From Daucus carota subsp. sativus (lineage: Eukaryota > Streptophyta > Magnoliopsida > Apiales > Apiaceae), in the NCBI RefSeq assembly GCF_001625215.2, contig NC_030383.2:59820949-59884948 (forward strand): a stretch of 64,000 nt of DNA, written 5' to 3'. Position 1 is the first letter of the stretch. Every line of letters starts with the position of its first letter. Below are positions 1 to 64,000 of the stretch, one piece after another. The notes under the pieces were generated by a model, which was not told the DNA's origin, made no database searches, and saw only the letters and a list, made by a program, of their open reading frames with translations. The translations under genes and the position numbers were made by a program.

Positions 1-1142
1 CTCCAAAAATATATGGAAAAAAATTAGGGAACGTATCAGGAATGTACATATTAAAATATATGTGAAAATTAATATTTATTAAAATATATAAAAGATTGCA
101 GCTTGTCAAAAAAAAGACCACTTCGAACGACTCGAAAAAAGTGTCCGAAAACTATATGAAAGCAATATCTCATTTCGACCGATAATAACCGATCAAAATT
201 TACTTATTTTCAACCGAAATTGACCACAATTGAATAATTTTGACCACTCCAGACTAGTTGAAAATAGGCTACTCGAAAATAGATAGACCGTTGATTTTTT
301 ACTTTTTTCTTCAATTGAATAACTTCGACTATTTTATCAATTGTCTAATTTCGACATGTCTGTGTTTATTTTTAGGGAATTTACCGAAATTATCATTTTT
401 TCTAAGTTTTTTCGACTGGCATCTGGTTCATGTGGTTGCAACACGTCACATACAGTATTTTTACAAATATTTTATAAGATATTTGAGAAAGATGTAATCT
501 TTTTACAAAAAGTGTTTTGGACTTGATTATTTATGATAAAATCCCTTATTTTTATTCAAAAAAAAGATTTTAAAATTTATCTTTAATTATATTATCAAAA
601 TACATAAATATATGTGTGTGTACTGAAACTCAAAAGATATGTTGGCAAAAAAAAAAAACTCAAAAGATATATTCAAAAGTGGAAGGAGTAATCCTCTTCT
701 TTTTTTTTTTTCTGAAGATGAAGGAGTAATCCTCTTGATAACATTTGTCATAGCGGAAACTGAAGAAGGAAGTTTAGTTAAATCAGAAAAAATTATGTAA
801 AATTAGAAAGAAAAAAAATGAATTATAAATTAAAAACTAATTATAACTTTTAAGATTTAAAAATATTTAAATATAGTAATATATAAATTATTAAAACTTT
901 ATAAGGAAAAAATTTATTTTTTATCTTTTACCTTCAAAGGTCCATTAGAAACTCTCTTTTTTTATCCAAACGGCCCGTTAAAATCATAAACCCCAAACGC
1001 CATCATTATATAGTAATTTAATCATATTAAACACATCAATATTTTCAAAAATATTAATCCTTTCTTAAAACATACAATTTTAATTATAACTTTACTTTTC
1101 TCTTTGATTGTCTCTGTCTAGATAGTTCCCCGCTGTTAGCAT
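1..1142. other. AT-rich intergenic DNA
   Basis: No gene is recognisable here. The stretch at about 100-430 has scattered CGACC/CGAAA motifs that could be debris of a CACTA-type element, but no terminus is visible. The open frames here are short and low-complexity. Confidence 0.5.
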
Positions 1143-1925
1143 TAGGGGTGATCGCGGTGCGGGCGGTGCGGTTTTTGGCTAAAACCGCAAACCAAACCGC
1201 GTATGCGGTTTTGCCAATTTCTCAAACCGCAACCGCACCACGAAAAGTTAAAACCACATAAACCGCACCACGAAAATGCGGTGCGGTTGCGGTGCGGTTT
1301 ATGCGGTTTATATATTATTATATGTTAAAATTAAATTATAAAATTTGTCAATAATTAAATTTTTTTCTGAGAAAATATAATATGATAAAAATGGAAATAC
1401 GAATACTAAAAGCCAAGGCCTGAAGAAATGAATTGAAAGCAAGCAAACCTGTCAAGATGTTTTATATAAAGTTCAGCATAAAATGCCTTAATTATTCATA
1501 TTAAATGCTTTCAAATAAAGTACATATAATTTAATATATTAAGAAATGATTTTAACAGATAGGTAAAAACTAAAAATAAACAAAATAAACAGTAGGCAGA
1601 ACATATACACATCCTTACATTCCAGACCACCTGAGGCCCAAATTGATATCTAATAAAGTAGCATACTAATGCATATATCCTCTAATATATATATATATAT
1701 TTATATATATAGTTAATATATTTTATTATATAATATATCAAATGCGGTGCGGTGCGGTTTTAACCGCATTTTGTAAAATAAAAACCGCAACCCGCACCGC
1801 ACCTTGCGGTTTGACAAATTTTCAAACCGCAACCGCACCACAAAAATTAAAAACCACGTATCGCGGTGCGGTTTGGTGCGGTGCGGGCGGTTTTTGCGGT
1901 TTATGCGGTTTGATGATCACCCCTA
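1143..1925. mobile_element. Non-autonomous hAT element with GCGGTTT subterminal arrays
   Basis: The ends are TAGGGGTGATC and GATCACCCCTA, an 11-bp perfect terminal inverted repeat. A perfect 8-bp duplication GTTAGCAT flanks them at 1135-1142 and 1926-1933, the size diagnostic of hAT elements. About 180 bp at each end is packed with GCGGTTT, GCGGTGC and their complements, and the 783-bp element is AT-rich in between. It has no transposase, so it needs one supplied in trans. In hAT elements such subterminal repeats are typically transposase binding sites; that role is inferred here. The intact TIR and duplication suggest a fairly recent insertion. Confidence 0.9.
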
Positions 1926-1933
1926 GTTAGCAT

Positions 1934-4900
1934 AAACAAAATCTCTGTGTTCTGCAAAATTTAAGTACTGCATCAACATTAACAAGGTCTTTTTAATTTA
2001 TTTACTGTTTATACAACAAAGAGTTACAAATTTACACTTAAATGCAGATTATTATTGTTGAAATTGCAAAACATTATTTACTTTAAAGAAATATTTATTT
2101 ATTAAATTTGGACATATATAGCAGATTAAGGTGATTCATGGTATGTACAGAGCATGTGGAAGTGATAGCATAATCTACCAAAAATTAGGAATCCACATAC
2201 ATATATAGTTCTCTGTATCTGACAAAATTTTCCGACAGAACAAACCAGGTTCATGGTATATATTACAGAGCATATGCAAGTGTTAAGTTGGTGCATAATC
2301 TGTCATGAATTTGCCATCTTGTATATATGTTCTAGCTATCGAGAATTTCATGATTTGTTTGTTAATGCCAGTTTATTATCATCAAGATAGCATGTCTTTG
2401 ATGTTGGTTTCATAGTTTACAATACATTATCATGCCTAACAATAATAATGTACATTATAAGCAGGGTCGGACTTCGGAGATGCTCTAATACCATTTGTGT
2501 TCTAATATTTCTTGTTCAGGTCACTTTACTTTGACATCCTAGGTCTGGTGACCCGTTTCTAAGCTTATCTAGTGATGGTTGTTTCTTACAAGATAGTGAA
2601 AAAACTGAAAAGTATTTTGCCTCATGCTCTTGCTGTTTCTTATCATTTGTTTAATCGTATTTTTCCAGAACCCTGAATTTAAATTTAAGTGAATAATTTT
2701 CAACTCTTTATAACAGATCGAAGAGGGTCAAGAATTCGAGTTTCAGTGAGACCATAATCCATAAAAACTAACACTATCTCATGCTATGCAGTTTTATTGC
2801 TGCAACTTGTTATTTGCACAACATTTGTAAGATGGTTGATTATACAGACACACTGCCACAGCAAAAACAGGGCGTTTTCATGTTTGAATTGTGGCATGTT
2901 AATCTAGCTTGCAGTATAATCAAAGTTTACAGGTCTCATCTGGTGTAGAACAAACTTATGCTAATTCCTAACTACTCTCTATTCCTCATTATAATATTAA
3001 TTACATTAATGAATCATACACATAATTACCAAAGCAATGCGATCGTGCATGTTTCAATACAAAAGTCTTGTCCCAAAAAAAATTATATCATTCAAAAATA
3101 TCAAGTTGAACACTTATTATCAAATGTTAGTCCTATAAAAAGAAATTCCAAATGTCATCCCGACTCGATGACTCTAAACTCACCTTTAGATAACTACCCG
3201 AGTACTGTATAATATATATTATATAATGAATTTTTTTAATTATTTTTACAAATACAAGAGAAGAATTCTTTCGTTATTTGGATATTGAAAAGCATAATTT
3301 CGAGATTAGATAACTTACCTAAAATCGATTTTAGAAACCCTTTTCTCGTGTCAATAAATCAACCCTCTCGTCGGCAAATAAAATGCGCAGTTCCTCGCAG
3401 GTAAAATGTGCAGAAAATAATGTACGCCGACAAGAACCCGTACTTAATATATTTGTATTCATATATACGGCCAGAATTACTCCATGATTTATGCAGTGAT
3501 GCACAGAGTTCCAGGAGGTCCCCAGTACAGCAAGTCGTACCAGAGAGGACTGAATCTCTCTGATCAAGAGAGGCAGTCAAGCCAAGTTCTACTCCGGAAA
3601 CAGATGAATTTATTACCGAACAAATTAAAACAAACACCTCAATGTTATAAACTAAAACTAGTTGATCATGCTTAAACCTCAATCCAACTTCATGCATGGG
3701 GATCTTCCAAATAAGTACCACTTCTAAGGATTCTCCTAGAACTCAACGTTATTTGTGTATCTATCTGACATGATTTTACTAAAATATTTCTTGATAAATG
3801 TAAAGTTAATATTGAGCAAGCACTATTGATAGGATGAAAAAAGTAATTTATGTAAAATAATGAGAATTTAGGGAATCCATGTGCCAAGTGATTTAATATG
3901 GAGTGAATGAATATTATATGTAGTTAGATAATTTATTTAGAGGTTTGCCAGGTTGTTTTGCATTTATATTGCTGTAGCGTGGCCATGTCGCCATGTTTGA
4001 GTTCTTTGTATTTTTGTTATAATATACTAATAATAATATTCCCAATAATTGATTAGTTTTTAATGGAAACTTTTGGCCTCCCAACACACAAGTTTGTCTT
4101 CAACCATTTATATACAATCCTCATTATTTGTTAGATATGTAATTTATATATGCACTTTTCAAATAGTTTAATATATCCTTTAAAAGAGTTATTTTAGTGA
4201 GAAATAAAATGTAAATTCTAATTTATAAATATGTGAATGTGGTAAAAAATTTCAAATAATTAGCAATCATAAAAATTGAAAAAACTACTTTCATTAACTA
4301 CTATTTATATATAGTATTCATATAAAAAAAATTATACATACATTATTTAAATTTTAAGTGCCTATATTCCCTCTGTGTGCTAGCCAACCAGATGCCTCAT
4401 TGGTTAAATGTACATTGACTTCACTCTTATCAACATTCTTGTGATGATAGATTGAAAGTGCACCCACCTATATACATATCCCATGTTATATATTTACATA
4501 ACAACTATCAACTATAATCAAGGTCAATGAAATTGTTATTATTGAATGAAATGGTTTATCAATTTATATACTTATTGAATTCTACAAAAATGGTAAGTAA
4601 GATTGAATTATTACCTAAACAAAACAAAAAATAACAAGAATGAATATTCAATGGTAACAACCATGTCAATCATTGAGTAAAAGAAGGTGCAGTGGCAGAT
4701 TAAGTATTCGTTGGAGCATGTTGAAATGGAATCCAGAGGTACAATCAATCACTCTCCGGAGATGGAGAAGACGTGTTTTAAATAATAGAGCTTACACATT
4801 TGATTAATAATTAGGCACAGAAGCAATCAATATATCATTTCAAAACATTTAGATTTCTAGTTACATGTATAACTTTATGTCATCAAAGTACATTTCAATG

Positions 4901-5624
4901 TATGCTAAACTCAAAATAGCTAGATATATCATACACAAATATGCTCTGCACATGATTTGTTAAACTTAATTATATAATCACCGTTTAATCACTGCTTAGG
5001 TTTCATTACAATGGTTATTGAGTGCTAGAGCACTAAAGTTGAATCAGAACATTTTAATTAAGATGAACTCAGATCTGTTATTAAATTCGAATTATGATAA
5101 TTAAATATCATGTAGTTATGGATTACTGTGGAAAAATATATGTGATGCAGGACATTTGTACCCACAACATAGATATATCATTGGAGTTTGGCCTAAAGCC
5201 AAAGCTAGTTAGATCTTGAATAAGATTTGCTTACACATTCTAATCCTTTGATAGAGGAAATGATATGTGTATGAAAAGATAACTAGGTTTCCCAAGTTCC
5301 ATTAGAAAGTGGAAAATACATACAACTTGAGGATGATTATAAGGTACAAACTTTTTCCACTAGAAACATCCTCACACTCTCTATGGGAAACTTAATGGAA
5401 ACTTATCACATAATCTAATCAAACATTACATTCCGAAATCTGCTAAGCAAAAATTACATGCAGCAGCAAGCCGGAAGATTTCAAGAGGAAAGAGTATATA
5501 TAAAGGTAAAATATATCCACAAAGCCAAAATCACCCTCAAAGTACACTCCCCACATAAAAAAGAGAAAAAAAAAGAAGAAAAAAAAACACTCAAGAATAG
5601 TCTTCCGACATCGGAAAAATGGAC
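1934..5624. other. Intergenic DNA without a recognisable gene
   Basis: This is AT-rich sequence with only short open frames. The longest, on either strand around 3330-3890, overlap each other and have no recognisable domain, so I do not call them. A tract at 2468-2500 resembles a decayed tRNA-primer-binding motif, but no terminal repeats could be found. Confidence 0.5.
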
Positions 5625-6083
5625 TTAATCTTCATGAATGCTTTCTAGTTGAGGTAACCATTGGCCACTCTTACTACAGCTCCTCCGATCGCGTCGTGAG
5701 GCCTTCTTTTCCGACGTAACAATTTTCTGACAGGGATCCGGCAGCACAACAACATCAATGCTGTTAATGCTTTTAGGTTTTTTGGAAGATGTTTTCGGAT
5801 TTTTATGATTTCTCTTTTTTTCGGGCAAAGAAGAAGAAGGTATCAAAAAATAAATACTCCCTCTCTTGAGCTCAGTCTCTGGTGACAAGATCAAGATTCT
5901 CCTAACTACGCCTTGAGAGCAAGGTTTGCTCAAGACATGATTAGGGTTGTTGCTTAGAATCTCCCCGGCGGTGACCGGACGTGTGATCTCTTCAACATGG
6001 CCATTTAAATGAACTATTCGGATCAAATCCAAAGCTCCACAAGGAAGAACACAAGCCAAACAACATCTCAAACTGTTTCCCAT
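5625..6083 (-). CDS. PADRE (DUF4228) domain protein
   Basis: This intronless gene encodes 152 residues starting at MGNSLRCC. I chose this ATG rather than the in-frame one 39 bp upstream because MGNS followed by Cys pairs is the usual family start and a plausible N-myristoylation and palmitoylation signal. The DUF4228/PADRE domain runs from about residue 18 to 85: LIRIVHLNGHVEE, then a TAGEIL segment, then VRRILILSPETELKRGSIYFLIP. A basic Ser/Lys linker follows, and the conserved C-terminal box is WLPQLESIHED. Family members are small plant proteins often induced by pathogens and stress; their biochemical activity is unknown. A TATA box lies about 130 bp upstream of the ATG. Family assignment is firm, the exact paralogue is not. 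Confidence 0.88.
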   Translation of the reverse strand: MGNSLRCCLACVLPCGALDLIRIVHLNGHVEEITRPVTAGEILSNNPNHVLSKPCSQGVVRRILILSPETELKRGSIYFLIPSSSLPEKKRNHKNPKTSSKKPKSINSIDVVVLPDPCQKIVTSEKKASRRDRRSCSKSGQWLPQLESIHED

Positions 6084-6212
6084 CTTTCTAATGTAGATGA
6101 TTAACTCAAGAGTTATATACAAGCTTGATCTTAAATATATATAACTTTGTGTTTTTTCTTACAATCTTTGTGGTTGATTTGAATTGTGTTATGGATGGGA
6201 TTGAATGTACTC

Positions 6213-6221
6213 ATATATATA
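6213..6221 (-). promoter_or_regulatory. TATA box of the PADRE gene
   Basis: On the minus strand the sequence CTATATATATGA lies about 130 bp upstream of the chosen ATG. Its position fits a core promoter with a 5' UTR of roughly 100 bases. Confidence 0.5.
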
Positions 6222-6984
6222 GAGGGGCTTCATAACTGTCCTTGCAAACTACATGGTGGTAATAATATATATTATAATACTTTGAACGGAAATGTCATTT
6301 TTGCCCCTCGGCATTTCTCTAATTAATCAGTAGCTGTATAGAGAATTAAAGTACTATTCCGTTTTGAATTTGAAATACAGATCAATATCACTTGCTATCA
6401 TGTTTAAAATTTATTTCATATTTTAAAATCACTTAAAGTTTAAATTATAGAACAACAATCAATTTCAAGTACAAATAAGTATATTTTAGAGGTTTAACAG
6501 TGAAGCATAATCATTGAACTGAAGAGAAGCTCTCTGTTTTCTGCTTTCTGGCCTTCTGGGTAAGCTTCCTTTATTGTCAATACTTGCAAGTATAATTAAC
6601 TTAAGCCGTCACATTGTGATATTAAAAAAAAGTTTCTTAATCCATAATTATGCGCAATAATACAATATTAAGGAACATTTAAATTCATAGAATAATAATC
6701 TCTAATGATTATTACATGTTCCTGGTTCTAAAACTGTTAGGAGTGCCTAATCATCATGCATGTTCACAATATTAGATATTTTTTTGATTGATTTTATGAA
6801 TTTCAACCGCTGCATTAAAACAAAACATTTCTGGGGCAACCTAGCTAAGTAGCTAACTATAAATGCTAAAGTTTTGTTGGGGCATTAAAATTGGACCCGT
6901 GAACAAGATTTAATATTATTAGATTAGATCTAGATGGGCAATGTTAATAAAATTAATTTATTGTATTTTAGTAGATAAAATATC

Positions 6985-7360
6985 ATATATAAGTCCTGTC
7001 GTAACATAACTACCGACAGACGTTCTGTCGCAAATTCAACTTTGTTCAAAAAGAAAACCAGAACCCACAACAGACCTGTGACGGAAACTTCCATCGTAAG
7101 TTAGTTAATATACGACGTCGTAAGATAAAATTTATCCGGACAAGGATTTGAGGTCCACAACATATTTGCGATGGAAAGTTTCGTCAGTAAATTCTGAAAC
7201 TTACGATGGTATTAATACTTGCGACGTATGTTGGGAATTGTGACGTATTTTGTAACTTTTGACTTGACCAAAAATGACGGGAAAAATCCGTCGTAAAGTA
7301 GGAACTTACGATGGACTTGCGCCTTAACTTACTTCGTAAAAACCCTATTTTGTTGTAGTG
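6985..7360. mobile_element. CACTA-type element fragment (one end)
   Basis: The right end reads CCCTATTTTGTTGTAGTG, the complement of a CACTACAACAAAATAGGG terminus typical of plant CACTA elements. Inside it lie many scattered GTCGTAAG, GACGGAA and CGATGG motifs in both orientations, resembling CACTA subterminal repeats. I could not find the matching CACTACAAC end on the left, so this is a truncated or decayed copy; the left limit is approximate. Confidence 0.6.
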
Positions 7361-8186
7361 ACCCAAGTAGATGGTCTTTTGCCGAATTTAATCTTTACCA
7401 ATTTCAACAGATTAAGCTCAATCGAATTAAATAAATGTTTTTCATGGTGATGTCCTTTTAATATATAAAGGTACATACCCGTATATTATTATATGACAAT
7501 TTATCTTTCATCTTTAGATATATAATTAATCTACAAAATCTATAATTATTCTTTTACGAAAATTGAGGGTCATACCAGAATAATTAATTATAATTATATA
7601 TTGTCTTATTATAGTGACAAAATTTTATTCACATATATCAATGCTATATTACAATCCATTGAAAGTGAGGATTCGAAGATGCAACAGTATATATTATATG
7701 AGTGAGTTTAATTGTTAAAATAGTATTTCGTTAGAATATCTCCAGAGTTGTTAGCTAAAATACATTAATACATATTAAAAATAAAAAATCTATAAAAATC
7801 TATAAAAAAAAAACTTAATTATAACATTTTTCTTATCTATAAATATAATCAACTTCTGTTTTTTTATATATTTATTAAACTTTTACATGTTGTAAAAATC
7901 TGTAAAAGCCAAAATTACATCATTTGTTAGCATATTAAAATAATATATATCAATATTCTATTCAACACAACCTATTGTCAATAATATATTATTTTTATCT
8001 AATATTTCTACATTTCTAATCTATCCAACCCCTCGGAAATGCTCTCCCAACCTCTATTGATTATTTGGTTGAGAACATGACCCTGAAAAGGCGAGGATAG
8101 ATGTGGTCAATTTAGCACTTATTAGGTTGCTCCAGTCCAACGAAACCAGCTGGACTTGATCTAAGCTGATTTTTTTATTATATATA
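7361..8186. other. AT-rich intergenic DNA
   Basis: I see no gene. Segment 7735-8045 starts with ATATCTCCAGAG and ends with CTCGGAAATGCTC, which may be the worn ends of a Tourist-like MITE, but there is no convincing target duplication. Confidence 0.35.
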
Positions 8187-8489
8187 CTCCCTCCGTCCCC
8201 CTCAATTGTTTACATTGGAGGGGGACACGGAGACCAAGACAATGTATGAAAAATGATTAAGTTAGATGAAAAGTGGGTAAAGTGGTGGGACCCATCAATA
8301 TTTAATAATAGATTTGAGATAGTGGAGGAAAGTAGTGGGTGTAATAGTAGTTTTTATTGTTAAATATGAGATAGTGGGGGAAGATAGTGGGTGTAATGAT
8401 GGAAAAAACTTACTATATATGGTAATGTAAAGAAATGAGAGGGACATCCCAAAATAGTAACTGTAAAGAAATGAGAGGGACAGAGGGAG
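8187..8489. mobile_element. Stowaway MITE
   Basis: The element starts CTCCCTCCGTCCC and ends GGGACAGAGGGAG, flanked by TA on both sides (8185-8186 and 8490-8491), the hallmark of Tc1/mariner-type Stowaway MITEs. It is 303 bp and non-coding. Its right end carries a partial tandem copy of the segment GTAAAGAAATGAGAGGGAC. A truncated relative lies at 50552-50728 inside a hAT element. Confidence 0.85.
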
Positions 8490-8491
8490 TA

Positions 8492-9603
8492 CATAAGTCA
8501 CATATACTCCTTAAATCGCTCGCCAAACAAACAACTTCGAAACATTATAATATTAATTTACCTCATACATATATGTTTGATATATTATATAAATATGCAG
8601 CTGGCAGAGTATATACAAAGACTTGGTGGAGTTACATTCATCTGCTTCTCACTCAACTCAATTAATTGTTTTAAGTAGTTCTTTTTCTTGGCACCCTGAA
8701 TCCCGGGTCTGCGATTGAGTGTTAATAATATAATAGACAATGTTTTTGTATAACGGTATAAGTCGAGTATGAAACACGAATATTGGATGTGAATGACAAA
8801 AAACTTGGGGTACAACTCGAGTCCGCGTGCGTCCTATTTATGTATTTATTTTATTTTATTTTTTTCCATATTTACGGATATAATTGGATGTATTGCTAAA
8901 TAGCTAACTTATTTCCTAGTCAAAACAGTTACTTAAAACAGTTAATTTAATCCACGAACAACTAGTCACCGTCTAATTTCAAAGGAGGACTAATCTGAAA
9001 AATCTTCTTCATATAAAAGTGAGTTTTCTTCCTAACTAATAGTTCAAGGAAAGTAAGTTAGACATTATATAAAGGGTAAAACTATATAAAAGTGGCTGTA
9101 AAATCTGTTACGAAAATAACATGATATCAGTCATGACGTGGCAGTTTAGAATGATTTAATTAAGAGAGATTAATTCATATAAGAGGTCCATTATTATTGT
9201 TTAAATTATAATCAATAAACACATGACATTCACGTATCATTTTGTATATATTTTTTATACCTAAATTGGGTATTTCTAGCATTTTTCTTGTATAAATAGT
9301 TATTAGAACATCTTCAACGATGCTGGTTAAAATGATTGATTATATGAAACTCGTAAGTTATAATGTAATATGACTATATTTTAAAAATAGTATGTTATTA
9401 TTATTTGAAACTGTTATAAATGAAATGATAATGTGTATTTGAAGTGAACAAATTTTTATTATATAATATATAATTTCTATTGATAAGAGATTTATTGAAT
9501 TTTAGCTAAAATATTGAGGGAATAGAAAATTTTAGCAATAATAATTGGGAAATGTAGACTTTATTATGGACTTACAATTCGTTAAACTATAACAACATTG
9601 TGA
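8492..9603. other. Intergenic DNA, nothing recognised
   Basis: AT-rich sequence between a Stowaway MITE and a large Mutator-like element. No coding region, RNA gene or terminal repeat could be supported. Confidence 0.5.
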
Positions 9604-9617
9604 TTTAAATAAGAGTA

Positions 9618-9745
9618 GAGTTTATTGCATTTTGCACCCCCCTGGATTTCCGAAAAAGCACTTTATGGCGTATATTTTGTATAATTGCAGCGTTCACCCC
9701 TCTCGTTTGAAAAGCGCAGCAATTGGAACCCTTCCGTCATTGAAC
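9618..9745 (+). repeat. Left terminal inverted repeat of the MULE
   Basis: It pairs with the right repeat over about 120 bp at roughly 90 percent identity by eye. One homopolymer C difference lies near base 20 and a few substitutions are scattered along it. Similarity fades after the CAATTGGAACCC block. Confidence 0.88.
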
Positions 9746-9936
9746 CGTTAAGTTTACTCAAGACCGTTAACTGAGGGGCATTTGACCCATTTTCAACACA
9801 GTAAAAGTACCGTTACCCCTCAGTTGTATATATACACATATAGTAAATAATTTTTATTTGTCTCTCTCCCATCTTATCTCTTCTGTTCTTATCTTTTCTT
9901 CTCTTCTTCTCTTCTTTATTTACTTTTTCATCGATA

Positions 9937-10362
9937 ATGACTGAAAGATGTCTGTGTGGTAATTGGTTGGCAACAAAAACTGCTTGGACTGATCTAAATG
10001 CAGGCCGGCGGTTTGTTTCTTGTGAAAGATGTCGATTTTTCCGGTGGTTGGATGAGCCGCTTTGTGAGCGTGCAAGAGCAATAATACCTGGGTTGTTGAG
10101 AAAAATTAATAAACTCGAAGCACAAACAAAACAAGTTGAGTGCAAGAGAATTGGATTTGGTTCGCAACAGATCGGAGGTCATTTGGCATGTTCCGAGGTA
10201 GGGAGAAGGGGTTTCGTGGGTGAAAGGGACATGGAGTACCTAAAAGGATCTAAAGATGAGAAGTGCGGTTGCAATGTTGCACTTACTTTGTTGATTGTCA
10301 CCTGGATTGCAATAATTTTGTATAGTTTCTGCAAGATCCAAGATGTTGAAGTAGATGACTAG
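9937..10362 (+). CDS. GRF-type zinc-finger protein with C-terminal membrane segment, carried by the MULE
   Basis: A single-exon 141-residue open frame. The N-terminus is a GRF-type zinc finger: Cys5-x-Cys7-Gly, then GRRFVSCERCRFFRWLDE with Cys29 and Cys32. A charged, probably coiled helix follows at about 45-70 (LLRKINKLEAQTKQVE). A hydrophobic segment at about 114-132 (VALTLLIVTWIAIILYSF) looks like a C-terminal membrane anchor. GRF fingers bind nucleic acid in other proteins; small GRF plus coiled-coil plus TM proteins are widespread in plants and their role is unknown. The frame is intact and sits about 190 bp inside the left TIR, so it is probably cargo of the MULE. It could be a captured host gene or an element-encoded accessory protein. 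Confidence 0.75.
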   Translation: MTERCLCGNWLATKTAWTDLNAGRRFVSCERCRFFRWLDEPLCERARAIIPGLLRKINKLEAQTKQVECKRIGFGSQQIGGHLACSEVGRRGFVGERDMEYLKGSKDEKCGCNVALTLLIVTWIAIILYSFCKIQDVEVDD

Positions 10363-10811
10363 GTTGGTAGGTAGTTGTTCATGTCATTATCTTCGATTTA
10401 AGTAGTTTCATTGAGTAATGTTTGATGAACGCTGTATTGTATTTGTTTGAAATGAATTCTGTTAATGCGTCCCTCATGTTTGTTTTGTGTTTGAGAAGGG
10501 TATAGCACATATGAGGACAGATGCTACAATAAAACAGATGAAGAGATAAAAGTAGAAAACAAGTATAAATGCTAACCAAACTCAATGAATGACATAGATA
10601 AAAGCAGATGGATAGCATAAATGTTTTGCTCTTAATGTTTAGGATCAGATACAACCAACCAAAAGACATTCAAGTTTTGAAGCGGCCAACAACAAAAGAA
10701 ATTGCTCAACAAAAAGAAACAGACCATTTCTCAAAAGTTAATGAAACAGAGCAATTCTCAAAAGACCCTAGTTGTTTCTGAACGAAAACAATCCAAGTAG
10801 CAAATATAGTG
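10363..10811. other. Internal MULE DNA, no gene recognised
   Basis: AT-rich spacer between the GRF gene (+) and the minus-strand frames. It probably holds the 3' ends of both convergent transcripts. No motif could be assigned. Confidence 0.4.
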
Positions 10812-11110
10812 TCAATACCATGGGACCATGGGACCCTTGTTCTTCCTTGATGCTCCCTGCAACTGCTTAAGAGTTGTGTATTTCTGACCATCTCTTTCGA
10901 AGTACTCAACTCCTGAGGGGCCTGTTTTTGCTGGTGGTTTGAAAGGTTTGACAATACCTCCATGAACGAGCAGTTGTTTGCCATCTTTGATTGGGCTGGA
11001 TCTGGGAGATCTTCCGGCAAGTATCTTGAACCTAGGTGATTTCTTTGTCTCTGAATCTTGGCTGGCAAACATCTCATTTTGTGTTTTTTGTAGGTCATCT
11101 AGCTTTTGCT
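10812..11110 (-). pseudogene. C-terminal coding remnant inside the MULE, cut by a hAT insertion
   Basis: An open frame of about 100 codons ends at 10812 with GPMVPWY. It is basic and proline-rich (KSPRFKILAGRSPRSSP, then VEYFERDGQKYTTL) and starts with a short helical stretch QKLDDLQKTQNEMF. Just upstream the coding strand is interrupted by a hAT element whose 8-bp duplication CTTTTGCT lies at 11103-11110. On the far side, at 12003-12060, a Glu/Lys-rich segment could continue the same exon, but a stop codon lies near the join. I do not recognise a domain. It is plausibly the last exon of the PB1-like gene. Confidence 0.45.
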
Positions 11111-11994
11111 TAGGGCTGAGCAAACGGTCGGTTCGGTCGAAAACCGAACCGAACCGAAATAACCGAAAACCGAACTTTCATATTTTTTGAAACCGAATCG
11201 AACCGTACTTGTTTTTCAAACCGAACCGAACCGAACCGAAATTACTTCGGTTTTTTCGGTTTGGTTCGGTTAAAACCGAACTTTATATATAAAAAAACTC
11301 AGACTCAGAAAATCAAACAAACAGGCTGTAACTCAAAGATAAACCAACAACTCGGACGCTACTCAGAACGACTCGGTGACCGAGAACGGCGACTCAACTC
11401 AAATCAAATGGATGCGGAAACACAGAAGTCAACCTACTGAATACCAACAAAAGCAACTCGCAAATCGGAGTTATTAACATCACAACAAAAACTCAAATCG
11501 GATTTCAGCAACTCAAGGAATGAATTTATCAACAAGACTCAACAGCAACACAAACTATCTACTTGCAAAACAAAGCAGGCTGACTCAGTAAACAAGGCAG
11601 ACTCGCAACTCGATATAATACTATGCTGAATCGTTCTTCAATCGAATGTGAAGCTGGTAGCTGGAGATGAGAATGGAGGCTAGAGGCGTGATAAATGCTA
11701 ATTAGGGTTAGAGTTCAGTGGACTCACAAGTCACGGGCTGTAATAGTATTAGATATTTTTAAGTATTATTATATATATAAATATAAATAATTTAAAATCA
11801 TATATATATAAAACTTCGGTTATTTCGGTTAAACCGAAATTTTGGTTTCAGAAACCGGACCGAACCGAACTTTTTGTTCGGTTAAAACCGAAAACCGAAC
11901 TAACCGAAATTTTCAGAAACTTCAAACCAAACCGGACCGAATTTATGCGGTTCGGTTCGGTTATTTCGGTTCGGTTCGGTTTTGCTCAGCCCTA
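11111..11994. mobile_element. Non-autonomous hAT element with CGGTTCGGTT arrays, nested in the MULE
   Basis: The ends are TAGGGCTGAGCAAA and TTTGCTCAGCCCTA, a 14-bp perfect inverted repeat. A perfect 8-bp duplication CTTTTGCT lies at 11103-11110 and 11995-12002. Both subterminal regions, about 150 bp each, are dense arrays of CGGTTCGGTT and its complement plus AACCGAA units. The 884-bp element has no transposase. It inserted after the host MULE, because it splits a MULE-internal coding segment. Confidence 0.92.
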
Positions 11995-12002
11995 CTTTTG
12001 CT

Positions 12003-12128
12003 ACAAAGTTTCTCCATTTTCTTCATCTTCCTGCATCTTTTTTTCTGTATCAAGTTTCTACAGGACAAATGACAACCACACAACACCTTAAACTCCTTTT
12101 TCATGTTGCTGTATAACCACACAACACC
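12003..12128. other. MULE segment with a short tandem duplication
   Basis: The sequence CACACAACACCTTAAAC occurs twice, about 50 bp apart (near 12076 and 12118), giving two copies of the end of the minus-strand reading frame region. A short glutamate/lysine-rich frame lies near 12010-12060 on the minus strand. Confidence 0.4.
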
Positions 12129-13382
12129 TTAAACACCTTCAACATCTTCTTCCTCATTCTCCATTTCCACTTTTGAAGTCCCACTTTTGCTTGATTTCTC
12201 AGTCAACTTAGGCCCCCCTTTTTTGCTCAAGTTCACTTCTGAATTTTTCTCCTTTTGTAATCTCTGGCTCTTCCTCAAGCCTCCTCCAATGCTCTTCTGG
12301 CTACCTGTTCTCTGGCTGCCCTTGTCTTCATTGCTCTTCTCCCTAATTCTCTGACTCTGTCTCAAATTCACCTCACTACTCTTCTTCTTTTCACTCTGAG
12401 TCAACTTCTCTTCACCACCTTGCTCTGCACCAACATTACCCTCAGAAATCACACTCTTTTGCCTTCTCTTTTCTTGACTCAGTTTACTCTGGCTCACACT
12501 CTTCTGACTTGTTCTCAGTGCCTTCTCTTTTGCCTTGTTCTCAGTGCTCTTCTCTTTTTCCTTTATCTCAGTACTCACAGTCTTCTCCCTAGGTTTTCTT
12601 TGACTCTGGCTCAGTTTGTCTTCAATAGGTTGCTTCTTTTCTATATGTCTCTGGCTGCTCTTACCTTCACCTTTGTTCCTTTTCACAGTTTTTGGTGTCA
12701 CATCATTACCTTCTTCATCAAGAACAACTGGTGTTTCTTCTGTATTCTTAAAGAGCCCCCTTAACATTGAATACCTACCTCTCTTTCTAGCTCTATATGG
12801 TGGATTAGGTGAAGGCACCCTCCTCTTCTATTTAGGCTTAGGACAGTCACTCTCACTAGAATCCATGTTGGAACTGTCACCATGGAAACTTTGTTTTTCC
12901 TTTTCATCCTCATCTGCACCTTCCTCAACCACCTCATTCAGAGCTTCTCCAACTTCAACTCTAATGTCCTCTATCCTCTGTATCCTCTGATCTATAGCCA
13001 ATTGAGTAAATGAAATATCCCAATTTTCACCATCTAAACCAGGGCCATTAGGGGTTAAATACAGCCTAACTAATTTGTAATTACTCTCTACCAAGGTTTT
13101 AAGTAGGTCAAGGTCCCTTTCAGTTTCAATAGGCATGATGTTAGCTGCTGCAAACTCTAATTCATTAAGCAAAAACCAGAGGTCCGTACTATCAGTGCTA
13201 CAACCAACCTCCCCAACCATAGCTTCAATTTCAAACAAACACAAACCCTCCACAGAACACATGTCAAAATATGCAATATCACCCCCAACATAGTCAGAAA
13301 ATTCAGGGTTAAACTGACCACCATAGTGTAGTTTTATCGAAAAGTATGGACTCATATCTGCATACAAAAATTGTTTTTTCAA
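12129..13382 (-). pseudogene. PB1-like domain protein of MULE origin, interrupted by one in-frame stop
   Basis: Reading from 13382, about 184 codons encode an N-terminal domain: FSIKLHYGGQF, YVGGDIAYFDMC and WFLLNELEFAA, followed by an acidic tail. This resembles the PB1-like domain often found at the N-terminus of plant MuDR-type transposases. One TAG at 12828-12830 interrupts it. The same frame then continues for about 230 codons of low-complexity Lys/Ser/Gln repeats (SQSQRKPREK, LRQSQRIREK, LRKSQRLQKE) to a stop at 12129. The zinc-ribbon, DDE core and SWIM domains of a real MURA transposase are absent. The stop could mark recent inactivation or two separate proteins; an intact reading frame on both sides favours a recent change. 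Confidence 0.65.
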
Positions 13383-13926
13383 GCTTTAAACAACAAGGGG
13401 ACCACACTACTTTAATTAATCGAACAGATTCACATCAATGGGACCACAAATATATATATAAACAAAACCCTAGATACCACAAAAAGACAACATGCATGAA
13501 ATATATCCAACTCAGTACGAATGCCGTATAAACACAATTAAAGCAAGCATATGTGAGAGACGAAGATCGTGCTTACCACCATAAGCCGGGATTTCATCAC
13601 TTCCACCAGCAAATGCGCCTGAACCAGCATCGTCCATCGCTTTCAGCCCTCCTGCATCATTTACGCCTAAAGTACTCCTTAATCGCCCTCTCATCGTCGT
13701 TCGTTATTGATTTTAGGTTTACGAGATTGTGGTGTGAGTAAGCTTGTACTGGTGTAGTGGTGTGAGGAATACGGAACGGTGTTAAGGGGAATGAGGGAAT
13801 TGGAGGGAATTAGGGATTTTACCGTATGTTTTTTTAATTTAATTTTTAAACAAGAGTTAAAGGGTGAATGGTCACCAATACCCTTAAATTTTAACGTTAA
13901 CTGGTCAAAGCCGGTCAATTTTAACG

Positions 13927-14053
13927 GAAACGGGTGGGGAGGGTTCCAATTGCCGCGCTTTTCAAACGTGAGGGGTGCACGCTGCAATTATACAAAGTAT
14001 ACGCCATAAAGTGCTTTTTCGGAAATCCAGGGGGTGCAAAATGCAATAAACTC
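13927..14053 (-). repeat. Right terminal inverted repeat of the MULE
   Basis: This is the complement of the left repeat, ending GGGGGTGCAAAATGCAATAA followed by ACTC. It abuts the 9-bp duplication TTTAAATAA at 14054-14062. Confidence 0.88.
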
Positions 14054-14062
14054 TTTAAATAA

Positions 14063-15998
14063 TCACGCGACAATAAATAATATACACACACTTAAACAAA
14101 TATACCTGATATTTTCATTTACACCACTTCATAATTAAAATTATCTCAGCTTTTGCACGCAGTCTGAGCTAATGCATCTTTTAGCTCGTGTAAAAATTAG
14201 TTTCATCTTATAATTCGATCAGCTTGTACGAAGCTTCGTACGTTGCTGCATGCACCGACCTTAACGAGAATAAACCAGCTGATATTACAAGATTGCATGT
14301 ATTTTTTCTCGTTTAATTAAACACATTATTTTAATTATAAAACCATAAACTAATTACGCAATATTAGTTAATTCATTTTACTGACAAAAATCATCAGTTT
14401 CAATAGAATCAAGAAGTGATATTTACTATTATATCACTTTTACTGACAAATTCACGAACTACAATAAATTTAAGATTCGTAACGTCAGACAGATTGAATC
14501 GATCTAAAAATATTCGTTGTTACTAAAACTGAATATTAACGTGTTAATATTTGTCTTCGCCCCAAAGCCAAGGTGGAAGCTTGAATTTTAAATTAACTCT
14601 TAATCAACAATTATTAATTATAATAATGTAGTTTTGTTCAGCTCAATTAAAGCCGGTACCGTACTCCATCGATTTTGTACTTGTTCCACTTACATTATTT
14701 TAACAAGTATTTTAGTCGGTATTATATATAAAGGACTGTGAATTCAATGAATTTGATCAGTTTGATTCTGTTGTTATCTAAATAAAATAATGCAAAATAA
14801 ATACGTTAAAAGTGCCATCTCTAGATGTGTGAAAATTTGGATGTATTCTGCATGTGTTGCAGTTTCGTTTTTTTTTTTCCCTTCTCTTTTGTTTAAAGTT
14901 TCTTAAACTGGATGGTTATAGATGTTATGTAGCATTTGCCTAAAAAGTGAGTATATATTTTAGGTGGATGATCCGAATCTGATAATGTAATATAAGCTTT
15001 GTAGGATCTTGGCGATCTAAAACTTGTAGTAACTTAATGTTGGAAATTTGGCCGGTTGCAGTTCATCTGTATTCATCCAAAGATTTTATTTCATAATATT
15101 TGAATAAAAATTTCATCCATATATTGTTTTGGAAAAAATATTTATTATAACTCTTCATTTTCTATACAATATTCATCACATAAAATTTAGCCATATTCAT
15201 ACTTAATCATCATTTTCTCATACATTATTCTTTATTCATAAAATTTCTATACAATTTTTTTCATTCATTTTTTCCTTAATTATTTCATTTCATTCAAATG
15301 TATACAATCTAAGAGCACCTCTTGCGGTAATGAGGCTCCCTAAATGTATGAACAATTCAATTTTTAAAAAATAAGGAAGGGAGTATTCAATTCCACACCC
15401 TTAATTTCCCGTATCATCCGTTCTTGTCCACTAATCATACTCCCTCTTATCCCACGTACTCAATCTCTCTTCCATCATTTTATCTCTTTCCTCCAAGTTA
15501 GCTCACACATCGGCTAATTTTAAAGCTAAGTCATTATTATTCCTCATTTTCAATTATGTTGCTTATTATTTGTTTATTAAGAATTACTTGATTATGAAAA
15601 AAAAAATGATACATGTTAATTGATAATTTAATTAGATGTGAATTGTTATATAGAAAAAATTAGAAATGGTTAGTTGCTAATTTTAATTACCTTTTTAGGA
15701 AAAAATATTGGTTAATAATTATAAATATATCTATGAATAAGAAGCTACAAATAATTGTAGAAATATGATAATTATTTTTTATTTTTGTGTATATAGTGAT
15801 TTTATTTTGATATTTTTAAGTAGAATAATTTAAAAATATATATTTACACATGTAGATAGCATCTGATCGTAATTACATGAATCACCGGCTTGATAAGAAT
15901 AAAAGAGTATAACAAATGAGAACAAAATCGGTATAAATAATTTCATTAAATTTGCTGTTGCACCAACTGATGATTTAATTTAAAGGGGAAAATAAGAT
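14063..15998. other. AT-rich intergenic DNA
   Basis: No gene, RNA or element termini recognised. Several worn T-rich tracts and a GAGCACCTCTTGC motif near 15313 may be MITE debris. Confidence 0.45.
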
Positions 15999-16640
15999 AT
16001 GTATGTACATAATGTGAATTATAACCACAAAAATTCTGATGATGTGACATTAGATTTGTATCGACGTGGTATTATGTCGGGGTATATAATATGGTATTTT
16101 TATGGGAAGGGTTATAGATCACACGTGGGTACTAGAACGAGTTCAAAAAATGTTGGTTGCGCAAATAATTTTTATGATGCACGAGAAATACTTGACGATT
16201 TTGTGAATACAACTGAAAATTTCAAGAATGGTGAAGAATCGAATGTAACAGTAAAAATTTTTTATAAAAATAAAATACTTGATAGTGCTTCTGAACTAAT
16301 TTATCCAGATAATACAAGGTTTACAACATTATCACTTGGGAACAAACTACTCCAGTTTAAATACAAACATAATTGTAATAATAAGGTTTTGTGGAATTGC
16401 TTGAACTTATTGAATCAGTGTTGCCGAATGATCGCAAATTGTGTCCATGAAATACTATGATACGAAAAAATTGGTAAGTCGTTTGAACATTGGATACTAA
16501 AAAATTGATACTTGTACGGATGGTTTCTTGTTTTTCTACAAAGAGGATAGTGAGAAAATATATTTTGATATATGTATTGAAAGTCTATACAGGACTCGAA
16601 AAGATCATAAAAAAAAAAGTTGATCCTCGAAAATTTTATT
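15999..16640 (+). pseudogene. CACTA (En/Spm) transposase remnant
   Basis: The best frame, 15999-16460, encodes 153 residues including LDLYRRGIMSGYIIWYFYGKG, DFVNTTENFK and SELIYPDNTRFTTLSL. These match the general pattern of the N-terminal region of TNP2-like CACTA transposases (a VTMDLYRRGIM..Y..WY.HGE block and a LYP..T..T.LS block). Further matches continue downstream in other frames, for example KYYDTKKLVSRLN and a DTC.DGFLFFYKED-like segment near 16450-16560, so the gene carries frameshifts and is dead. Only the front third is present. No CACTA termini were found nearby. Confidence 0.68.
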
Positions 16641-18154
16641 ATTTCCTCTTGAATTGAGATTACAAAAGTTGTAAAATATGAAGTAAATTGAAAAATCTAA
16701 AATTTATAAAAATGACCAAGAAGGTGGTACTTTTATATAAAATCTACCAAAAATAAGAAAAAAATACCCTCTTATAAGTTATCAACTTTCTTCGGTTGCT
16801 TTTAACGAGAAATTACTGATCCTAGTCATTTTTAACGGCCGTATGTAACGATGACTTTTAATCATTTTTCTAATAACAACACTTGTGTTCGCGTATATAA
16901 AATTTTTAAGTGAGGCAAGTATTACCCAAAATTGGCCCCAATATATATTTTTTGTATCCGGCTACATTGATTGCACCAATGTCACAATCTTGACCATGAA
17001 AAAAGACTCCCTTAAAAACAAAAAATCATGGATTATGATACCCGACTTCATGCAAACGTACATCTACATGGGGTATCCCACGTATATAAAACCAACCCAT
17101 AGGAAGGTAAAACGTCGAAATCAAATTAAAATCTTTTGGCCTATATACATGCCATTTAAATGATGAATGCTTTAACTTATAGTTTGTACCATTCTTTTTA
17201 AATCTTGGCCTATAGACCCCATTTCCCATCTATATATCCCACCACAAATCAAATCACCATCGCTATCCGCCTAAATTCTACACTCACTGATTTATATTTC
17301 CGTGTTGCAGTTTGGTAGATAATTTTATGAAGCATTCAAGGCATTTAAGTGTGACCTAACCTTTGATTGTACGTCCTCTCGAGATTTTTTGCAGATTAAA
17401 GACCCCATTTCGATGGCAGCCTAGTGGTACCCTTCAAAAGATTCTAGTATCGAGAAATCTTGAAAGCCAGTGGACTCGGGATAGCCGGAGGGGGAATCAT
17501 AAAATGGTTAATTCGGGGGTCAATTTTCGAAAGAAAATATTGTTACAGTTTTAAGAATCATTATAGTTTTAAGAGTAAATTTAAAAATAATGATACTATT
17601 CTACACTGAATTTCACAAAAGTAATCAAAATTTTAAATTTATAAATTAGTGATCAATTTTAGTTTTTGTTTTTTTTTAAAAATGATGTTTGCTATTTTTT
17701 TTTTTAAGAGCTTGTCAAAATCTTTCTTTTAATAGACGACTGAAAAATCTAGCTTTAGCCACTTCATTCAAATTTAGTGGAAAGAACTGTCACTATCATC
17801 ACTCTAATTTTAAATTTTGATGATTAATAATCATTAAAAAGTTTTTCTTTTTTACTATACAGGATCCGGATTTGCATATTAAATTAATATAATTCGACTA
17901 ATCTCAATAAGCTACTTAATTGCACAAAGTATTCTACGATCCATTATTCTTACGAAGAATTATACTTGAAACCTTCTCTGAATCTCTGTTAACTCTCAGA
18001 TTCGTAATTGTTAAGTGACTAATTCTCCTTAAACCTTAAGTTGTAGGTATAATATTCCTGTGAGCCTAGCCTCTGATACCATGTTAAGTAATCAATTCTG
18101 ATGCTGAAATCTCAAGATGTTAAAAAAAGTGCTTACCAAGATCATATCTTAATA
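16641..18154. other. Intergenic DNA with possible old retroelement debris
   Basis: No host gene is visible. Near 18074-18086 CCTCTGATACCA is the complement of the tRNA-iMet primer-binding motif used by many plant LTR elements. It suggests a fossil LTR element read on the minus strand, but no pair of terminal repeats could be delimited. Confidence 0.4.
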
Positions 18155-18389
18155 CTCCCTCCGTCCCACCGGGTTGTTAACGTTCACTGTTTGCACGCAT
18201 TTTGAGGCTCTTATAAAGTATAGTTCTATAATGTTTTTTTAATTTATTTTTTTTTTGAATAAAAGTTTAAACATCAAACTTTTATTCAGAATTTTTTTTA
18301 TAAAAAAAAACCTCATGCAACTATATTTTATAGAAGTCTTAAAAAGCGTGCCAAAAAGTGATGTTAACAATCCAACGGGACGGAGGGAG
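18155..18389. mobile_element. Stowaway MITE
   Basis: It starts CTCCCTCCGTCCCACCGG and ends with the complement, CGGGACGGAGGGAG. TA lies on both sides (18153-18154 and 18390-18391). It is 235 bp and non-coding. The two halves pair further inward through GTTGTTAAC/GTTAACAAT and the CTCTTATAAA block, so the element can fold into one long hairpin. Confidence 0.87.
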
Positions 18390-18391
18390 TA

Positions 18392-19706
18392 GTAATTATG
18401 AGTTACGGCAGCTTCTATGAAATCTGGTTCAGCGCTCTAAGGACAGTCGTGGGCATATCTCGATCTCTCGTCATCTCTCGTGCACAAAAATCTCAAAGAT
18501 TTCATCTTCAGAATTAAATGAAAAAAATCCAGAGTAGGTGAGATGTGTGTGTGCACTATCATAATAATTGGAGATTGAACTTAACAACACATATGCATGT
18601 ATGATGTACCAAACCAAAATTTACTTGGATTTGCGCCACAACTGATGAGCCATGTTGATGCATGCAATGGCTAGTTGTCAACTGACAAAGTGGATACATG
18701 CATATTCTATTAGTTGTAGCCTACTAGCTAGCTACTTGTTTCCCAACATTCAACAGGATTAAATACAGGATTTTGCGTTAAACAAGTCGTTAAGTATGAT
18801 CTTTTCACGGGTGGAGGATCAGGAATGATTTAATCCAAGATTGATACACCGACTTGTCTTTAGAATTACTCTAGCTCCATCTCCTTTGAAGAAAAATCGT
18901 ATTCGTTTTTACTTTTTAGGTTTGAACCATGATTAGAGTTCGATATTATATTCACAACCGGTTCATCTAAAATATTAATATATTAGAGCCGCAAATAGAT
19001 TTTAGCCATATCAACTTAGTGTGCGTATCATCAACTCTATCTTCTTAAAGAAAAATCTTATTCGTTTTTAGGTATAAGCCATATCAACTTAGTGTGTTTA
19101 TTATGTGTGTTAGTAGCATATGATTATAGGAAAAAAGGAATCCGACAGAGAAAAATCATATGGGATGAGATAATTTCTGCTGGATGACATTATAATAACC
19201 CTATGTATACGTCAAATTTTTAGGTTAATTGTCCAACGATTTTTTTGAGCTTATGTGTTAAGAAGCCGGTGCGTGTGAAGCCTTTAAGTACACCAAGTTA
19301 AAAAATTTCTTATAATAAAATTACTAAAATTTAAAGAAATCATATATTATTTATTTTAGTTAATATTTTTCTTAACAAACTTCTTCTTTTTACTTTAATA
19401 ATTATATTAAATAAAATATGAGGAGGATTTAATCAAATAATATATTTTATTATCGCTTTCTATCACTCAAAATTTATCTATATATTTGCTATGGTCTCAG
19501 GCCCAATATGTTGAAGGACATATCATCCCTTGGTTCCGGGTATACTATGCTTTTCAGTTGGGCTCAAACATTGTGTGTTCTGGGTTTCATGCTCTCCATT
19601 TCGGCCCAGATGTAATTATGCTTTCCAGTTTGGTCCATCATGTACAAGTAACTAAGCAAAGTGTTGGATCCGGCGTACAGTTTTATAGCCGTCGGATGAG
19701 TTATTA
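18392..19706. other. Intergenic DNA, no gene recognised
   Basis: Contains an imperfect triplet of about 45-50 bp around 19545-19650 built on TATGCTTTTCAGTTGGG, CATGCTCTCCATTTCGG and TATGCTTTCCAGTTTGG. An open frame over it has no known domain and is probably chance. Confidence 0.4.
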
Positions 19707-19931
19707 TGCTCCATCCGTTCCGGTCAATTTTTTACGTTTGGTTTGGACACGGGGTGGGTGAAGTGGTGAGACTAATTGATTTTTAATGTAAAAAAATGGT
19801 GGAGTAGGAGTAGTGTGAAAAACGAAGAAAATGAAGAAGTGATGGTACTCGACTATTTTTGGTAAGTTTGAAAGGTAAAGAATTGGATGAGACATCCGAA
19901 GAAAGTGCAGAAAAATGGTTGGGACTGAGAG
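19707..19931. mobile_element. Decayed Stowaway-like MITE
   Basis: The left end TGCTCCATCCGTTCCGGTCAA and right end GGGACTGAGAG retain the Stowaway pattern with several changes, and TA lies on both sides. Internal text (GGGTGAAGTGGTGAGACTAAT) resembles other Stowaway copies. It is older than the copies at 8187 and 18155. Confidence 0.5.
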
Positions 19932-20151
19932 TAATATGTAACCTCCACAAATCGAATTCTTAAAACAATTGAACTTTTAATTCCATGTATCAAAGTTTGC
20001 CTATTTTGGAACTGCATTAAAGTTGTTAAAATGTGAAATATGTCCGAGCCTAAGTATTCTTCAAATTTAAATCATTTTTCTCCATACAAATGGAGTTCAA
20101 ATAATAATAAATTGATTAAATTGGGATAATAAAGTTTATCTGATCAAAAAC

Positions 20152-20158
20152 TATAAAT
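20152..20158 (+). promoter_or_regulatory. Candidate TATA box of the GDSL gene
   Basis: TATAAAT lies about 95 bp upstream of the GDSL ATG, a plausible core promoter position in otherwise AT-rich DNA. Confidence 0.35.
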
Positions 20159-20248
20159 TTAGAACAAGCCAATGTGCTCCAAATCGTGAAAGAGATTAAC
20201 ATCAACAAATGAACAGACTCTACTTTACCAGAAATCTTTTCAGCTCTT

Positions 20249-21587
20249 ATGGCTCCTTTATTCTTTCTTTTTGATCTCCTCTTGCTTAAATTTTGCACCA
20301 CTTTGTGCTCATGCAATGCTCAATCTTCACATTATCCAAACCTCCCCAAATTCTCAGCTATTCTGATCTTCGGTGATTCGTTATTAGACACCGGAAACAA
20401 TAATTTCATTTCTACTGACCTTCAAGCAAACCATGCACCTTATGGTGTATCATTCCCCGGTGGCATTCCCACAGGTAGATTTTCTGATGGAAAACTCATG
20501 TCGGATTTTTTGGCTGATGCCTTGGGCCTTAAGCAATGCGTTCCTCCTTTTCTTGACCCGAATGTGCCTCAATCTGAGCTCCCCACAGGAGTCTGTTTCG
20601 CGTCAGCAGGGTCTGGATACGATGACAGGACTGCTAGTATGTCGCGGGTCATTTCAGTGACACAGCAGTACCAAAAATATTTTAAGGATTATAAACGTAA
20701 AATTATTGCAATGCTGGGAGAATTCGAGGCTGCAAATGTACTTGGAAAGTCTCTGGTTTTTGCTATTTCAGGGAGTAATGATGTGTCCATTAACATATAT
20801 GAAAAGCCAGGGCCATTCCATTTATTCATTGATCAATACCAAGATTTTTTATTAGGCAACGTCGAAAAATTTATCAAGGTCAGTTCCCTTTCACACAATA
20901 AATGCAAATTCTGTTTATTAATAGGTACCCGAAAAAACTCAGATGATTAATAATGCAGTCATTATACGAAGATGGATGTCGGAACATGGCAATAGCAGGG
21001 CTTCCCCCTGTTTGTGGCCCTCTGGAGTTCGGGGGAGTGGTGGGATGTTTGAACAACCCGAATTCAGATCCCCAAGTGTACAATAGGAAGCTTCAAGCAA
21101 TGTTGAATCAATTACAGTCCTCACTTCCTGGCAGCACAATCGTTTATGCTGATATTTTCACACCCTTGAAAGAATTAGCCTCGAATCCAATTCCTCACGG
21201 TACATTATTCACTTATTTATTCTTGCAACGTTACGTACTCCCTCTGTTTGGATATGTTAGTCTCTTGACTTTTTTATAAGATTAACATATCCAAACAGAG
21301 GGAGTAATTTTCTTGAGAGTCAAGTCTCAAGGTACACAAATATGGTCATAGTTGATGAGACTTCTAAAAAAATGTGAATAATGGCAGGTCTGTATACACC
21401 TATTGGAAACTGCTGTGGAGAAGGAGTCCCAGCAATGGGACTGACATGCAATGCTTTTGTGCTGACATGTCCGAATCCTTCAAAATATTTTCTGTGGGAT
21501 TCGATACATCCTACCCAAGCTGTCTATCGCTACATGTCCGATTATTTGATCAGCAATGCTCTCCCACAGTTTAATCTCCTAGCATGA
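20249..21587 (+). CDS. GDSL esterase/lipase, three exons
   Basis: Exons 20249-20878, 20959-21199 and 21388-21587 join with GT-AG introns to give 356 residues, a normal length. A hydrophobic signal peptide spans about residues 1-24, so the product is probably secreted or apoplastic. Block I is FGDSLLDTGNNN with nucleophile Ser44. Block II has Gly121 in the FASAGSGYDD segment. Block III is GSND (175-178) with the oxyanion Asn177. Block V is WDSIHPT with Asp328 and His331, so the whole SGNH catalytic set is present. Plant members hydrolyse acyl esters and act in cutin or wax metabolism, defence or pollen development; the substrate here cannot be told. Intron 2 contains a 67-bp MITE. The loss of early introns common in the family is the only oddity. 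Confidence 0.92.
21238..21304. mobile_element. 67-bp Stowaway-like mini-MITE in GDSL intron 2
   Basis: CTCCCTCTGTTTGGATATGT and its complement face each other across a loop of about 12 bases. TA flanks both ends (21236-21237 and 21305-21306). This is nearly a pure hairpin and one of the smallest recognisable Stowaway forms. It lies wholly inside the intron at 21200-21387, between donor and acceptor. Confidence 0.8.
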
Positions 21588-21844
21588 TCTAAGATCAGCT
21601 GGACTTCAAGTATTTAATTAGGCCTAAGTTTGTAATCTGATAGCCTGTAATCTATGTCCCCTCACTCTATGTTATAATCTTGAAAGTGTCTTTGTAGTGA
21701 TTCTAGTATGAAGCATGTGTAAAAAGAAAAAACTATGGGGCAAATTAATAGTGTTCTGCTTCTTGGGATCAGCATTCAGTAGGGCTGCTGTGCTGGCCAA
21801 GTAGAATGTCAAAAATGAGATGATTAAAACTAATAAAAAGCACT

Positions 21845-21929
21845 TGGGGTGAGAGAGGCTCGAACTCTCGACCTCAGGATTACTCTTATGCTATGAGACC
21901 TACGCGCTAGCCAACTGCGCCACCACCCC
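21845..21929 (-). tRNA. tRNA-Met (CAT), elongator type, with an 11-base intron
   Basis: The minus strand reads GGGGTGGTGGCGCAGTTGGC at the 5' end and closes with CTCTCACCCCA. The anticodon CAT is at 21895-21893 and is followed by A37. The intron GCATAAGAGTA occupies 21891-21881, just after position 37. The D-arm (GCGCAGTTGGCTAGCGC) and T-arm (GAGAGTTCGAGCCTCTC) are intact. Plant elongator tRNA-Met genes characteristically have such an intron. The gene lies 250 bp downstream of the GDSL gene and is convergent with it. Confidence 0.96.
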
Positions 21930-22669
21930 ATGATGTTGTTTTCTTGATTTCAAGATACTTAAAGATAGTTTTGAGGCCAAAAAAGCAAAAGACCGGGAAT
22001 CCAGTGTAAAGAATGTGGTGTCGCTATAACAAGGCTAACTTAACGGCTTAAAATTCTGGATCTTTATGATTTCTGCAAAGCATCACATTTAAAAGATATT
22101 GTTCTGCATTCGTATACGAAAAGTCATATAATTCGATTTTCAAGAGCGGTTCACGTTACTTCCATCCCAACAATTACATTAGATAAAGTTGAGATTGTTG
22201 CTTTGGATAGAAGCTGGAGTTGAATGTAGTGGCTGAGCCCCTTGCTGTTAAACTCTGGTTACATTCGAAAATATTACCTTAATTCATCTATACTTCAAGG
22301 CATTACGCGAGTGACGGAATCATGATTTCAATTTTCGAAATAACTCTGACTTGATATAAAGTTATTCATTGTAACGTTGAGATTGTGTGTTTCTTTCTGT
22401 TTTTACAAGCCAGATCGCATCTCTTTGGCTTAAATGTAGTCTTAGATCTGGTTTCGCAATGTCAAACACCTTTCTTCTATACAGACTCTTCCATTAAATT
22501 ACATCTCACTCATGTGCCTTAATTCGCTGCCTCTTCCACACAAATTTCTCAACTTAACCACTCACGTTTGAAGCTCTTCATTGCCGAACCTTTTTACTAG
22601 CATTCGAGTGACTCGACTCGACTCGATTACATTCCTCTTAACCTCAAAAACAATTTGTATACCACAGCA
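21930..22669. other. Intergenic DNA, promoter side of the PRA1 gene
   Basis: No gene was found. The last about 150 bp before the PRA1 start contain the probable 5' UTR with GACTCGACTCGACTCGATTA direct repeats near 22609-22628. Confidence 0.5.
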
Positions 22670-23308
22670 ATGTCCTCCACTTACACCCTCCCATTCTCCA
22701 CCACAACCACCACCCCCGCGCCACTCCTCCCACCCTCCTTCGCCACCCCCGCCTTCACCACATTCCTCACGCGCCTCCACACCACTCTCCAAACTGCGTT
22801 CTCTCAACGCCGCCCCTGGTACGAACTCATCGACAAAACCTCCTTCTCCCGTCCCCTCTCCATCCCCAACGCCTCATCTCGCATCCGCAAAAACATCTCC
22901 TACTTCCGAATAAACTACCTCACAATACTCTCCTCAATCCTCGCCTTTTCTCTCCTCTCTCACCCCTTCTCTCTCTTCATCCTACTCTCTCTCCTCGCTG
23001 CATGGCTCTTCCTCTACCTCTTCCGCCCCTCTGATCACCCTGTGATCATACTCGGCCGCGTCTACTCTGATCGCGAGACGCTAGGAGTCCTGATTACCGC
23101 GTCATTGATCGTGATCTTTGTCACGGGATCACTGATCATGACATCGATGTTGGTTGGAGTGGGAGTTGTGTGTGTGCATGGAGCGTTTAGGGTTCCTGAG
23201 GATTTGTTTCTTGATGAACAAGGTAGTGCTGGTGGTACTGGGATGTTCTCGATGCTCAGTGGCGCCGCGACGTCTGCTGCTGTTGCTGCTGGTTCTAACA
23301 TGGTTTGA
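22670..23308 (+). CDS. PRA1 family protein (prenylated Rab acceptor)
   Basis: An intronless gene of 212 residues from MSSTYTLPF. An in-frame ATG lies 15 bp upstream; I prefer the second because it gives the family-typical start. A Thr/Pro-rich head is followed by the PRA1 core: RPWYELIDKTSFSRPLS and then RIRKNISYFRINYLTILSS. Two hydrophobic hairpins follow, at about residues 80-115 and 135-175, with the conserved LGRVYSDRETLG loop between them. The C-terminus is FRVPEDLFLDEQ plus an Ala/Ser tail. Plant PRA1 proteins are small membrane proteins of the ER, Golgi and endosomes that bind prenylated Rab GTPases and help membrane targeting. It resembles the PRA1-B group, but subclass is uncertain. 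Codon use is strongly C-rich in the first half, unlike nearby genes. Confidence 0.93.
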   Translation: MSSTYTLPFSTTTTTPAPLLPPSFATPAFTTFLTRLHTTLQTAFSQRRPWYELIDKTSFSRPLSIPNASSRIRKNISYFRINYLTILSSILAFSLLSHPFSLFILLSLLAAWLFLYLFRPSDHPVIILGRVYSDRETLGVLITASLIVIFVTGSLIMTSMLVGVGVVCVHGAFRVPEDLFLDEQGSAGGTGMFSMLSGAATSAAVAAGSNMV

Positions 23309-23624
23309 TACGGACATTGATGTTAGTACTAGATGTGATCTTGTTGATCATCATTCGCTTCATTCTTGGCAATGATTTTAACTCTGTAATGCTGTTAAAC
23401 ATAAGAAATATACACTTGATCGGAACGGATTTAGCAAAAAACATGGGCACACATATTTTTTTTCTTGGCACTTGATAAACTGTATAGTAATATATTAAAC
23501 ACAAATTTATTTTTTTTCTCACAATTATATTTTACACAGTAGATCTCAGCCCTCAGCTAAGTTCAATTAGGCATACAGTATATTGGATTATCATAAAAAA
23601 AAATGAAGTATATCATCTAAAATA
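23309..23624. other. 3' region of PRA1 and spacer
   Basis: Probably contains the PRA1 3' UTR. No other feature was seen before the Pack-MULE begins. Confidence 0.4.
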
Positions 23625-24607
23625 GAGTAAACGACAAAGTGTTGGCTATAGTTTCCAAAATTTTACGTTGGCTGAAGTTCAAAAATTACAGATTGATGGC
23701 TAGACTTTATTTCTGTCTTTTAATAAGGTGGCTGCCGTCAAGGTCCGTTGAATTTAGGTGTTAAGTCCAAAATAATAAAGAAAAAAGAAGGGTAAAAGCG
23801 GGTTTTTACGCACAGACATATGTATCATCACTGTGCAGTCAAGACAGAATTAACGAAGAAGAGCAAAAACTCCGATTGAGAAAAATTATGAGTGTCAGTG
23901 GAGAAGAGAGTACAAGCAACTTAAAGAAGAAGAAGGGGTTGGGCTGGATTGAACGGTTAAGAGGGATGGTTTAATGTGATTTATGAGATGTTTCAGAGAA
24001 TTATGGCTAGTTATCTTGAGAATCCAATGCCTCTTCCTCTTCTCCCCCAAGATTTCACTTTTATTATCACTGGATATACTGGTGGAATTGGCTGTGAAAT
24101 TGCCGTGTCCTCTTTTGTTTCTCTCTCTTTTTTTCTTGAATTTGTGATTTTAGTGTTGTATTTGATTGATTGAGTTTTTTAGGAGATTTTGTAAATTGGG
24201 TTTTGTGGAAAATGGATGAATTGAAGGTGGGTTGTTGATCTTTTCAAATGAACCTGTTTCTTGAATTCATGATTTCAACTGATTAAGTGAATTTTTTTAT
24301 TTTTTTTTGTGATTTTTGTAGATTGAAAGATGAGTTATTGGTAATCCTTTTAGATGTATCTGTTTCTTGAACTTATAGTTTTTAGCAGTGTAATCGTTGG
24401 AGTTGTTAGTGGATGATGGGTGCGGGTTTGGCTGTTGGAGACTGTGTTCGCCAGAATCAGCAGAGCAGGTAGCAAGGGGCGCTGATTTCTGGCAGCCACC
24501 TTATTGAAACGTGGAGGTAAAGTACAGCCACCAATCTATAATTTTTGAACTCTAGCCAATATTTTGTAAAATTTGGAAAACTACAGCCACCACTTTGTCA
24601 TTTACTC
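23625..24607. mobile_element. Pack-MULE carrying part of a host dehydrogenase gene
   Basis: The ends GAGTAAACGACAAAGTG and CACTTTGTCATTTACTC begin an imperfect inverted repeat of about 110 bp, reaching to the AATAAGGTGGCTGCC segment. A perfect 9-bp duplication TCTAAAATA flanks it at 23616-23624 and 24608-24616. The 983-bp element has no transposase. Its interior holds a recognisable fragment of a plant short-chain dehydrogenase gene, described separately. Long TIRs, a 9-bp duplication and captured gene sequence define a Pack-MULE. It lies between the PRA1 gene and the 3' end of the sorting nexin gene. Confidence 0.9.
23888..24104 (+). pseudogene. Captured N-terminal fragment of a short-chain dehydrogenase/reductase (SDR)
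   Basis: From ATG at 23888 the frame reads GEESTSNLKKKKGLGWIERL, then after a one-base frame change continues WFNVIYEMFQRIMASYLENP and further to DFTFIITGYTGGIGCEIA. The last part is the Rossmann TGxxxGIG cofactor motif. The preceding MASxLxNPMPLP region is typical of a plant SDR group related to TIC32 and retinol-dehydrogenase-like proteins. Protein similarity stops at 24104, where GTGTCC could be the captured gene's first splice donor. The T-rich sequence after it resembles an intron. Only the first exon was captured and it is broken, so no enzyme can be made. Confidence 0.78.
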
Positions 24608-24616
24608 TCTAAAATA

Positions 24617-25130
24617 TGACATGCTAATTTTTAAAAGGGCCCGATGCTATCTAACTAATCTTTATTAAGACAAAAATTACTACTAAATCAATCTTTATAA
24701 TAATAGAGTAAATACATCGACATAATCGCCAAGAGAAACATCGAAACTTCTGCAGACCGAAGAAACCAATTTTACAAGATGGTAAATGAATTCTACAAGA
24801 AAGAAAAACAGAGATTACAGAGTAGACATGAAAATTGAGGATGTTCAACCTCAGAAAGGGCATCACATTATTGTCCAGGAAGGTCCTGGTGGTTTTAGTA
24901 TCCACTATCAAAAAACTGCAGCTACCTCAAAACCTTGAACTCTCTCGTACAAGCACAGACGAATCACAGCCTTCAATTTTCTGTACTGAGGGTATTTTAA
25001 AGCCTAAATCTGGTACACTGTGGAGCTACATTATTGTATAAAATTGTTTTGAATCTCTGTATTTTCTAGTAAATGCACATCCTCAACATAACTAAGTGGA
25101 GTTTTACTTCTGACTGTATAGTCAAATGAT
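24617..25130. other. Sequence downstream of the sorting nexin stop codon
   Basis: This probably holds the 3' UTR of the minus-strand sorting nexin gene. No other gene was supported. Confidence 0.4.
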
Positions 25131-28100
25131 TCAACCACTCTCTTTTGCATATCCACCAGTTTCCTCTGCGATCTTTGCCCACTCATTTCCTATCTTTTCA
25201 GAATATGTGACCTGTAGTATTTATAGGAAGAGACATGACTTATAAGGAAAGATAGATTATAAGAGTCTCTACTATGCAAATATCATGAAAAATGAAAGCA
25301 ACAACATGCTTAGGCATTGTTGGAACAAAAGTATCTAAACGATTGCATAATACATTACATATTATCTTATGCACCGAGGATAACTTTTTCACCTTGCATA
25401 GACGCATATATAACATATAGCAACTTCCTATTAGAAAAACAACAATAATCTAGCAAATGCTTTCAGCAAACCTGTATTATTAATTTCAATTCTGAAAGAA
25501 TAGAAATAGGAAGTTTTAATATATTTTATATAGGTCTCACATCACGACAGCCCGTAGTAGAGAGTGACAATCCATTAAGGTCATTCTTCCAAATTGGGGG
25601 ACATAATGTGTTCCAGAATTGCTACTGCTTAATGTATATTTTTAATAAAAACTACTAAAGTTGAGAGATTAAGGAAAGAACAGTTTTCTTTAAGCCCTTG
25701 CTACTCTAACAATCCCCAGCACAAGTAATAAAATGATTAAAAAAAGATCTATTGCTAGAGATAAATTCATTTCTAATCTTAGATATAGTCCCGGTCTAAT
25801 AGTTCCTTTCTTGAGCAAATTTAAGTTTGTATACAGGAAACTTGTACCAACCAAAAATTTCGGAAATCCATTTCTGCAAATCAGGAAATAATGTTCAAAA
25901 GGCACATCACTACTTGTTCACAAACCATTTCTCTGGCAGGCAAACACTCTTCCAATTAACATTTTGTCCTCTGATATAAACATCTATAATTTTTTTATTA
26001 AGATCCTAATTCTTATATAATAAGTACTGTAATTTAATGTATTTGAGACACAATTAACATAGCTACCTATACTGATGATGTTAAATTGATTATTTTATTT
26101 GCATCTGTCTTCTTTTATTTTTTATTTTTTTTTAAGTCTTTGTAACTTAAGAAAATCAATTTTGTTTAGTCAGTTGAAATAAAAAGGGGTGGAGAATGAA
26201 TAAATAGTTGCTAAAGAAAGGCTAGAAGAGAAGGAAATGATATAAGCTGGTGAGTGTGGATGGGATCATGAAGTGAAACAAGAAGACAGTGAAATTGCAG
26301 AAGATGATGGTACGAGAATTTGAAAAGGAATTACAAAACAAATGGCAACAGACAACTTTTATTATGCAACAGGCCAAGCTACTTTTTTATATGAGAGCAA
26401 GAAAATACCTGATTGACCACAAATCCCTTCAACATGTTTATGAAGTCCGCCTTCCTCTCTTTGTCTAACCTTTGTATTTCAGTCCTGTTATTTTCCTGCA
26501 GTATACAAAATCATTACCCTTAATGTAGACCTGGAAACGAGTAGAAGACAACAGAGTATGCAATATTTACCCTTTGCGAATTCAAAGTTAATTTGTTTTT
26601 CACATGCAAGACCAAAAGAGAGCATAACAACAGAACTTGATATTTATATATTTGCCCACAAAAACAAGTGTTAATTGTGGAAGGCAGGCCAGAATCCAGA
26701 CTATACTGTGGAATAATATCAAAATTAGCGGTGACGGTGCACTGCAGAAAAATCTGCTTTTTCAAAGCTGGGGCAGTCAAAAATTTAAACAATCAACCAA
26801 AAATATTATTTAAAACCAAGAGCCCCTGGGTACTCCGCATGCCTTAACATCAAGTAGTTGATGCCCAAAGTGTTTCACCAACTAGGTAATAACTTATAGC
26901 TGCTACAAACTCAAGCTAAGCAGCAGCACAAAGGGAAAAAAATGGTAAAATATAGCAATAAAGAAGGGACCCCAACATTATATATGTGCAATGTGCCCTT
27001 ATCTAGTATCAACCAAAACTGCAACATGGAAAGTAACTAATTCCTCAGGCTCACAAAAAAAAAAAGGACTAAAAGTGCTGTGGAGGGTGGATTTACTGGA
27101 ATTTTCCTAGTCGTTTTATAATTAATGATGAGGAAAATAATAGTAACCAAGATAATTCTGCTTTTATGAAATAAGTAGTAGATAAAGTAGTTACCAATTA
27201 GGATTAGTTTACTTTTTATTTAAGATTTTACTTGTCTTTTAAGTCTAAGGATGTCTATGAGTACAATTGTAATCATCAATATTAACCAGAGTTTGATTAT
27301 ATTAAATGATGAGTATTTTAAAATAAATCTGTGAACTTTTCTGTGTGTCGCCAATTCTCAGCAGAGATAAATCATTCTCACTTGTTCTATCCCTTCCCCC
27401 CATTATCATACAAAATCTATCGGGAATAGTTAATCCCTCCCTCCTTGCCATATTTTTTCCATGTTGGCTTTCGCACATATTCCAGTACGTTTAAAAAATT
27501 ATACTTGTATATAATAGTTTTAATATTTTCTTTTTTTTACAAAACATGAATCGTTAAATTTTTACAGAAAAAGAATATTTTAAAATCATGATGTACAAGT
27601 ATGATTTTCGTATAACTTAAAATGTGTGAAAAAGACAACTGTGACAAGAATTACGGGACCGGGGGAGTATATGAACACGTATATAACTAGTTATAACTTA
27701 AAGAGTGTTCAGTGGACCTGCCTAAAATCTTTTGTTACATTATGGCCTGAGCAAGTAATAGACAGTGTATTAGTATAGCGTCCACAATCCTATAACCTAA
27801 TTGTGGTGCAACTTTAAAATCTTCCTCGACTTCAATAGTTACACACTCCACAGTACATCTGTCTCCCATCAGTCCTCTAGTCTATCACCAGCATATACCC
27901 TATATACTATCCATCAATCTCTTTTTAGCGCAGCCTCCTAGTCAAGAACGCACTCTCCCACTTTTTTAATTCTCCTTTATATTTCTTCTTTATTTTCACT
28001 GGATAGGCAGGTCGCCTTTTGAAAGTATACCCAAAGCTAGTTGTGATGGTGCTCATAGCTTGATCTTCATCTTACATGCGTAATGAAAATCAGAATGGCT

Positions 28101-31100
28101 GATTATTGACCAGATTTTTATATTAGCTGATTATTTTGGTCTTCTTCAGATAACTTCTTGTATAAAAACCGATTGTTTCAGGTGCTTGCATTTTGTGTCT
28201 GCCCAGTCATGCTTGGGGAAAGTGTTTCATTTCAACCCATGTCATTATCAGGCCTGGTTCAGATAAACCCGAAATTACGACCTGGTCCAGTTGAACTGAC
28301 GTGAGGCAGACCAAGACCCGCAAGTGCCACAGCTACTAATTAACGACACTGTAATTATCAAATATATCATATTCAAGTAGAATTACGCCCTGATTCAGTT
28401 GACCTGACGCGAGCCCGACCGACCAAGACCAAAAATTGCCACAGCTACTAATTAGGGATCCTTCAGTTCTATGACCACCTTGAATAAGATATTTGAAAAT
28501 TTGGGTACCCTAAAGTCCTAAACATCAGTTTGCCCATATGGGTACCCAAATGGCCTTGGTTAGCAGAATTTTAGTCAAGAAAAAATACAAGACATGTACG
28601 TCATTAACAATGGTGTCCAAAGCTAGCACAAGAAGCCATTTCAACCTCAAGTGAAGTACGGCATTTATTTAAAATGGCGTATATGACAGGTTGACAGATA
28701 AGGTTTAAAAAGAGTGCAAGGAGTGACGGAGTAAAGTGTAGAAAGAGTGCATTGTTTGTATGTGTATTAGGGTCAGGATTAGGGTTTACATGCATGGTTA
28801 GGTTTATGTCCTATTCTATTAAAAATGTGGAAGGCGGCTAAGAATTTAAAATTGGGTTTTAAATTTAGTTCAATATTTTATTTCAACAAATAAGAAAACA
28901 ATGAATAATTAATTACACTTTTAAATAAAATCTCTAACATAATTTATTTTAAAGATACATACTTTTTATATATCAATATTAGTTAATTTTATTTAAACTT
29001 ATTTTTTCTGCACATTACTCATGATATTAATATATAGAAGTATATATCTTTTAATAAATTATGTTATAGATTTTAATTCGAAAAATATTTAATCATACAT
29101 TGTGTTTTCTTATTTATTACTCATAATATTAATATATAGAAGTATGTATCTTTAAATAAATTATGTTATAGATTTTAATTCGAAAAATATTTAATCAAAC
29201 ATTGTGTTTTCTTATTTAATATAAAAATTAAACTAATTTTAACACCCAGATGTTAAATTCTTGGCCGTGTTCCATAATTTTTAATAAAATGGGACATAAA
29301 CCTAAACTAACCGTGCACGCCAACCTATCCATGATACAAACAGTGTGCTCCTACCAACCCTAACCCTAATACACATACTTCGTAGGCCATAAACACTGTT
29401 TTTATGAGCTCATCTATAAACCTGTCGTCCACTCCATTTTATATGCCTTATTACACTTGAGCTCAAAAGGGTTTGCTATGCAAGCTATGTACGCGATTGT
29501 TAGTGACGTACATGTCTTGTATTTTATACCAACTGCCTGCTGCAATTGTACGCCAACTACGTCTATTTTAAGGCTATTTCGGTATCCATATTTGCAAACT
29601 TTTATTCATGGTACCCAACTTTGCAAATATCTCATTCAACATGGCCACAAAAACCGAAAGAGCCTACTAATTAGCGACACTCTACTTGTATATATCATTA
29701 ATTTTACCTAAACCAAAATTACAACCTGATTCAGTTGATTCACCAAGACCCAAAATTGCCATGACTACAAAGTTAGCGACACTCACTTACTATATATATA
29801 TCACATTCGCGTACCCAAAATTACAACTTGATTAGTAGATCATATCTCATTATTCATCAAATATTTAATTAGTAGATCAAATAAATAAAATTGTCATTTT
29901 CCTTCAAAAAATCGTAGAATTAGTCAAAATATCCAAATTGGTTCTGCAGCAAAACCATATTCGTTCAAAATGTTTGTGCAGTAGAACCAAATTTAGAAAT
30001 CAAGATTCTTGCTTAAGTTGCAAGCATTGTTATCAAGTCGACGACTAGTCGTCGACTAGTCGACAAGTCGTTTTATAGAAAAAGTCAAGCAACGACTTAT
30101 TTACTTTGGCGACTTTTTTTTCAACATATTAGTGTCTCCCTAATATTTATATCATTTCAACTTCACATTATTATTTCCTTCCTGTCACTACTTTTTGGCT
30201 TCAGGCTATGTAATATTTGTATCATTTTATACAATTAAGTATATCCCTAATCTTTGTATCATTTCAACTTCACATTATTATTACTTTCCTATCGCTACTT
30301 TCTGGCTTCAATTTATATGTGAACTAACAATCTGCTACGTCATATACATCTCACTCTTCTTTATTATCTTTTACTTTTGATTCAAACCATAAACTGATGT
30401 GCGTTCAACTATATTTTATACATTAAATCTAGTAAAATATGTAGAAGAATGACTTGTCGACTTTTTACGACTAGTCGAGCGACTTGTCGACTAGTCGATT
30501 CCAAGGTATCCCGGCGCCGAGGCTCGACTTGGCGCCGTAATAAGCTTGGTTGCAAGTGTTAAATTGTTTTTGTGTGTTAAGATATACACTCTCTCACACA
30601 CGATCTCACGGAATCCTCTCCGTTTTTAATTTGAATTTTAGCGTCAATTCACTGTATTTTTTTTCATCTCCCAACGATCAATTTGAATACCATACATGCC
30701 ATATTTCGATGTGATTTAGAGATTTTTTTTATTTTAGTTTGTAGTTTGTATTCTAAGAAGGTTTGTACTACGGTAAGACCCTATATATATACATATATTT
30801 ATACCTCCTAGGCTACATGAAGATACTGAAGATGTATTTCATAAAATAATTATATACCTTAATGCGTTCATATTCTCTGATTGCACAGTTTTTAGCATCC
30901 TCGGTTACTCTAATAGCTTCCTTTAGCTCCTCGCCCTTCCGATTTCTAGACTTGTCCCCGCCAAATATTTTCGATGATGCAGTATCCAGTCTTTCAGCTC
31001 TTGAGTGTAAAGAAGACAATTCCGTTAGAAGGGTTTGTACGGTCAATAAAGCACTTGACCGATCCGAGAAAGCAGTGTGAACTGCAAGCATCAGACCCAT

Positions 31101-34100
31101 ATACTCATGTAGAGTATCCTGCAATATATATAAGCATACACAATAAGGTGATGGTACTAAAAGTGGATAAACAATTAGGAAGATGTTTAACATCAATTAT
31201 TTTATCCTAATTTACAAGTCAGATAATATTATTAATAAAGACAATATAGTCAATAACTAGTGAAGATTTAGAAAGGAAATAAATTGAATGCATATACTGT
31301 ATGTTGATAGTCAGCAAAAGCACCAACAGTGTCAACCCCTTAAAAGACCTATATTTTGTAATTCTGCCAAAATGATACCCAAAACGCACAATAAAACAAG
31401 TATGAACCTGTTCCGAAAAGAAGTTCGCAAAACAAAACAAAAAAGAGACCAGTTTCTCATGCCAAATTGCTGAAATCATGAATGGAAGGGAATGGAGCCA
31501 TGGAGCAAAACCTACATGAATGAGTAAATTTTCCATCATCTTACCCAAAAGGCTACCCACAAGCCATACCACCATCATTGATCATCATGCATTTAATCTG
31601 ATTGCTAGAATTGTGATTCAAAATCGTAACTGAAGAACCAAATTACTTTATTAAGTTTTAATGTCTCTTTATTTATAAAAGATTTGTAACTCATGAGGCT
31701 ACTTATATGGCAATGATTATGCTTATTTGACTTGTACCAATCTACATAAAGAGCTATAGAATGAATAAAACATATTTTTGCACCAAATATAATATCCCTT
31801 TCTTCCTTCTACAGAAAAAACAATATGGTATCAAGAGCTTCAAAAATCTTAAGGGATTTGTGAAGATCTTAAGAAATCTAGAGTGTAAGTGCATAGCCAT
31901 GACTTCTAGCATAAGAGACTCAACGATTGCATCCGAAAGGGAACTGCAACTTCTTGGAAACAATACAACACTAGAACAAATGAGAGTTTCTGAAGATGAG
32001 TTAACAAAAGCTAGTATAAATCTATAAGCACCGTATTTCAGTGTGGCGAGATGATATGAGCAAACCATGGCATAGGTGGCCATGGAAGAAATATTTTTTT
32101 TTTAGAGTTCCATTTGAAACCATGGAGAGAAGTGCTCTGCAATTTTAGTTATTAGTGTTGACAATAATTGCATAGAACATGAAATTTGGTGAGATGTGCA
32201 CCCAGAAATATGTTTGTGGAGAGAAGTGCTCTCATGAATCTGATGAGAACTTGAGAAGTGCATTAAGGGTGATGATGGGAAGTACATCACCGGCTTAAAA
32301 TCACTGAATAAAGTTTACAAATTTAAATCAAGAGAGAGTGTTGGAATGGCGATTCGAAATTGTAACTGGAAAATCAAATAATTTAATTACATTTTTAATG
32401 TCTCCTCGCTTAAAAATGATTTTTAATCTCATGAGGCTACTTATGTGACTATAATGATGCTTATTTGATTGGTATGAGATCTATATGAAGGAATAAAATA
32501 TACGCTGCCACCAAATATTATATCTTTTTTTTTCTTGTATCAAAAAAAAAAAAAAAAAACACTGATCAAGAGAGGTTTATCCTAAATATTGTGTGTCCCT
32601 GTGTTCAAGCTGTTTCTAGCCCTTTTAGCTATTTCACTTGTAATTCCTATCCGATGGAAAACTAGTTCTCCTATCAACCCTCTGCCCCATAATGCAGAAT
32701 TTCAAAATTATGTAATTAAGCTATATAAGGAAAAGTTGTTTCTTTACTTCAACAAGATTATCATTCTGCAGTAAATATCCTAATAGCAAAAAACTAACAT
32801 GTGACTCAAAAAAAAAAAAAAAAACTGGCACTAAACTTAACTACTAGGATCTAGTATTTTTACCAGATGTTTTACAGTTTGTGCATTTAGTTCCCGATAT
32901 AGTCTGCTTGCTTTAACAGTAGCAGTTGCTACATTCTTCATGTCAGCTGCACGTGCTCTTTGAGTGTTGAAGGAAGCTTCCTGATTCTCAAATTTCATCA
33001 ATTTAAGAAATGCTAGCCCCAATTCTCCCATTGTTTCTCCCATATCCTGCTGCGCTTTGACAAGTGCTTCAGCCTGAAACGAAACAAATCTAACTATCAA
33101 TCTGACAAACGAATAATAAACATAACACAAACATCACAATAAAACAATCTAACAAAATTCAATAGAACACCTGCTGAGATGCATTCCCGAGTTGAACCTC
33201 CAGAACATTCAACCTCTCCTTCTTTTCCACAAACTCCTTATCATCATCCTCCACTTGCTTCTTTGAACCACCCCAGTCATTCGCAACCGACTGCTTCAAC
33301 TCCTTAAAAATCCTCAACAAATCCCTCCCCCCTTTTGCAGGCTGCACCGCCTCCTGAGGCGCAATCACACTCGACGAATCCCCAAACAACTGTTTCGGCA
33401 AATTCACCGCCCCATCAAGCATCCTCGATGCCACATCAGTACTCGTAGGCAATGGTAACTTCCCCTGAACCTGCAAAAACACTCTCAACTCGTCACTCTT
33501 CCTGATCACCGGATGCCCCGCCAATCTCCTCAAATACTTCTCCAACGCCACTCTCCTTTGTTCCACAAACTCCTGCTTCTGCATTACTTGACTCTCCACG
33601 ACACTCTTATCGGGCCTAGGAGGAATAAAAAATCCCCTATACACCTCACTCAATCGATCCGACAACGTAACTATATCCCTAAACCTCCTCCTAACAACAA
33701 ATTCCGATCCCCCATACTCTAAAATATTCGTAGTTGTCGTAATTAAATAGGTAAAGTACTTATTGCCACCTGGCACTATCGAATTCGAAGCCTCCACTTC
33801 CTTCTGAGGCTTCGAGACCGAAACCTTCAAATACTCAATTGCTGATTCCGAGACGCGCAGCTCCGTGGAGTCGTGTTCGATTCCGTTATTATTAAAATTC
33901 TCAACGTTCTCGTCACGTTCATTTGGTTCGTGGAAACTATGCGATTCGTCGTGTAACGGAGAGATTACGACGTCGGAATAGGAGGGAGGCGGGAGAGATT
34001 GGGGAGAGGGGGGAGAGAAAAGGGGATCGGAGAGAGGGTGGTGCGAATCGGAGGAGAGAGACGTGAATACGCTTTTGTAAGTGGAGAACGAGTTGGAGCT

Positions 34101-34169
34101 GAGTGAGTCCGAGTCGAGTTGTGGCGATTCTTCTGAGCTGTGAACTCGGTGGTTGTCTGGGCCCATCAT
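25131..34169 (-). CDS. SNX2: Sorting nexin 2-like protein (PX-BAR), five exons over 9 kb
   Basis: Exons, in coding order: 34169-33171, 33073-32864, 31118-30858, 26495-26409 and 25211-25131. All have GT-AG borders and all junctions are phase 0, giving 545 residues. An acidic Ser/Pro-rich head (1-105) leads to a PX domain at about 112-235 with RRRFRD (160-165) and PPRPDK, the phosphoinositide-binding elements. A BAR domain follows at about 285-535 (EALVKAQQDMGETMGELGLA, RADFINMLKGF-like text, EKIGNEWAKIAEE). Plant SNX2 proteins pair with SNX1 on endosomes and act with retromer in protein sorting. The introns are 97, 1745, 4362 and 1197 bp and host a TRIM, a hAT, a Stowaway-like MITE and a large inverted repeat. 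The reading frame is intact despite this load. SNX2a versus 2b was not resolved. Confidence 0.93.
27433..27667. mobile_element. Decayed Stowaway-like MITE in SNX2 intron 3
   Basis: The left end ATCCCTCCCTCCTT and right end GGGACCGGGGGAG are worn versions of CTCCCTCC termini with TA at each border. The two arms pair weakly through TACTTGTATA/TACAAGTATG. It is about 235 bp and non-coding. Confidence 0.5.
28290..28450. repeat. Degenerate repeat units left of the intronic inverted repeat
   Basis: Two incomplete copies of a unit of about 100-115 bp, recognisable by GCCACAGCTACTAATTA, ATTACGCCCTGATTCAGTTGA and CAAGACC. Related copies in direct orientation lie at about 29660-29840. Confidence 0.5.
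28450..29650. repeat. Large imperfect inverted repeat in SNX2 intron 3
   Basis: Two arms of roughly 450-550 bp face each other, with their centre near 29015-29060. Matching landmarks include TACAAGACATGTACGTCA (about 28588 left, complement about 29498-29520 right), GTATTAGGGT (about 28763 and its complement near 29360) and GGTTTATGTCC (28801 and its complement near 29290). ATAAGATATTTG/CAAATATCTCATTC are the outermost clear pair. Arms are perhaps 75-80 percent identical by eye with several indels. The RNA could fold into a long stem. No target duplication was found, so its class is undecided: a foldback or MULE-like element, or two inverted copies of a repeat. Confidence 0.6.
29016..29219. 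repeat. Tandem duplication of 102 bp
   Basis: Two adjacent copies (29016-29117 and 29118-29219) begin TACTCATGATATTAATATAT and TACTCATAATATTAATATAT. They differ at only about six positions. The duplication lies at the centre and right arm of the intronic inverted repeat. Confidence 0.85.
29660..29840. repeat. Degenerate repeat units right of the intronic inverted repeat
   Basis: Units recognised by CTACTAATTAGCGACACTCT, ATTACAACCTGATTCAGTTGA and CCAAGACCCAAAATTGCCA. They are related in direct orientation to those at 28290-28450, so the inverted repeat is bracketed by repeats of one family. Confidence 0.5.
30025..30548. mobile_element. Non-autonomous hAT element with GTCGACTAGTC motifs in SNX2 intron 3
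   Basis: A perfect 8-bp duplication GTTGCAAG flanks the element at 30017-30024 and 30549-30556. The termini CATTGTTATCAAG and CTTGGCGCCGTAATAAGCTTG (complement CAAGCTTATTAC) are only weakly inverted, in the CAnnG style of one hAT group. Subterminal blocks at 30035-30070 and 30460-30500 are built from GACTAGTCGTCGACTAGTCG-type palindromic units. It is 524 bp and lacks a transposase. It sits 300 bp downstream, in coding direction, of the exon 3 donor of SNX2. Confidence 0.78.
31603..32561. mobile_element. TRIM-like non-coding LTR element in SNX2 intron 2
   Basis: Two direct repeats of about 220 bp (31603-31822 and 32339-32561) start TG and end CA. A 5-bp duplication CTGAT flanks the element at 31598-31602 and 32562-32566. 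Immediately after the left repeat TGGTATCAAGAGC is a tRNA-iMet-type primer-binding site, and a purine run AATCAAGAGAGAG precedes the right repeat. The internal part of about 515 bp codes for nothing recognisable. Structure and size fit a TRIM. The two terminal repeats have diverged noticeably, so this is an old insertion, probably millions of years. It is a non-autonomous fossil. Confidence 0.82.
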
Positions 34170-34201
34170 TGTGTTGTGTGATCGGCGAATTGGAACTGAT
34201 A

Positions 34202-34204
<3 letters not shown>

Positions 34205-34268
<64 letters not shown>
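34205..34268. repeat. (GA)n microsatellite in the SNX2 5' leader
   Basis: About 32 uninterrupted GA dinucleotides lie 35 bp upstream of the SNX2 start, in the probable 5' UTR. On the coding strand this is a CT tract, a common feature of plant leaders. Open frames of RERERE type across it are artefacts. Confidence 0.9.
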
Positions 34269-34272
<4 letters not shown>

Positions 34273-34508
34273 ACGAAATTAGGAGTAATTAAATCGTGGA
34301 GAGAGAGAGGGAGAGAGATTAGATGGAATTGGGAGTAATTAGGTTTATGGAGGAGTGTTTTTATGGTTTAACTGTTTTTCTGTTGAAGATATATGTTGAT
34401 GTGGAAATTAGTGGAAGAAGATGAAGAAAGAAAACTGCCAATTTTATTTTTTACAAATTTGGGGTAATATATATGTCTGTTTTTTCCTGCTTTTCATTAT
34501 TGTTTCCA

Positions 34509-34929
34509 GAGTAAACTTCAAAGTTGTGGTCAAAATTTATACCGATTTTCAAAGAATTGGGAATTATAATTTCCCAGCAACGTGGTCAAACTTTGGCTCC
34601 GCTTTTCACAAATGTGGCTCCCGTTAATGTCACTAACAGGAGCCTAACGAGAGCCACATTTTTGAAAAGCGGGCCAAAGTTGGGCCACTTTTCTGAAAAT
34701 TTGGAACAGACAGAAGGATAAAAATAAGTTCCAAATTCTCAGAAAAGTAGCCAAACTTTGGCCCGTTTTCCAAAACTGTGGCTCTGTTAGGCTTCCGTTA
34801 GTTAGTGACATTTAACAGGAGCCACACTTTTAAAGAGCGGAGCCAAAGTTTGGCCATCTTTTTGAAAATTTGAAACTCTGGTCAACTTTTTGAAAATCGG
34901 TGCAAACTTCGGTCATCTGAAATTAACTC
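34509..34929. mobile_element. Foldback MULE-type MITE upstream of SNX2
   Basis: The 421-bp sequence is almost wholly an imperfect palindrome. The left arm contains AACTTTGGCTCCGCTTTT and GTGGCTCCCGTTAATGTCAC; the right arm contains their complements. A 9-bp near-duplication TTGTTTCCA/TTGTTTCTA flanks it (34500-34508 and 34930-34938), and its ends are GAGTAAACTTC/GAAATTAACTC. The 9-bp duplication and GAGT termini match the two larger MULEs here. It lies about 340 bp upstream of the SNX2 start codon and might affect its promoter. Confidence 0.72.
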
Positions 34930-34938
34930 TTGTTTCTA

Positions 34939-37900
34939 TGGTGGCTTAACTCAGGTAACTCCCCTATTTTGAAATATTTTATCTGATATACTCCATTGGA
35001 TAAAATTTACCTTTATCTATACTCTCAAAATTCATAATAACTTTATCAAAATAATTATTAATTAAAAATATCAATATAATATATGATGTCAAAAAGGGTG
35101 TTGTCCAGATAAGTTAAATATCATTTTATAATTCAAAATATTACATCATGTAGCATTAACCTTCTTTCACTTCAGAGCGTTTTGAAACCTCGTACCCTCA
35201 TTTATGTTTCGTTCTAAAACGTTAAATCATGTTATATTTTTGTAATACTTTTTGAACTTAAACACAACATGATATAACATTTTTTTCCTAAAAATCAAAA
35301 TGCTGAATTATCCGAAGTTTATAATAATATTTCAAAGCATTTTTCACAATTTTGATATTTTGAGTATTATTTTGAGAAATTATAATATATGAGGTCTTCT
35401 AGTCAAATACACAGTCTTAGCAATAGATTTAAATACAGTTGTGTTGAGGTAGATACTATTAGCAATTGATCATATCAAATTTCTGCAGGTAGATGTCCGA
35501 TGTCAGTCTATTCAATTTTGATAGTCCTGATGTCTGATGTACATGTACTGGCCATTAAATCATAAATGGTCGTTTCAAGGTCCTCTTGCAAGACTGTTTT
35601 AAAATTCACGGTATCCTAGTCAAAATATATGGGATTCTAATCAGTATATATTCCGCATGTTCTACAAACATATTTATAAGTAATTCTGAGATCTCAATAA
35701 CCTGAACTTTTGGAGCTAGAGGCAAGCCTTGTTTTCCTGCAGAAAATCATGCTTGATTGTTATTATATGTTCTATCTTGAGCTCGTTAGCAGGCAATTTT
35801 GCTTTTATTTATAATAAAAAAAAATTATTCACCGAACTGAAAAGATGTTAGCTCACCTTGTTGCACTGTCTTGAATTTGAGACTCTGGACCATGTTGTTT
35901 AAACCAGTTCCAGCTGATGTTATTTGAACTGAGGTGGTTCAAAAAATTGCGAATACGCCTGAAAAAACCCAAAACATGTAGATACCGTTTCTGGATCACC
36001 AAGTTTTGGCTCTCAGTGATCCCTCGCATCCTTGTCGCTTTGTAGGAACCTTTGATAAGTGCAATTATCTTACCAACACAAGGGTCAGTTTTTCTTTGCA
36101 TAAAATTGACTTATTTGTGAACAAAACACAGATTGCATTGTTATTGTTCCTGCAACTGGCATAGAACACTCAACAGTCAAGTGTCAACATTGTGTTGGTG
36201 GAAGAATGTGCTAACCAGTGCTGTAATTGTATCGTTATGTCTGTTGAATTGAAAACCTGGGAGTCAGAGACAGAGTATAGATGAGAAACCTGCATTTTGC
36301 ATCTAAAACCTCTTATACGTAAGCAGGTAACCTCAAGGTATTCATTGATCCTGAAATGATTTGCATTCGAATTATTTCATTTGCAAGTCATCGAAGGGCC
36401 ATATTTCTTTCCTCGGTGAAATGCACACAGTTTTAATTTATTTTCAGTTTAATTAATGCAGGCCTACTTCAAAAATCAAAATTTTGGACCAGTCATACAG
36501 TTGGGCTGATTTTTTCAGAAATGAACTCGGATTACGTACTGACTGAAGAAACGGGATATGCAGTTGGATTAGTTATATATCTCACAGTACTAAGAATGTT
36601 GATGCAGATGTTGATGATGAAATGAAAATGTGCTATTACCTGGAGACACTCCCCCTGAATTTGTAACTCTTAACCCTGACTCTTCTTTTTCTCCCTAATC
36701 CTCCATCTCTGTTTCATTTTTTTTTCTATCAGGTTCCAAACAAATGTTTCGTTGGATTGTGAAATTTTAAGCTTCTATGCTTCTTATCTCCTGTTACAGT
36801 TGCACAACTTATGCAAGATTTATCAGTCATCTGCCTTCTGCAGAGTAGATCTATTATCATTTTACTTGCAGGAAAATTATATAAAACGAATCCAAACAAA
36901 CACGTAGAAAAACTCAAAGGGTGTCTCTAGTTCTACGCAATCACTAATCAGTTACTGACAATGCTAAAGCCAACTGTTCATTCCCTAAACATAAAGTCTC
37001 CTCGGAGCTAAGGATTTCTTTTCTATGCTGCAATAGATATGGTCGTTAGGGTTCTAAGAGGCCATTGTCCTTCTGAGGTTTCGATTTAGTAACTAAGATA
37101 TTTTCACACAATATAATTAATCCAGATACTCATTTGATTTCTAAATGTTGCGTTCTACATCACTGATAATTAGAAGAACTGAAACTTGTCCGGCACAATA
37201 TTTGTTTATAATTTTTTGTAAAGAGAAGTGAAGGCATTATGTTTTTATTTGATTTGTTATACAGATGCTTTGTCCAGGAAATCTGTCAATTTATTTCTAG
37301 AGAAAGAAGATATGTAGAAATTCGGGTTCATGAGAGCCATGCTGGCATGTTCCAGCAGTGGTCTTGTTTTTGTCGAAATGGTTGCAGGACCCTTAACACA
37401 TGTGCCTATGAAATTTAGCATCTCGATCCTTAACTACCAGAGCGTTATAAATATTAGGCATTTTGCCCATGCGTTGGTTATTTTTTGTGCTGCAGATTTC
37501 CAAGCATACCTCAGATTAACAGCTCTATCACCTCTATGATCTGTGACTTGTATTAACTTCAATTAACCCAGTGTTGATTTCATACTAAGAAATACTTAAA
37601 CGAATAATATAGAATCTAATGTCTTTGAGTCGTTAACTTACTTCTTTGGCAGGCCACCAAACTCAGTATAACAAGATTTTATATGTTGAGGTCTGATACA
37701 GATTTAGTTATAGAGAAGATTTGGAAGCTAACCACTCTTAATCTTTTGACATAATAGTATAATGTTGTGGTGTAATTAGTGCCTTGATTAGAGCTAATGC
37801 TCTGACTTAACTGCAGACTTATCTATCACAACTAAGCTGATTGTAATTATGGAGTAGATGTTTGATTCTTGAAGTTCCCTAGAGAATAAACTAACTATTG

Positions 37901-38763
37901 TTTATTCTTCTCTGAAAGTAATTAAAAAAAACTGTGCTATCAATATAGTAGCATATGCAATAGTATCCCGAATTGAAGTCTAAGTCGTAACTACTCTGCA
38001 GCAAGAAAATACTTGACTATCGCATCAAGCATCAAACTTTATAAAAAGTGATTGATTCGAACATAAATTGCAGAATGCAACAGAACCCAGAAAAACTTGA
38101 AATATAATTTCGAAATTGAGGAATTATTGAATATTTGAAGGTTGATCTTTAAGTGAAGTGGTAGTAACATTTACAACCACATGGTTGTAACATAAAGAGT
38201 GGCAGGTCAACCAGAGCAAAATAATGCAGACCTGACTTTCTTTTCACCAAATCTATAACCTTAAATTCTACTATTTCTTGACTCTCAAGTCCCCCTGATA
38301 AATCCAACTAATCTTAAAAATAAAAGTTATAATAATGAAAATTAGTTGTTGAAGAAATCATTTAGTATATACCAGTAATGTTATAGAAATCGGAACTAAT
38401 CGGTTACCTCCCGATTCAGGATTTATCGGATATTTTTAGTCAAATTAGAGTGTAATCGATTGATAAAATATATTTTAAGAATTAATCAGAGATTTTTAAT
38501 AAATCAGAAATCTTTAAAACGGAGCTAATAATAGTTAAAACATACATATGAGAGTGAATAATAGTTCTTAAGAATATTCACATTTGGAAGGAGGTAGCTA
38601 GTGGGTGAACCAACTCCTATGTATTGTTGGACTAAGTGGCCTAAATTTTACAAGTTCTTGTTGACTCACACCTAATCAGGTAAAGATATCAACTTCACAA
38701 AACTCTGCCTCAATATACTATGTTAACATATTAACTAATCATTTGACAATCTCCACAATGTAG
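34939..38763. other. Intergenic region between SNX2 and the laccase
   Basis: No gene could be supported over 3.8 kb. A minus-strand frame at 35853-36101 (82 codons) has a possible acceptor inside it but no recognisable domain. I found no element termini with target duplications. Confidence 0.45.
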
Positions 38764-38771
38764 TATAAATA
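38764..38771 (+). promoter_or_regulatory. TATA box of the laccase gene
   Basis: TATAAATA lies 97 bp upstream of the laccase ATG, in ideal position for a start site near 38795-38800 and a short leader. Confidence 0.7.
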
Positions 38772-38860
38772 GCTACCATAAGATTAGCTCAACATCACTC
38801 AAATACAACTTGAAGCTTGCTCTATAACCTCAGTCAGCAGAAGCTGATAAAACAAGAGGA

Positions 38861-41016
38861 ATGGAGACTCTGAGCAACTACTTTTTACTTAGCCTTGCTG
38901 TGACACTCATTTTATCAGTAGCTTTTGTTGAGGCAGAAACTCATTACCATCAATTTTCTGTATGTCTTTCGACGATTCATGTCCTTTTTAGAGATCATAT
39001 TTGTAGTGTAATGTATTGGTTTTAATTGAGTAATCTGTGTGTGACAGGTTCAAGCTAAAACAGTGCAAAGGTTGTGCAAAACCAGGAACATTATAACGGT
39101 GAATGGACAGTTTCCAGGGCCAACTCTGAATGTCAGAAACGGAGACACACTCGTTATCAAAGTCCAGAACAATGCTCGATACAATATCACTATCCATTGG
39201 TACTAATAACTTCATATCTCATCTTGGAAGATACTCTGCTTTAGAAGCTAGCAGTGGTTTTACTAAGTGACAATTTTTCTTTCATTGATTTTAGGCATGG
39301 AATTCGTCAGATGAGGACACCATGGGCTGATGGACCCGAGTTTGTTACACAATGCCCGATTCAGCCAGGTGCAACCTACACATACAGGTACAAAATTGAA
39401 GATCAGGAGGGTACATTGTGGTGGCATGCTCACAGCAGGTGGCTAAGAGCTACTGTTTATGGTGCACTTGTTATCCGTCCTAAGTTAGGGTCTTCGTATC
39501 CTTTCCCAACGCCTAAGATAGAATTCCCGGTTGTTCTTGGTAATTTCCAACAACCCTTTTCCAGTTTCATGGTTTGATAACTATATATGGTAAACTAAGG
39601 CAATGTGTTTTTGGTTAAACAGGGGAATGGTGGAACAGCAATATTCTTGATACCATGAGACAGGCGGTTTTTACTGGTGGAGCACCAAATGTGTCGAATG
39701 CATACACTATTAATGGTCAACCTGGTGATCTATATGCATGCTCGCGTCAAGGTTTGTTAAAGCAAAATACTGTATCTTCTTATATAACATATCTACTGAA
39801 AAAATTGAGCATTTGGAGTTTTAATAAGCGATGAAACTCTATGTTACAATGCAGATACTACAAGGCTTTCTGTCAGTCCTGGTGATACAGTCCTTCTCAG
39901 AGTCATCAACGCTGCACTCAATCAGCAACTCTTTTTCACAGTTGCAAACCATAGACTAACTGTTGTTGCAGCAGATGCTGTCTACAGCAAGCCTTTTGCG
40001 ACAAATATTATCATGGTCGGACCTGGACAGACAACTGATGTTCTCCTCACTGCTAATCAGAGTCCTGGCCGCTACTATATGGCTGCACGTGCTTATGCAT
40101 CTCCAAAAAATGCTCCTTTTGACAACACAACCACAACCGCAATTCTTCAGTACAAGTCTGCGTCTTGCAGTGGTAGAAATGGTGCTTGCTCAAGACCAAT
40201 ATTGCCACGTTTACCTGCCTACAACGACACTAATACTGTAACTGCATTCACGACTCAGCTGAAAAGCCCTTCCAAAGCCGAAGTCCCCTTAAAGATAGAT
40301 GAGAGTCTGTTCTTTACAGTAGGGTTAGGATTTGTTTTTTGCAATCCAGGTCCAAGATGTCAAGGACCAAATAATACTCGATTTGCTGCAAGTATGAACA
40401 ATGTGTCTTTCGTGCTCCCAAGAAGGACTTCTCTGTTACAGGCCTATTATCAAAAGATTCCTGGCATTTACACCACTGATTTCCCAGCTGTTCCACCAGT
40501 GAGATTTGATTACACAGGAAACGTGAGCCGTGCTTTGTGGCAGCCTACTTTTGGTACTAAGCTATACAAACTTAAGTTTGGTTCTGCAGTGCAAATTGTG
40601 TTACAAGATACAGCTATATTCTCAACAGAGGACCATCCAATTCATCTGCACGGATACCATTTCTACGTTGTAGGACAGGGTTTTGGTAACTTTAATCCAA
40701 GCAGAGATACAGCTAGCTTTAACCTCAATGATCCACCACAGAGGAATACTATAGATGTGCCTGTTGGTGGATGGGCTGTTATTCGGTTTGTTGCTGATAA
40801 TCCTGGTAAAATTTTGAACATACATTTCATAATTAAACTTAAATTACATTATTCACTACTTAACCTGACTTGGTTCTTTTTTCAGGTGTGTGGCTGTTCC
40901 ACTGTCACATTGATACACATCTTACATGGGGTTTAGCTATGGCTTTCGAGGTTGAGAATGGTGTCGGAGAGCTTCAGACCCTAGAGCCACCTCCAGCTGA
41001 TCTTCCACGATGTTAA
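38861..41016 (+). CDS. Laccase (multicopper oxidase), six exons
   Basis: Exons 38861-38959, 39048-39199, 39295-39539, 39623-39751, 39855-40805 and 40886-41016 give 568 residues, with GT-AG junctions throughout. A signal peptide (about 1-25) indicates an apoplastic enzyme. Copper motifs are HWHG (83-86), WWHAHS (126-131), HPIHLHG (469-475) and [14 protein letters not shown] (from 531). These supply the T1 Cys532 and the trinuclear-centre histidines. The axial T1 position, ten residues after Cys532, is Leu542, as in high-potential plant laccases. Several N-glycosylation sequons are present. Plant laccases oxidise monolignols or flavonoids using O2. A near-perfect miR397 site lies in exon 5, implying control by copper status. 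The LAC clade was not settled. Confidence 0.96.
39904..39924 (+). promoter_or_regulatory. miR397 target site in laccase exon 5
   Basis: ATCAACGCTGCACTCAAT is identical to the core of the conserved miR397 complementary site. The whole 21-base site appears to have a single mismatch, opposite miRNA position 2. It encodes VINAALNQ, the usual location of this site in plant laccases. The miRNA itself is not in this window; the match rests on recalled miR397 sequence. Confidence 0.8.
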
Positions 41017-41546
41017 GACAATCAAGAAACACGACATTCTTCAAATATTTTACCTGGTTAAAGAAGAAGAATTTAGCCTTTTCTTTATCATTGTTTCCCT
41101 CCATTTTAGTGTCCTAAATTTCTGTATTTTATTTCATTTTCCAGAGTATCGATTACAGATTATTCCTTACATGTATTTTAAGTAGAGAGGATCTGGGATT
41201 CTTGAATCATATATGTCTGATATGTAACCTTTCAATTTTATGTACTTCACTGGCTATGAAAAATTAAAAGTTATGCTTGGTTATTTTCTACTTGTTTCCT
41301 TACTTTTCATTTCTTTCCAAGACTTTATAATATGTGTTGACTTGCAGCAAAAAAACCTTTTCATAGTCTGCAATTTTTCTGTCAGGAATAAAAGCTAAGA
41401 AATTCATTGTACGGTTGAACTTTTGGTATCGACTAATTATACTCCCATCACGCGAACTAGAATATCATTTTCACCTAGCCACTAAACACTGCTGGAAACT
41501 ACATTACATACATCAGAACAGGTAGCATCATTTGTACGATATATGT
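41017..41546. other. Convergent 3' ends of laccase and CHX genes
   Basis: About 530 bp separate the two stop codons. It probably holds both 3' UTRs; nothing else was seen. Confidence 0.5.
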
Positions 41547-44177
41547 TCAGTCTGTTCTTGAGCCTGATTTTACACAATCTTTAAATCCGCGCTGGAAAAA
41601 TGAAACTTTAGAAGGTTTTCTTTGATCTCTTAAGATCTGTTGTTGCACCACTAACACAGAAGCTGAAGTGCTTAAATCCAATGAAGATACATACTCTCCA
41701 ATAACTCCAAGTTCTTGATGGTCACTCCAACTCTGTAATCCTTGTAGCAAAAGTGGATTAATCCCGTGTTTTCTACCAACAATCCAAAGACTAATACTAT
41801 CATCATTCATAGCCTGAATTGCAGACAATGTATCCTCTCCATTTTGCACCACAACTTCCTTATATGTCACTTTGCTGTTCCCTTCATTTTTCACCCAAAA
41901 CCATGTCACTAGTCCATCATCCAGCTTCTTCTCGATCAAATCATCCCCCTCACCATTGGGTGAAAGAAATCTTATCACCAACAATGAGACGTCAGGATGA
42001 CTTGCCATGCGATCAGCAAAAGCCAGTGCCTCTCGAGCATCAGGGCCACCTAGAAAAAGCACTGCAAAATAGTGCCTTATGTGCTGCATGGAGATTGAAG
42101 AATTGCCATGAAGGTGACCCTGAAGAGACCCTTTATCTACAAGAAGCGCGACAGAGCAAGGAGCATGATTCATGACATTGAAGTTAATGGACTGCACTTT
42201 CTTCTGTGCTGCTGCGCCCTCAATAGTACTATTTCTCATATCCAACCAACCTTTGTCGAATGGCAATATTATTAAAGAAGCTTTCTTTGTTAAAGCAAGC
42301 TCACAGATATCCTGGTACATGCTTTTCTTTGGGGACACTGATGTAAAGGGATGGATTTCCACGTATTCTCCTTCGGATTCATGGGAGAACTTTAAGGCAT
42401 TGTGGATGGGATTGGAGCTAGTGTAGTTATCACTTATATAACTATCTCCTTCTTGAGTCTCATGGTCAATAAACAGAGGACTGGCACGCCCTATTAGTTC
42501 AATAAGACGTAGAGCATACACTGAGAAAGGGCTATTAGGATTCGGATTGGAGACTTCTATTAGGCTGATGAATCCTGGTACACTTTCTTCATCATGAATC
42601 GATAGTACAATCCTTAGCTCTGCATTTGGAGGATTGTGCTGAATATTCCTTCTTTTGTTAATCATATAAGGCCTCGTCGGATCATAGATAAGGTTGATTA
42701 AAGGCGAGGCTATAGCAGTCGCAGAAGTTGTCATGAGCACCATCAATGTAAAATATGCAGGCTGTGTTATCATCTGGGGTATAATACATCAACATTCCAA
42801 AAAAAGTTTAATTAGTACTACACAAAATGGATTACAAACAAGATCACTAGCAATATTTATTTTTACCTTTAGATCAGTCCAGTGGATGAACAAAATGAGC
42901 TCTACTTGACCTCTCAAGCTCAAAATAAGACTCAGAGCAATACTCTCTCTAATTGGCATGTTATAAAAGCGCGTAACAGCAAGAGTTGCCAAGATTTTTG
43001 CCAGATATCCTGTCAGAGTAATGAGAAAAAGTGGCTTCAATGACGACCAGCGTCCAGACAAGGAAAAAATATCTGTATACAAGCCAATATAAACATAGGA
43101 AAATGGCATCAAAATCTCTGTTATAATCGTCTCGCTCTTCTCCACAAGTGTTGCACCTAAAGGAGGACCATCTGGTATAGCTAAACCATACCACAATGGT
43201 GCATTCCCAATAGCCAGTCCCAAAAAATCACTGATAAATCCAATCACCATCACGCCTAATAGAATAAAGACAATGTATATCTGTTCTACAGGTTTGCCTT
43301 CAGGTGTGGCCCGAACAATCCAAAGCATTACAGCGCGAAGGCCACCAAAGATAAAAGCGGTGACAACAAACAAAGATATGATGTAATATAATGCAGCCAT
43401 AGGCCTTCCTTCTCCTTGTTTAGAGGCCTCAAATACAAGAAGAGTGTGCATTCCAATAACATCACTGATAATTGCTGTGGACAAGGCCACACGTCCAATA
43501 TCCGAGCTTAGCAGATTGAATTCCTTTATTATAGTGTAGATCACAGGAAATGCTGTTATGGCTACTGATGATGTAACTCCCCAGAGTGAAGATCCAGTCC
43601 CTAATTCTTGAGGCAGATTTTTTCGGACAAAGAATGCTACTGTACCACTTGAAACAATAGGAGTAAAAATCCCGAAAAATGCCACACATATCTGTTTCTT
43701 TCCTGGTTTTGCCATGGTCATCAGATCCATCTTCACTCCACACAAGAAGAGAAAATACACAAATCCCAGCACTCCAATTGTCTTCATCACAAATGCTGAA
43801 TTATCCGGGAAAACATAGGTTGCAAATGCTTTGTTTCTGCCTAAGCATGAAGGTCCAATTATTATACCACCCTTCAATCCAATAATCAAATTTCATTAAA
43901 TCAACAAATAGCACAAAATAACAAAAAAAAAAAAAAAATCAACAAAAACACTTACAATGATCTCAGACACAATCCTAGGCTGCTTGAGAGGCTTAAGCAC
44001 AAACCGAACGATCCGAGTAATCACAATGACTAAGGAAACCTCTAGTAAAAGAAGTGGAAAGGAGAACTCTAGAGGATCTTTGCCATAAAAAATGCCAGGT
44101 GAGTGAGTATACTGGAATGCTCTGCAAATTACGCGATTCGGATCATGTCCTTCTTCTAGCTTGATCATGGTGTCCAT
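41547..44177 (-). CDS. Cation/H+ exchanger of the CHX (CPA2) family
   Basis: Exons 44177-43956, 43871-42867 and 42773-41547 join in phase 0 to give 817 residues, the usual CHX length. The membrane domain (about 45-430, roughly 12 helices) includes QPRIVSEIIGGIIIGPS across the first junction, GVKMDL, STAIISDVIG with the conserved Asp211, PDGPPLGATLVEKSE and SLRGQVELI. A long soluble C-terminal half follows with the family pattern AELRIVLSIHDEESVPGFI, a NAPCSVALLVDKG-like turn and FLGGPDAREALAFADRMA. CHX proteins move K+ or Na+ against H+ across endomembranes or the plasma membrane in pH and K+ homeostasis. It resembles the CHX15 group, but this is not proved. The start is the first ATG of exon 1. 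Confidence 0.95.
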
Positions 44178-45220
44178 TGTTCATGAGCTAGCTAGCTATA
44201 GAACCCTAATGAAGCATGCATGCAGAAGATATGAGAGTATGTACGTGGATCACTGAGCATGCAAAGAGGCCAGAGAGTGTTTGTGTGTTAGAACAAAGGA
44301 GTGATGATAGAGAGAGTGATGTTGTTTGATGGATGTGCGTTAAACAAGGGTGGTGAATACTCATCTAGTGTTTTCCTCCTGATTGACCGATTACTTGTAA
44401 TATATATATTTCATCATAATATTAAATTATTAATTATAAATTTATAAAAATTTTAAATATTAATAGTTTTATCCACAATTAGATCCACAAATGAAGAATT
44501 GAAGGACACATTCGTTAACTTGTAAACTTAGGGGCTAGAAGTGGCTTCTGTTCTGTTTTTCTTGGCCCGTTTGTATAAAGAAGTAGAATATTTTTAAAAA
44601 ACTGAAATCTGCTTCTTTTCCAATAAACATTTTATTAACTTATTTACCTCTCACTTTTACTTCACTTCTTTACCGTGACTTCTTTAAACTTGGCCAAACG
44701 ACTCCTTAGACTTTGGAATATTTTAAGCCATCTGTTCTCGTAAAAAAAATATTATGAAAATATTAGGGATCAGATTGAAGTGAATTTTTGATAATTTTGG
44801 GCCTGAGAGCTATAACAACAATTTAGGTAGTTCATTAAGTATAATCCTTCTACAGATTTCTTACAAGCGTGTAGAAATATAACCATTCACGGAAGGTTGA
44901 CTATAATTATAAATAAGAGGTTGGTATGGTTGGAATGTCATTTTTTTAAGAAATTGGTTATATTTTTGTTTTTGGTATGCTAACTTACATGATTGAAGAT
45001 GTTGCTGTTATACTCTGGTGTTCTCTCTTGAAGCAAATTCTTTTGAATTTAAAATAATGATTTATGATTTAATATGATACATCATTTTAAAATATAATAA
45101 TAATTGATAGATTTATTTGCCAGTTATTAATTGATTGTTATTAAAATTATAACAGCATATACTATTATATCCGTACATATAATTAGTTGAAGTTAGTAGT
45201 AATCAAAATATTAACACAAG
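44178..45220. other. CHX upstream region and intergenic DNA
   Basis: Contains the CHX promoter side. At 44530-44705 text such as GCCCGTTTGTATAAAGAAG and its partner CTTGGCCAAACGACTCC hint at a worn MITE, without clear duplications. No gene is seen. Confidence 0.4.
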
Positions 45221-45293
45221 GACTCCGTGGCCCAATGGATAAGGCGCTGGTCTACGAAACCAGAGACTCTGGGTTCGATCCCCAGCGGAGTCG
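45221..45293 (+). tRNA. tRNA-Arg (ACG)
   Basis: GACTCCGTGGCCCAATGGAT begins a 73-base cloverleaf. The acceptor stem is GACTCCG/CGGAGTC with discriminator G. The anticodon arm CTGGTCTACGAAACCAG gives anticodon ACG, and the T-arm is CTGGGTTCGATCCCCAG. There is no intron. A TTTTT terminator follows directly at 45294-45298. Confidence 0.97.
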
Positions 45294-45298
45294 TTTTT
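45294..45298 (+). terminator. Pol III terminator of tRNA-Arg
   Basis: Five T residues follow the tRNA 3' end immediately, the standard RNA polymerase III stop. Confidence 0.75.
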
Positions 45299-47900
45299 AC
45301 AAGCTTAATAATTTTTTATTTTTGTTTTTTATACGTTGACACTTGCAAATCAAGAATCTATAATTCCATGATGAAAGCTTGAATGTGCATAAGAGAGCGA
45401 GAGTTGTTTTAGCTCGAGGCAGCTTCCATGGTGCAAATGATGTTCTTTTCAATTACATTTTCAAATGTCGGTACTATTAAGTTTACTTTTCTACGCACTT
45501 TATATATTACGTTGATCTATTAATATTTAGGTGCAGAAAAATCAGTTGATAATAATTTAGTAAATTTTAGAAAAAAAATGTTGTGGTGTTTAACGTACAA
45601 TTTTGGAAATTTAAGTACAATATTTCAAAATTTCGTGAATTGTGATGAGACTTCAAAAGATTTAAAATTTACCAAACTCATCATTTTGTTTTACTTCAAA
45701 AAGATCTTATCAACAATTGAATACCATCAAATTTTAATAGATTTTAAATAATGTCAATAAAATATAATAGGATTTTTAAGTATAATTTCAAATTTTGATT
45801 GAATTTCAGCAAATAATTAAAAATAATTAAAAAATTAGTCGACATATAAATTTTAAAATTTAAGTCGCATACACATATATTTCATGAATAAAATAAAATA
45901 TATAAAAATCTTAATAAAATACAGCTCGTGCTAGCTTGAATCAAAATACTAGGTGTCGGCATATTATGTTGTCTTGTTTTAGTGGACTGGTTTTTTTATT
46001 AATTAAATAAATATTCAACTAGAATTTTGATCATTCGTTGAACATTTGATAGACTAATTCGCCAAGTTGGTTTTCAACGTAAAAATCTAGGCAATCCCCG
46101 AAATCCAGTGATACGTATACACTGTATGCGTGGTGCAGACCAATGGTATATTAGTTTACATATATACCATTTTGGTCGTTAATTAAATAATTCGTCACAA
46201 ATCTATTTCTTTCTTTTTATGAAATTTTATGATAATTTATATATATTTTGCAGTTGATATAAAATTGAATTGATAAACCGCCCGCTCGAGTAAATCGACA
46301 ATAGGCTTCCGAATTCAAAGGAAAAGTCTTTTAGTTTGAAATGAAGCCCTCGATCGAATTAAACTATAATGCTTCTTGGTACACATGATTTGACACCAGT
46401 TAGTTTATTACATGTAAGAAGATTATCAAACTCTCCGTGCAGCCGCAAGAATCTTTTCCTATATATGTTCAGTTACGTACCTTACATTGAATTTGGACAT
46501 GCACGATTTCGAGTTGCAGGGGAAGTTGAATGTCATAAGATTTGAGTTTGATATTCACTAAATAGTTCGGATTTGGGGATGTTTCAATCTTGATTCGATA
46601 AAAGTTCGATAAATTTAAAATGTGCTTAGAAGTTTTATTTACGAGAGATCCTCTCATCACTTGCGAATAGTCGAAAATGGATTCTCTCATCACTTGCTAC
46701 CGGTTATTAGTTGAATTATATGATCGTCCTCTTACATGACACCGGACGTGTATTTTATATATTAGATTTCAAGTAAGAATTTTAGTCTTGTCAATTATTT
46801 TTTGTGACACTGAAAGACACAACAACATGCGAATAGACGGGTCACGTTGTCTATCCGCAATTTAGACACTAATTCGGATTTGTGTCTTTCAGCTATCAAA
46901 AACGCGGACAATGATTCAGCTGGAAAACAAGGTGTTCCTCCACCTGATCGATTGCTTCATTGAACTTTCATGGTGATTAGCCATGCATTGCTATAATTGT
47001 AGTGTTGCTGCATACACAAAATTGGGTATAAAATTTTGTACAAAATGACATGAAATTGAAATGATGTTTTAATCGGTTCTATTTATGTGAATATACCGAA
47101 TCATTCTAATTAAAACTTAACACATGTTATTTGTGATAGACTTTATACCCGATTTTGTGCATGAAGCATTTTCCTTACTACAAATCCCAGTTCTTATATT
47201 AACTTGTTAAGCCAGGTGTGCATTCTTGAATCACCTACCTTTCTCACTCTCTTTAAATGTAGTAGTAATTCCCACACCAACATATTAATATGAATCCTTT
47301 CTTGTTCTGGAAACTACCAACACATTTAAGATTGTCTGTCTGGAACATCATCGTTTTCATAACTGACGACTTTCAGAGTTGATTTTAGGACTATGTGGCT
47401 AGCTAGGTTCAAGTTTTCTATCTGGACATAGAGTTGGTATCAGTTTTTTATAACATGAAATCACAACTTAATTATTCATAGTACTGGTAGGCTGGTAGCT
47501 AGCATATTAGAACATGCAATTTGCTTAGAATATAGTACTATCTGCAGGTAATCAAGAAATCACAAATAACGTTAACTGCACTCACACTCCAAATCTCACA
47601 TGATACAGTTGACTTCATAACATTTTATAACTTAATTCCCTTCTTAACATGGCCGTGGAAATAAGTCACTTATTTCTGGAAAAAAATATCATATTTGTAT
47701 ACACCGTCCCTTTCTCTACGTGAAAAACACAGTTAATTTCTGCAGGCTAATTAAATTAGGAAAAATATATAACACAACAAACTCGGGTAAGAAAAATATT
47801 AAAAAGAGGAAACAAGTAATTGATTGTTAAATTAAGATAGAGATGAAGAAACTTGGAAAAAGTTGAGCATTTCATCGAGATTTGAAGCTATTCTAGCTAG
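45299..47900. other. Intergenic region downstream of the LBD gene
   Basis: No gene was found. It contains a small hairpin at 46810-46895 (CTGAAAGACACAA with its complement, plus an inner TGCGAATAGAC pair) and a MITE-like palindrome listed separately. Confidence 0.45.
46998..47185. mobile_element. Unclassified short MITE-like palindrome
   Basis: The left arm TTGTAGTGTTGCTGCATACAC then AAAATTGGGTATAAA is matched on the right by the complement of TGCTTCATGCACAAAATCGG and TTGTAGT. Arms are about 45 bp. Target duplication was not resolved, so the superfamily is open. Confidence 0.5.
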
Positions 47901-48412
47901 TTATGTCCAGAGAGACTCTCTCTTGGGAGGATCCTGCATTACAATATTATTGCTAGTAGTAGAACTGAAGTTAAGGTACTGTTGTTGAAGAAGGTTATAG
48001 TCGAAGTTACTAGTGGATAAAAGAAGCGATTTCTCGTCTTGGTTCATCATCTGTTGTGTAGTGATTGGAATGTTATTAGGTTGCTGATGATGATGATCTT
48101 GTTGTTGCTGCTGCTGCTGCTGCTGCATCTGAAAGCATAGAATCTCTGCTTGAGCAACTGCAAGCTGCATTTGTAGCTGAGAAACTTGGTTTTGCAGGTA
48201 GGATATTGCGCCGACGCATCCGTAGACGGGGTCTCGAGATCTTGCGTTGGCTTCGAAGACCAGGCTGCTCACTGCGTCTCCCCTCTGCTGCACTGGAATT
48301 TCCTGTAACAAAATAACCATAAAGCTGTTTAATAACGAGAGAGAGAGAGGGAGGGAGAGAGAGAGAGATGCAGAGAGAGAGAGAGATAGAGGGAGGGAGA
48401 GAGAGAGGGAGG

Positions 48413-48451
<39 letters not shown>

Positions 48452-48825
48452 AGGGAGGGAGAGAGAGAGGCAGAGAGATTCAAGTGAGAGAGTGAGAGAG
48501 ATTCAGAGAGAGAGAGGGAGGGAGGGAGGGAGAGAGAGAGAGAGGAGAGGCAGAGAGATTCAAGAGAGAGAGTGAGAGAGATTCATAGAGAGAGGGAGAG
48601 AGATTCAGAGAGAGAGGAGAGCAGAGAGATTCAAGAGAGAGGGAGAGAGAGATTCAGAAAGAGGGGAACCTGCAACATCTTGCTGACATTACTAGCACCA
48701 AAGATTTTGTGAACAATGGCAAACTTATGAGGGTCATCAGGAGGAAAGTAAGGCGCAAAGATACAATCCTTTGCGCAGCGGCGTCTCAGCAACTTACACG
48801 AGGCACACGGAGTGGCTCCTACCAT
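47901..48825 (-). CDS. LOB-domain (LBD) class I transcription factor
   Basis: Exon 1 is 48825-48670 (52 codons) and exon 2 is 48302-47901, giving 185 residues. The zinc-binding C block is CX2CX6CX3C (Cys7, 10, 17, 21). The GAS block runs from about residue 35 to 80 (FAIVHKIFGASNVSKMLQ, then QRGDAVSSLVFEANAR and DPVYGCVG). The leucine-zipper-like heptad region YLQNQVSQLQMQLAVAQAEI spans about 87-106. The C-terminus is Gln/Asn-rich with a run of nine Gln, which may serve activation. LBD proteins bind DNA and act in lateral organ boundaries and vascular or root development. The sequence is closest in style to LBD12-type proteins; the orthologue is not fixed. I start at MVGATPCASC; an upstream in-frame ATG at 48873 would add 16 residues. 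The intron is almost pure CT repeat. Confidence 0.92.
48337..48659. repeat. Compound (GA)n tract filling the LBD intron
   Basis: About 320 bp of GAGA, GGGA and GATTCA-containing purine units occupy nearly the whole 367-bp intron, leaving about 35 bp at the acceptor side and 10 bp at the donor side. A unit near CAGAGAGATTCAAGAGAGAG recurs at least three times. On the coding strand it is a giant polypyrimidine stretch. Confidence 0.9.
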
Positions 48826-48944
48826 ATCTCCCAAACCAACACAACCAAGCAAAACACCAATATATGAAACCACCCACCTCTTTAGTAGAACAAAACTACT
48901 ATCTCTCTTCTACTCACAAGAGAATAACAAGATTGCCTATGCCC

Positions 48945-48952
48945 TATTTATA
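48945..48952 (-). promoter_or_regulatory. TATA box of the LBD gene
   Basis: The minus strand reads TATAAATA about 120 bp upstream of the chosen LBD ATG. The upstream alternative ATG at 48873 is about 70 bp from it, so both starts are compatible with this promoter. Confidence 0.6.
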
Positions 48953-50086
48953 ACCCTCCATTAAAGTATAAATTCAGATCCAACAAAGCCCATTAAACAA
49001 ATACTTTCCACAACCAACAAGTTTATGTAGAATGAGAAAAGGATATACAACTTGAACCTCTCCCAACAAAACTGTTACACACTCAAAATTACCCTTCTAG
49101 ACATCTCCAACAAGGGACCATGCAGCAGCCGGCAAGGGCAAAATGGTCAAATGGGTCTGGAAATAATCAAATGAACATGCACGTATAGAGTAGCAATGTA
49201 GCATTGCGAAGAATCAAGGGTATGAGTTGACCACCGCTTTGGCGCGTGATAGGTTGGCTAAAATATTATAAGTCCCCACGTTCATGTTTGACTCTTCTGT
49301 GGCTACGTAGCTCTGTATTTGGAATCTGTGTGCTAATTAATGGAAGACTAATAGGCTTAGTTGTTAACTACTGTATGAATGTAACAGAAACAATTATTTT
49401 TTATATTTTTTTTCTTGTTTAAATTTAAAAGGGATATAGACCTGAATCTCACTCTGTTTGCCAGAAGAGTTAAAATCACCTTTGACTTTCATTTCTGTTT
49501 CATATACAGTGGTAGAATACAACAGGAATATTGAAAGAATTACTTGGCGAAACAAATAATTTTATTGAAAGAACTTTTATAATGATCATAATTAATTTAG
49601 ATTATTTTGTGGTTTTCCTCTTATTAACTAGATATATGTATCTTGTAAATGGTAATTCATACATCTGTTCTAACAAATCTGAGAATTGAGCGAGAACCGA
49701 GACCAGATTTTGGAGGAAATTTGAAACAAAAGAGATAAACCCCCCATTGGCTAGCTTGTTTTCTATAGAATTTGTAATTTTTTCGGTTCTCTATTTATGA
49801 ATGGTTCTGCTACTGGCATTTTAGTATTGGTGATGGGAGGATAGTGTTGGCTTGTGTTGTTTACTCAGTAACAAAGTAGATGGTGGTGGGCAAGGTCACC
49901 AAAATCGAATCAGATCGAATTGAAAAATTGAATTAAACTGTGTAATTTCTGTAAATTGGGTCTATAAGTCGAATATACTGAAGTATAATTCTATTCATCC
50001 TGAAATAAAAATGAAATTTTAAAATTTTGTTTTTTATTTGTTCGGTTCAGTTCGATTTTGGACCGAACTGATCAAATGCTTACAGG
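48953..50086. other. LBD upstream region, no gene
   Basis: Upstream regulatory and intergenic DNA. No coding region or element termini could be supported. Confidence 0.45.
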
Positions 50087-51060
50087 TAGGGGTGTACACG
50101 GTGAAACCGACCAACCCGATCCAAACCGATCATATTTCGACCGATCCAACCCGAAATTTTTTAACCCGATTAGTAATTGGATTGAAAAAGTATTAACCCG
50201 ATTTAGTTGGGTTGGACATGGGTTTCGGATTTTATTAACCGATCCAACCCAACCCGATTGAAAAATATGTGAACATATTAGTTTTACCCATCTCATCACA
50301 TATTAGTCTAGTGCATTTAGTTTTATTGTATTTGTGTAGTAATTTCTATTTACTATTTTAATATATATGAGATAATATTTATGAATGAGAATATGAGATT
50401 AAATTCATTATTATGTTTGTGTATTATGTTTGTTTAGGATCACACAAAGATGAATATTGATTGTTTGTTATGTAAATGTATTTATGGTCTTAAATTCATC
50501 TATTCAAGTAGCAAACAAACATGATTGTGAATATGAGATTAAATTCATGAATATGAGATAGTGGAGGAAAGCAGTGGGTGTAATATTAGTTTTTATTGTT
50601 AAATAAGAGATAGTAGGGGAAGATCGTGGGTGTAATGATGGAAAAAACTTACTATTTATAGTAACGTAAAGAAATGAGAGGGACATCCCAAAACAGTAAC
50701 TGTAAAGAAATGAGAGGGACAGAGGGAGTACTACTTATTTTTTGAACTAAATTTAAATTTATGTCTTTGACAAGATTGTTAATGTATTTTTTAGTGTAAA
50801 AAACTGGATGTTGAAGACCTAGACACCGACGATTATAATATTTTGTTGAACTGTTTTTCATTTTTAAAATCTTGAGACATCTGTTCTAGTTATATAATTT
50901 AGTAACCCAACCAAACCGATCCAATCCGATCCGAACCGAAGTACAACAAATTGATTTGGGTTACAAATTTATGCGGTTCGGGTTGGGTTGAAATTTTGAA
51001 AACCCGATTTAATTGGGTTGGGTTGATAAATTCGCCCAACCCGAACCGTGTACACCCCTG
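50087..51060. mobile_element. Non-autonomous hAT element with AACCCGA/CCGATCC arrays
   Basis: The ends TAGGGGTGTACACGG and CCGTGTACACCCCTG form an inverted repeat differing only at the outermost base. A perfect 8-bp duplication CTTACAGG lies at 50079-50086 and 51061-51068. Subterminal zones (50095-50265 and 50900-51050) are arrays of AACCCGAT, CCGATCCAA and GGGTTGG units. The 974-bp element has no transposase. It contains a truncated Stowaway copy at 50552-50728. Confidence 0.9.
50552..50728. mobile_element. Truncated Stowaway copy inside the hAT element
   Basis: From ATGAGATAGTGGAGGAAAGC to GAGGGACAGAGGGAG this matches the right part of the Stowaway at 8187-8489 closely (roughly 93 percent by eye). 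The left about 130 bp are missing. TA follows the right end. Confidence 0.8.
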
Positions 51061-51068
51061 CTTACAGG

Positions 51069-51777
51069 CCAGTCTTGTGCTACATAAGTTTGATCGTAAA
51101 CGGAAAAAAAAAAGTTTATAATATTTGTAGCCCTTGAATAAATCTTGCACCATCATACAACGCTCCCTCGTTACTTAATAACGTATAATTTGGTGATTTA
51201 AAATGAAGTGCTTGAGTATTTTAATCTATTTAAATCCATATAACGCCAGAGAGGGTTTGAAAAATAATTATAAAAGCATCATCTTGGGAGGAAGGAAAGA
51301 AAGACATAGAAGAAGAGCACGACCAGCTAGCTAGAGTTGAGGATTAACTACTAGTAGAAAACAATAGAAGCATGGAATGATGCAAAACCCTAACCCAGAG
51401 GAAGAGGAAGATGGACTCGACGTGAATGTTTGTTTGCGGACATAATTACTACACCACCATTTTCTTCTCTGCAATCTAATGCTAGACAAGGCACAGAAAA
51501 GTGGAAAACTCCAATTTTGACTCCTTGGAGTAATAAATTTAAGGACTCTAAAGACAAGCTTAATTAATGCCATGTTTCTCAAGATTATACACACTCACCA
51601 CTGCAAACTACTCCATTAAAACGGCACTGAACACCTTACCTTTGTTTTAGCACACCCTATTTCTGTAACATTTCTTTACTGGAGAAATTATGTATCAAGT
51701 GGGCACAACATAGAGTTTTGTAATAGATCAAATACATTATGCATATACATGTCATGTGATATATATGTTATATGGGT
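51069..51777. other. Intergenic DNA with one doubtful short ORF
   Basis: A minus-strand frame at 51331-51570 could encode about 80 residues with a basic middle (RLQRRKWWCSNYVRK) and Ser-rich segment. No family was recognised and no splice context supports it, so I leave it uncalled. Confidence 0.35.
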
Positions 51778-51966
51778 CTTTCTAGTGTGTGCCTAAAGGC
51801 ACACATTAAGCACTAAATTTGATGAGTTTAGTGGATTTTGATTGGTGGAGTTGGTGTAAATGCAAGGGGGCCATCCATATTTATGATTACATGACCAATA
51901 AGAATGCACCAAACTCATAAAAATTAGTACTTAGTGTGTGCCCTTGGGCGCACCATAGAAAAACCG
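51778..51966. mobile_element. MITE-like palindrome with GTGTGTGCC ends
   Basis: The left arm CTAGTGTGTGCCTAAAGGCA then CACATTAAGCACTAA pairs with the right arm TTAGTACTTAGTGTGTGCCC then TTGGGCGCACCATAG. Pairing continues inward (GATGAGTTT/AAACTCAT, GATTGGTGGAG region with ACCAATAAG). Arms are about 80 bp. The target duplication is unclear. Confidence 0.55.
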
Positions 51967-52343
51967 ATGTTATATAGGATCGTATTCGGATCGAAGAAAA
52001 TCACTAATTCACTAAAGATGAATGTGTTGGAGGATTGAAATGGTTTTCTCACTCGACACTTTTAAATACAAGCCATCAACTTCATCAAAAAAAATTCTCT
52101 TGTCCTAATTTACTTCAAATCCTATTTACAGTAATTACCATCTTCTTTTCCGGTTCACTCCTATTTTGAATAAAAAATTCCACCACAATATTTCTATCAA
52201 ATAAGATTATCTCAATTATCATGAATAAATATCTTCTCATATTAGAATTCTTCACTTATTTAAGGATTAAAGACGGAACCCATCACGATGCACGGCAAAA
52301 CATCGACTATATTTGAAATTTGAACCATTGACCTCTTATAAAA

Positions 52344-52630
52344 CTCTACAAGAAAACAGGTCAAAACCGACCACTTAAAATCGATCGTCACGAATAAAAC
52401 CGACCGACGTGGTGACAGGTGGCATCAAGTGAAACCATTTTTCTGGGAATGCAACAGCACATAACCAACCGCCCATACGATCGGTTTTAAGTGTTAAACA
52501 CGATCAATTGACGTAACCGACCAGGGTTTAACCGACCACCTGTATCGGTCGGTTTTGGCTTTATAACCAACCGATTACATTCATAACGGACCAATTCTGT
52601 CGGTTGATTTTGATTTGTTTTCCTGTAGTG
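52344..52630. mobile_element. Small CACTA-type MITE
   Basis: The left end CTCTACAAGAAAACAGGTC (first bases altered from CACTAC) and right end GATTTGTTTTCCTGTAGTG are inverted. AAA on both sides fits the 3-bp duplication of CACTA elements. The 287-bp interior is filled with ACCGACC, AACCGACC and GGTCGGTT units in both orientations, typical CACTA subterminal repeats. No coding capacity. Confidence 0.8.
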
Positions 52631-54024
52631 AAAGGATAGAGTTCAACGTTGCTATAACAGATAAGCAGTTGTATAACATTATTGAATTCTGATCATAACA
52701 TCATTTCTGTACGGCTGCCACACTATAGAGAGATCCACCTGGAACACTACATGATCAAGAAAATCAACTAACATTATTTCTTGTTAAATATTTATTATCA
52801 ATTTTCCAGAGTAATTGCTGTGTTCTTTCGTATCCGTAAACGTTATATATATATAATCTCTCAATTTTTTTAATATACCACTAACCACATTATACTTGAA
52901 TAATACTCCTAAGTCCTACGTACCATATTAATGTTATTGTTAGTGATTGTGGTGTGTGCATAACTAATTAATAAAATGAATTATATTATTTTATTACTAT
53001 CGACCACCAAGAAATTAATGCAAATCAGTCAATGAGATCCAGCATGAAGCTAAGGTCAAGAGAATTAAAAACGTAATTATATTATTTCTTCTGACGACCA
53101 ACAACTAAATTATGAATTTTATAATTAAAGAGATAATTTAGCTCGCTAGCATGAGAGTTGAGGCCACATGCAACATGCTTAAGAAGATAAGTTGGCTTGC
53201 TTCAACCTTGAGGGCACATGCAATGAGATTTAAGGGTCGTAATTTATTTTAGTGAGGTCAGAGGTTGCGTATAAAGATATAGATTACTATTTCAGAGAAT
53301 TCCTTTGGTTATAGAGTGTTTTCTAGATTTACGATTTATGTTATGGCACCGTTCATTTTCAAATTGGATATAAAAGTACACGGACAGATGTTTAAACCAT
53401 GCAATTACAGTAACTTATAATTATTCGAGTAATTCATGCAAATCGCAAAACGTTGCGTAATTCACATGATGAATTTTGATCGGGAAATACTATAAGCAAA
53501 ATTTTTATATCTAGAGCAAACAAGCATTAAAAGACAAAACTGCCCCCATGCATACACAATAATAGCACAAAAAAAAAACAATGTGTCTTTTCATTTGGAT
53601 ATAAAAATTTGCTCTGGATATAACATTTTCCATTTTGATTTCCTAAAAAGTGCAAGTATTTACGAGATACTTCTATGCTATAAATTAGGAATGATATTGA
53701 CAGAAAAAAGCGCTGAACGTGAAAAATCCTAAGATGAGGCAGCATTTCGTTGAATGATATACTCTAGCATTTTATGTATCAAAATATTAGAATTAAATTG
53801 TTTAATATCTTTTTTTATCAATCAACTTATATACTGACATACGTATGTGAGCGAGTCGGATCATAAATTAATCAGTAGTATTTTCTTTAATCTTATCAAC
53901 CAAACAAGTTTACAACTACTATTTGTTGTTCGTTACTTATCATGAAATTATAATTAGGAGTGAGTTTCCTATCGACTTATCTAACAACCAGGCAATTACT
54001 AGTAAGACAGAAGATACATAAACG
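52631..54024. other. Intergenic DNA, no gene recognised
   Basis: AT-rich, with only short incidental frames. I see no RNA gene or element ends here. Confidence 0.45.
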
Positions 54025-54938
54025 CAAGGACGAAGCCAGCAAACATCTATAAGGGGGGCCAAAAAAATTTCTTCGACACAGTAAAATTTTTCGTCAACAC
54101 AGTAAAATATTCGATATAAAATAAATATAAAAATACTAGTAAAAAAATTTAGTAGAACCTTGCGCTCTTTTAAACCAGGAAATCAAATATATAGTTGTGT
54201 CAATTAAAATATTTAGCTATTTCTTTTTAGATATATAAGAGTATAAAATATTAGGAAACTCATCATAATAACTCTAAATTATACGATAATTTTTAATTAG
54301 CAAGTAACACACATTAAATGAAATTGTACTTAAAAAAAATGATATTGTATTTTAAACAAGAGTAAGTAAATTTTTTACAATATCTCAAAAACTAAATATT
54401 ATGCTTATTAACTTTACAAAAAAAAATATTATACTTATTTAGAAGATGACAAACTATAGTTTAAACAAGTAAAAATATTATCTGAATAATGAAATTTGAA
54501 TTGACAATGAGTAGATAAATATTAATATTAATTAAAAAACTGATAATACACGAGGACTAACTCTATTCTACGAAAATGAAGAAGTGAGGTAGTTTCTTGG
54601 ATAAGAAAAACCTCCACCAAAAAATTTTATTTTTGTAAAAGAATTGTATTGACATTTACCTTTATCACATATCACGTTACACAATCTTTTTCTTAAATAG
54701 CATAATTGTATATATATCCATATTTTTGCTTATTTTTATTTATAAATTTGGTCTAATACATAAATTAGAGAAATAATGTTAATTATCTCTTAAGAGTGAA
54801 CAAATATTTTTTAGGGGGGCCAAATTTTTATATTTATATAAATATACTGATAAAATACAATTCTTTTTAAAATTATATAATACAAATTATAATATTAGAG
54901 AAACCCTAGGGGGGCTGGCCCCTGTAGCTTCGTCCATG
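54025..54938. mobile_element. Non-autonomous hAT element with CAAGGACGAAGCC ends
   Basis: The termini CAAGGACGAAGCCAGC and GTAGCTTCGTCCATG are inverted with one mismatch near the tip. A perfect 8-bp duplication CATAAACG lies at 54017-54024 and 54939-54946. Blocks of AGGGGGGCC stand near both ends (54053 and 54816, 54908). The 914-bp interior is AT-rich and non-coding. It belongs to a different hAT family from the TAGGG group. Confidence 0.85.
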
Positions 54939-55130
54939 CATAAACGAGATGAAGCATTTTATATTACATGTGTATTGTGCAAAGCATAAATGAAAAAGAT
55001 TCCGCACGAGGCCATGCAACACTTGCATTCAATTCAATTTCTGTTTCTGCAAGATCATGCTCAAGTGTCATGAGCTTTCTGAATAATGTCACCTTAACTA
55101 AACTAATATTCATATATAGAAACCTAAAAA

Positions 55131-55196
55131 TCTCTCTCTCTCTCTCTCTCCCCCCTCCCTCTCTCCCTCTCTCTCTCCCCCCTCCCTCTCTCTCTC
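55131..55196. repeat. CT-rich microsatellite
   Basis: CT dinucleotides are mixed with CCCCCCTCCCTC units and repeated twice. It is low-complexity DNA; overlapping frames are not genes. Confidence 0.85.
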
Positions 55197-55321
55197 ATTA
55201 ATGATTTCCAGATGATTCCAAACTTATAATCTCTATTCCGAGAAAAACAGCACCCTTCCCCTAGTTGTCATTGCAGTTGCTCCATGACTTCTATATTACA
55301 TTTATCTTAACGAAGTGATAG

Positions 55322-55988
55322 TAGGGATGGGCACGGGGGCACTTCGGGGGCGGGGAGTGCCATCCCCGACCCCGATCCCCGAATTCAATATCCCTACCCG
55401 ATCCCGCCCCGAACCCCGAACGGGGATTAATTTCCTCCCCGATCCCCGCCCCGAACGGGGAACGGGGATCCCCGCGGGGTTTCGGTGAATTTTATTTTTT
55501 AATAAAAAATAATAATTTTATAATATATAATATACTTTTTAATTAAAAAACAAACTACAAACTCCCAATATAATAATAAAATAATATTATCTTATATTTT
55601 CAACCTCAAATCATATTAAAATTGATTTATAATATAAATAAACAACAATTTAAAATTATAAAATATATTATATTACAATATTTTTATAATCAATCAATAA
55701 AAATAAAGATTATTTTTTACTTTTAATTATATTATAAAGTTTATCTATTTTTAATAATATATTTAGTATAATATATATAAATATATTATTATTTATATAT
55801 ATATATATAATCGGGGTCGGGGATCGGGGCGGGGAGACACCAATCCCCGACCCCGCCCCGATCCCCGAATTTTTTATAAACCTTTCCCCGATCCCCGCCC
55901 CGCCCCCGAAAAATTCCCCGAATCCCCGACCCGAACGGGGCGGGGATCGGGTCGGGATCGAGCGGGGCGGGGTAAATGCTCATCCCTA
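55322..55988. mobile_element. Non-autonomous hAT element with CCCCGATCC arrays
   Basis: The ends TAGGGATGGGCACGGGG and GTAAATGCTCATCCCTA share an inverted repeat TAGGGATG(A/G)GCA. A perfect 8-bp duplication AGTGATAG lies at 55314-55321 and 55989-55996. About 150 bp at each end is extremely GC-rich, made of CCCCGATCC, CCCCGAAC and GGGGCGGGG units. The 667-bp element is almost pure AT in the middle and has no transposase. Confidence 0.92.
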
Positions 55989-56067
55989 AGTGATAGTCTG
56001 TTTTCTCGAAGAATCGTACCTGAAATTTGATTATACTACAAGAAATTAATGGGACCTCTCTGTTGTA

Positions 56068-56317
56068 CTCCCTCCGTTTCAAATTAGATGTCCACTTTCA
56101 AAAAATCACACAGTTTAAAAAAGGTGGATGTTTACAATTTAATTGCATTAAATGATCAAAATATGTGGAGTGAGATTGATCAAGGAAATATAAATAAAAG
56201 ATATGTGGAGTAGAATTGACTTTGAAAATATGATTTTGCATTGAAAGTTGAAGTGGACAAGTAATTTGAAACAAACTTTTTTGTTTTAAGTAGACATGTA
56301 AATTGAAACGGAGAGAG
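56068..56317. mobile_element. Stowaway MITE
   Basis: CTCCCTCCGTTTCAAATTA at the left and AATTGAAACGGAGAGAG at the right, flanked by TA on both sides. The inner TGTCCACTTTCAA/AAGTGGACAAGTAATTTG text pairs too. It is 250 bp and non-coding. Confidence 0.85.
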
Positions 56318-57323
56318 TATTTTGAAGAGGGTGTAATAAGTGGACAAAACGCGTAGTTTCAACTTGAGCTACAATGTGGAGTTTCGAGCTATGTCTAGGA
56401 AACAGAGATGTGGACAGGGTAAGAACCTTGTAAGCATTCTTTAATCCTCCCTGTGTTTTAACTTAGTTTAATGAATAAAGTACCAGAAAAAACAGACATC
56501 TTTCACCGTCTTGAAAGATATAAAAACATGCAAGCTCCGATGCGAGCATTAATTGCATGTGGTGATTTGGAAGATTCGGTTATTGGGATACGTATGTAGT
56601 CTGAATTGGAAATGGTGGAGATTCGAAATTATCTTTCGACAATAGCAATCTCTCTGACGGGGTGAATTGAAGAGATTCTTAGATGGGGTCCAGGTGATTG
56701 TCATTTGAATCTTGATGTGGTGAGCTCTATCCAAACAGCAGATTATGATAAGTATGAGATAGTAGGAAGATACATTCAAAATTCTCTCTGCTAACATCGA
56801 GATAGTTGGTAATCTAACATGTAACAAGCATTCTTTCTGCTAACTCCGGCTAATCTAACATCGTGCACGGTTATAAGCACTACTCTATTGTAATCTAGGT
56901 TACTCGGACTCAAATTCCGAGTGTCCGACATGACACATATCCAATCCAAGTGTCGGATTCGTTAATCTCGAAAATTCAAGACACGAGAACATCGTCCAAA
57001 TTTCAAACACGGGTACGGGGACACGGCAAATTTTGAATAAGTAATATATTTTTTATATGTTGAAAATAAATAAAATAAATATTTTTATTCATTGTTATTA
57101 TATTCGATGTTGGTTTGAGAAAATATTATAAATATAATTGGTTTTTTTAATAATTAAAATAAACAATTTATTTGGAAATAATTGTAACATGATAATTGGA
57201 GTAACGCATTTTAGTAGTACAGAAATTCAAAAGATAAGCGTCAGTTGACACCAGCTGGTTTCCACTTATAATGATGAAAATGAATGTGGACTAAATCAAG
57301 TCCAGATATATTATGTAGTTTGT
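56318..57323. other. Intergenic DNA
   Basis: No gene was supported. A segment at 56900-57030 has CGAGTGTCCGACATGACAC-like text of repeat character but no definable ends. Confidence 0.4.
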
Positions 57324-57331
57324 TTATATAT
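57324..57331 (+). promoter_or_regulatory. TATA-like box before the truncated gene
   Basis: TATATATA lies about 55 bp upstream of the ATG at 57383, an ordinary core promoter position. Confidence 0.4.
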
Positions 57332-57382
57332 ACTCAGATACATATACATCGTCTTTCATTCGATTTTTCTTTTCATCTCCTC

Positions 57383-57625
57383 ATGTCTTTTTCTCCTCCT
57401 CGTTTTTCTTCTTCTTCATCTTTAATTTCATCTCCTCTCTCCTCAAAACGTGACTTATCTCTGACGGGTTTTGATTTAAATTGCTCCGACGACTTTCGAT
57501 TTTCCGGTGACAGAGAAGAAGTGTCAGATTTTCAATGGACGAATCCGTCCCATATCTCGTGTCGACACAGATACGGTCGTCGGCTACTACGAGTCAGAGT
57601 AACACAGATTGTAATAGTTGCTTAA
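57383..57625 (+). pseudogene. Possible 5' fragment of a host gene, truncated by repeat DNA
   Basis: From MSFSPPRFSSSSSLISSPLS the frame encodes 80 residues, including GFDLNCSDDFRFSGDREEVS. Codon use is gene-like (C-rich Ser and Pro codons), with a TATA box and a CT-rich leader TTTTCATCTCCTC upstream. Coding character fades at about 57600 and a repeat shared with 60199-60249 begins at 57616. I do not recognise the family. It may be the start of a gene cut by an insertion or rearrangement, or a small Ser-rich orphan gene. Confidence 0.4.
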
Positions 57626-57666
57626 GAGTATTAGAAACTTCTAAATAGGATTTTAAGTCCAAAAAA
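57616..57666 (+). repeat. Direct repeat, left copy (about 51 bp)
   Basis: Shares CTTCTAAATAGGATTTTAAG then TCCAAAAAA and the upstream AGTTGC(T/C)TAAG with 60199-60249. The two copies bracket 2.5 kb of hairpin and MITE DNA. Confidence 0.75.
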
Positions 57667-57673
57667 CTGAAGA

Positions 57674-58166
57674 TCTAAAAGAAGGCTCATGATCTGGTCC
57701 CTCCTTTACATAGGAATATTTGGGCAAAACCCATTTCTTTTTCTGGCACAATTCTTGAAGCTTTATTTTGTACATTTTTTACTAGGTTGAATATGTTTAT
57801 CCCATGAGATTATTCACAAGAGATAAACTTTGGAACTGGGATTTATACGAGAAAAATGCTTTTATTACAGAAGATTTGGTTTAGTGTTGAAATATGAGAG
57901 TATTTAATAAAATCTGGTTTCAAACTATTTTACGTAAATACTCTCATATTTTCAACAGTAAACCAAATCTTTTGTAATAAAAGCATTTTTTTTGTATAAA
58001 TTTCGGTCCCAAACTTTATTTCTTGTAAAAAAATCCCTTAAGATAAACATATTCAACCTACTAAAAAATGTACAAAACGCAACTTCAAGAACTGTGCTAG
58101 AAAAAGAAATGGGCTTTGCCCTGATATTTCTATGTAGAGGAGGACCAGACCATGACCCTTCTTTCA
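57674..58166. repeat. Near-perfect 0.5-kb hairpin (foldback)
   Basis: The arms are about 235 bp and the loop about 26 bp, centred near 57920. Paired landmarks are GAAGGCTCATGATCTGGTCC with its partner near 58140-58160, CCCATTTCTTTTTCTGGCAC with GTGCTAGAAAAAGAAATGGG, GAATATGTTTATC with GATAAACATATTC, and TGAAATATGAGAGTATTTA with its complement. Identity is roughly 88 percent by eye. No clear target duplication flanks it. Transcription through it would yield a long duplex RNA suited to small RNA processing; that is inference. Confidence 0.82.
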
Positions 58167-58325
58167 GAGCTTCAGTTATTGTTAAAGGTGTCTGTTATAC
58201 CCAAATTTATTATGGGCCGATGCATAGGCGGGGATGGATGGTTAATGGGCTGCTACTTGATCTATAATCGGTGACAAGTAAAGAGGAAGCGCCCATTGTA
58301 GAAGAAATGATACATCAGGTGTTTA

Positions 58326-58707
58326 AGAGCATCTCCAACAGCCTCCTTTTTGGCTCCTAAATATAATATAAAAAATGTGGCTCTTAGCAATTTAGAACAA
58401 AGTTAAGAGTGTAAACTCCAACAATACTCTCTACATCTCTTCTTTATTTCATATTTTATTCATATATTGGGCTCCACTATAACAAAAGAGATGGAAAGAT
58501 GAAGGTGAATTGCAGGGAAAGATTTTTTTATTGTGAAAAAATAAGTTAGGAGCAATGTAGTGGCTCTTAACTTTGAGGAGAGAGGAGAGAGAAACAAGAG
58601 GCTCTTAGTGATTTAAGAGCCACTTAAGAGTCTCTTGGAGCAACATTTTTCCTCTCTCTCCTCAAATCTCAAGTTAGGAGCCTAAATGAAGAGGTTCTTG
58701 GAGATGC
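58326..58707. mobile_element. Tourist-like (PIF/Harbinger) MITE
   Basis: AGAGCATCTCCAACAG at the left and CTTGGAGATGC at the right, with TTA on both sides (58323-58325 and 58708-58710). The interior has several inverted GGCTCTTA/TAAGAGCC blocks. It is 382 bp and non-coding. The ends are slightly offset, so the boundary could shift by 2-3 bases. Confidence 0.62.
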
Positions 58708-58830
58708 TTAAAATGGTTAAAATGCTTCTTCAACATGTTTGAAAGGTGAAAGAGGACACCTTATACTTGAGGGGACGCCTTTTGGGTGTAAGTGCACTCG
58801 ATCGTTAGTAGTTGAAAACACTGCTTTGTA

Positions 58831-59006
58831 TAATTAAACCTCGATTAAGTAATATCCAATAAAATAATAACTTCGGTTAAGTAATAAATTTTGTCGGTCC
58901 CAACTTGGGCCAATGTTGTAAAGTAATATTTTCGCTAAAAGTATAAGATAATAAAAATTTAGAAATTCATTAAAGGCCCGAGTAATATATAAAGTAATAA
59001 TTCATG

Positions 59007-59055
<49 letters not shown>

Positions 59056-59559
59056 ATGAATTAAAAATTTCAGTTTTTTTTTAAAAATATGAATCTATAG
59101 TAGCTTGTTTATGTAAAGCATAAATAACTCCCGGTATATTTGCTCATGTTGTAACAAGTAAATTTTTAATGTGTTGATTGCTTGAAGTGCTTACTCCTGG
59201 TATGTTTTGCTCATGTTGTAACAAGTAATTTCTTAAAGTGTTGATTGATTACAGTGCTTCTTTTGATGACACGATCGGAATGATGTACCGTATGTACACT
59301 GCACATGTTATAATACATATATACTCTATCTAGTGCATGCATGAATTCAGTTTTCACATATGATTAATTATTGCATGTGACTGATTCTTTTTTTTAAAAT
59401 AATGAATTATAATTTGTAAACATTAGAAATTCGGTAAAATAAAAAAATATTACTTTATCGATAAAGTAATAAAATATTATTATATCGATAAAATAATAAA
59501 TTCGGTAAAGTAATATTTTTTCCCGGTCAGAGGGGTATTACTTTAAAGAAGTTTAACTG
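58831..59559. mobile_element. Mariner-like MITE with internal (AT)n and duplicated core
   Basis: TAATTAAACCTCGATTAAGT at the left pairs with the complement of ACTTTAAAGAAGTTTAACTG at the right, and TA flanks both ends. Inside are an (AT)n run near 59016-59050 and a direct repeat of about 75 bp (59117-59190 and 59191-59262) sharing GCTCATGTTGTAACAAGTAA. Subterminal GGTAAAGTAAT and TAAAGTAATA motifs recur in both arms. It is 729 bp and non-coding. Confidence 0.7.
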
Positions 59560-59561
59560 TA

Positions 59562-60198
59562 TTCTAATGAGCCATCCTCATTGGAGAGTAGTGAATGAAG
59601 ACCAGAGAAGCCTTACTTTCTAGTCTGGCGAGTAGTCCTCATAGGGGACCTTGTGAAAACTTCCTGAAGACATACCCTGGAAGGCTCTATCCCTGTAGTC
59701 TGGTGAGTAGTGATCTTCATTGTAGAGTAGAGATGCGCCTTAGCATTTGGGGTAAGTTATGGAGCGATGGTTGGTTGAGTTAAAGAGAACCTGAATTTGG
59801 GTATGATTCGAAAAGTCCGGGGCCAGTAAACTTGCTTCAAAGCCCACAATTAGGCTTCATCGTATTGGGCTCCTTTCAGGAAGGCGGCAAAAGGGGAAAC
59901 CGACTTTTTGAGTAGGTTTCTTAGGAGATGAAAATTACGTATGAATTGATTCCCTCCAAAAAGGGGTATGTTGGCACATTGTAGGCATTGGTAATTGTGA
60001 GGAGCAAGAGACTTGTGGAGAAAATCCTAGTTTTCTTTGCAATAAGAACCCTAGCCTATAATTTAAGCCATATCTATGTACATCACCTCCCCGAGCAGCC
60101 GTAGCCACAGAATTTGATTCCGATAACGACCTCAATCTTGTTAACTCCCAAATTTATCCATTAATAGTGCAAGGTTTTAGGCAGTACTGTATTGAGAC
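59562..60198. other. Unassigned repeat-like sequence
   Basis: Contains three CTAGTCTGG(C/T)GAGTAGT-type motifs (59581-59720) and a tract TGTTGGCACATTGTAGGC at 59969. This has the look of old repeat DNA, but no ends or coding domain could be fixed. Confidence 0.35.
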
Positions 60199-60249
60199 AG
60201 TTGCCTAAGTGCATTAGAGACTTCTAAATAGGATTTTAAGTCCAAAAAA
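60199..60249 (+). repeat. Direct repeat, right copy (about 51 bp)
   Basis: Partner of 57616-57666, with four or so differences. It is followed 120 bp later by the plastid-derived insertion. Confidence 0.75.
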
Positions 60250-60374
60250 TAAGAAGTATGAGAAAAAAATGATTTTCAGATATCTTCTTTGACTCATGAA
60301 AATATTAGGAGTCTTTTCTCTATCCTTATTTTTAAGAGGCATTATATGACTCTTAACTTATCTTTTATAATAAA

Positions 60375-60828
60375 AATATTATTATGTCTTCCAAATCGTA
60401 TACATTAACAATCCATCCTTCCGCTCCAAAAGGTGATTTTAATAAATAACGAAATATAATACTTATGTTAATGGTCAAGTTGATAATTTTACATACATCT
60501 CCCCCGCCCAGAACCCAGGTATCAGACACTGCCAAAATAAAGAGCTTTGAATACTAAAAGAAAAGCTCTTATACCTAACAAGATCAAGTGAATACTCAAA
60601 ATCGTGGTTATTTTATTTCTATCTTTCCATACATAACCGAAGAATGGAAAAGATTCTTCAAACGTCTCGGGTCCTAGAAGTGCATGATAGATATCATCAA
60701 AGTCCAATACCATAGAGAAAATTAAATGAAATACTCCACATACAAAATATGAAAAAGTGTCTATAACGTCCCAACAGGATCTACCCCAACCTAGAGTAGC
60801 TAGGTGAAGAAACAGTATACTGATAAAA
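60375..60828 (-). pseudogene. psbC: Nuclear copy of plastid psbC (CP43) fragment
   Basis: The minus strand encodes [24 protein letters not shown] and [20 protein letters not shown], then [19 protein letters not shown] and [11 protein letters not shown]. This is the CP43 region that in plastids reads [20 protein letters not shown] and [20 protein letters not shown]. Similarity continues out of frame through GGGGGAGATGTA and CTTTTGGAGCGG to about the DDLED segment. Only a middle part of the gene, about 450 bp, is present. Many differences are C-to-T or G-to-A, as expected for a methylated nuclear insertion. It cannot encode a photosystem protein. Confidence 0.93.
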
Positions 60829-61572
60829 AAAAAAACCCCTCTCATTTCAATTTGAATTTTGTCATAGTGGAGTTCAAATAGAAATAAAATATAATATTAG
60901 GAGAGAATATAAAAAAATATTGTTGGAATTCACAGTTCTAATAATGTACTAACTTGCTAAGAGTTTAATATTTTATATCATATCTAAGAGCTAACTATGA
61001 GAGTGTTAACGAAGTAGGCTGAGCTGCACAAGAAATAGACATGTGAAATGATAGAGCATGCTGTAAATGCACCCTTTGAAGTTGAAAACTACTTACAAAA
61101 ACTTAAAAGTTCGGATAATTTTCCAGATATAAATTAAGTTCGTATAAATATTCAGATGTAAACAACAAGTAAAGAATAATGCACGGAATCTATTCTTTTT
61201 TATAAAAAAAAAAAAAAATATAGAGTTTACTGGCATCCATACATGTTCCTTAAAATGGACAGAAGGTATGTACAATTTAATGGATCAGCAGAAGTGCATA
61301 CTACTGTGAATTTGTGGGTAGAGCTGCCGATTACTAACCCAACAGAACAGCAAATTATCTGAACCAAAGCCTCAGGGTACCATCCTAGCAGTACTTGAAT
61401 ACCAAATATAACCCGTTGATTTAATCACGACATTGTTTGCGGTATGGTGTGTTGGATTTGTGGTAGCACCATCACATATCATAAACCGAATGTTGCTTTC
61501 CGACGTTTTTTAAGTATTGCATCTATTTCTAAAAAAATAAGAAAAGGGTGTTTATTTGATATGGACAACTCT
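60829..61572. other. Intergenic DNA, nothing recognised
   Basis: A minus-strand segment near 61380-61510 reads like DGATTNPTHHTANNVVIKST for some 30 codons, but no family, start or splice sites could be supported. Confidence 0.35.
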
Positions 61573-61733
61573 GTCCCGGTTAGAAGGGTCGAAAACATAT
61601 TGGTATTGGCAACATAAAGATAAGTCGAACCCGTCAGACATGGGTTGATCAATTGAGTTTAGACATGGGATTAGGTGACATGACATTAGATAAGAATAAT
61701 TGGAGACAGCTTATTGGAGTTGTTGAGGCTTAG
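61573..61733 (+). pseudogene. C-terminal remnant of a LINE ORF2 (non-LTR retrotransposon)
   Basis: PVRRVENILV is followed, after a frame change, by KISRTRQTWVDQLSLDMGLG and then DMTLDKNNWRQLIGVVEA with a stop at 61731-61733. The pattern R..GRPR.TW..Q...DM......T.DR..WR..I is the usual extreme C-terminus of plant LINE reverse transcriptase proteins. LINE copies are often 5'-truncated, leaving just this tail. The sequence after the stop would be the LINE 3' UTR; no poly-A tail was seen within 200 bp. Confidence 0.62.
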
Positions 61734-62418
61734 TCTCGTGGTTTGTTCACTTCAAAGAAACTCATGACTCAAGTCTCGTGTTTACAACGGGTCAGTTTAC
61801 TCTGTAGAACTCATGGACTTTATTGGCTCCTGTTTTGAGGATTATGACACTCTAATTTGAAGAAAAGGCTCAAACTATTTAATGACAGAGGATTTAACCA
61901 GAGCTCCATGTAAAGATGATCATGTGCTAGAGTACTATTTTACATACATGTCACGCAATATTTTGTCAAGTCGGGGTCTTCGCGGAAACAACCTCTCAGG
62001 AAAAAAAAAAGAATAGGAGCATATTGGTCTGCATACATTTTATCCTCCACAAACTTTGCTCTAAATGGTATATACTGGTGGTTTTGTTTGGTTTATTGTT
62101 TAAGCAACTTAAACAGAATACAAGTATAGAAGTTTGATACCGTGGAAAGATGGCGAGCATAAGAAAAGGAGTGAATGTGACTATCTGTTCATCTGTAATC
62201 TGTTGCATACACGCATCTGGAAAGAATGGACCGGCACATATGCAAGCAACCTTATTATTATTTTGACAAATGATATATTTTAAATGTACAATTTACTTGT
62301 CATTACTATCAGCAAAATATCTTCAACAGCACCAAATGTTTCCATAAGTATCAAAGAACATAGTTAGCAAATCACATTTGTCATCAATATGCCCAGAGCA
62401 TACAGGAATGTATAGACC
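61734..62418. other. Probable LINE 3' tail and 3' UTR of the right-edge gene
   Basis: No separate gene is visible. The right end of this stretch should contain the 3' UTR of the minus-strand gene that follows. Confidence 0.35.
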
Positions 62419-64000
62419 TCAACATTCTAGTGACTTGAGCTGGCTGCAGTGTTCTTGTAATTTTCGTTTGTTACGCTTCCTAATCCCACTTCTAAATAGA
62501 GAGCTAGCAGATAATGTTCTTTCCTTACAAATCGAAGGAATATTTCTTTTATGCTCAATTGTTTTCTTTTTCAAGTATGCCGCTGCCTGTGCCTGAACTG
62601 ATCTCTCATTCCAAAAAAGGAAAAATAACATGAACAACATTACAATGAGAAGTGCTATTCAAGGAGATTGACCACAAAATAATTACTAAAATGAAACAGC
62701 TTCTGGTCTCACAGACATAATTCTAAATTTAGCATAATTCATATAATCTATAAGATAAAAAGCCTGTGAACAATAAGCTACTCAGGTCTCAGGTATTTTC
62801 CTTGGTGAACCTTATTCTAGTCCCCTTCTTTTATATGTGTTTACTGAGATGGATTGCATTCCGTGTAGCTCTAGTCTGATACAGACTAGATAGATCAACA
62901 AATGTCAAATAATCACTTACAGTAATTTTCATTAATAAACCTATTAATTGAGCTACTGGAATGCGTTTGCCTAGGTTTGCAACTCCATTTTAAATGTTTG
63001 GTGTAAGAAAATCGTTTTGCCTTCCTCTGAAAGACTATGAACTTCAACAAGTTATCCTCATGGTAGATCTACAAGTATTCTGTTAGGAACCAGTGCCATT
63101 CCAAATAGCATAACAGATTTCAATTCTTTGTCATACATGTATGAATAATACACATTAATTGCAGATAAAAAACAGTTTTAACCCTTTTCAGATTCAACTG
63201 TTTATATTTATCAAATTATATATTACATCCCACGTTATGTATACCCTGATCAGTAAATCTCAAATTTGGATAATATCATATATATATAAGGTAGTTAACT
63301 TCTGTAAAGTTGGATACTTGGATTTGATTGGTAGAAAGAATATAGATAATTTTCTGTCTTGTTATGTAAAAATGTTTTTTCTCTCCGCTTTCCATTACTA
63401 AAAGCAAACACCTTTGCTCATTATAAAATCTTACAATCTAACACCTTGGCTCAACATTACGTTATACCTACCGTCACGTTTCCAAACAACCTAACTTTGT
63501 AACTCTAAATTAACGTGTCTGCCGACTAGTACTTGGCTGCTAACAGCTGGAAGAATAAGAATATTTAACCAGATAAGACCGTAAGTGTCTTAATGTGATC
63601 TCAACATGCTACAAAATTGATATATTCATGCCAGTATGCCATAAAGATGACATTATTTTTATGCTACAATACTAGTTAGTACCAGACTCAAAAGGCTACC
63701 GCTCAGCCTGAAATTGCAGAACTCTAAAAATTCAGAACTTTAAGTAATATGCATTAATGTGTTCCTGAGACCTCTAACTATGTTTAGAGCAATTGTGCAG
63801 CCTGAACGTTATTAAAATCCCAGCTTACTTCCCAAATTGTCCAATAGTGGGTCAATAACATCATCTTAGAAGGTTGACAAACATATAATTATCACGACAT
63901 AAGTAAAGCATAAGAAGACTAACCTGATTGTGAGGCAGCTGAGACAACAGCGACATTATTGAGTGTTTTAATTTTCTCAATAACTTGCTCCTTTTCATCG
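62419..64000 (-). CDS. Last two exons of an unrecognised gene running off the right edge
   Basis: The penultimate exon is at least 64000-63924 (DEKEQVIEKIKTLNNVAVVS then AASQS) with a GT donor at 63923. The last exon is 62597-62419, preceded by CAG. A phase-1 junction restores a continuous frame: SAASQS then VQAQAAAYLKKKTIEHKRNI. The C-terminus is highly basic (SGIRKRNKRKLQEHCSQLKS) and ends LEC. The visible part looks helical and could be coiled coil with a nuclear-type basic tail. I do not recognise the family. The intron is about 1.3 kb, and the 5' part lies outside the window. Confidence 0.55.

Follow-up and report, generated by a model that had tools for sequence, protein, structure and literature searches.

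Four hAT MITEs of carrot carry terminal arrays of CCG-core words in a common two-ended layout

It is an open question how a transposase can change in step with its dozens of binding sites. The question is raised by a 64,000-nt stretch of the carrot genome (the window), in which four hAT MITEs carry, inside both ends, arrays of short words that differ from element to element. A preliminary description suggested for the four families a single hAT lineage whose transposase had repeatedly changed its DNA-binding specificity, with the arrays following. We asked what the arrays have in common, which transposases accompany them elsewhere in the genome, and whether the words follow those enzymes.

Four elements with arrays around a CCG core

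Scanning the window for matching ends bordered by 8-bp duplications recovered all four elements (E1-E4), and the perfect target site duplications (TSDs) described earlier were confirmed at 8/8 positions for each. Short terminal inverted repeats of the YARNG type are the rule in the hAT superfamily, and such repeats are found in E1-E4 with 10-11 of 11 bp matching. E1 (783 bp, 1143..1925, plus strand) has tips TAGGGGTGATC that match at 11/11 positions and the TSD GTTAGCAT (1135-1142 and 1926-1933). E2 (884 bp, 11111..11994, plus strand) likewise has matching tips TAGGGCTGAGC (11/11) and is bordered by CTTTTGCT (11103-11110 and 11995-12002). The tips of E3 (974 bp, 50087..51060, minus strand), TAGGGGTGTAC and CAGGGGTGTAC, match at 10/11 positions (TAGGGG/CAGGGG), as do those of E4 (667 bp, 55322..55988, plus strand), TAGGGATGGGC and TAGGGATGAGC (..GGGC/..GAGC); the respective TSDs are CTTACAGG (50079-50086 and 51061-51068) and AGTGATAG (55314-55321 and 55989-55996). 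The orientation of E3, opposite to that of E1, E2 and E4, was judged by the layout of its two ends, denoted A and B. E1-E4 are real hAT MITEs with word arrays at both ends.

E1, with the word AACCGCA(CC), has an A-end array of 15 CCG/CGG sites (1155..1306, plus strand) and a B-end array of 17 sites (1745..1908, minus strand). E2, with the word AACCGAA(CC), has 18 sites at the A end (11125..11278, plus) and 20 at the B end (11817..11979, minus). E3 has 11 CCG sites with the words AACCGATCC and AACCCGAT in its B-end array (50099..50256, plus), and nine CCG sites plus CAACCC words in its A-end array (50916..51048, minus). In E4, the A-end array comprises 19 sites with the word CCCCGAA/CCCCGAT (55334..55485, plus), and the B-end array 21 sites with the words CCCCGCC and CCCCGAT(CC) (55812..55970, minus). 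The ends thus hold 9-21 CCG/CGG sites each, the first at 13-19 bp and the last at about 143-179 bp from the tips. The density of CCG plus CGG reaches 50-100 per kb in the terminal 200 bp, against 7.8 per kb in those parts of the window that lie outside E1-E4, and none of the three commonest words of any family occurs in that family's own core.

The words had been taken to be mutually unrelated, a view that we reject: every family word consists of a CCG/CGG core with family-specific flanks. At position +1 of CCG, 100% of the E1 sites have C and 75-89% of the E2 sites have A; flank bases are nearly uniform across both ends of an element, whereas from family to family the CCG core is kept, and with it the layout of orientations. 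Of 28 elements compared, 21 had CCG among the three top-ranking of the 32 trinucleotides.

Genomic copies and the two unlike ends

We searched the 441-Mb genome for tip and end patterns, with the reversed pattern as control. The E1 tip alone, an 11-mer, gave 442 matches versus 183 in the control; no control matches were obtained for the E2 tip plus word (227 matches), the E3 tip (205), the E4 B end (238 overlapping matches) or the E4 A end (72). Pattern scans of viral contigs gave no matches in three scans, and a bacterial genome scan gave seven, which were judged to be due to chance and were disregarded. A TSD was present at 8/8 in 16 of 20 E1 regions and at 7/8 in one more. All full copies retrieved (17 of E1, 21 of E2, the loci for which were picked by tip plus word, and 8 of E3) have arrays at both ends, with at least seven CCG/CGG sites at each. 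An AT-profile correlation was set aside as partly trivial because its window takes in the array edge.

The two ends of an element, which the preliminary description did not tell apart, turned out to differ: A and B each have their own order of word orientations, which is alike across the word families. Only 2 of 1000 null sets were as good as the layout common to E1-E4; leaving out E1, E2, E3 or E4 gave 11, 3, 0 and 4 of 500, respectively. The fit is weaker for E3 (0.24-0.70) than for E1, E2 and E4 (0.73-0.90). When genomic copies were scored with templates from the other families only, one A and one B end were found in 45 of 47 (17/17 E1, 20/22 E2 and 8/8 E3). For E3, tips among the first 100 of the 205 places were also matched up manually and checked against 84 exact A ends; among the resulting 29 pairs, 28 had exactly one A end, one had none and none had two. 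The 72 A ends and 61 distinct B ends of E4 among the matches listed formed 22 A-B pairs, with no convergent B-B pair within 3 kb. The transposase gene of most CCG-group elements has the A end on its 3' side and the B end on its 5' side; this rule holds in 18 of 26 ends and in 0 of 4 in the group with the word CGAGC.

Transposase-bearing relatives and the BED finger

Non-autonomous elements of the Ac/Ds system share tips, and often subterminal repeats, with their partners. Transposase-bearing relatives with identical tips and alignable arrays were found for E1 (L016/L066) and E2 (L069). The E1 ends align best with L066 (155/170 and 146/165 identical; alignment scores of 280 and 243, against 105 and 88 for the next best), and the E2 ends with L069 (139/166 and 137/164 identical; scores of 199 and 178, against 120 and 104). 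The word distance of E2 is nearly equal for L074 (0.07), L077 (0.10) and L069 (0.11), so that the word alone does not decide and L069 was named on the basis of tip and end alignment only. The L069 and L068 proteins contain zf-BED, hAT RNase-H fold and hAT dimerisation domains. The L066 core has the hAT RNase-H and dimerisation domains, with a BED piece upstream in another frame and severed by stops, and no clean duplication was found around this copy. For E3, L079 belongs to the same clade, has a similar word and aligns best at the B end (score 101 versus 70); by these sequence likenesses it is a tentative relative. No transposase relative of E4 was found among the genome matches listed, nor any E3 A end or E4 end within 14 kb of the 150 typed transposase places. 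In two further transposase 5' regions, L104 repeats the L071 type, and L105 has a BED finger with no array in 1.25 kb.

A partner for each word had been proposed as a check; a transposase-bearing relative was found for E1 and for E2, a tentative one for E3 and, among the matches listed, none for E4. The hAT transposases of the E1 and E2 relatives, which carry different words, fall into one supported clade (tree of 20 rows, support 96/93) and not into unrelated ones; to this extent the idea of a single lineage with changed words holds.

Across 28 elements (378 pairs), differences in word content track the distance between transposases (Mantel r 0.63, p 0.0002). Words were also compared with BED residues, as proposed earlier. 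BED distance is not supported as a better predictor of the words than the transposase core (partial r 0.20 for BED, 0.33 for the core). The BED columns aligned to the base-contacting residues Q64, S66, N67 and R70 of Hermes, by a weak match (E 0.086) to structure 8eb5 over the BED region only, rank 1, 17, 5 and 3 of 43 as separators of word class. This ranking has a P of 0.003, for word classes that we assigned after viewing the words and a BED pattern carried by few independent word shifts.

Readings of the arrays

We consider it probable, from the sequence comparisons, that the arrays are transposase binding sites whose words diverged with the BED finger. Each element would be a non-autonomous hAT transposon with many copies of one transposase's binding word at its ends. 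The N-terminal BED zinc finger would read the CCG core and one or two flanking bases, the flanks serving as family address, and the opposite order of word orientations at A and B probably aids the pairing of one A with one B end. The BED finger may have drifted within one plant hAT lineage while whole arrays changed alongside, presumably under selection, so that MITEs of one word would depend on the relative that matches it, with an L066-type transposase for E1, an L069-type transposase for E2 and perhaps an enzyme of the L079 lineage for E3. In a literature collection with few subscription papers, none of the titles and abstract openings listed dealt with word turnover or with an A/B layout in plant hAT ends.

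Known systems offer partial parallels. According to the available text on maize Ac/Ds, this system has an 8-bp TSD and the tips C/TAGGGATGAAA, and its transposase binds cooperatively to many short AAACGG repeats located in roughly the terminal 200 bp at either end (PMC3260210). The 8-bp TSD and the many short subterminal repeats near each end are shared with E1-E4; unlike the one word described there, several CCG-core words occur in one carrot lineage with an A/B layout common across them. Membership in the Ac/Ds family proper was rejected, as tips and words differ and the four elements together contain a single AAACGG (at 11122). Two maize observations weigh against the binding-site reading: Ds1 elements that lack AAACGG are able to move, and Ds-l elements that contain it did not (PMC3260210). 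In the available account of Hermes, a house fly hAT, the BED finger binds subterminal repeats, most of them antisense at the left end and the first ones sense at the right end; in cells, about 220 bp are required at each end, and the asymmetry is argued to aid end pairing (PMC10368747). The same source weighs against our preferred reading in two respects: a donor with mutated putative left-end BED sites kept about 70% of activity, and extra transposases bound deep in the ends were deemed unlikely. The Hermes site, AAGT/C at lower density, is also unlike the CCG-core arrays. CGG-binding proteins that arose by hAT domestication combine a BED and a Hermes-type domain; most motifs of hAT-derived DNA-binding domains contain CGG with flanks unique to each protein, and motif matches lie in subterminal regions of four hATs (PMC8097297). 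That work, in the part available, concerns animals and a fungus, mainly hAT-19, and does not cover arrays, MITEs or end layout. In Arabidopsis, related VANC proteins recognise distinct short motifs, which are densely arrayed in the VANDAL elements of the respective protein, and motif-protein coevolution has been proposed (PMC5735166, PMC10398659). VANC is, however, an anti-silencing protein and not a transposase, VANDAL is not a hAT, and its motifs, as far as these accounts go, have one orientation within tandem repeats and lie in introns and upstream regions.

We also advance, tentatively and with less confidence than the binding of the arrays itself, a two-level reading. The A/B orientation layout and the CCG core might form a fixed frame of the transpososome, and the flanks an exchangeable address that a small set of BED residues reads, namely those at Hermes positions 64, 66, 67, 69 and 70; a concerted swap of all 20-40 sites could then yield new, mutually blind families from one lineage. 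It predicts that T precedes CCG where Thr replaces Ser at Hermes-66 (L068/L087 and, as a separate case, L092), that C follows CCG where Arg occupies Hermes-69 (L066 group), and that CGA takes the place of CCG where Arg occupies Hermes-70 (L081, L083-L085, L088 and L091). The carrot genome offers a natural series in which a single hAT lineage has numerous words together with matching MITEs, and its BED fingers vary at few positions. Such a series could yield a DNA-recognition code for the BED finger and a rule for which transposase mobilises which MITE, and could test whether end asymmetry, rather than word identity, is conserved in transpososome assembly. Words that follow transposase differences make the evolution of enzyme and target testable.

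The strongest alternative, to which we assign a low but appreciable probability, is plain common descent: ends and transposase co-diverge in one element, and words spread along the array as ends copy one another, without necessarily following binding specificity. The Mantel correlation is expected here too because transposase and ends are linked in one element. Copying between ends may indeed happen. In both E1 and E4, the two arrays are direct copies of one another (102/133 and 101/137 identical), including in E1 an 80-nt direct-orientation repeat of 1181-1260 at 1781-1860 (79%); none of 300 nulls was as good for either element in the main test, and 1 of 300 for E4 with 25-bp blocks. The signal is weak in E3 (39 versus 26, 4/300 nulls) and a tie in E2 (61 versus 61), the ends of which share a 28-nt perfect inverted arm. 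Drift and copying alone, however, leave the retention of the CCG core and the layout unexplained, and the BED columns that are informative about the words line up with residues by which Hermes contacts DNA bases.

It is unlikely that the arrays were selected as foldback DNA or hairpin RNA, with words that merely let the arms pair, as might be supposed from hATpin, a MITE-like hAT family of diverse plants named, to judge by the title of its report, for stable secondary structures. Folding is strong in most ends (z ≤ -2.7, down to -7.9, in 8 of 10 end strands, from eight ends with both strands for E1), but the E2 A end (z -1.87) and the E3 B end (z -1.17) fold little better than shuffles, and pairing requires complementary arms, neither a common CCG core nor words that follow the transposase. 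Still less probable are host-factor binding sites, CpG-rich methylation targets or enhancers: CpG observed/expected is 1.2-3.0 in the arrays versus 0.63 in the window outside the elements, yet like arrays occur in transposase-bearing elements and vary by transposase clade, which is unexpected from a single host factor. Secondary microsatellite expansion can be rejected: short tandem runs of 5-25-bp units do lie inside the arrays, but they hold only 2-7 units, and late growth is not the explanation because all full copies of E1, E2 and E3 retrieved retain both arrays with a conserved mixed-orientation layout.

The four elements and their subterminal words

The four hAT MITEs of the preliminary description, E1 (1143–1925), E2 (11111–11994), E3 (50087–51060) and E4 (55322–55988), were confirmed as elements. 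All four were listed by a scan of the window for 8-bp duplications around matching ends, which also returned many AT-rich chance pairs and one further hAT-like element. With both strands counted, the window contains 11 occurrences of the tip pattern [CT]AGGG.TG, eight of which are the ends of E1–E4; the outermost base of the E3 tips differs (T vs C), and the 11-bp tip of E4 has one mismatch between ends. The further element (54025–54938; tips CAAGGACGAAG/CATGGACGAAG, target-site duplication CATAAACG), presumably Tip100-like, contains no CCG cluster and serves as an array-free comparison.

The word arrays were likewise borne out and are restricted to element ends: the density of CCG or CGG is 50–100 per kb over the outer 200 bp of the ends, compared with 7.8 per kb for window sequence not belonging to the elements, and none of the three commonest words per family was found in the element cores. 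The proposal that the words differ altogether between families did not hold, as a CCG core is common to all. The preceding base is A at 88–100% of E1 and E2 sites, A or C at most E3 sites, and C at 95–100% of E4 sites; the following base is C at 100% of E1 sites and A at 53–91% in E2, E3 and E4. CCGATCC is common to E3 and E4. ARAGORN called a tRNA-Leu within one E2 array (B end, 11815–11900), most likely a false call from the foldback array.

Genomic copies and a common end layout

Duplications of at least six of eight positions flank 17 of the 20 E1 regions fetched for having two tips (16 of them 8/8), and duplications of 7/8 or 8/8 flank all eight E3 regions, which were chosen as tip pairs. 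For E2, loci were taken as the first 30 of 227 tip-plus-word matches, and 21 of them have a full pair.

One layout unites the four families. Read from the tip inward, the A end runs CGG, CCG, CGG and the B end CCG, CGG, CCG. Profile correlations among E1, E2 and E4 are 0.79–0.90 for A ends and 0.73–0.85 for B ends; E3 matches once flipped, but more weakly (0.24–0.70). Of 1000 sets generated by rotation or flipping, 2 reached the summed statistic (leave-one-out, 0 to 11 per 500). In E1 and E4 the B array repeats the A array in direct orientation; in E2, direct and inverted alignments tie. When genomic copies, some of them close duplicates of each other, were scored by G-C skew with templates of other families only, one A and one B end were obtained in 17/17 E1, 20/22 E2 and 8/8 E3 copies. 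The rule that the A end lies on the 3' side of the transposase gene and the B end on the 5' side holds for 16/20 CCG-group ends, 2/2 ends of the transposase locus L092 and 0/4 CGAGC-group ends.

L018 (C1:46622030-46630300) and L019 (C2:47156550-47165000), each 8 kb long, have E1 ends with arrays and perfect duplications. They are alike only at their ends and contain no frame of 150 aa, which suggests that E1-type ends carry foreign DNA. At C4:17621686-17626865, at least six E2-type A ends point the same way at intervals of ∼1 kb, which suggests tandem amplification of a MITE, and three E4 A ends in a single orientation, spaced ∼8.65 kb (C5:8392490, 8401133 and 8409787), suggest a tandem segmental duplication. 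The orientation strings of three loci with E2 tips (L043, L045 and L062) alternate, which suggests words of the CCGG type that may be variants sharing one tip.

Transposase-bearing relatives and their words

In the genome protein search, 80 of 463 candidates were scored, yielding 87 matches, of which 30 were taken as loci. Both tips lie inside the sequence stretch examined at eight of these 30, seven with 8/8 duplications; that of L074, TATATATA, is weak evidence. The E1 relative, a 3,537-bp element (L016/L066), combines the tips and arrays of E1 with a hAT frame of 613 aa. Stops separate this frame from the BED piece, which is encoded upstream in a different frame, and the element has no clean duplication. 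The E2 relative, L069, has an identical tip, the top end alignments, and BED and hAT domains, although the E2 word by itself fits L074 or L077 equally well. The only candidate for E3 is L079, whose word distance is 0.30 against 0.60 for the next and whose B-end score is 101 against 70; its group in the tree has support of 85/83. No transposase relative of E4 was found, and the 150 transposase places examined for proximity have none of the listed E3 A ends or E4 ends within 14 kb.

In the 30-row transposase tree, the E1 and E2 relatives fall within one 20-row group (support 96/93). Support of 100/100 was obtained for L066, L080, L067 and L082, with AACCGCACC-type words; for L068 and L087, with GGATATCCGG; and for L071, L086, L074 and L077, with AACCGAA(A). 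CGAGCC words characterize L083, L084, L085, L088 and L091, while L081 has ATTCGAATA and L092 CCGTATCC. Word content correlates with transposase distance (Mantel correlation 0.63, p 0.0002, 28 elements), mean word distance being 0.08 at transposase distances <0.1 and 0.90 at 0.6–0.7. Judged from these sequence distances, the words follow the transposase. Mixed words occur at the ends of L070, L072, L075 and L076 and suggest stepwise turnover. A CGAGCC-word array also adjoins L075, an AACCGAA-type element, at about 811; it is probably a neighbouring element from another word group.

Residues of the BED finger

Against the PDB, the plant BED profile matched ZBED2, ZBED1 and, weakly, Hermes, whose base-specific contacts, according to PMC10368747, all come from S66, N67, R70, Q64 and two main-chain groups. 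In a ranking of 43 BED columns from 25 proteins by how strongly each is associated with word class, the columns equivalent to Q64, R70, N67 and S66 took places 1, 3, 5 and 17 (P 0.003 for four random columns), the Q64 equivalence hinging on an alignment gap. Among classed proteins, Arg at the position equivalent to 70 is confined to the CGA-core group, where all six have it; Thr at 66 is present in all three T-CCG proteins and 2/6 CGA-core proteins. Few independent events lie behind this residue–word pattern, and the BED finger may be the place of a putative word code. Arg at 69 is shared by all four AACCGC proteins and absent from the remaining classed ones; it is also present in the open frames of L090 and L095, array-less loci at which neither tips nor arrays were found within 1.5 kb and which may be host genes.
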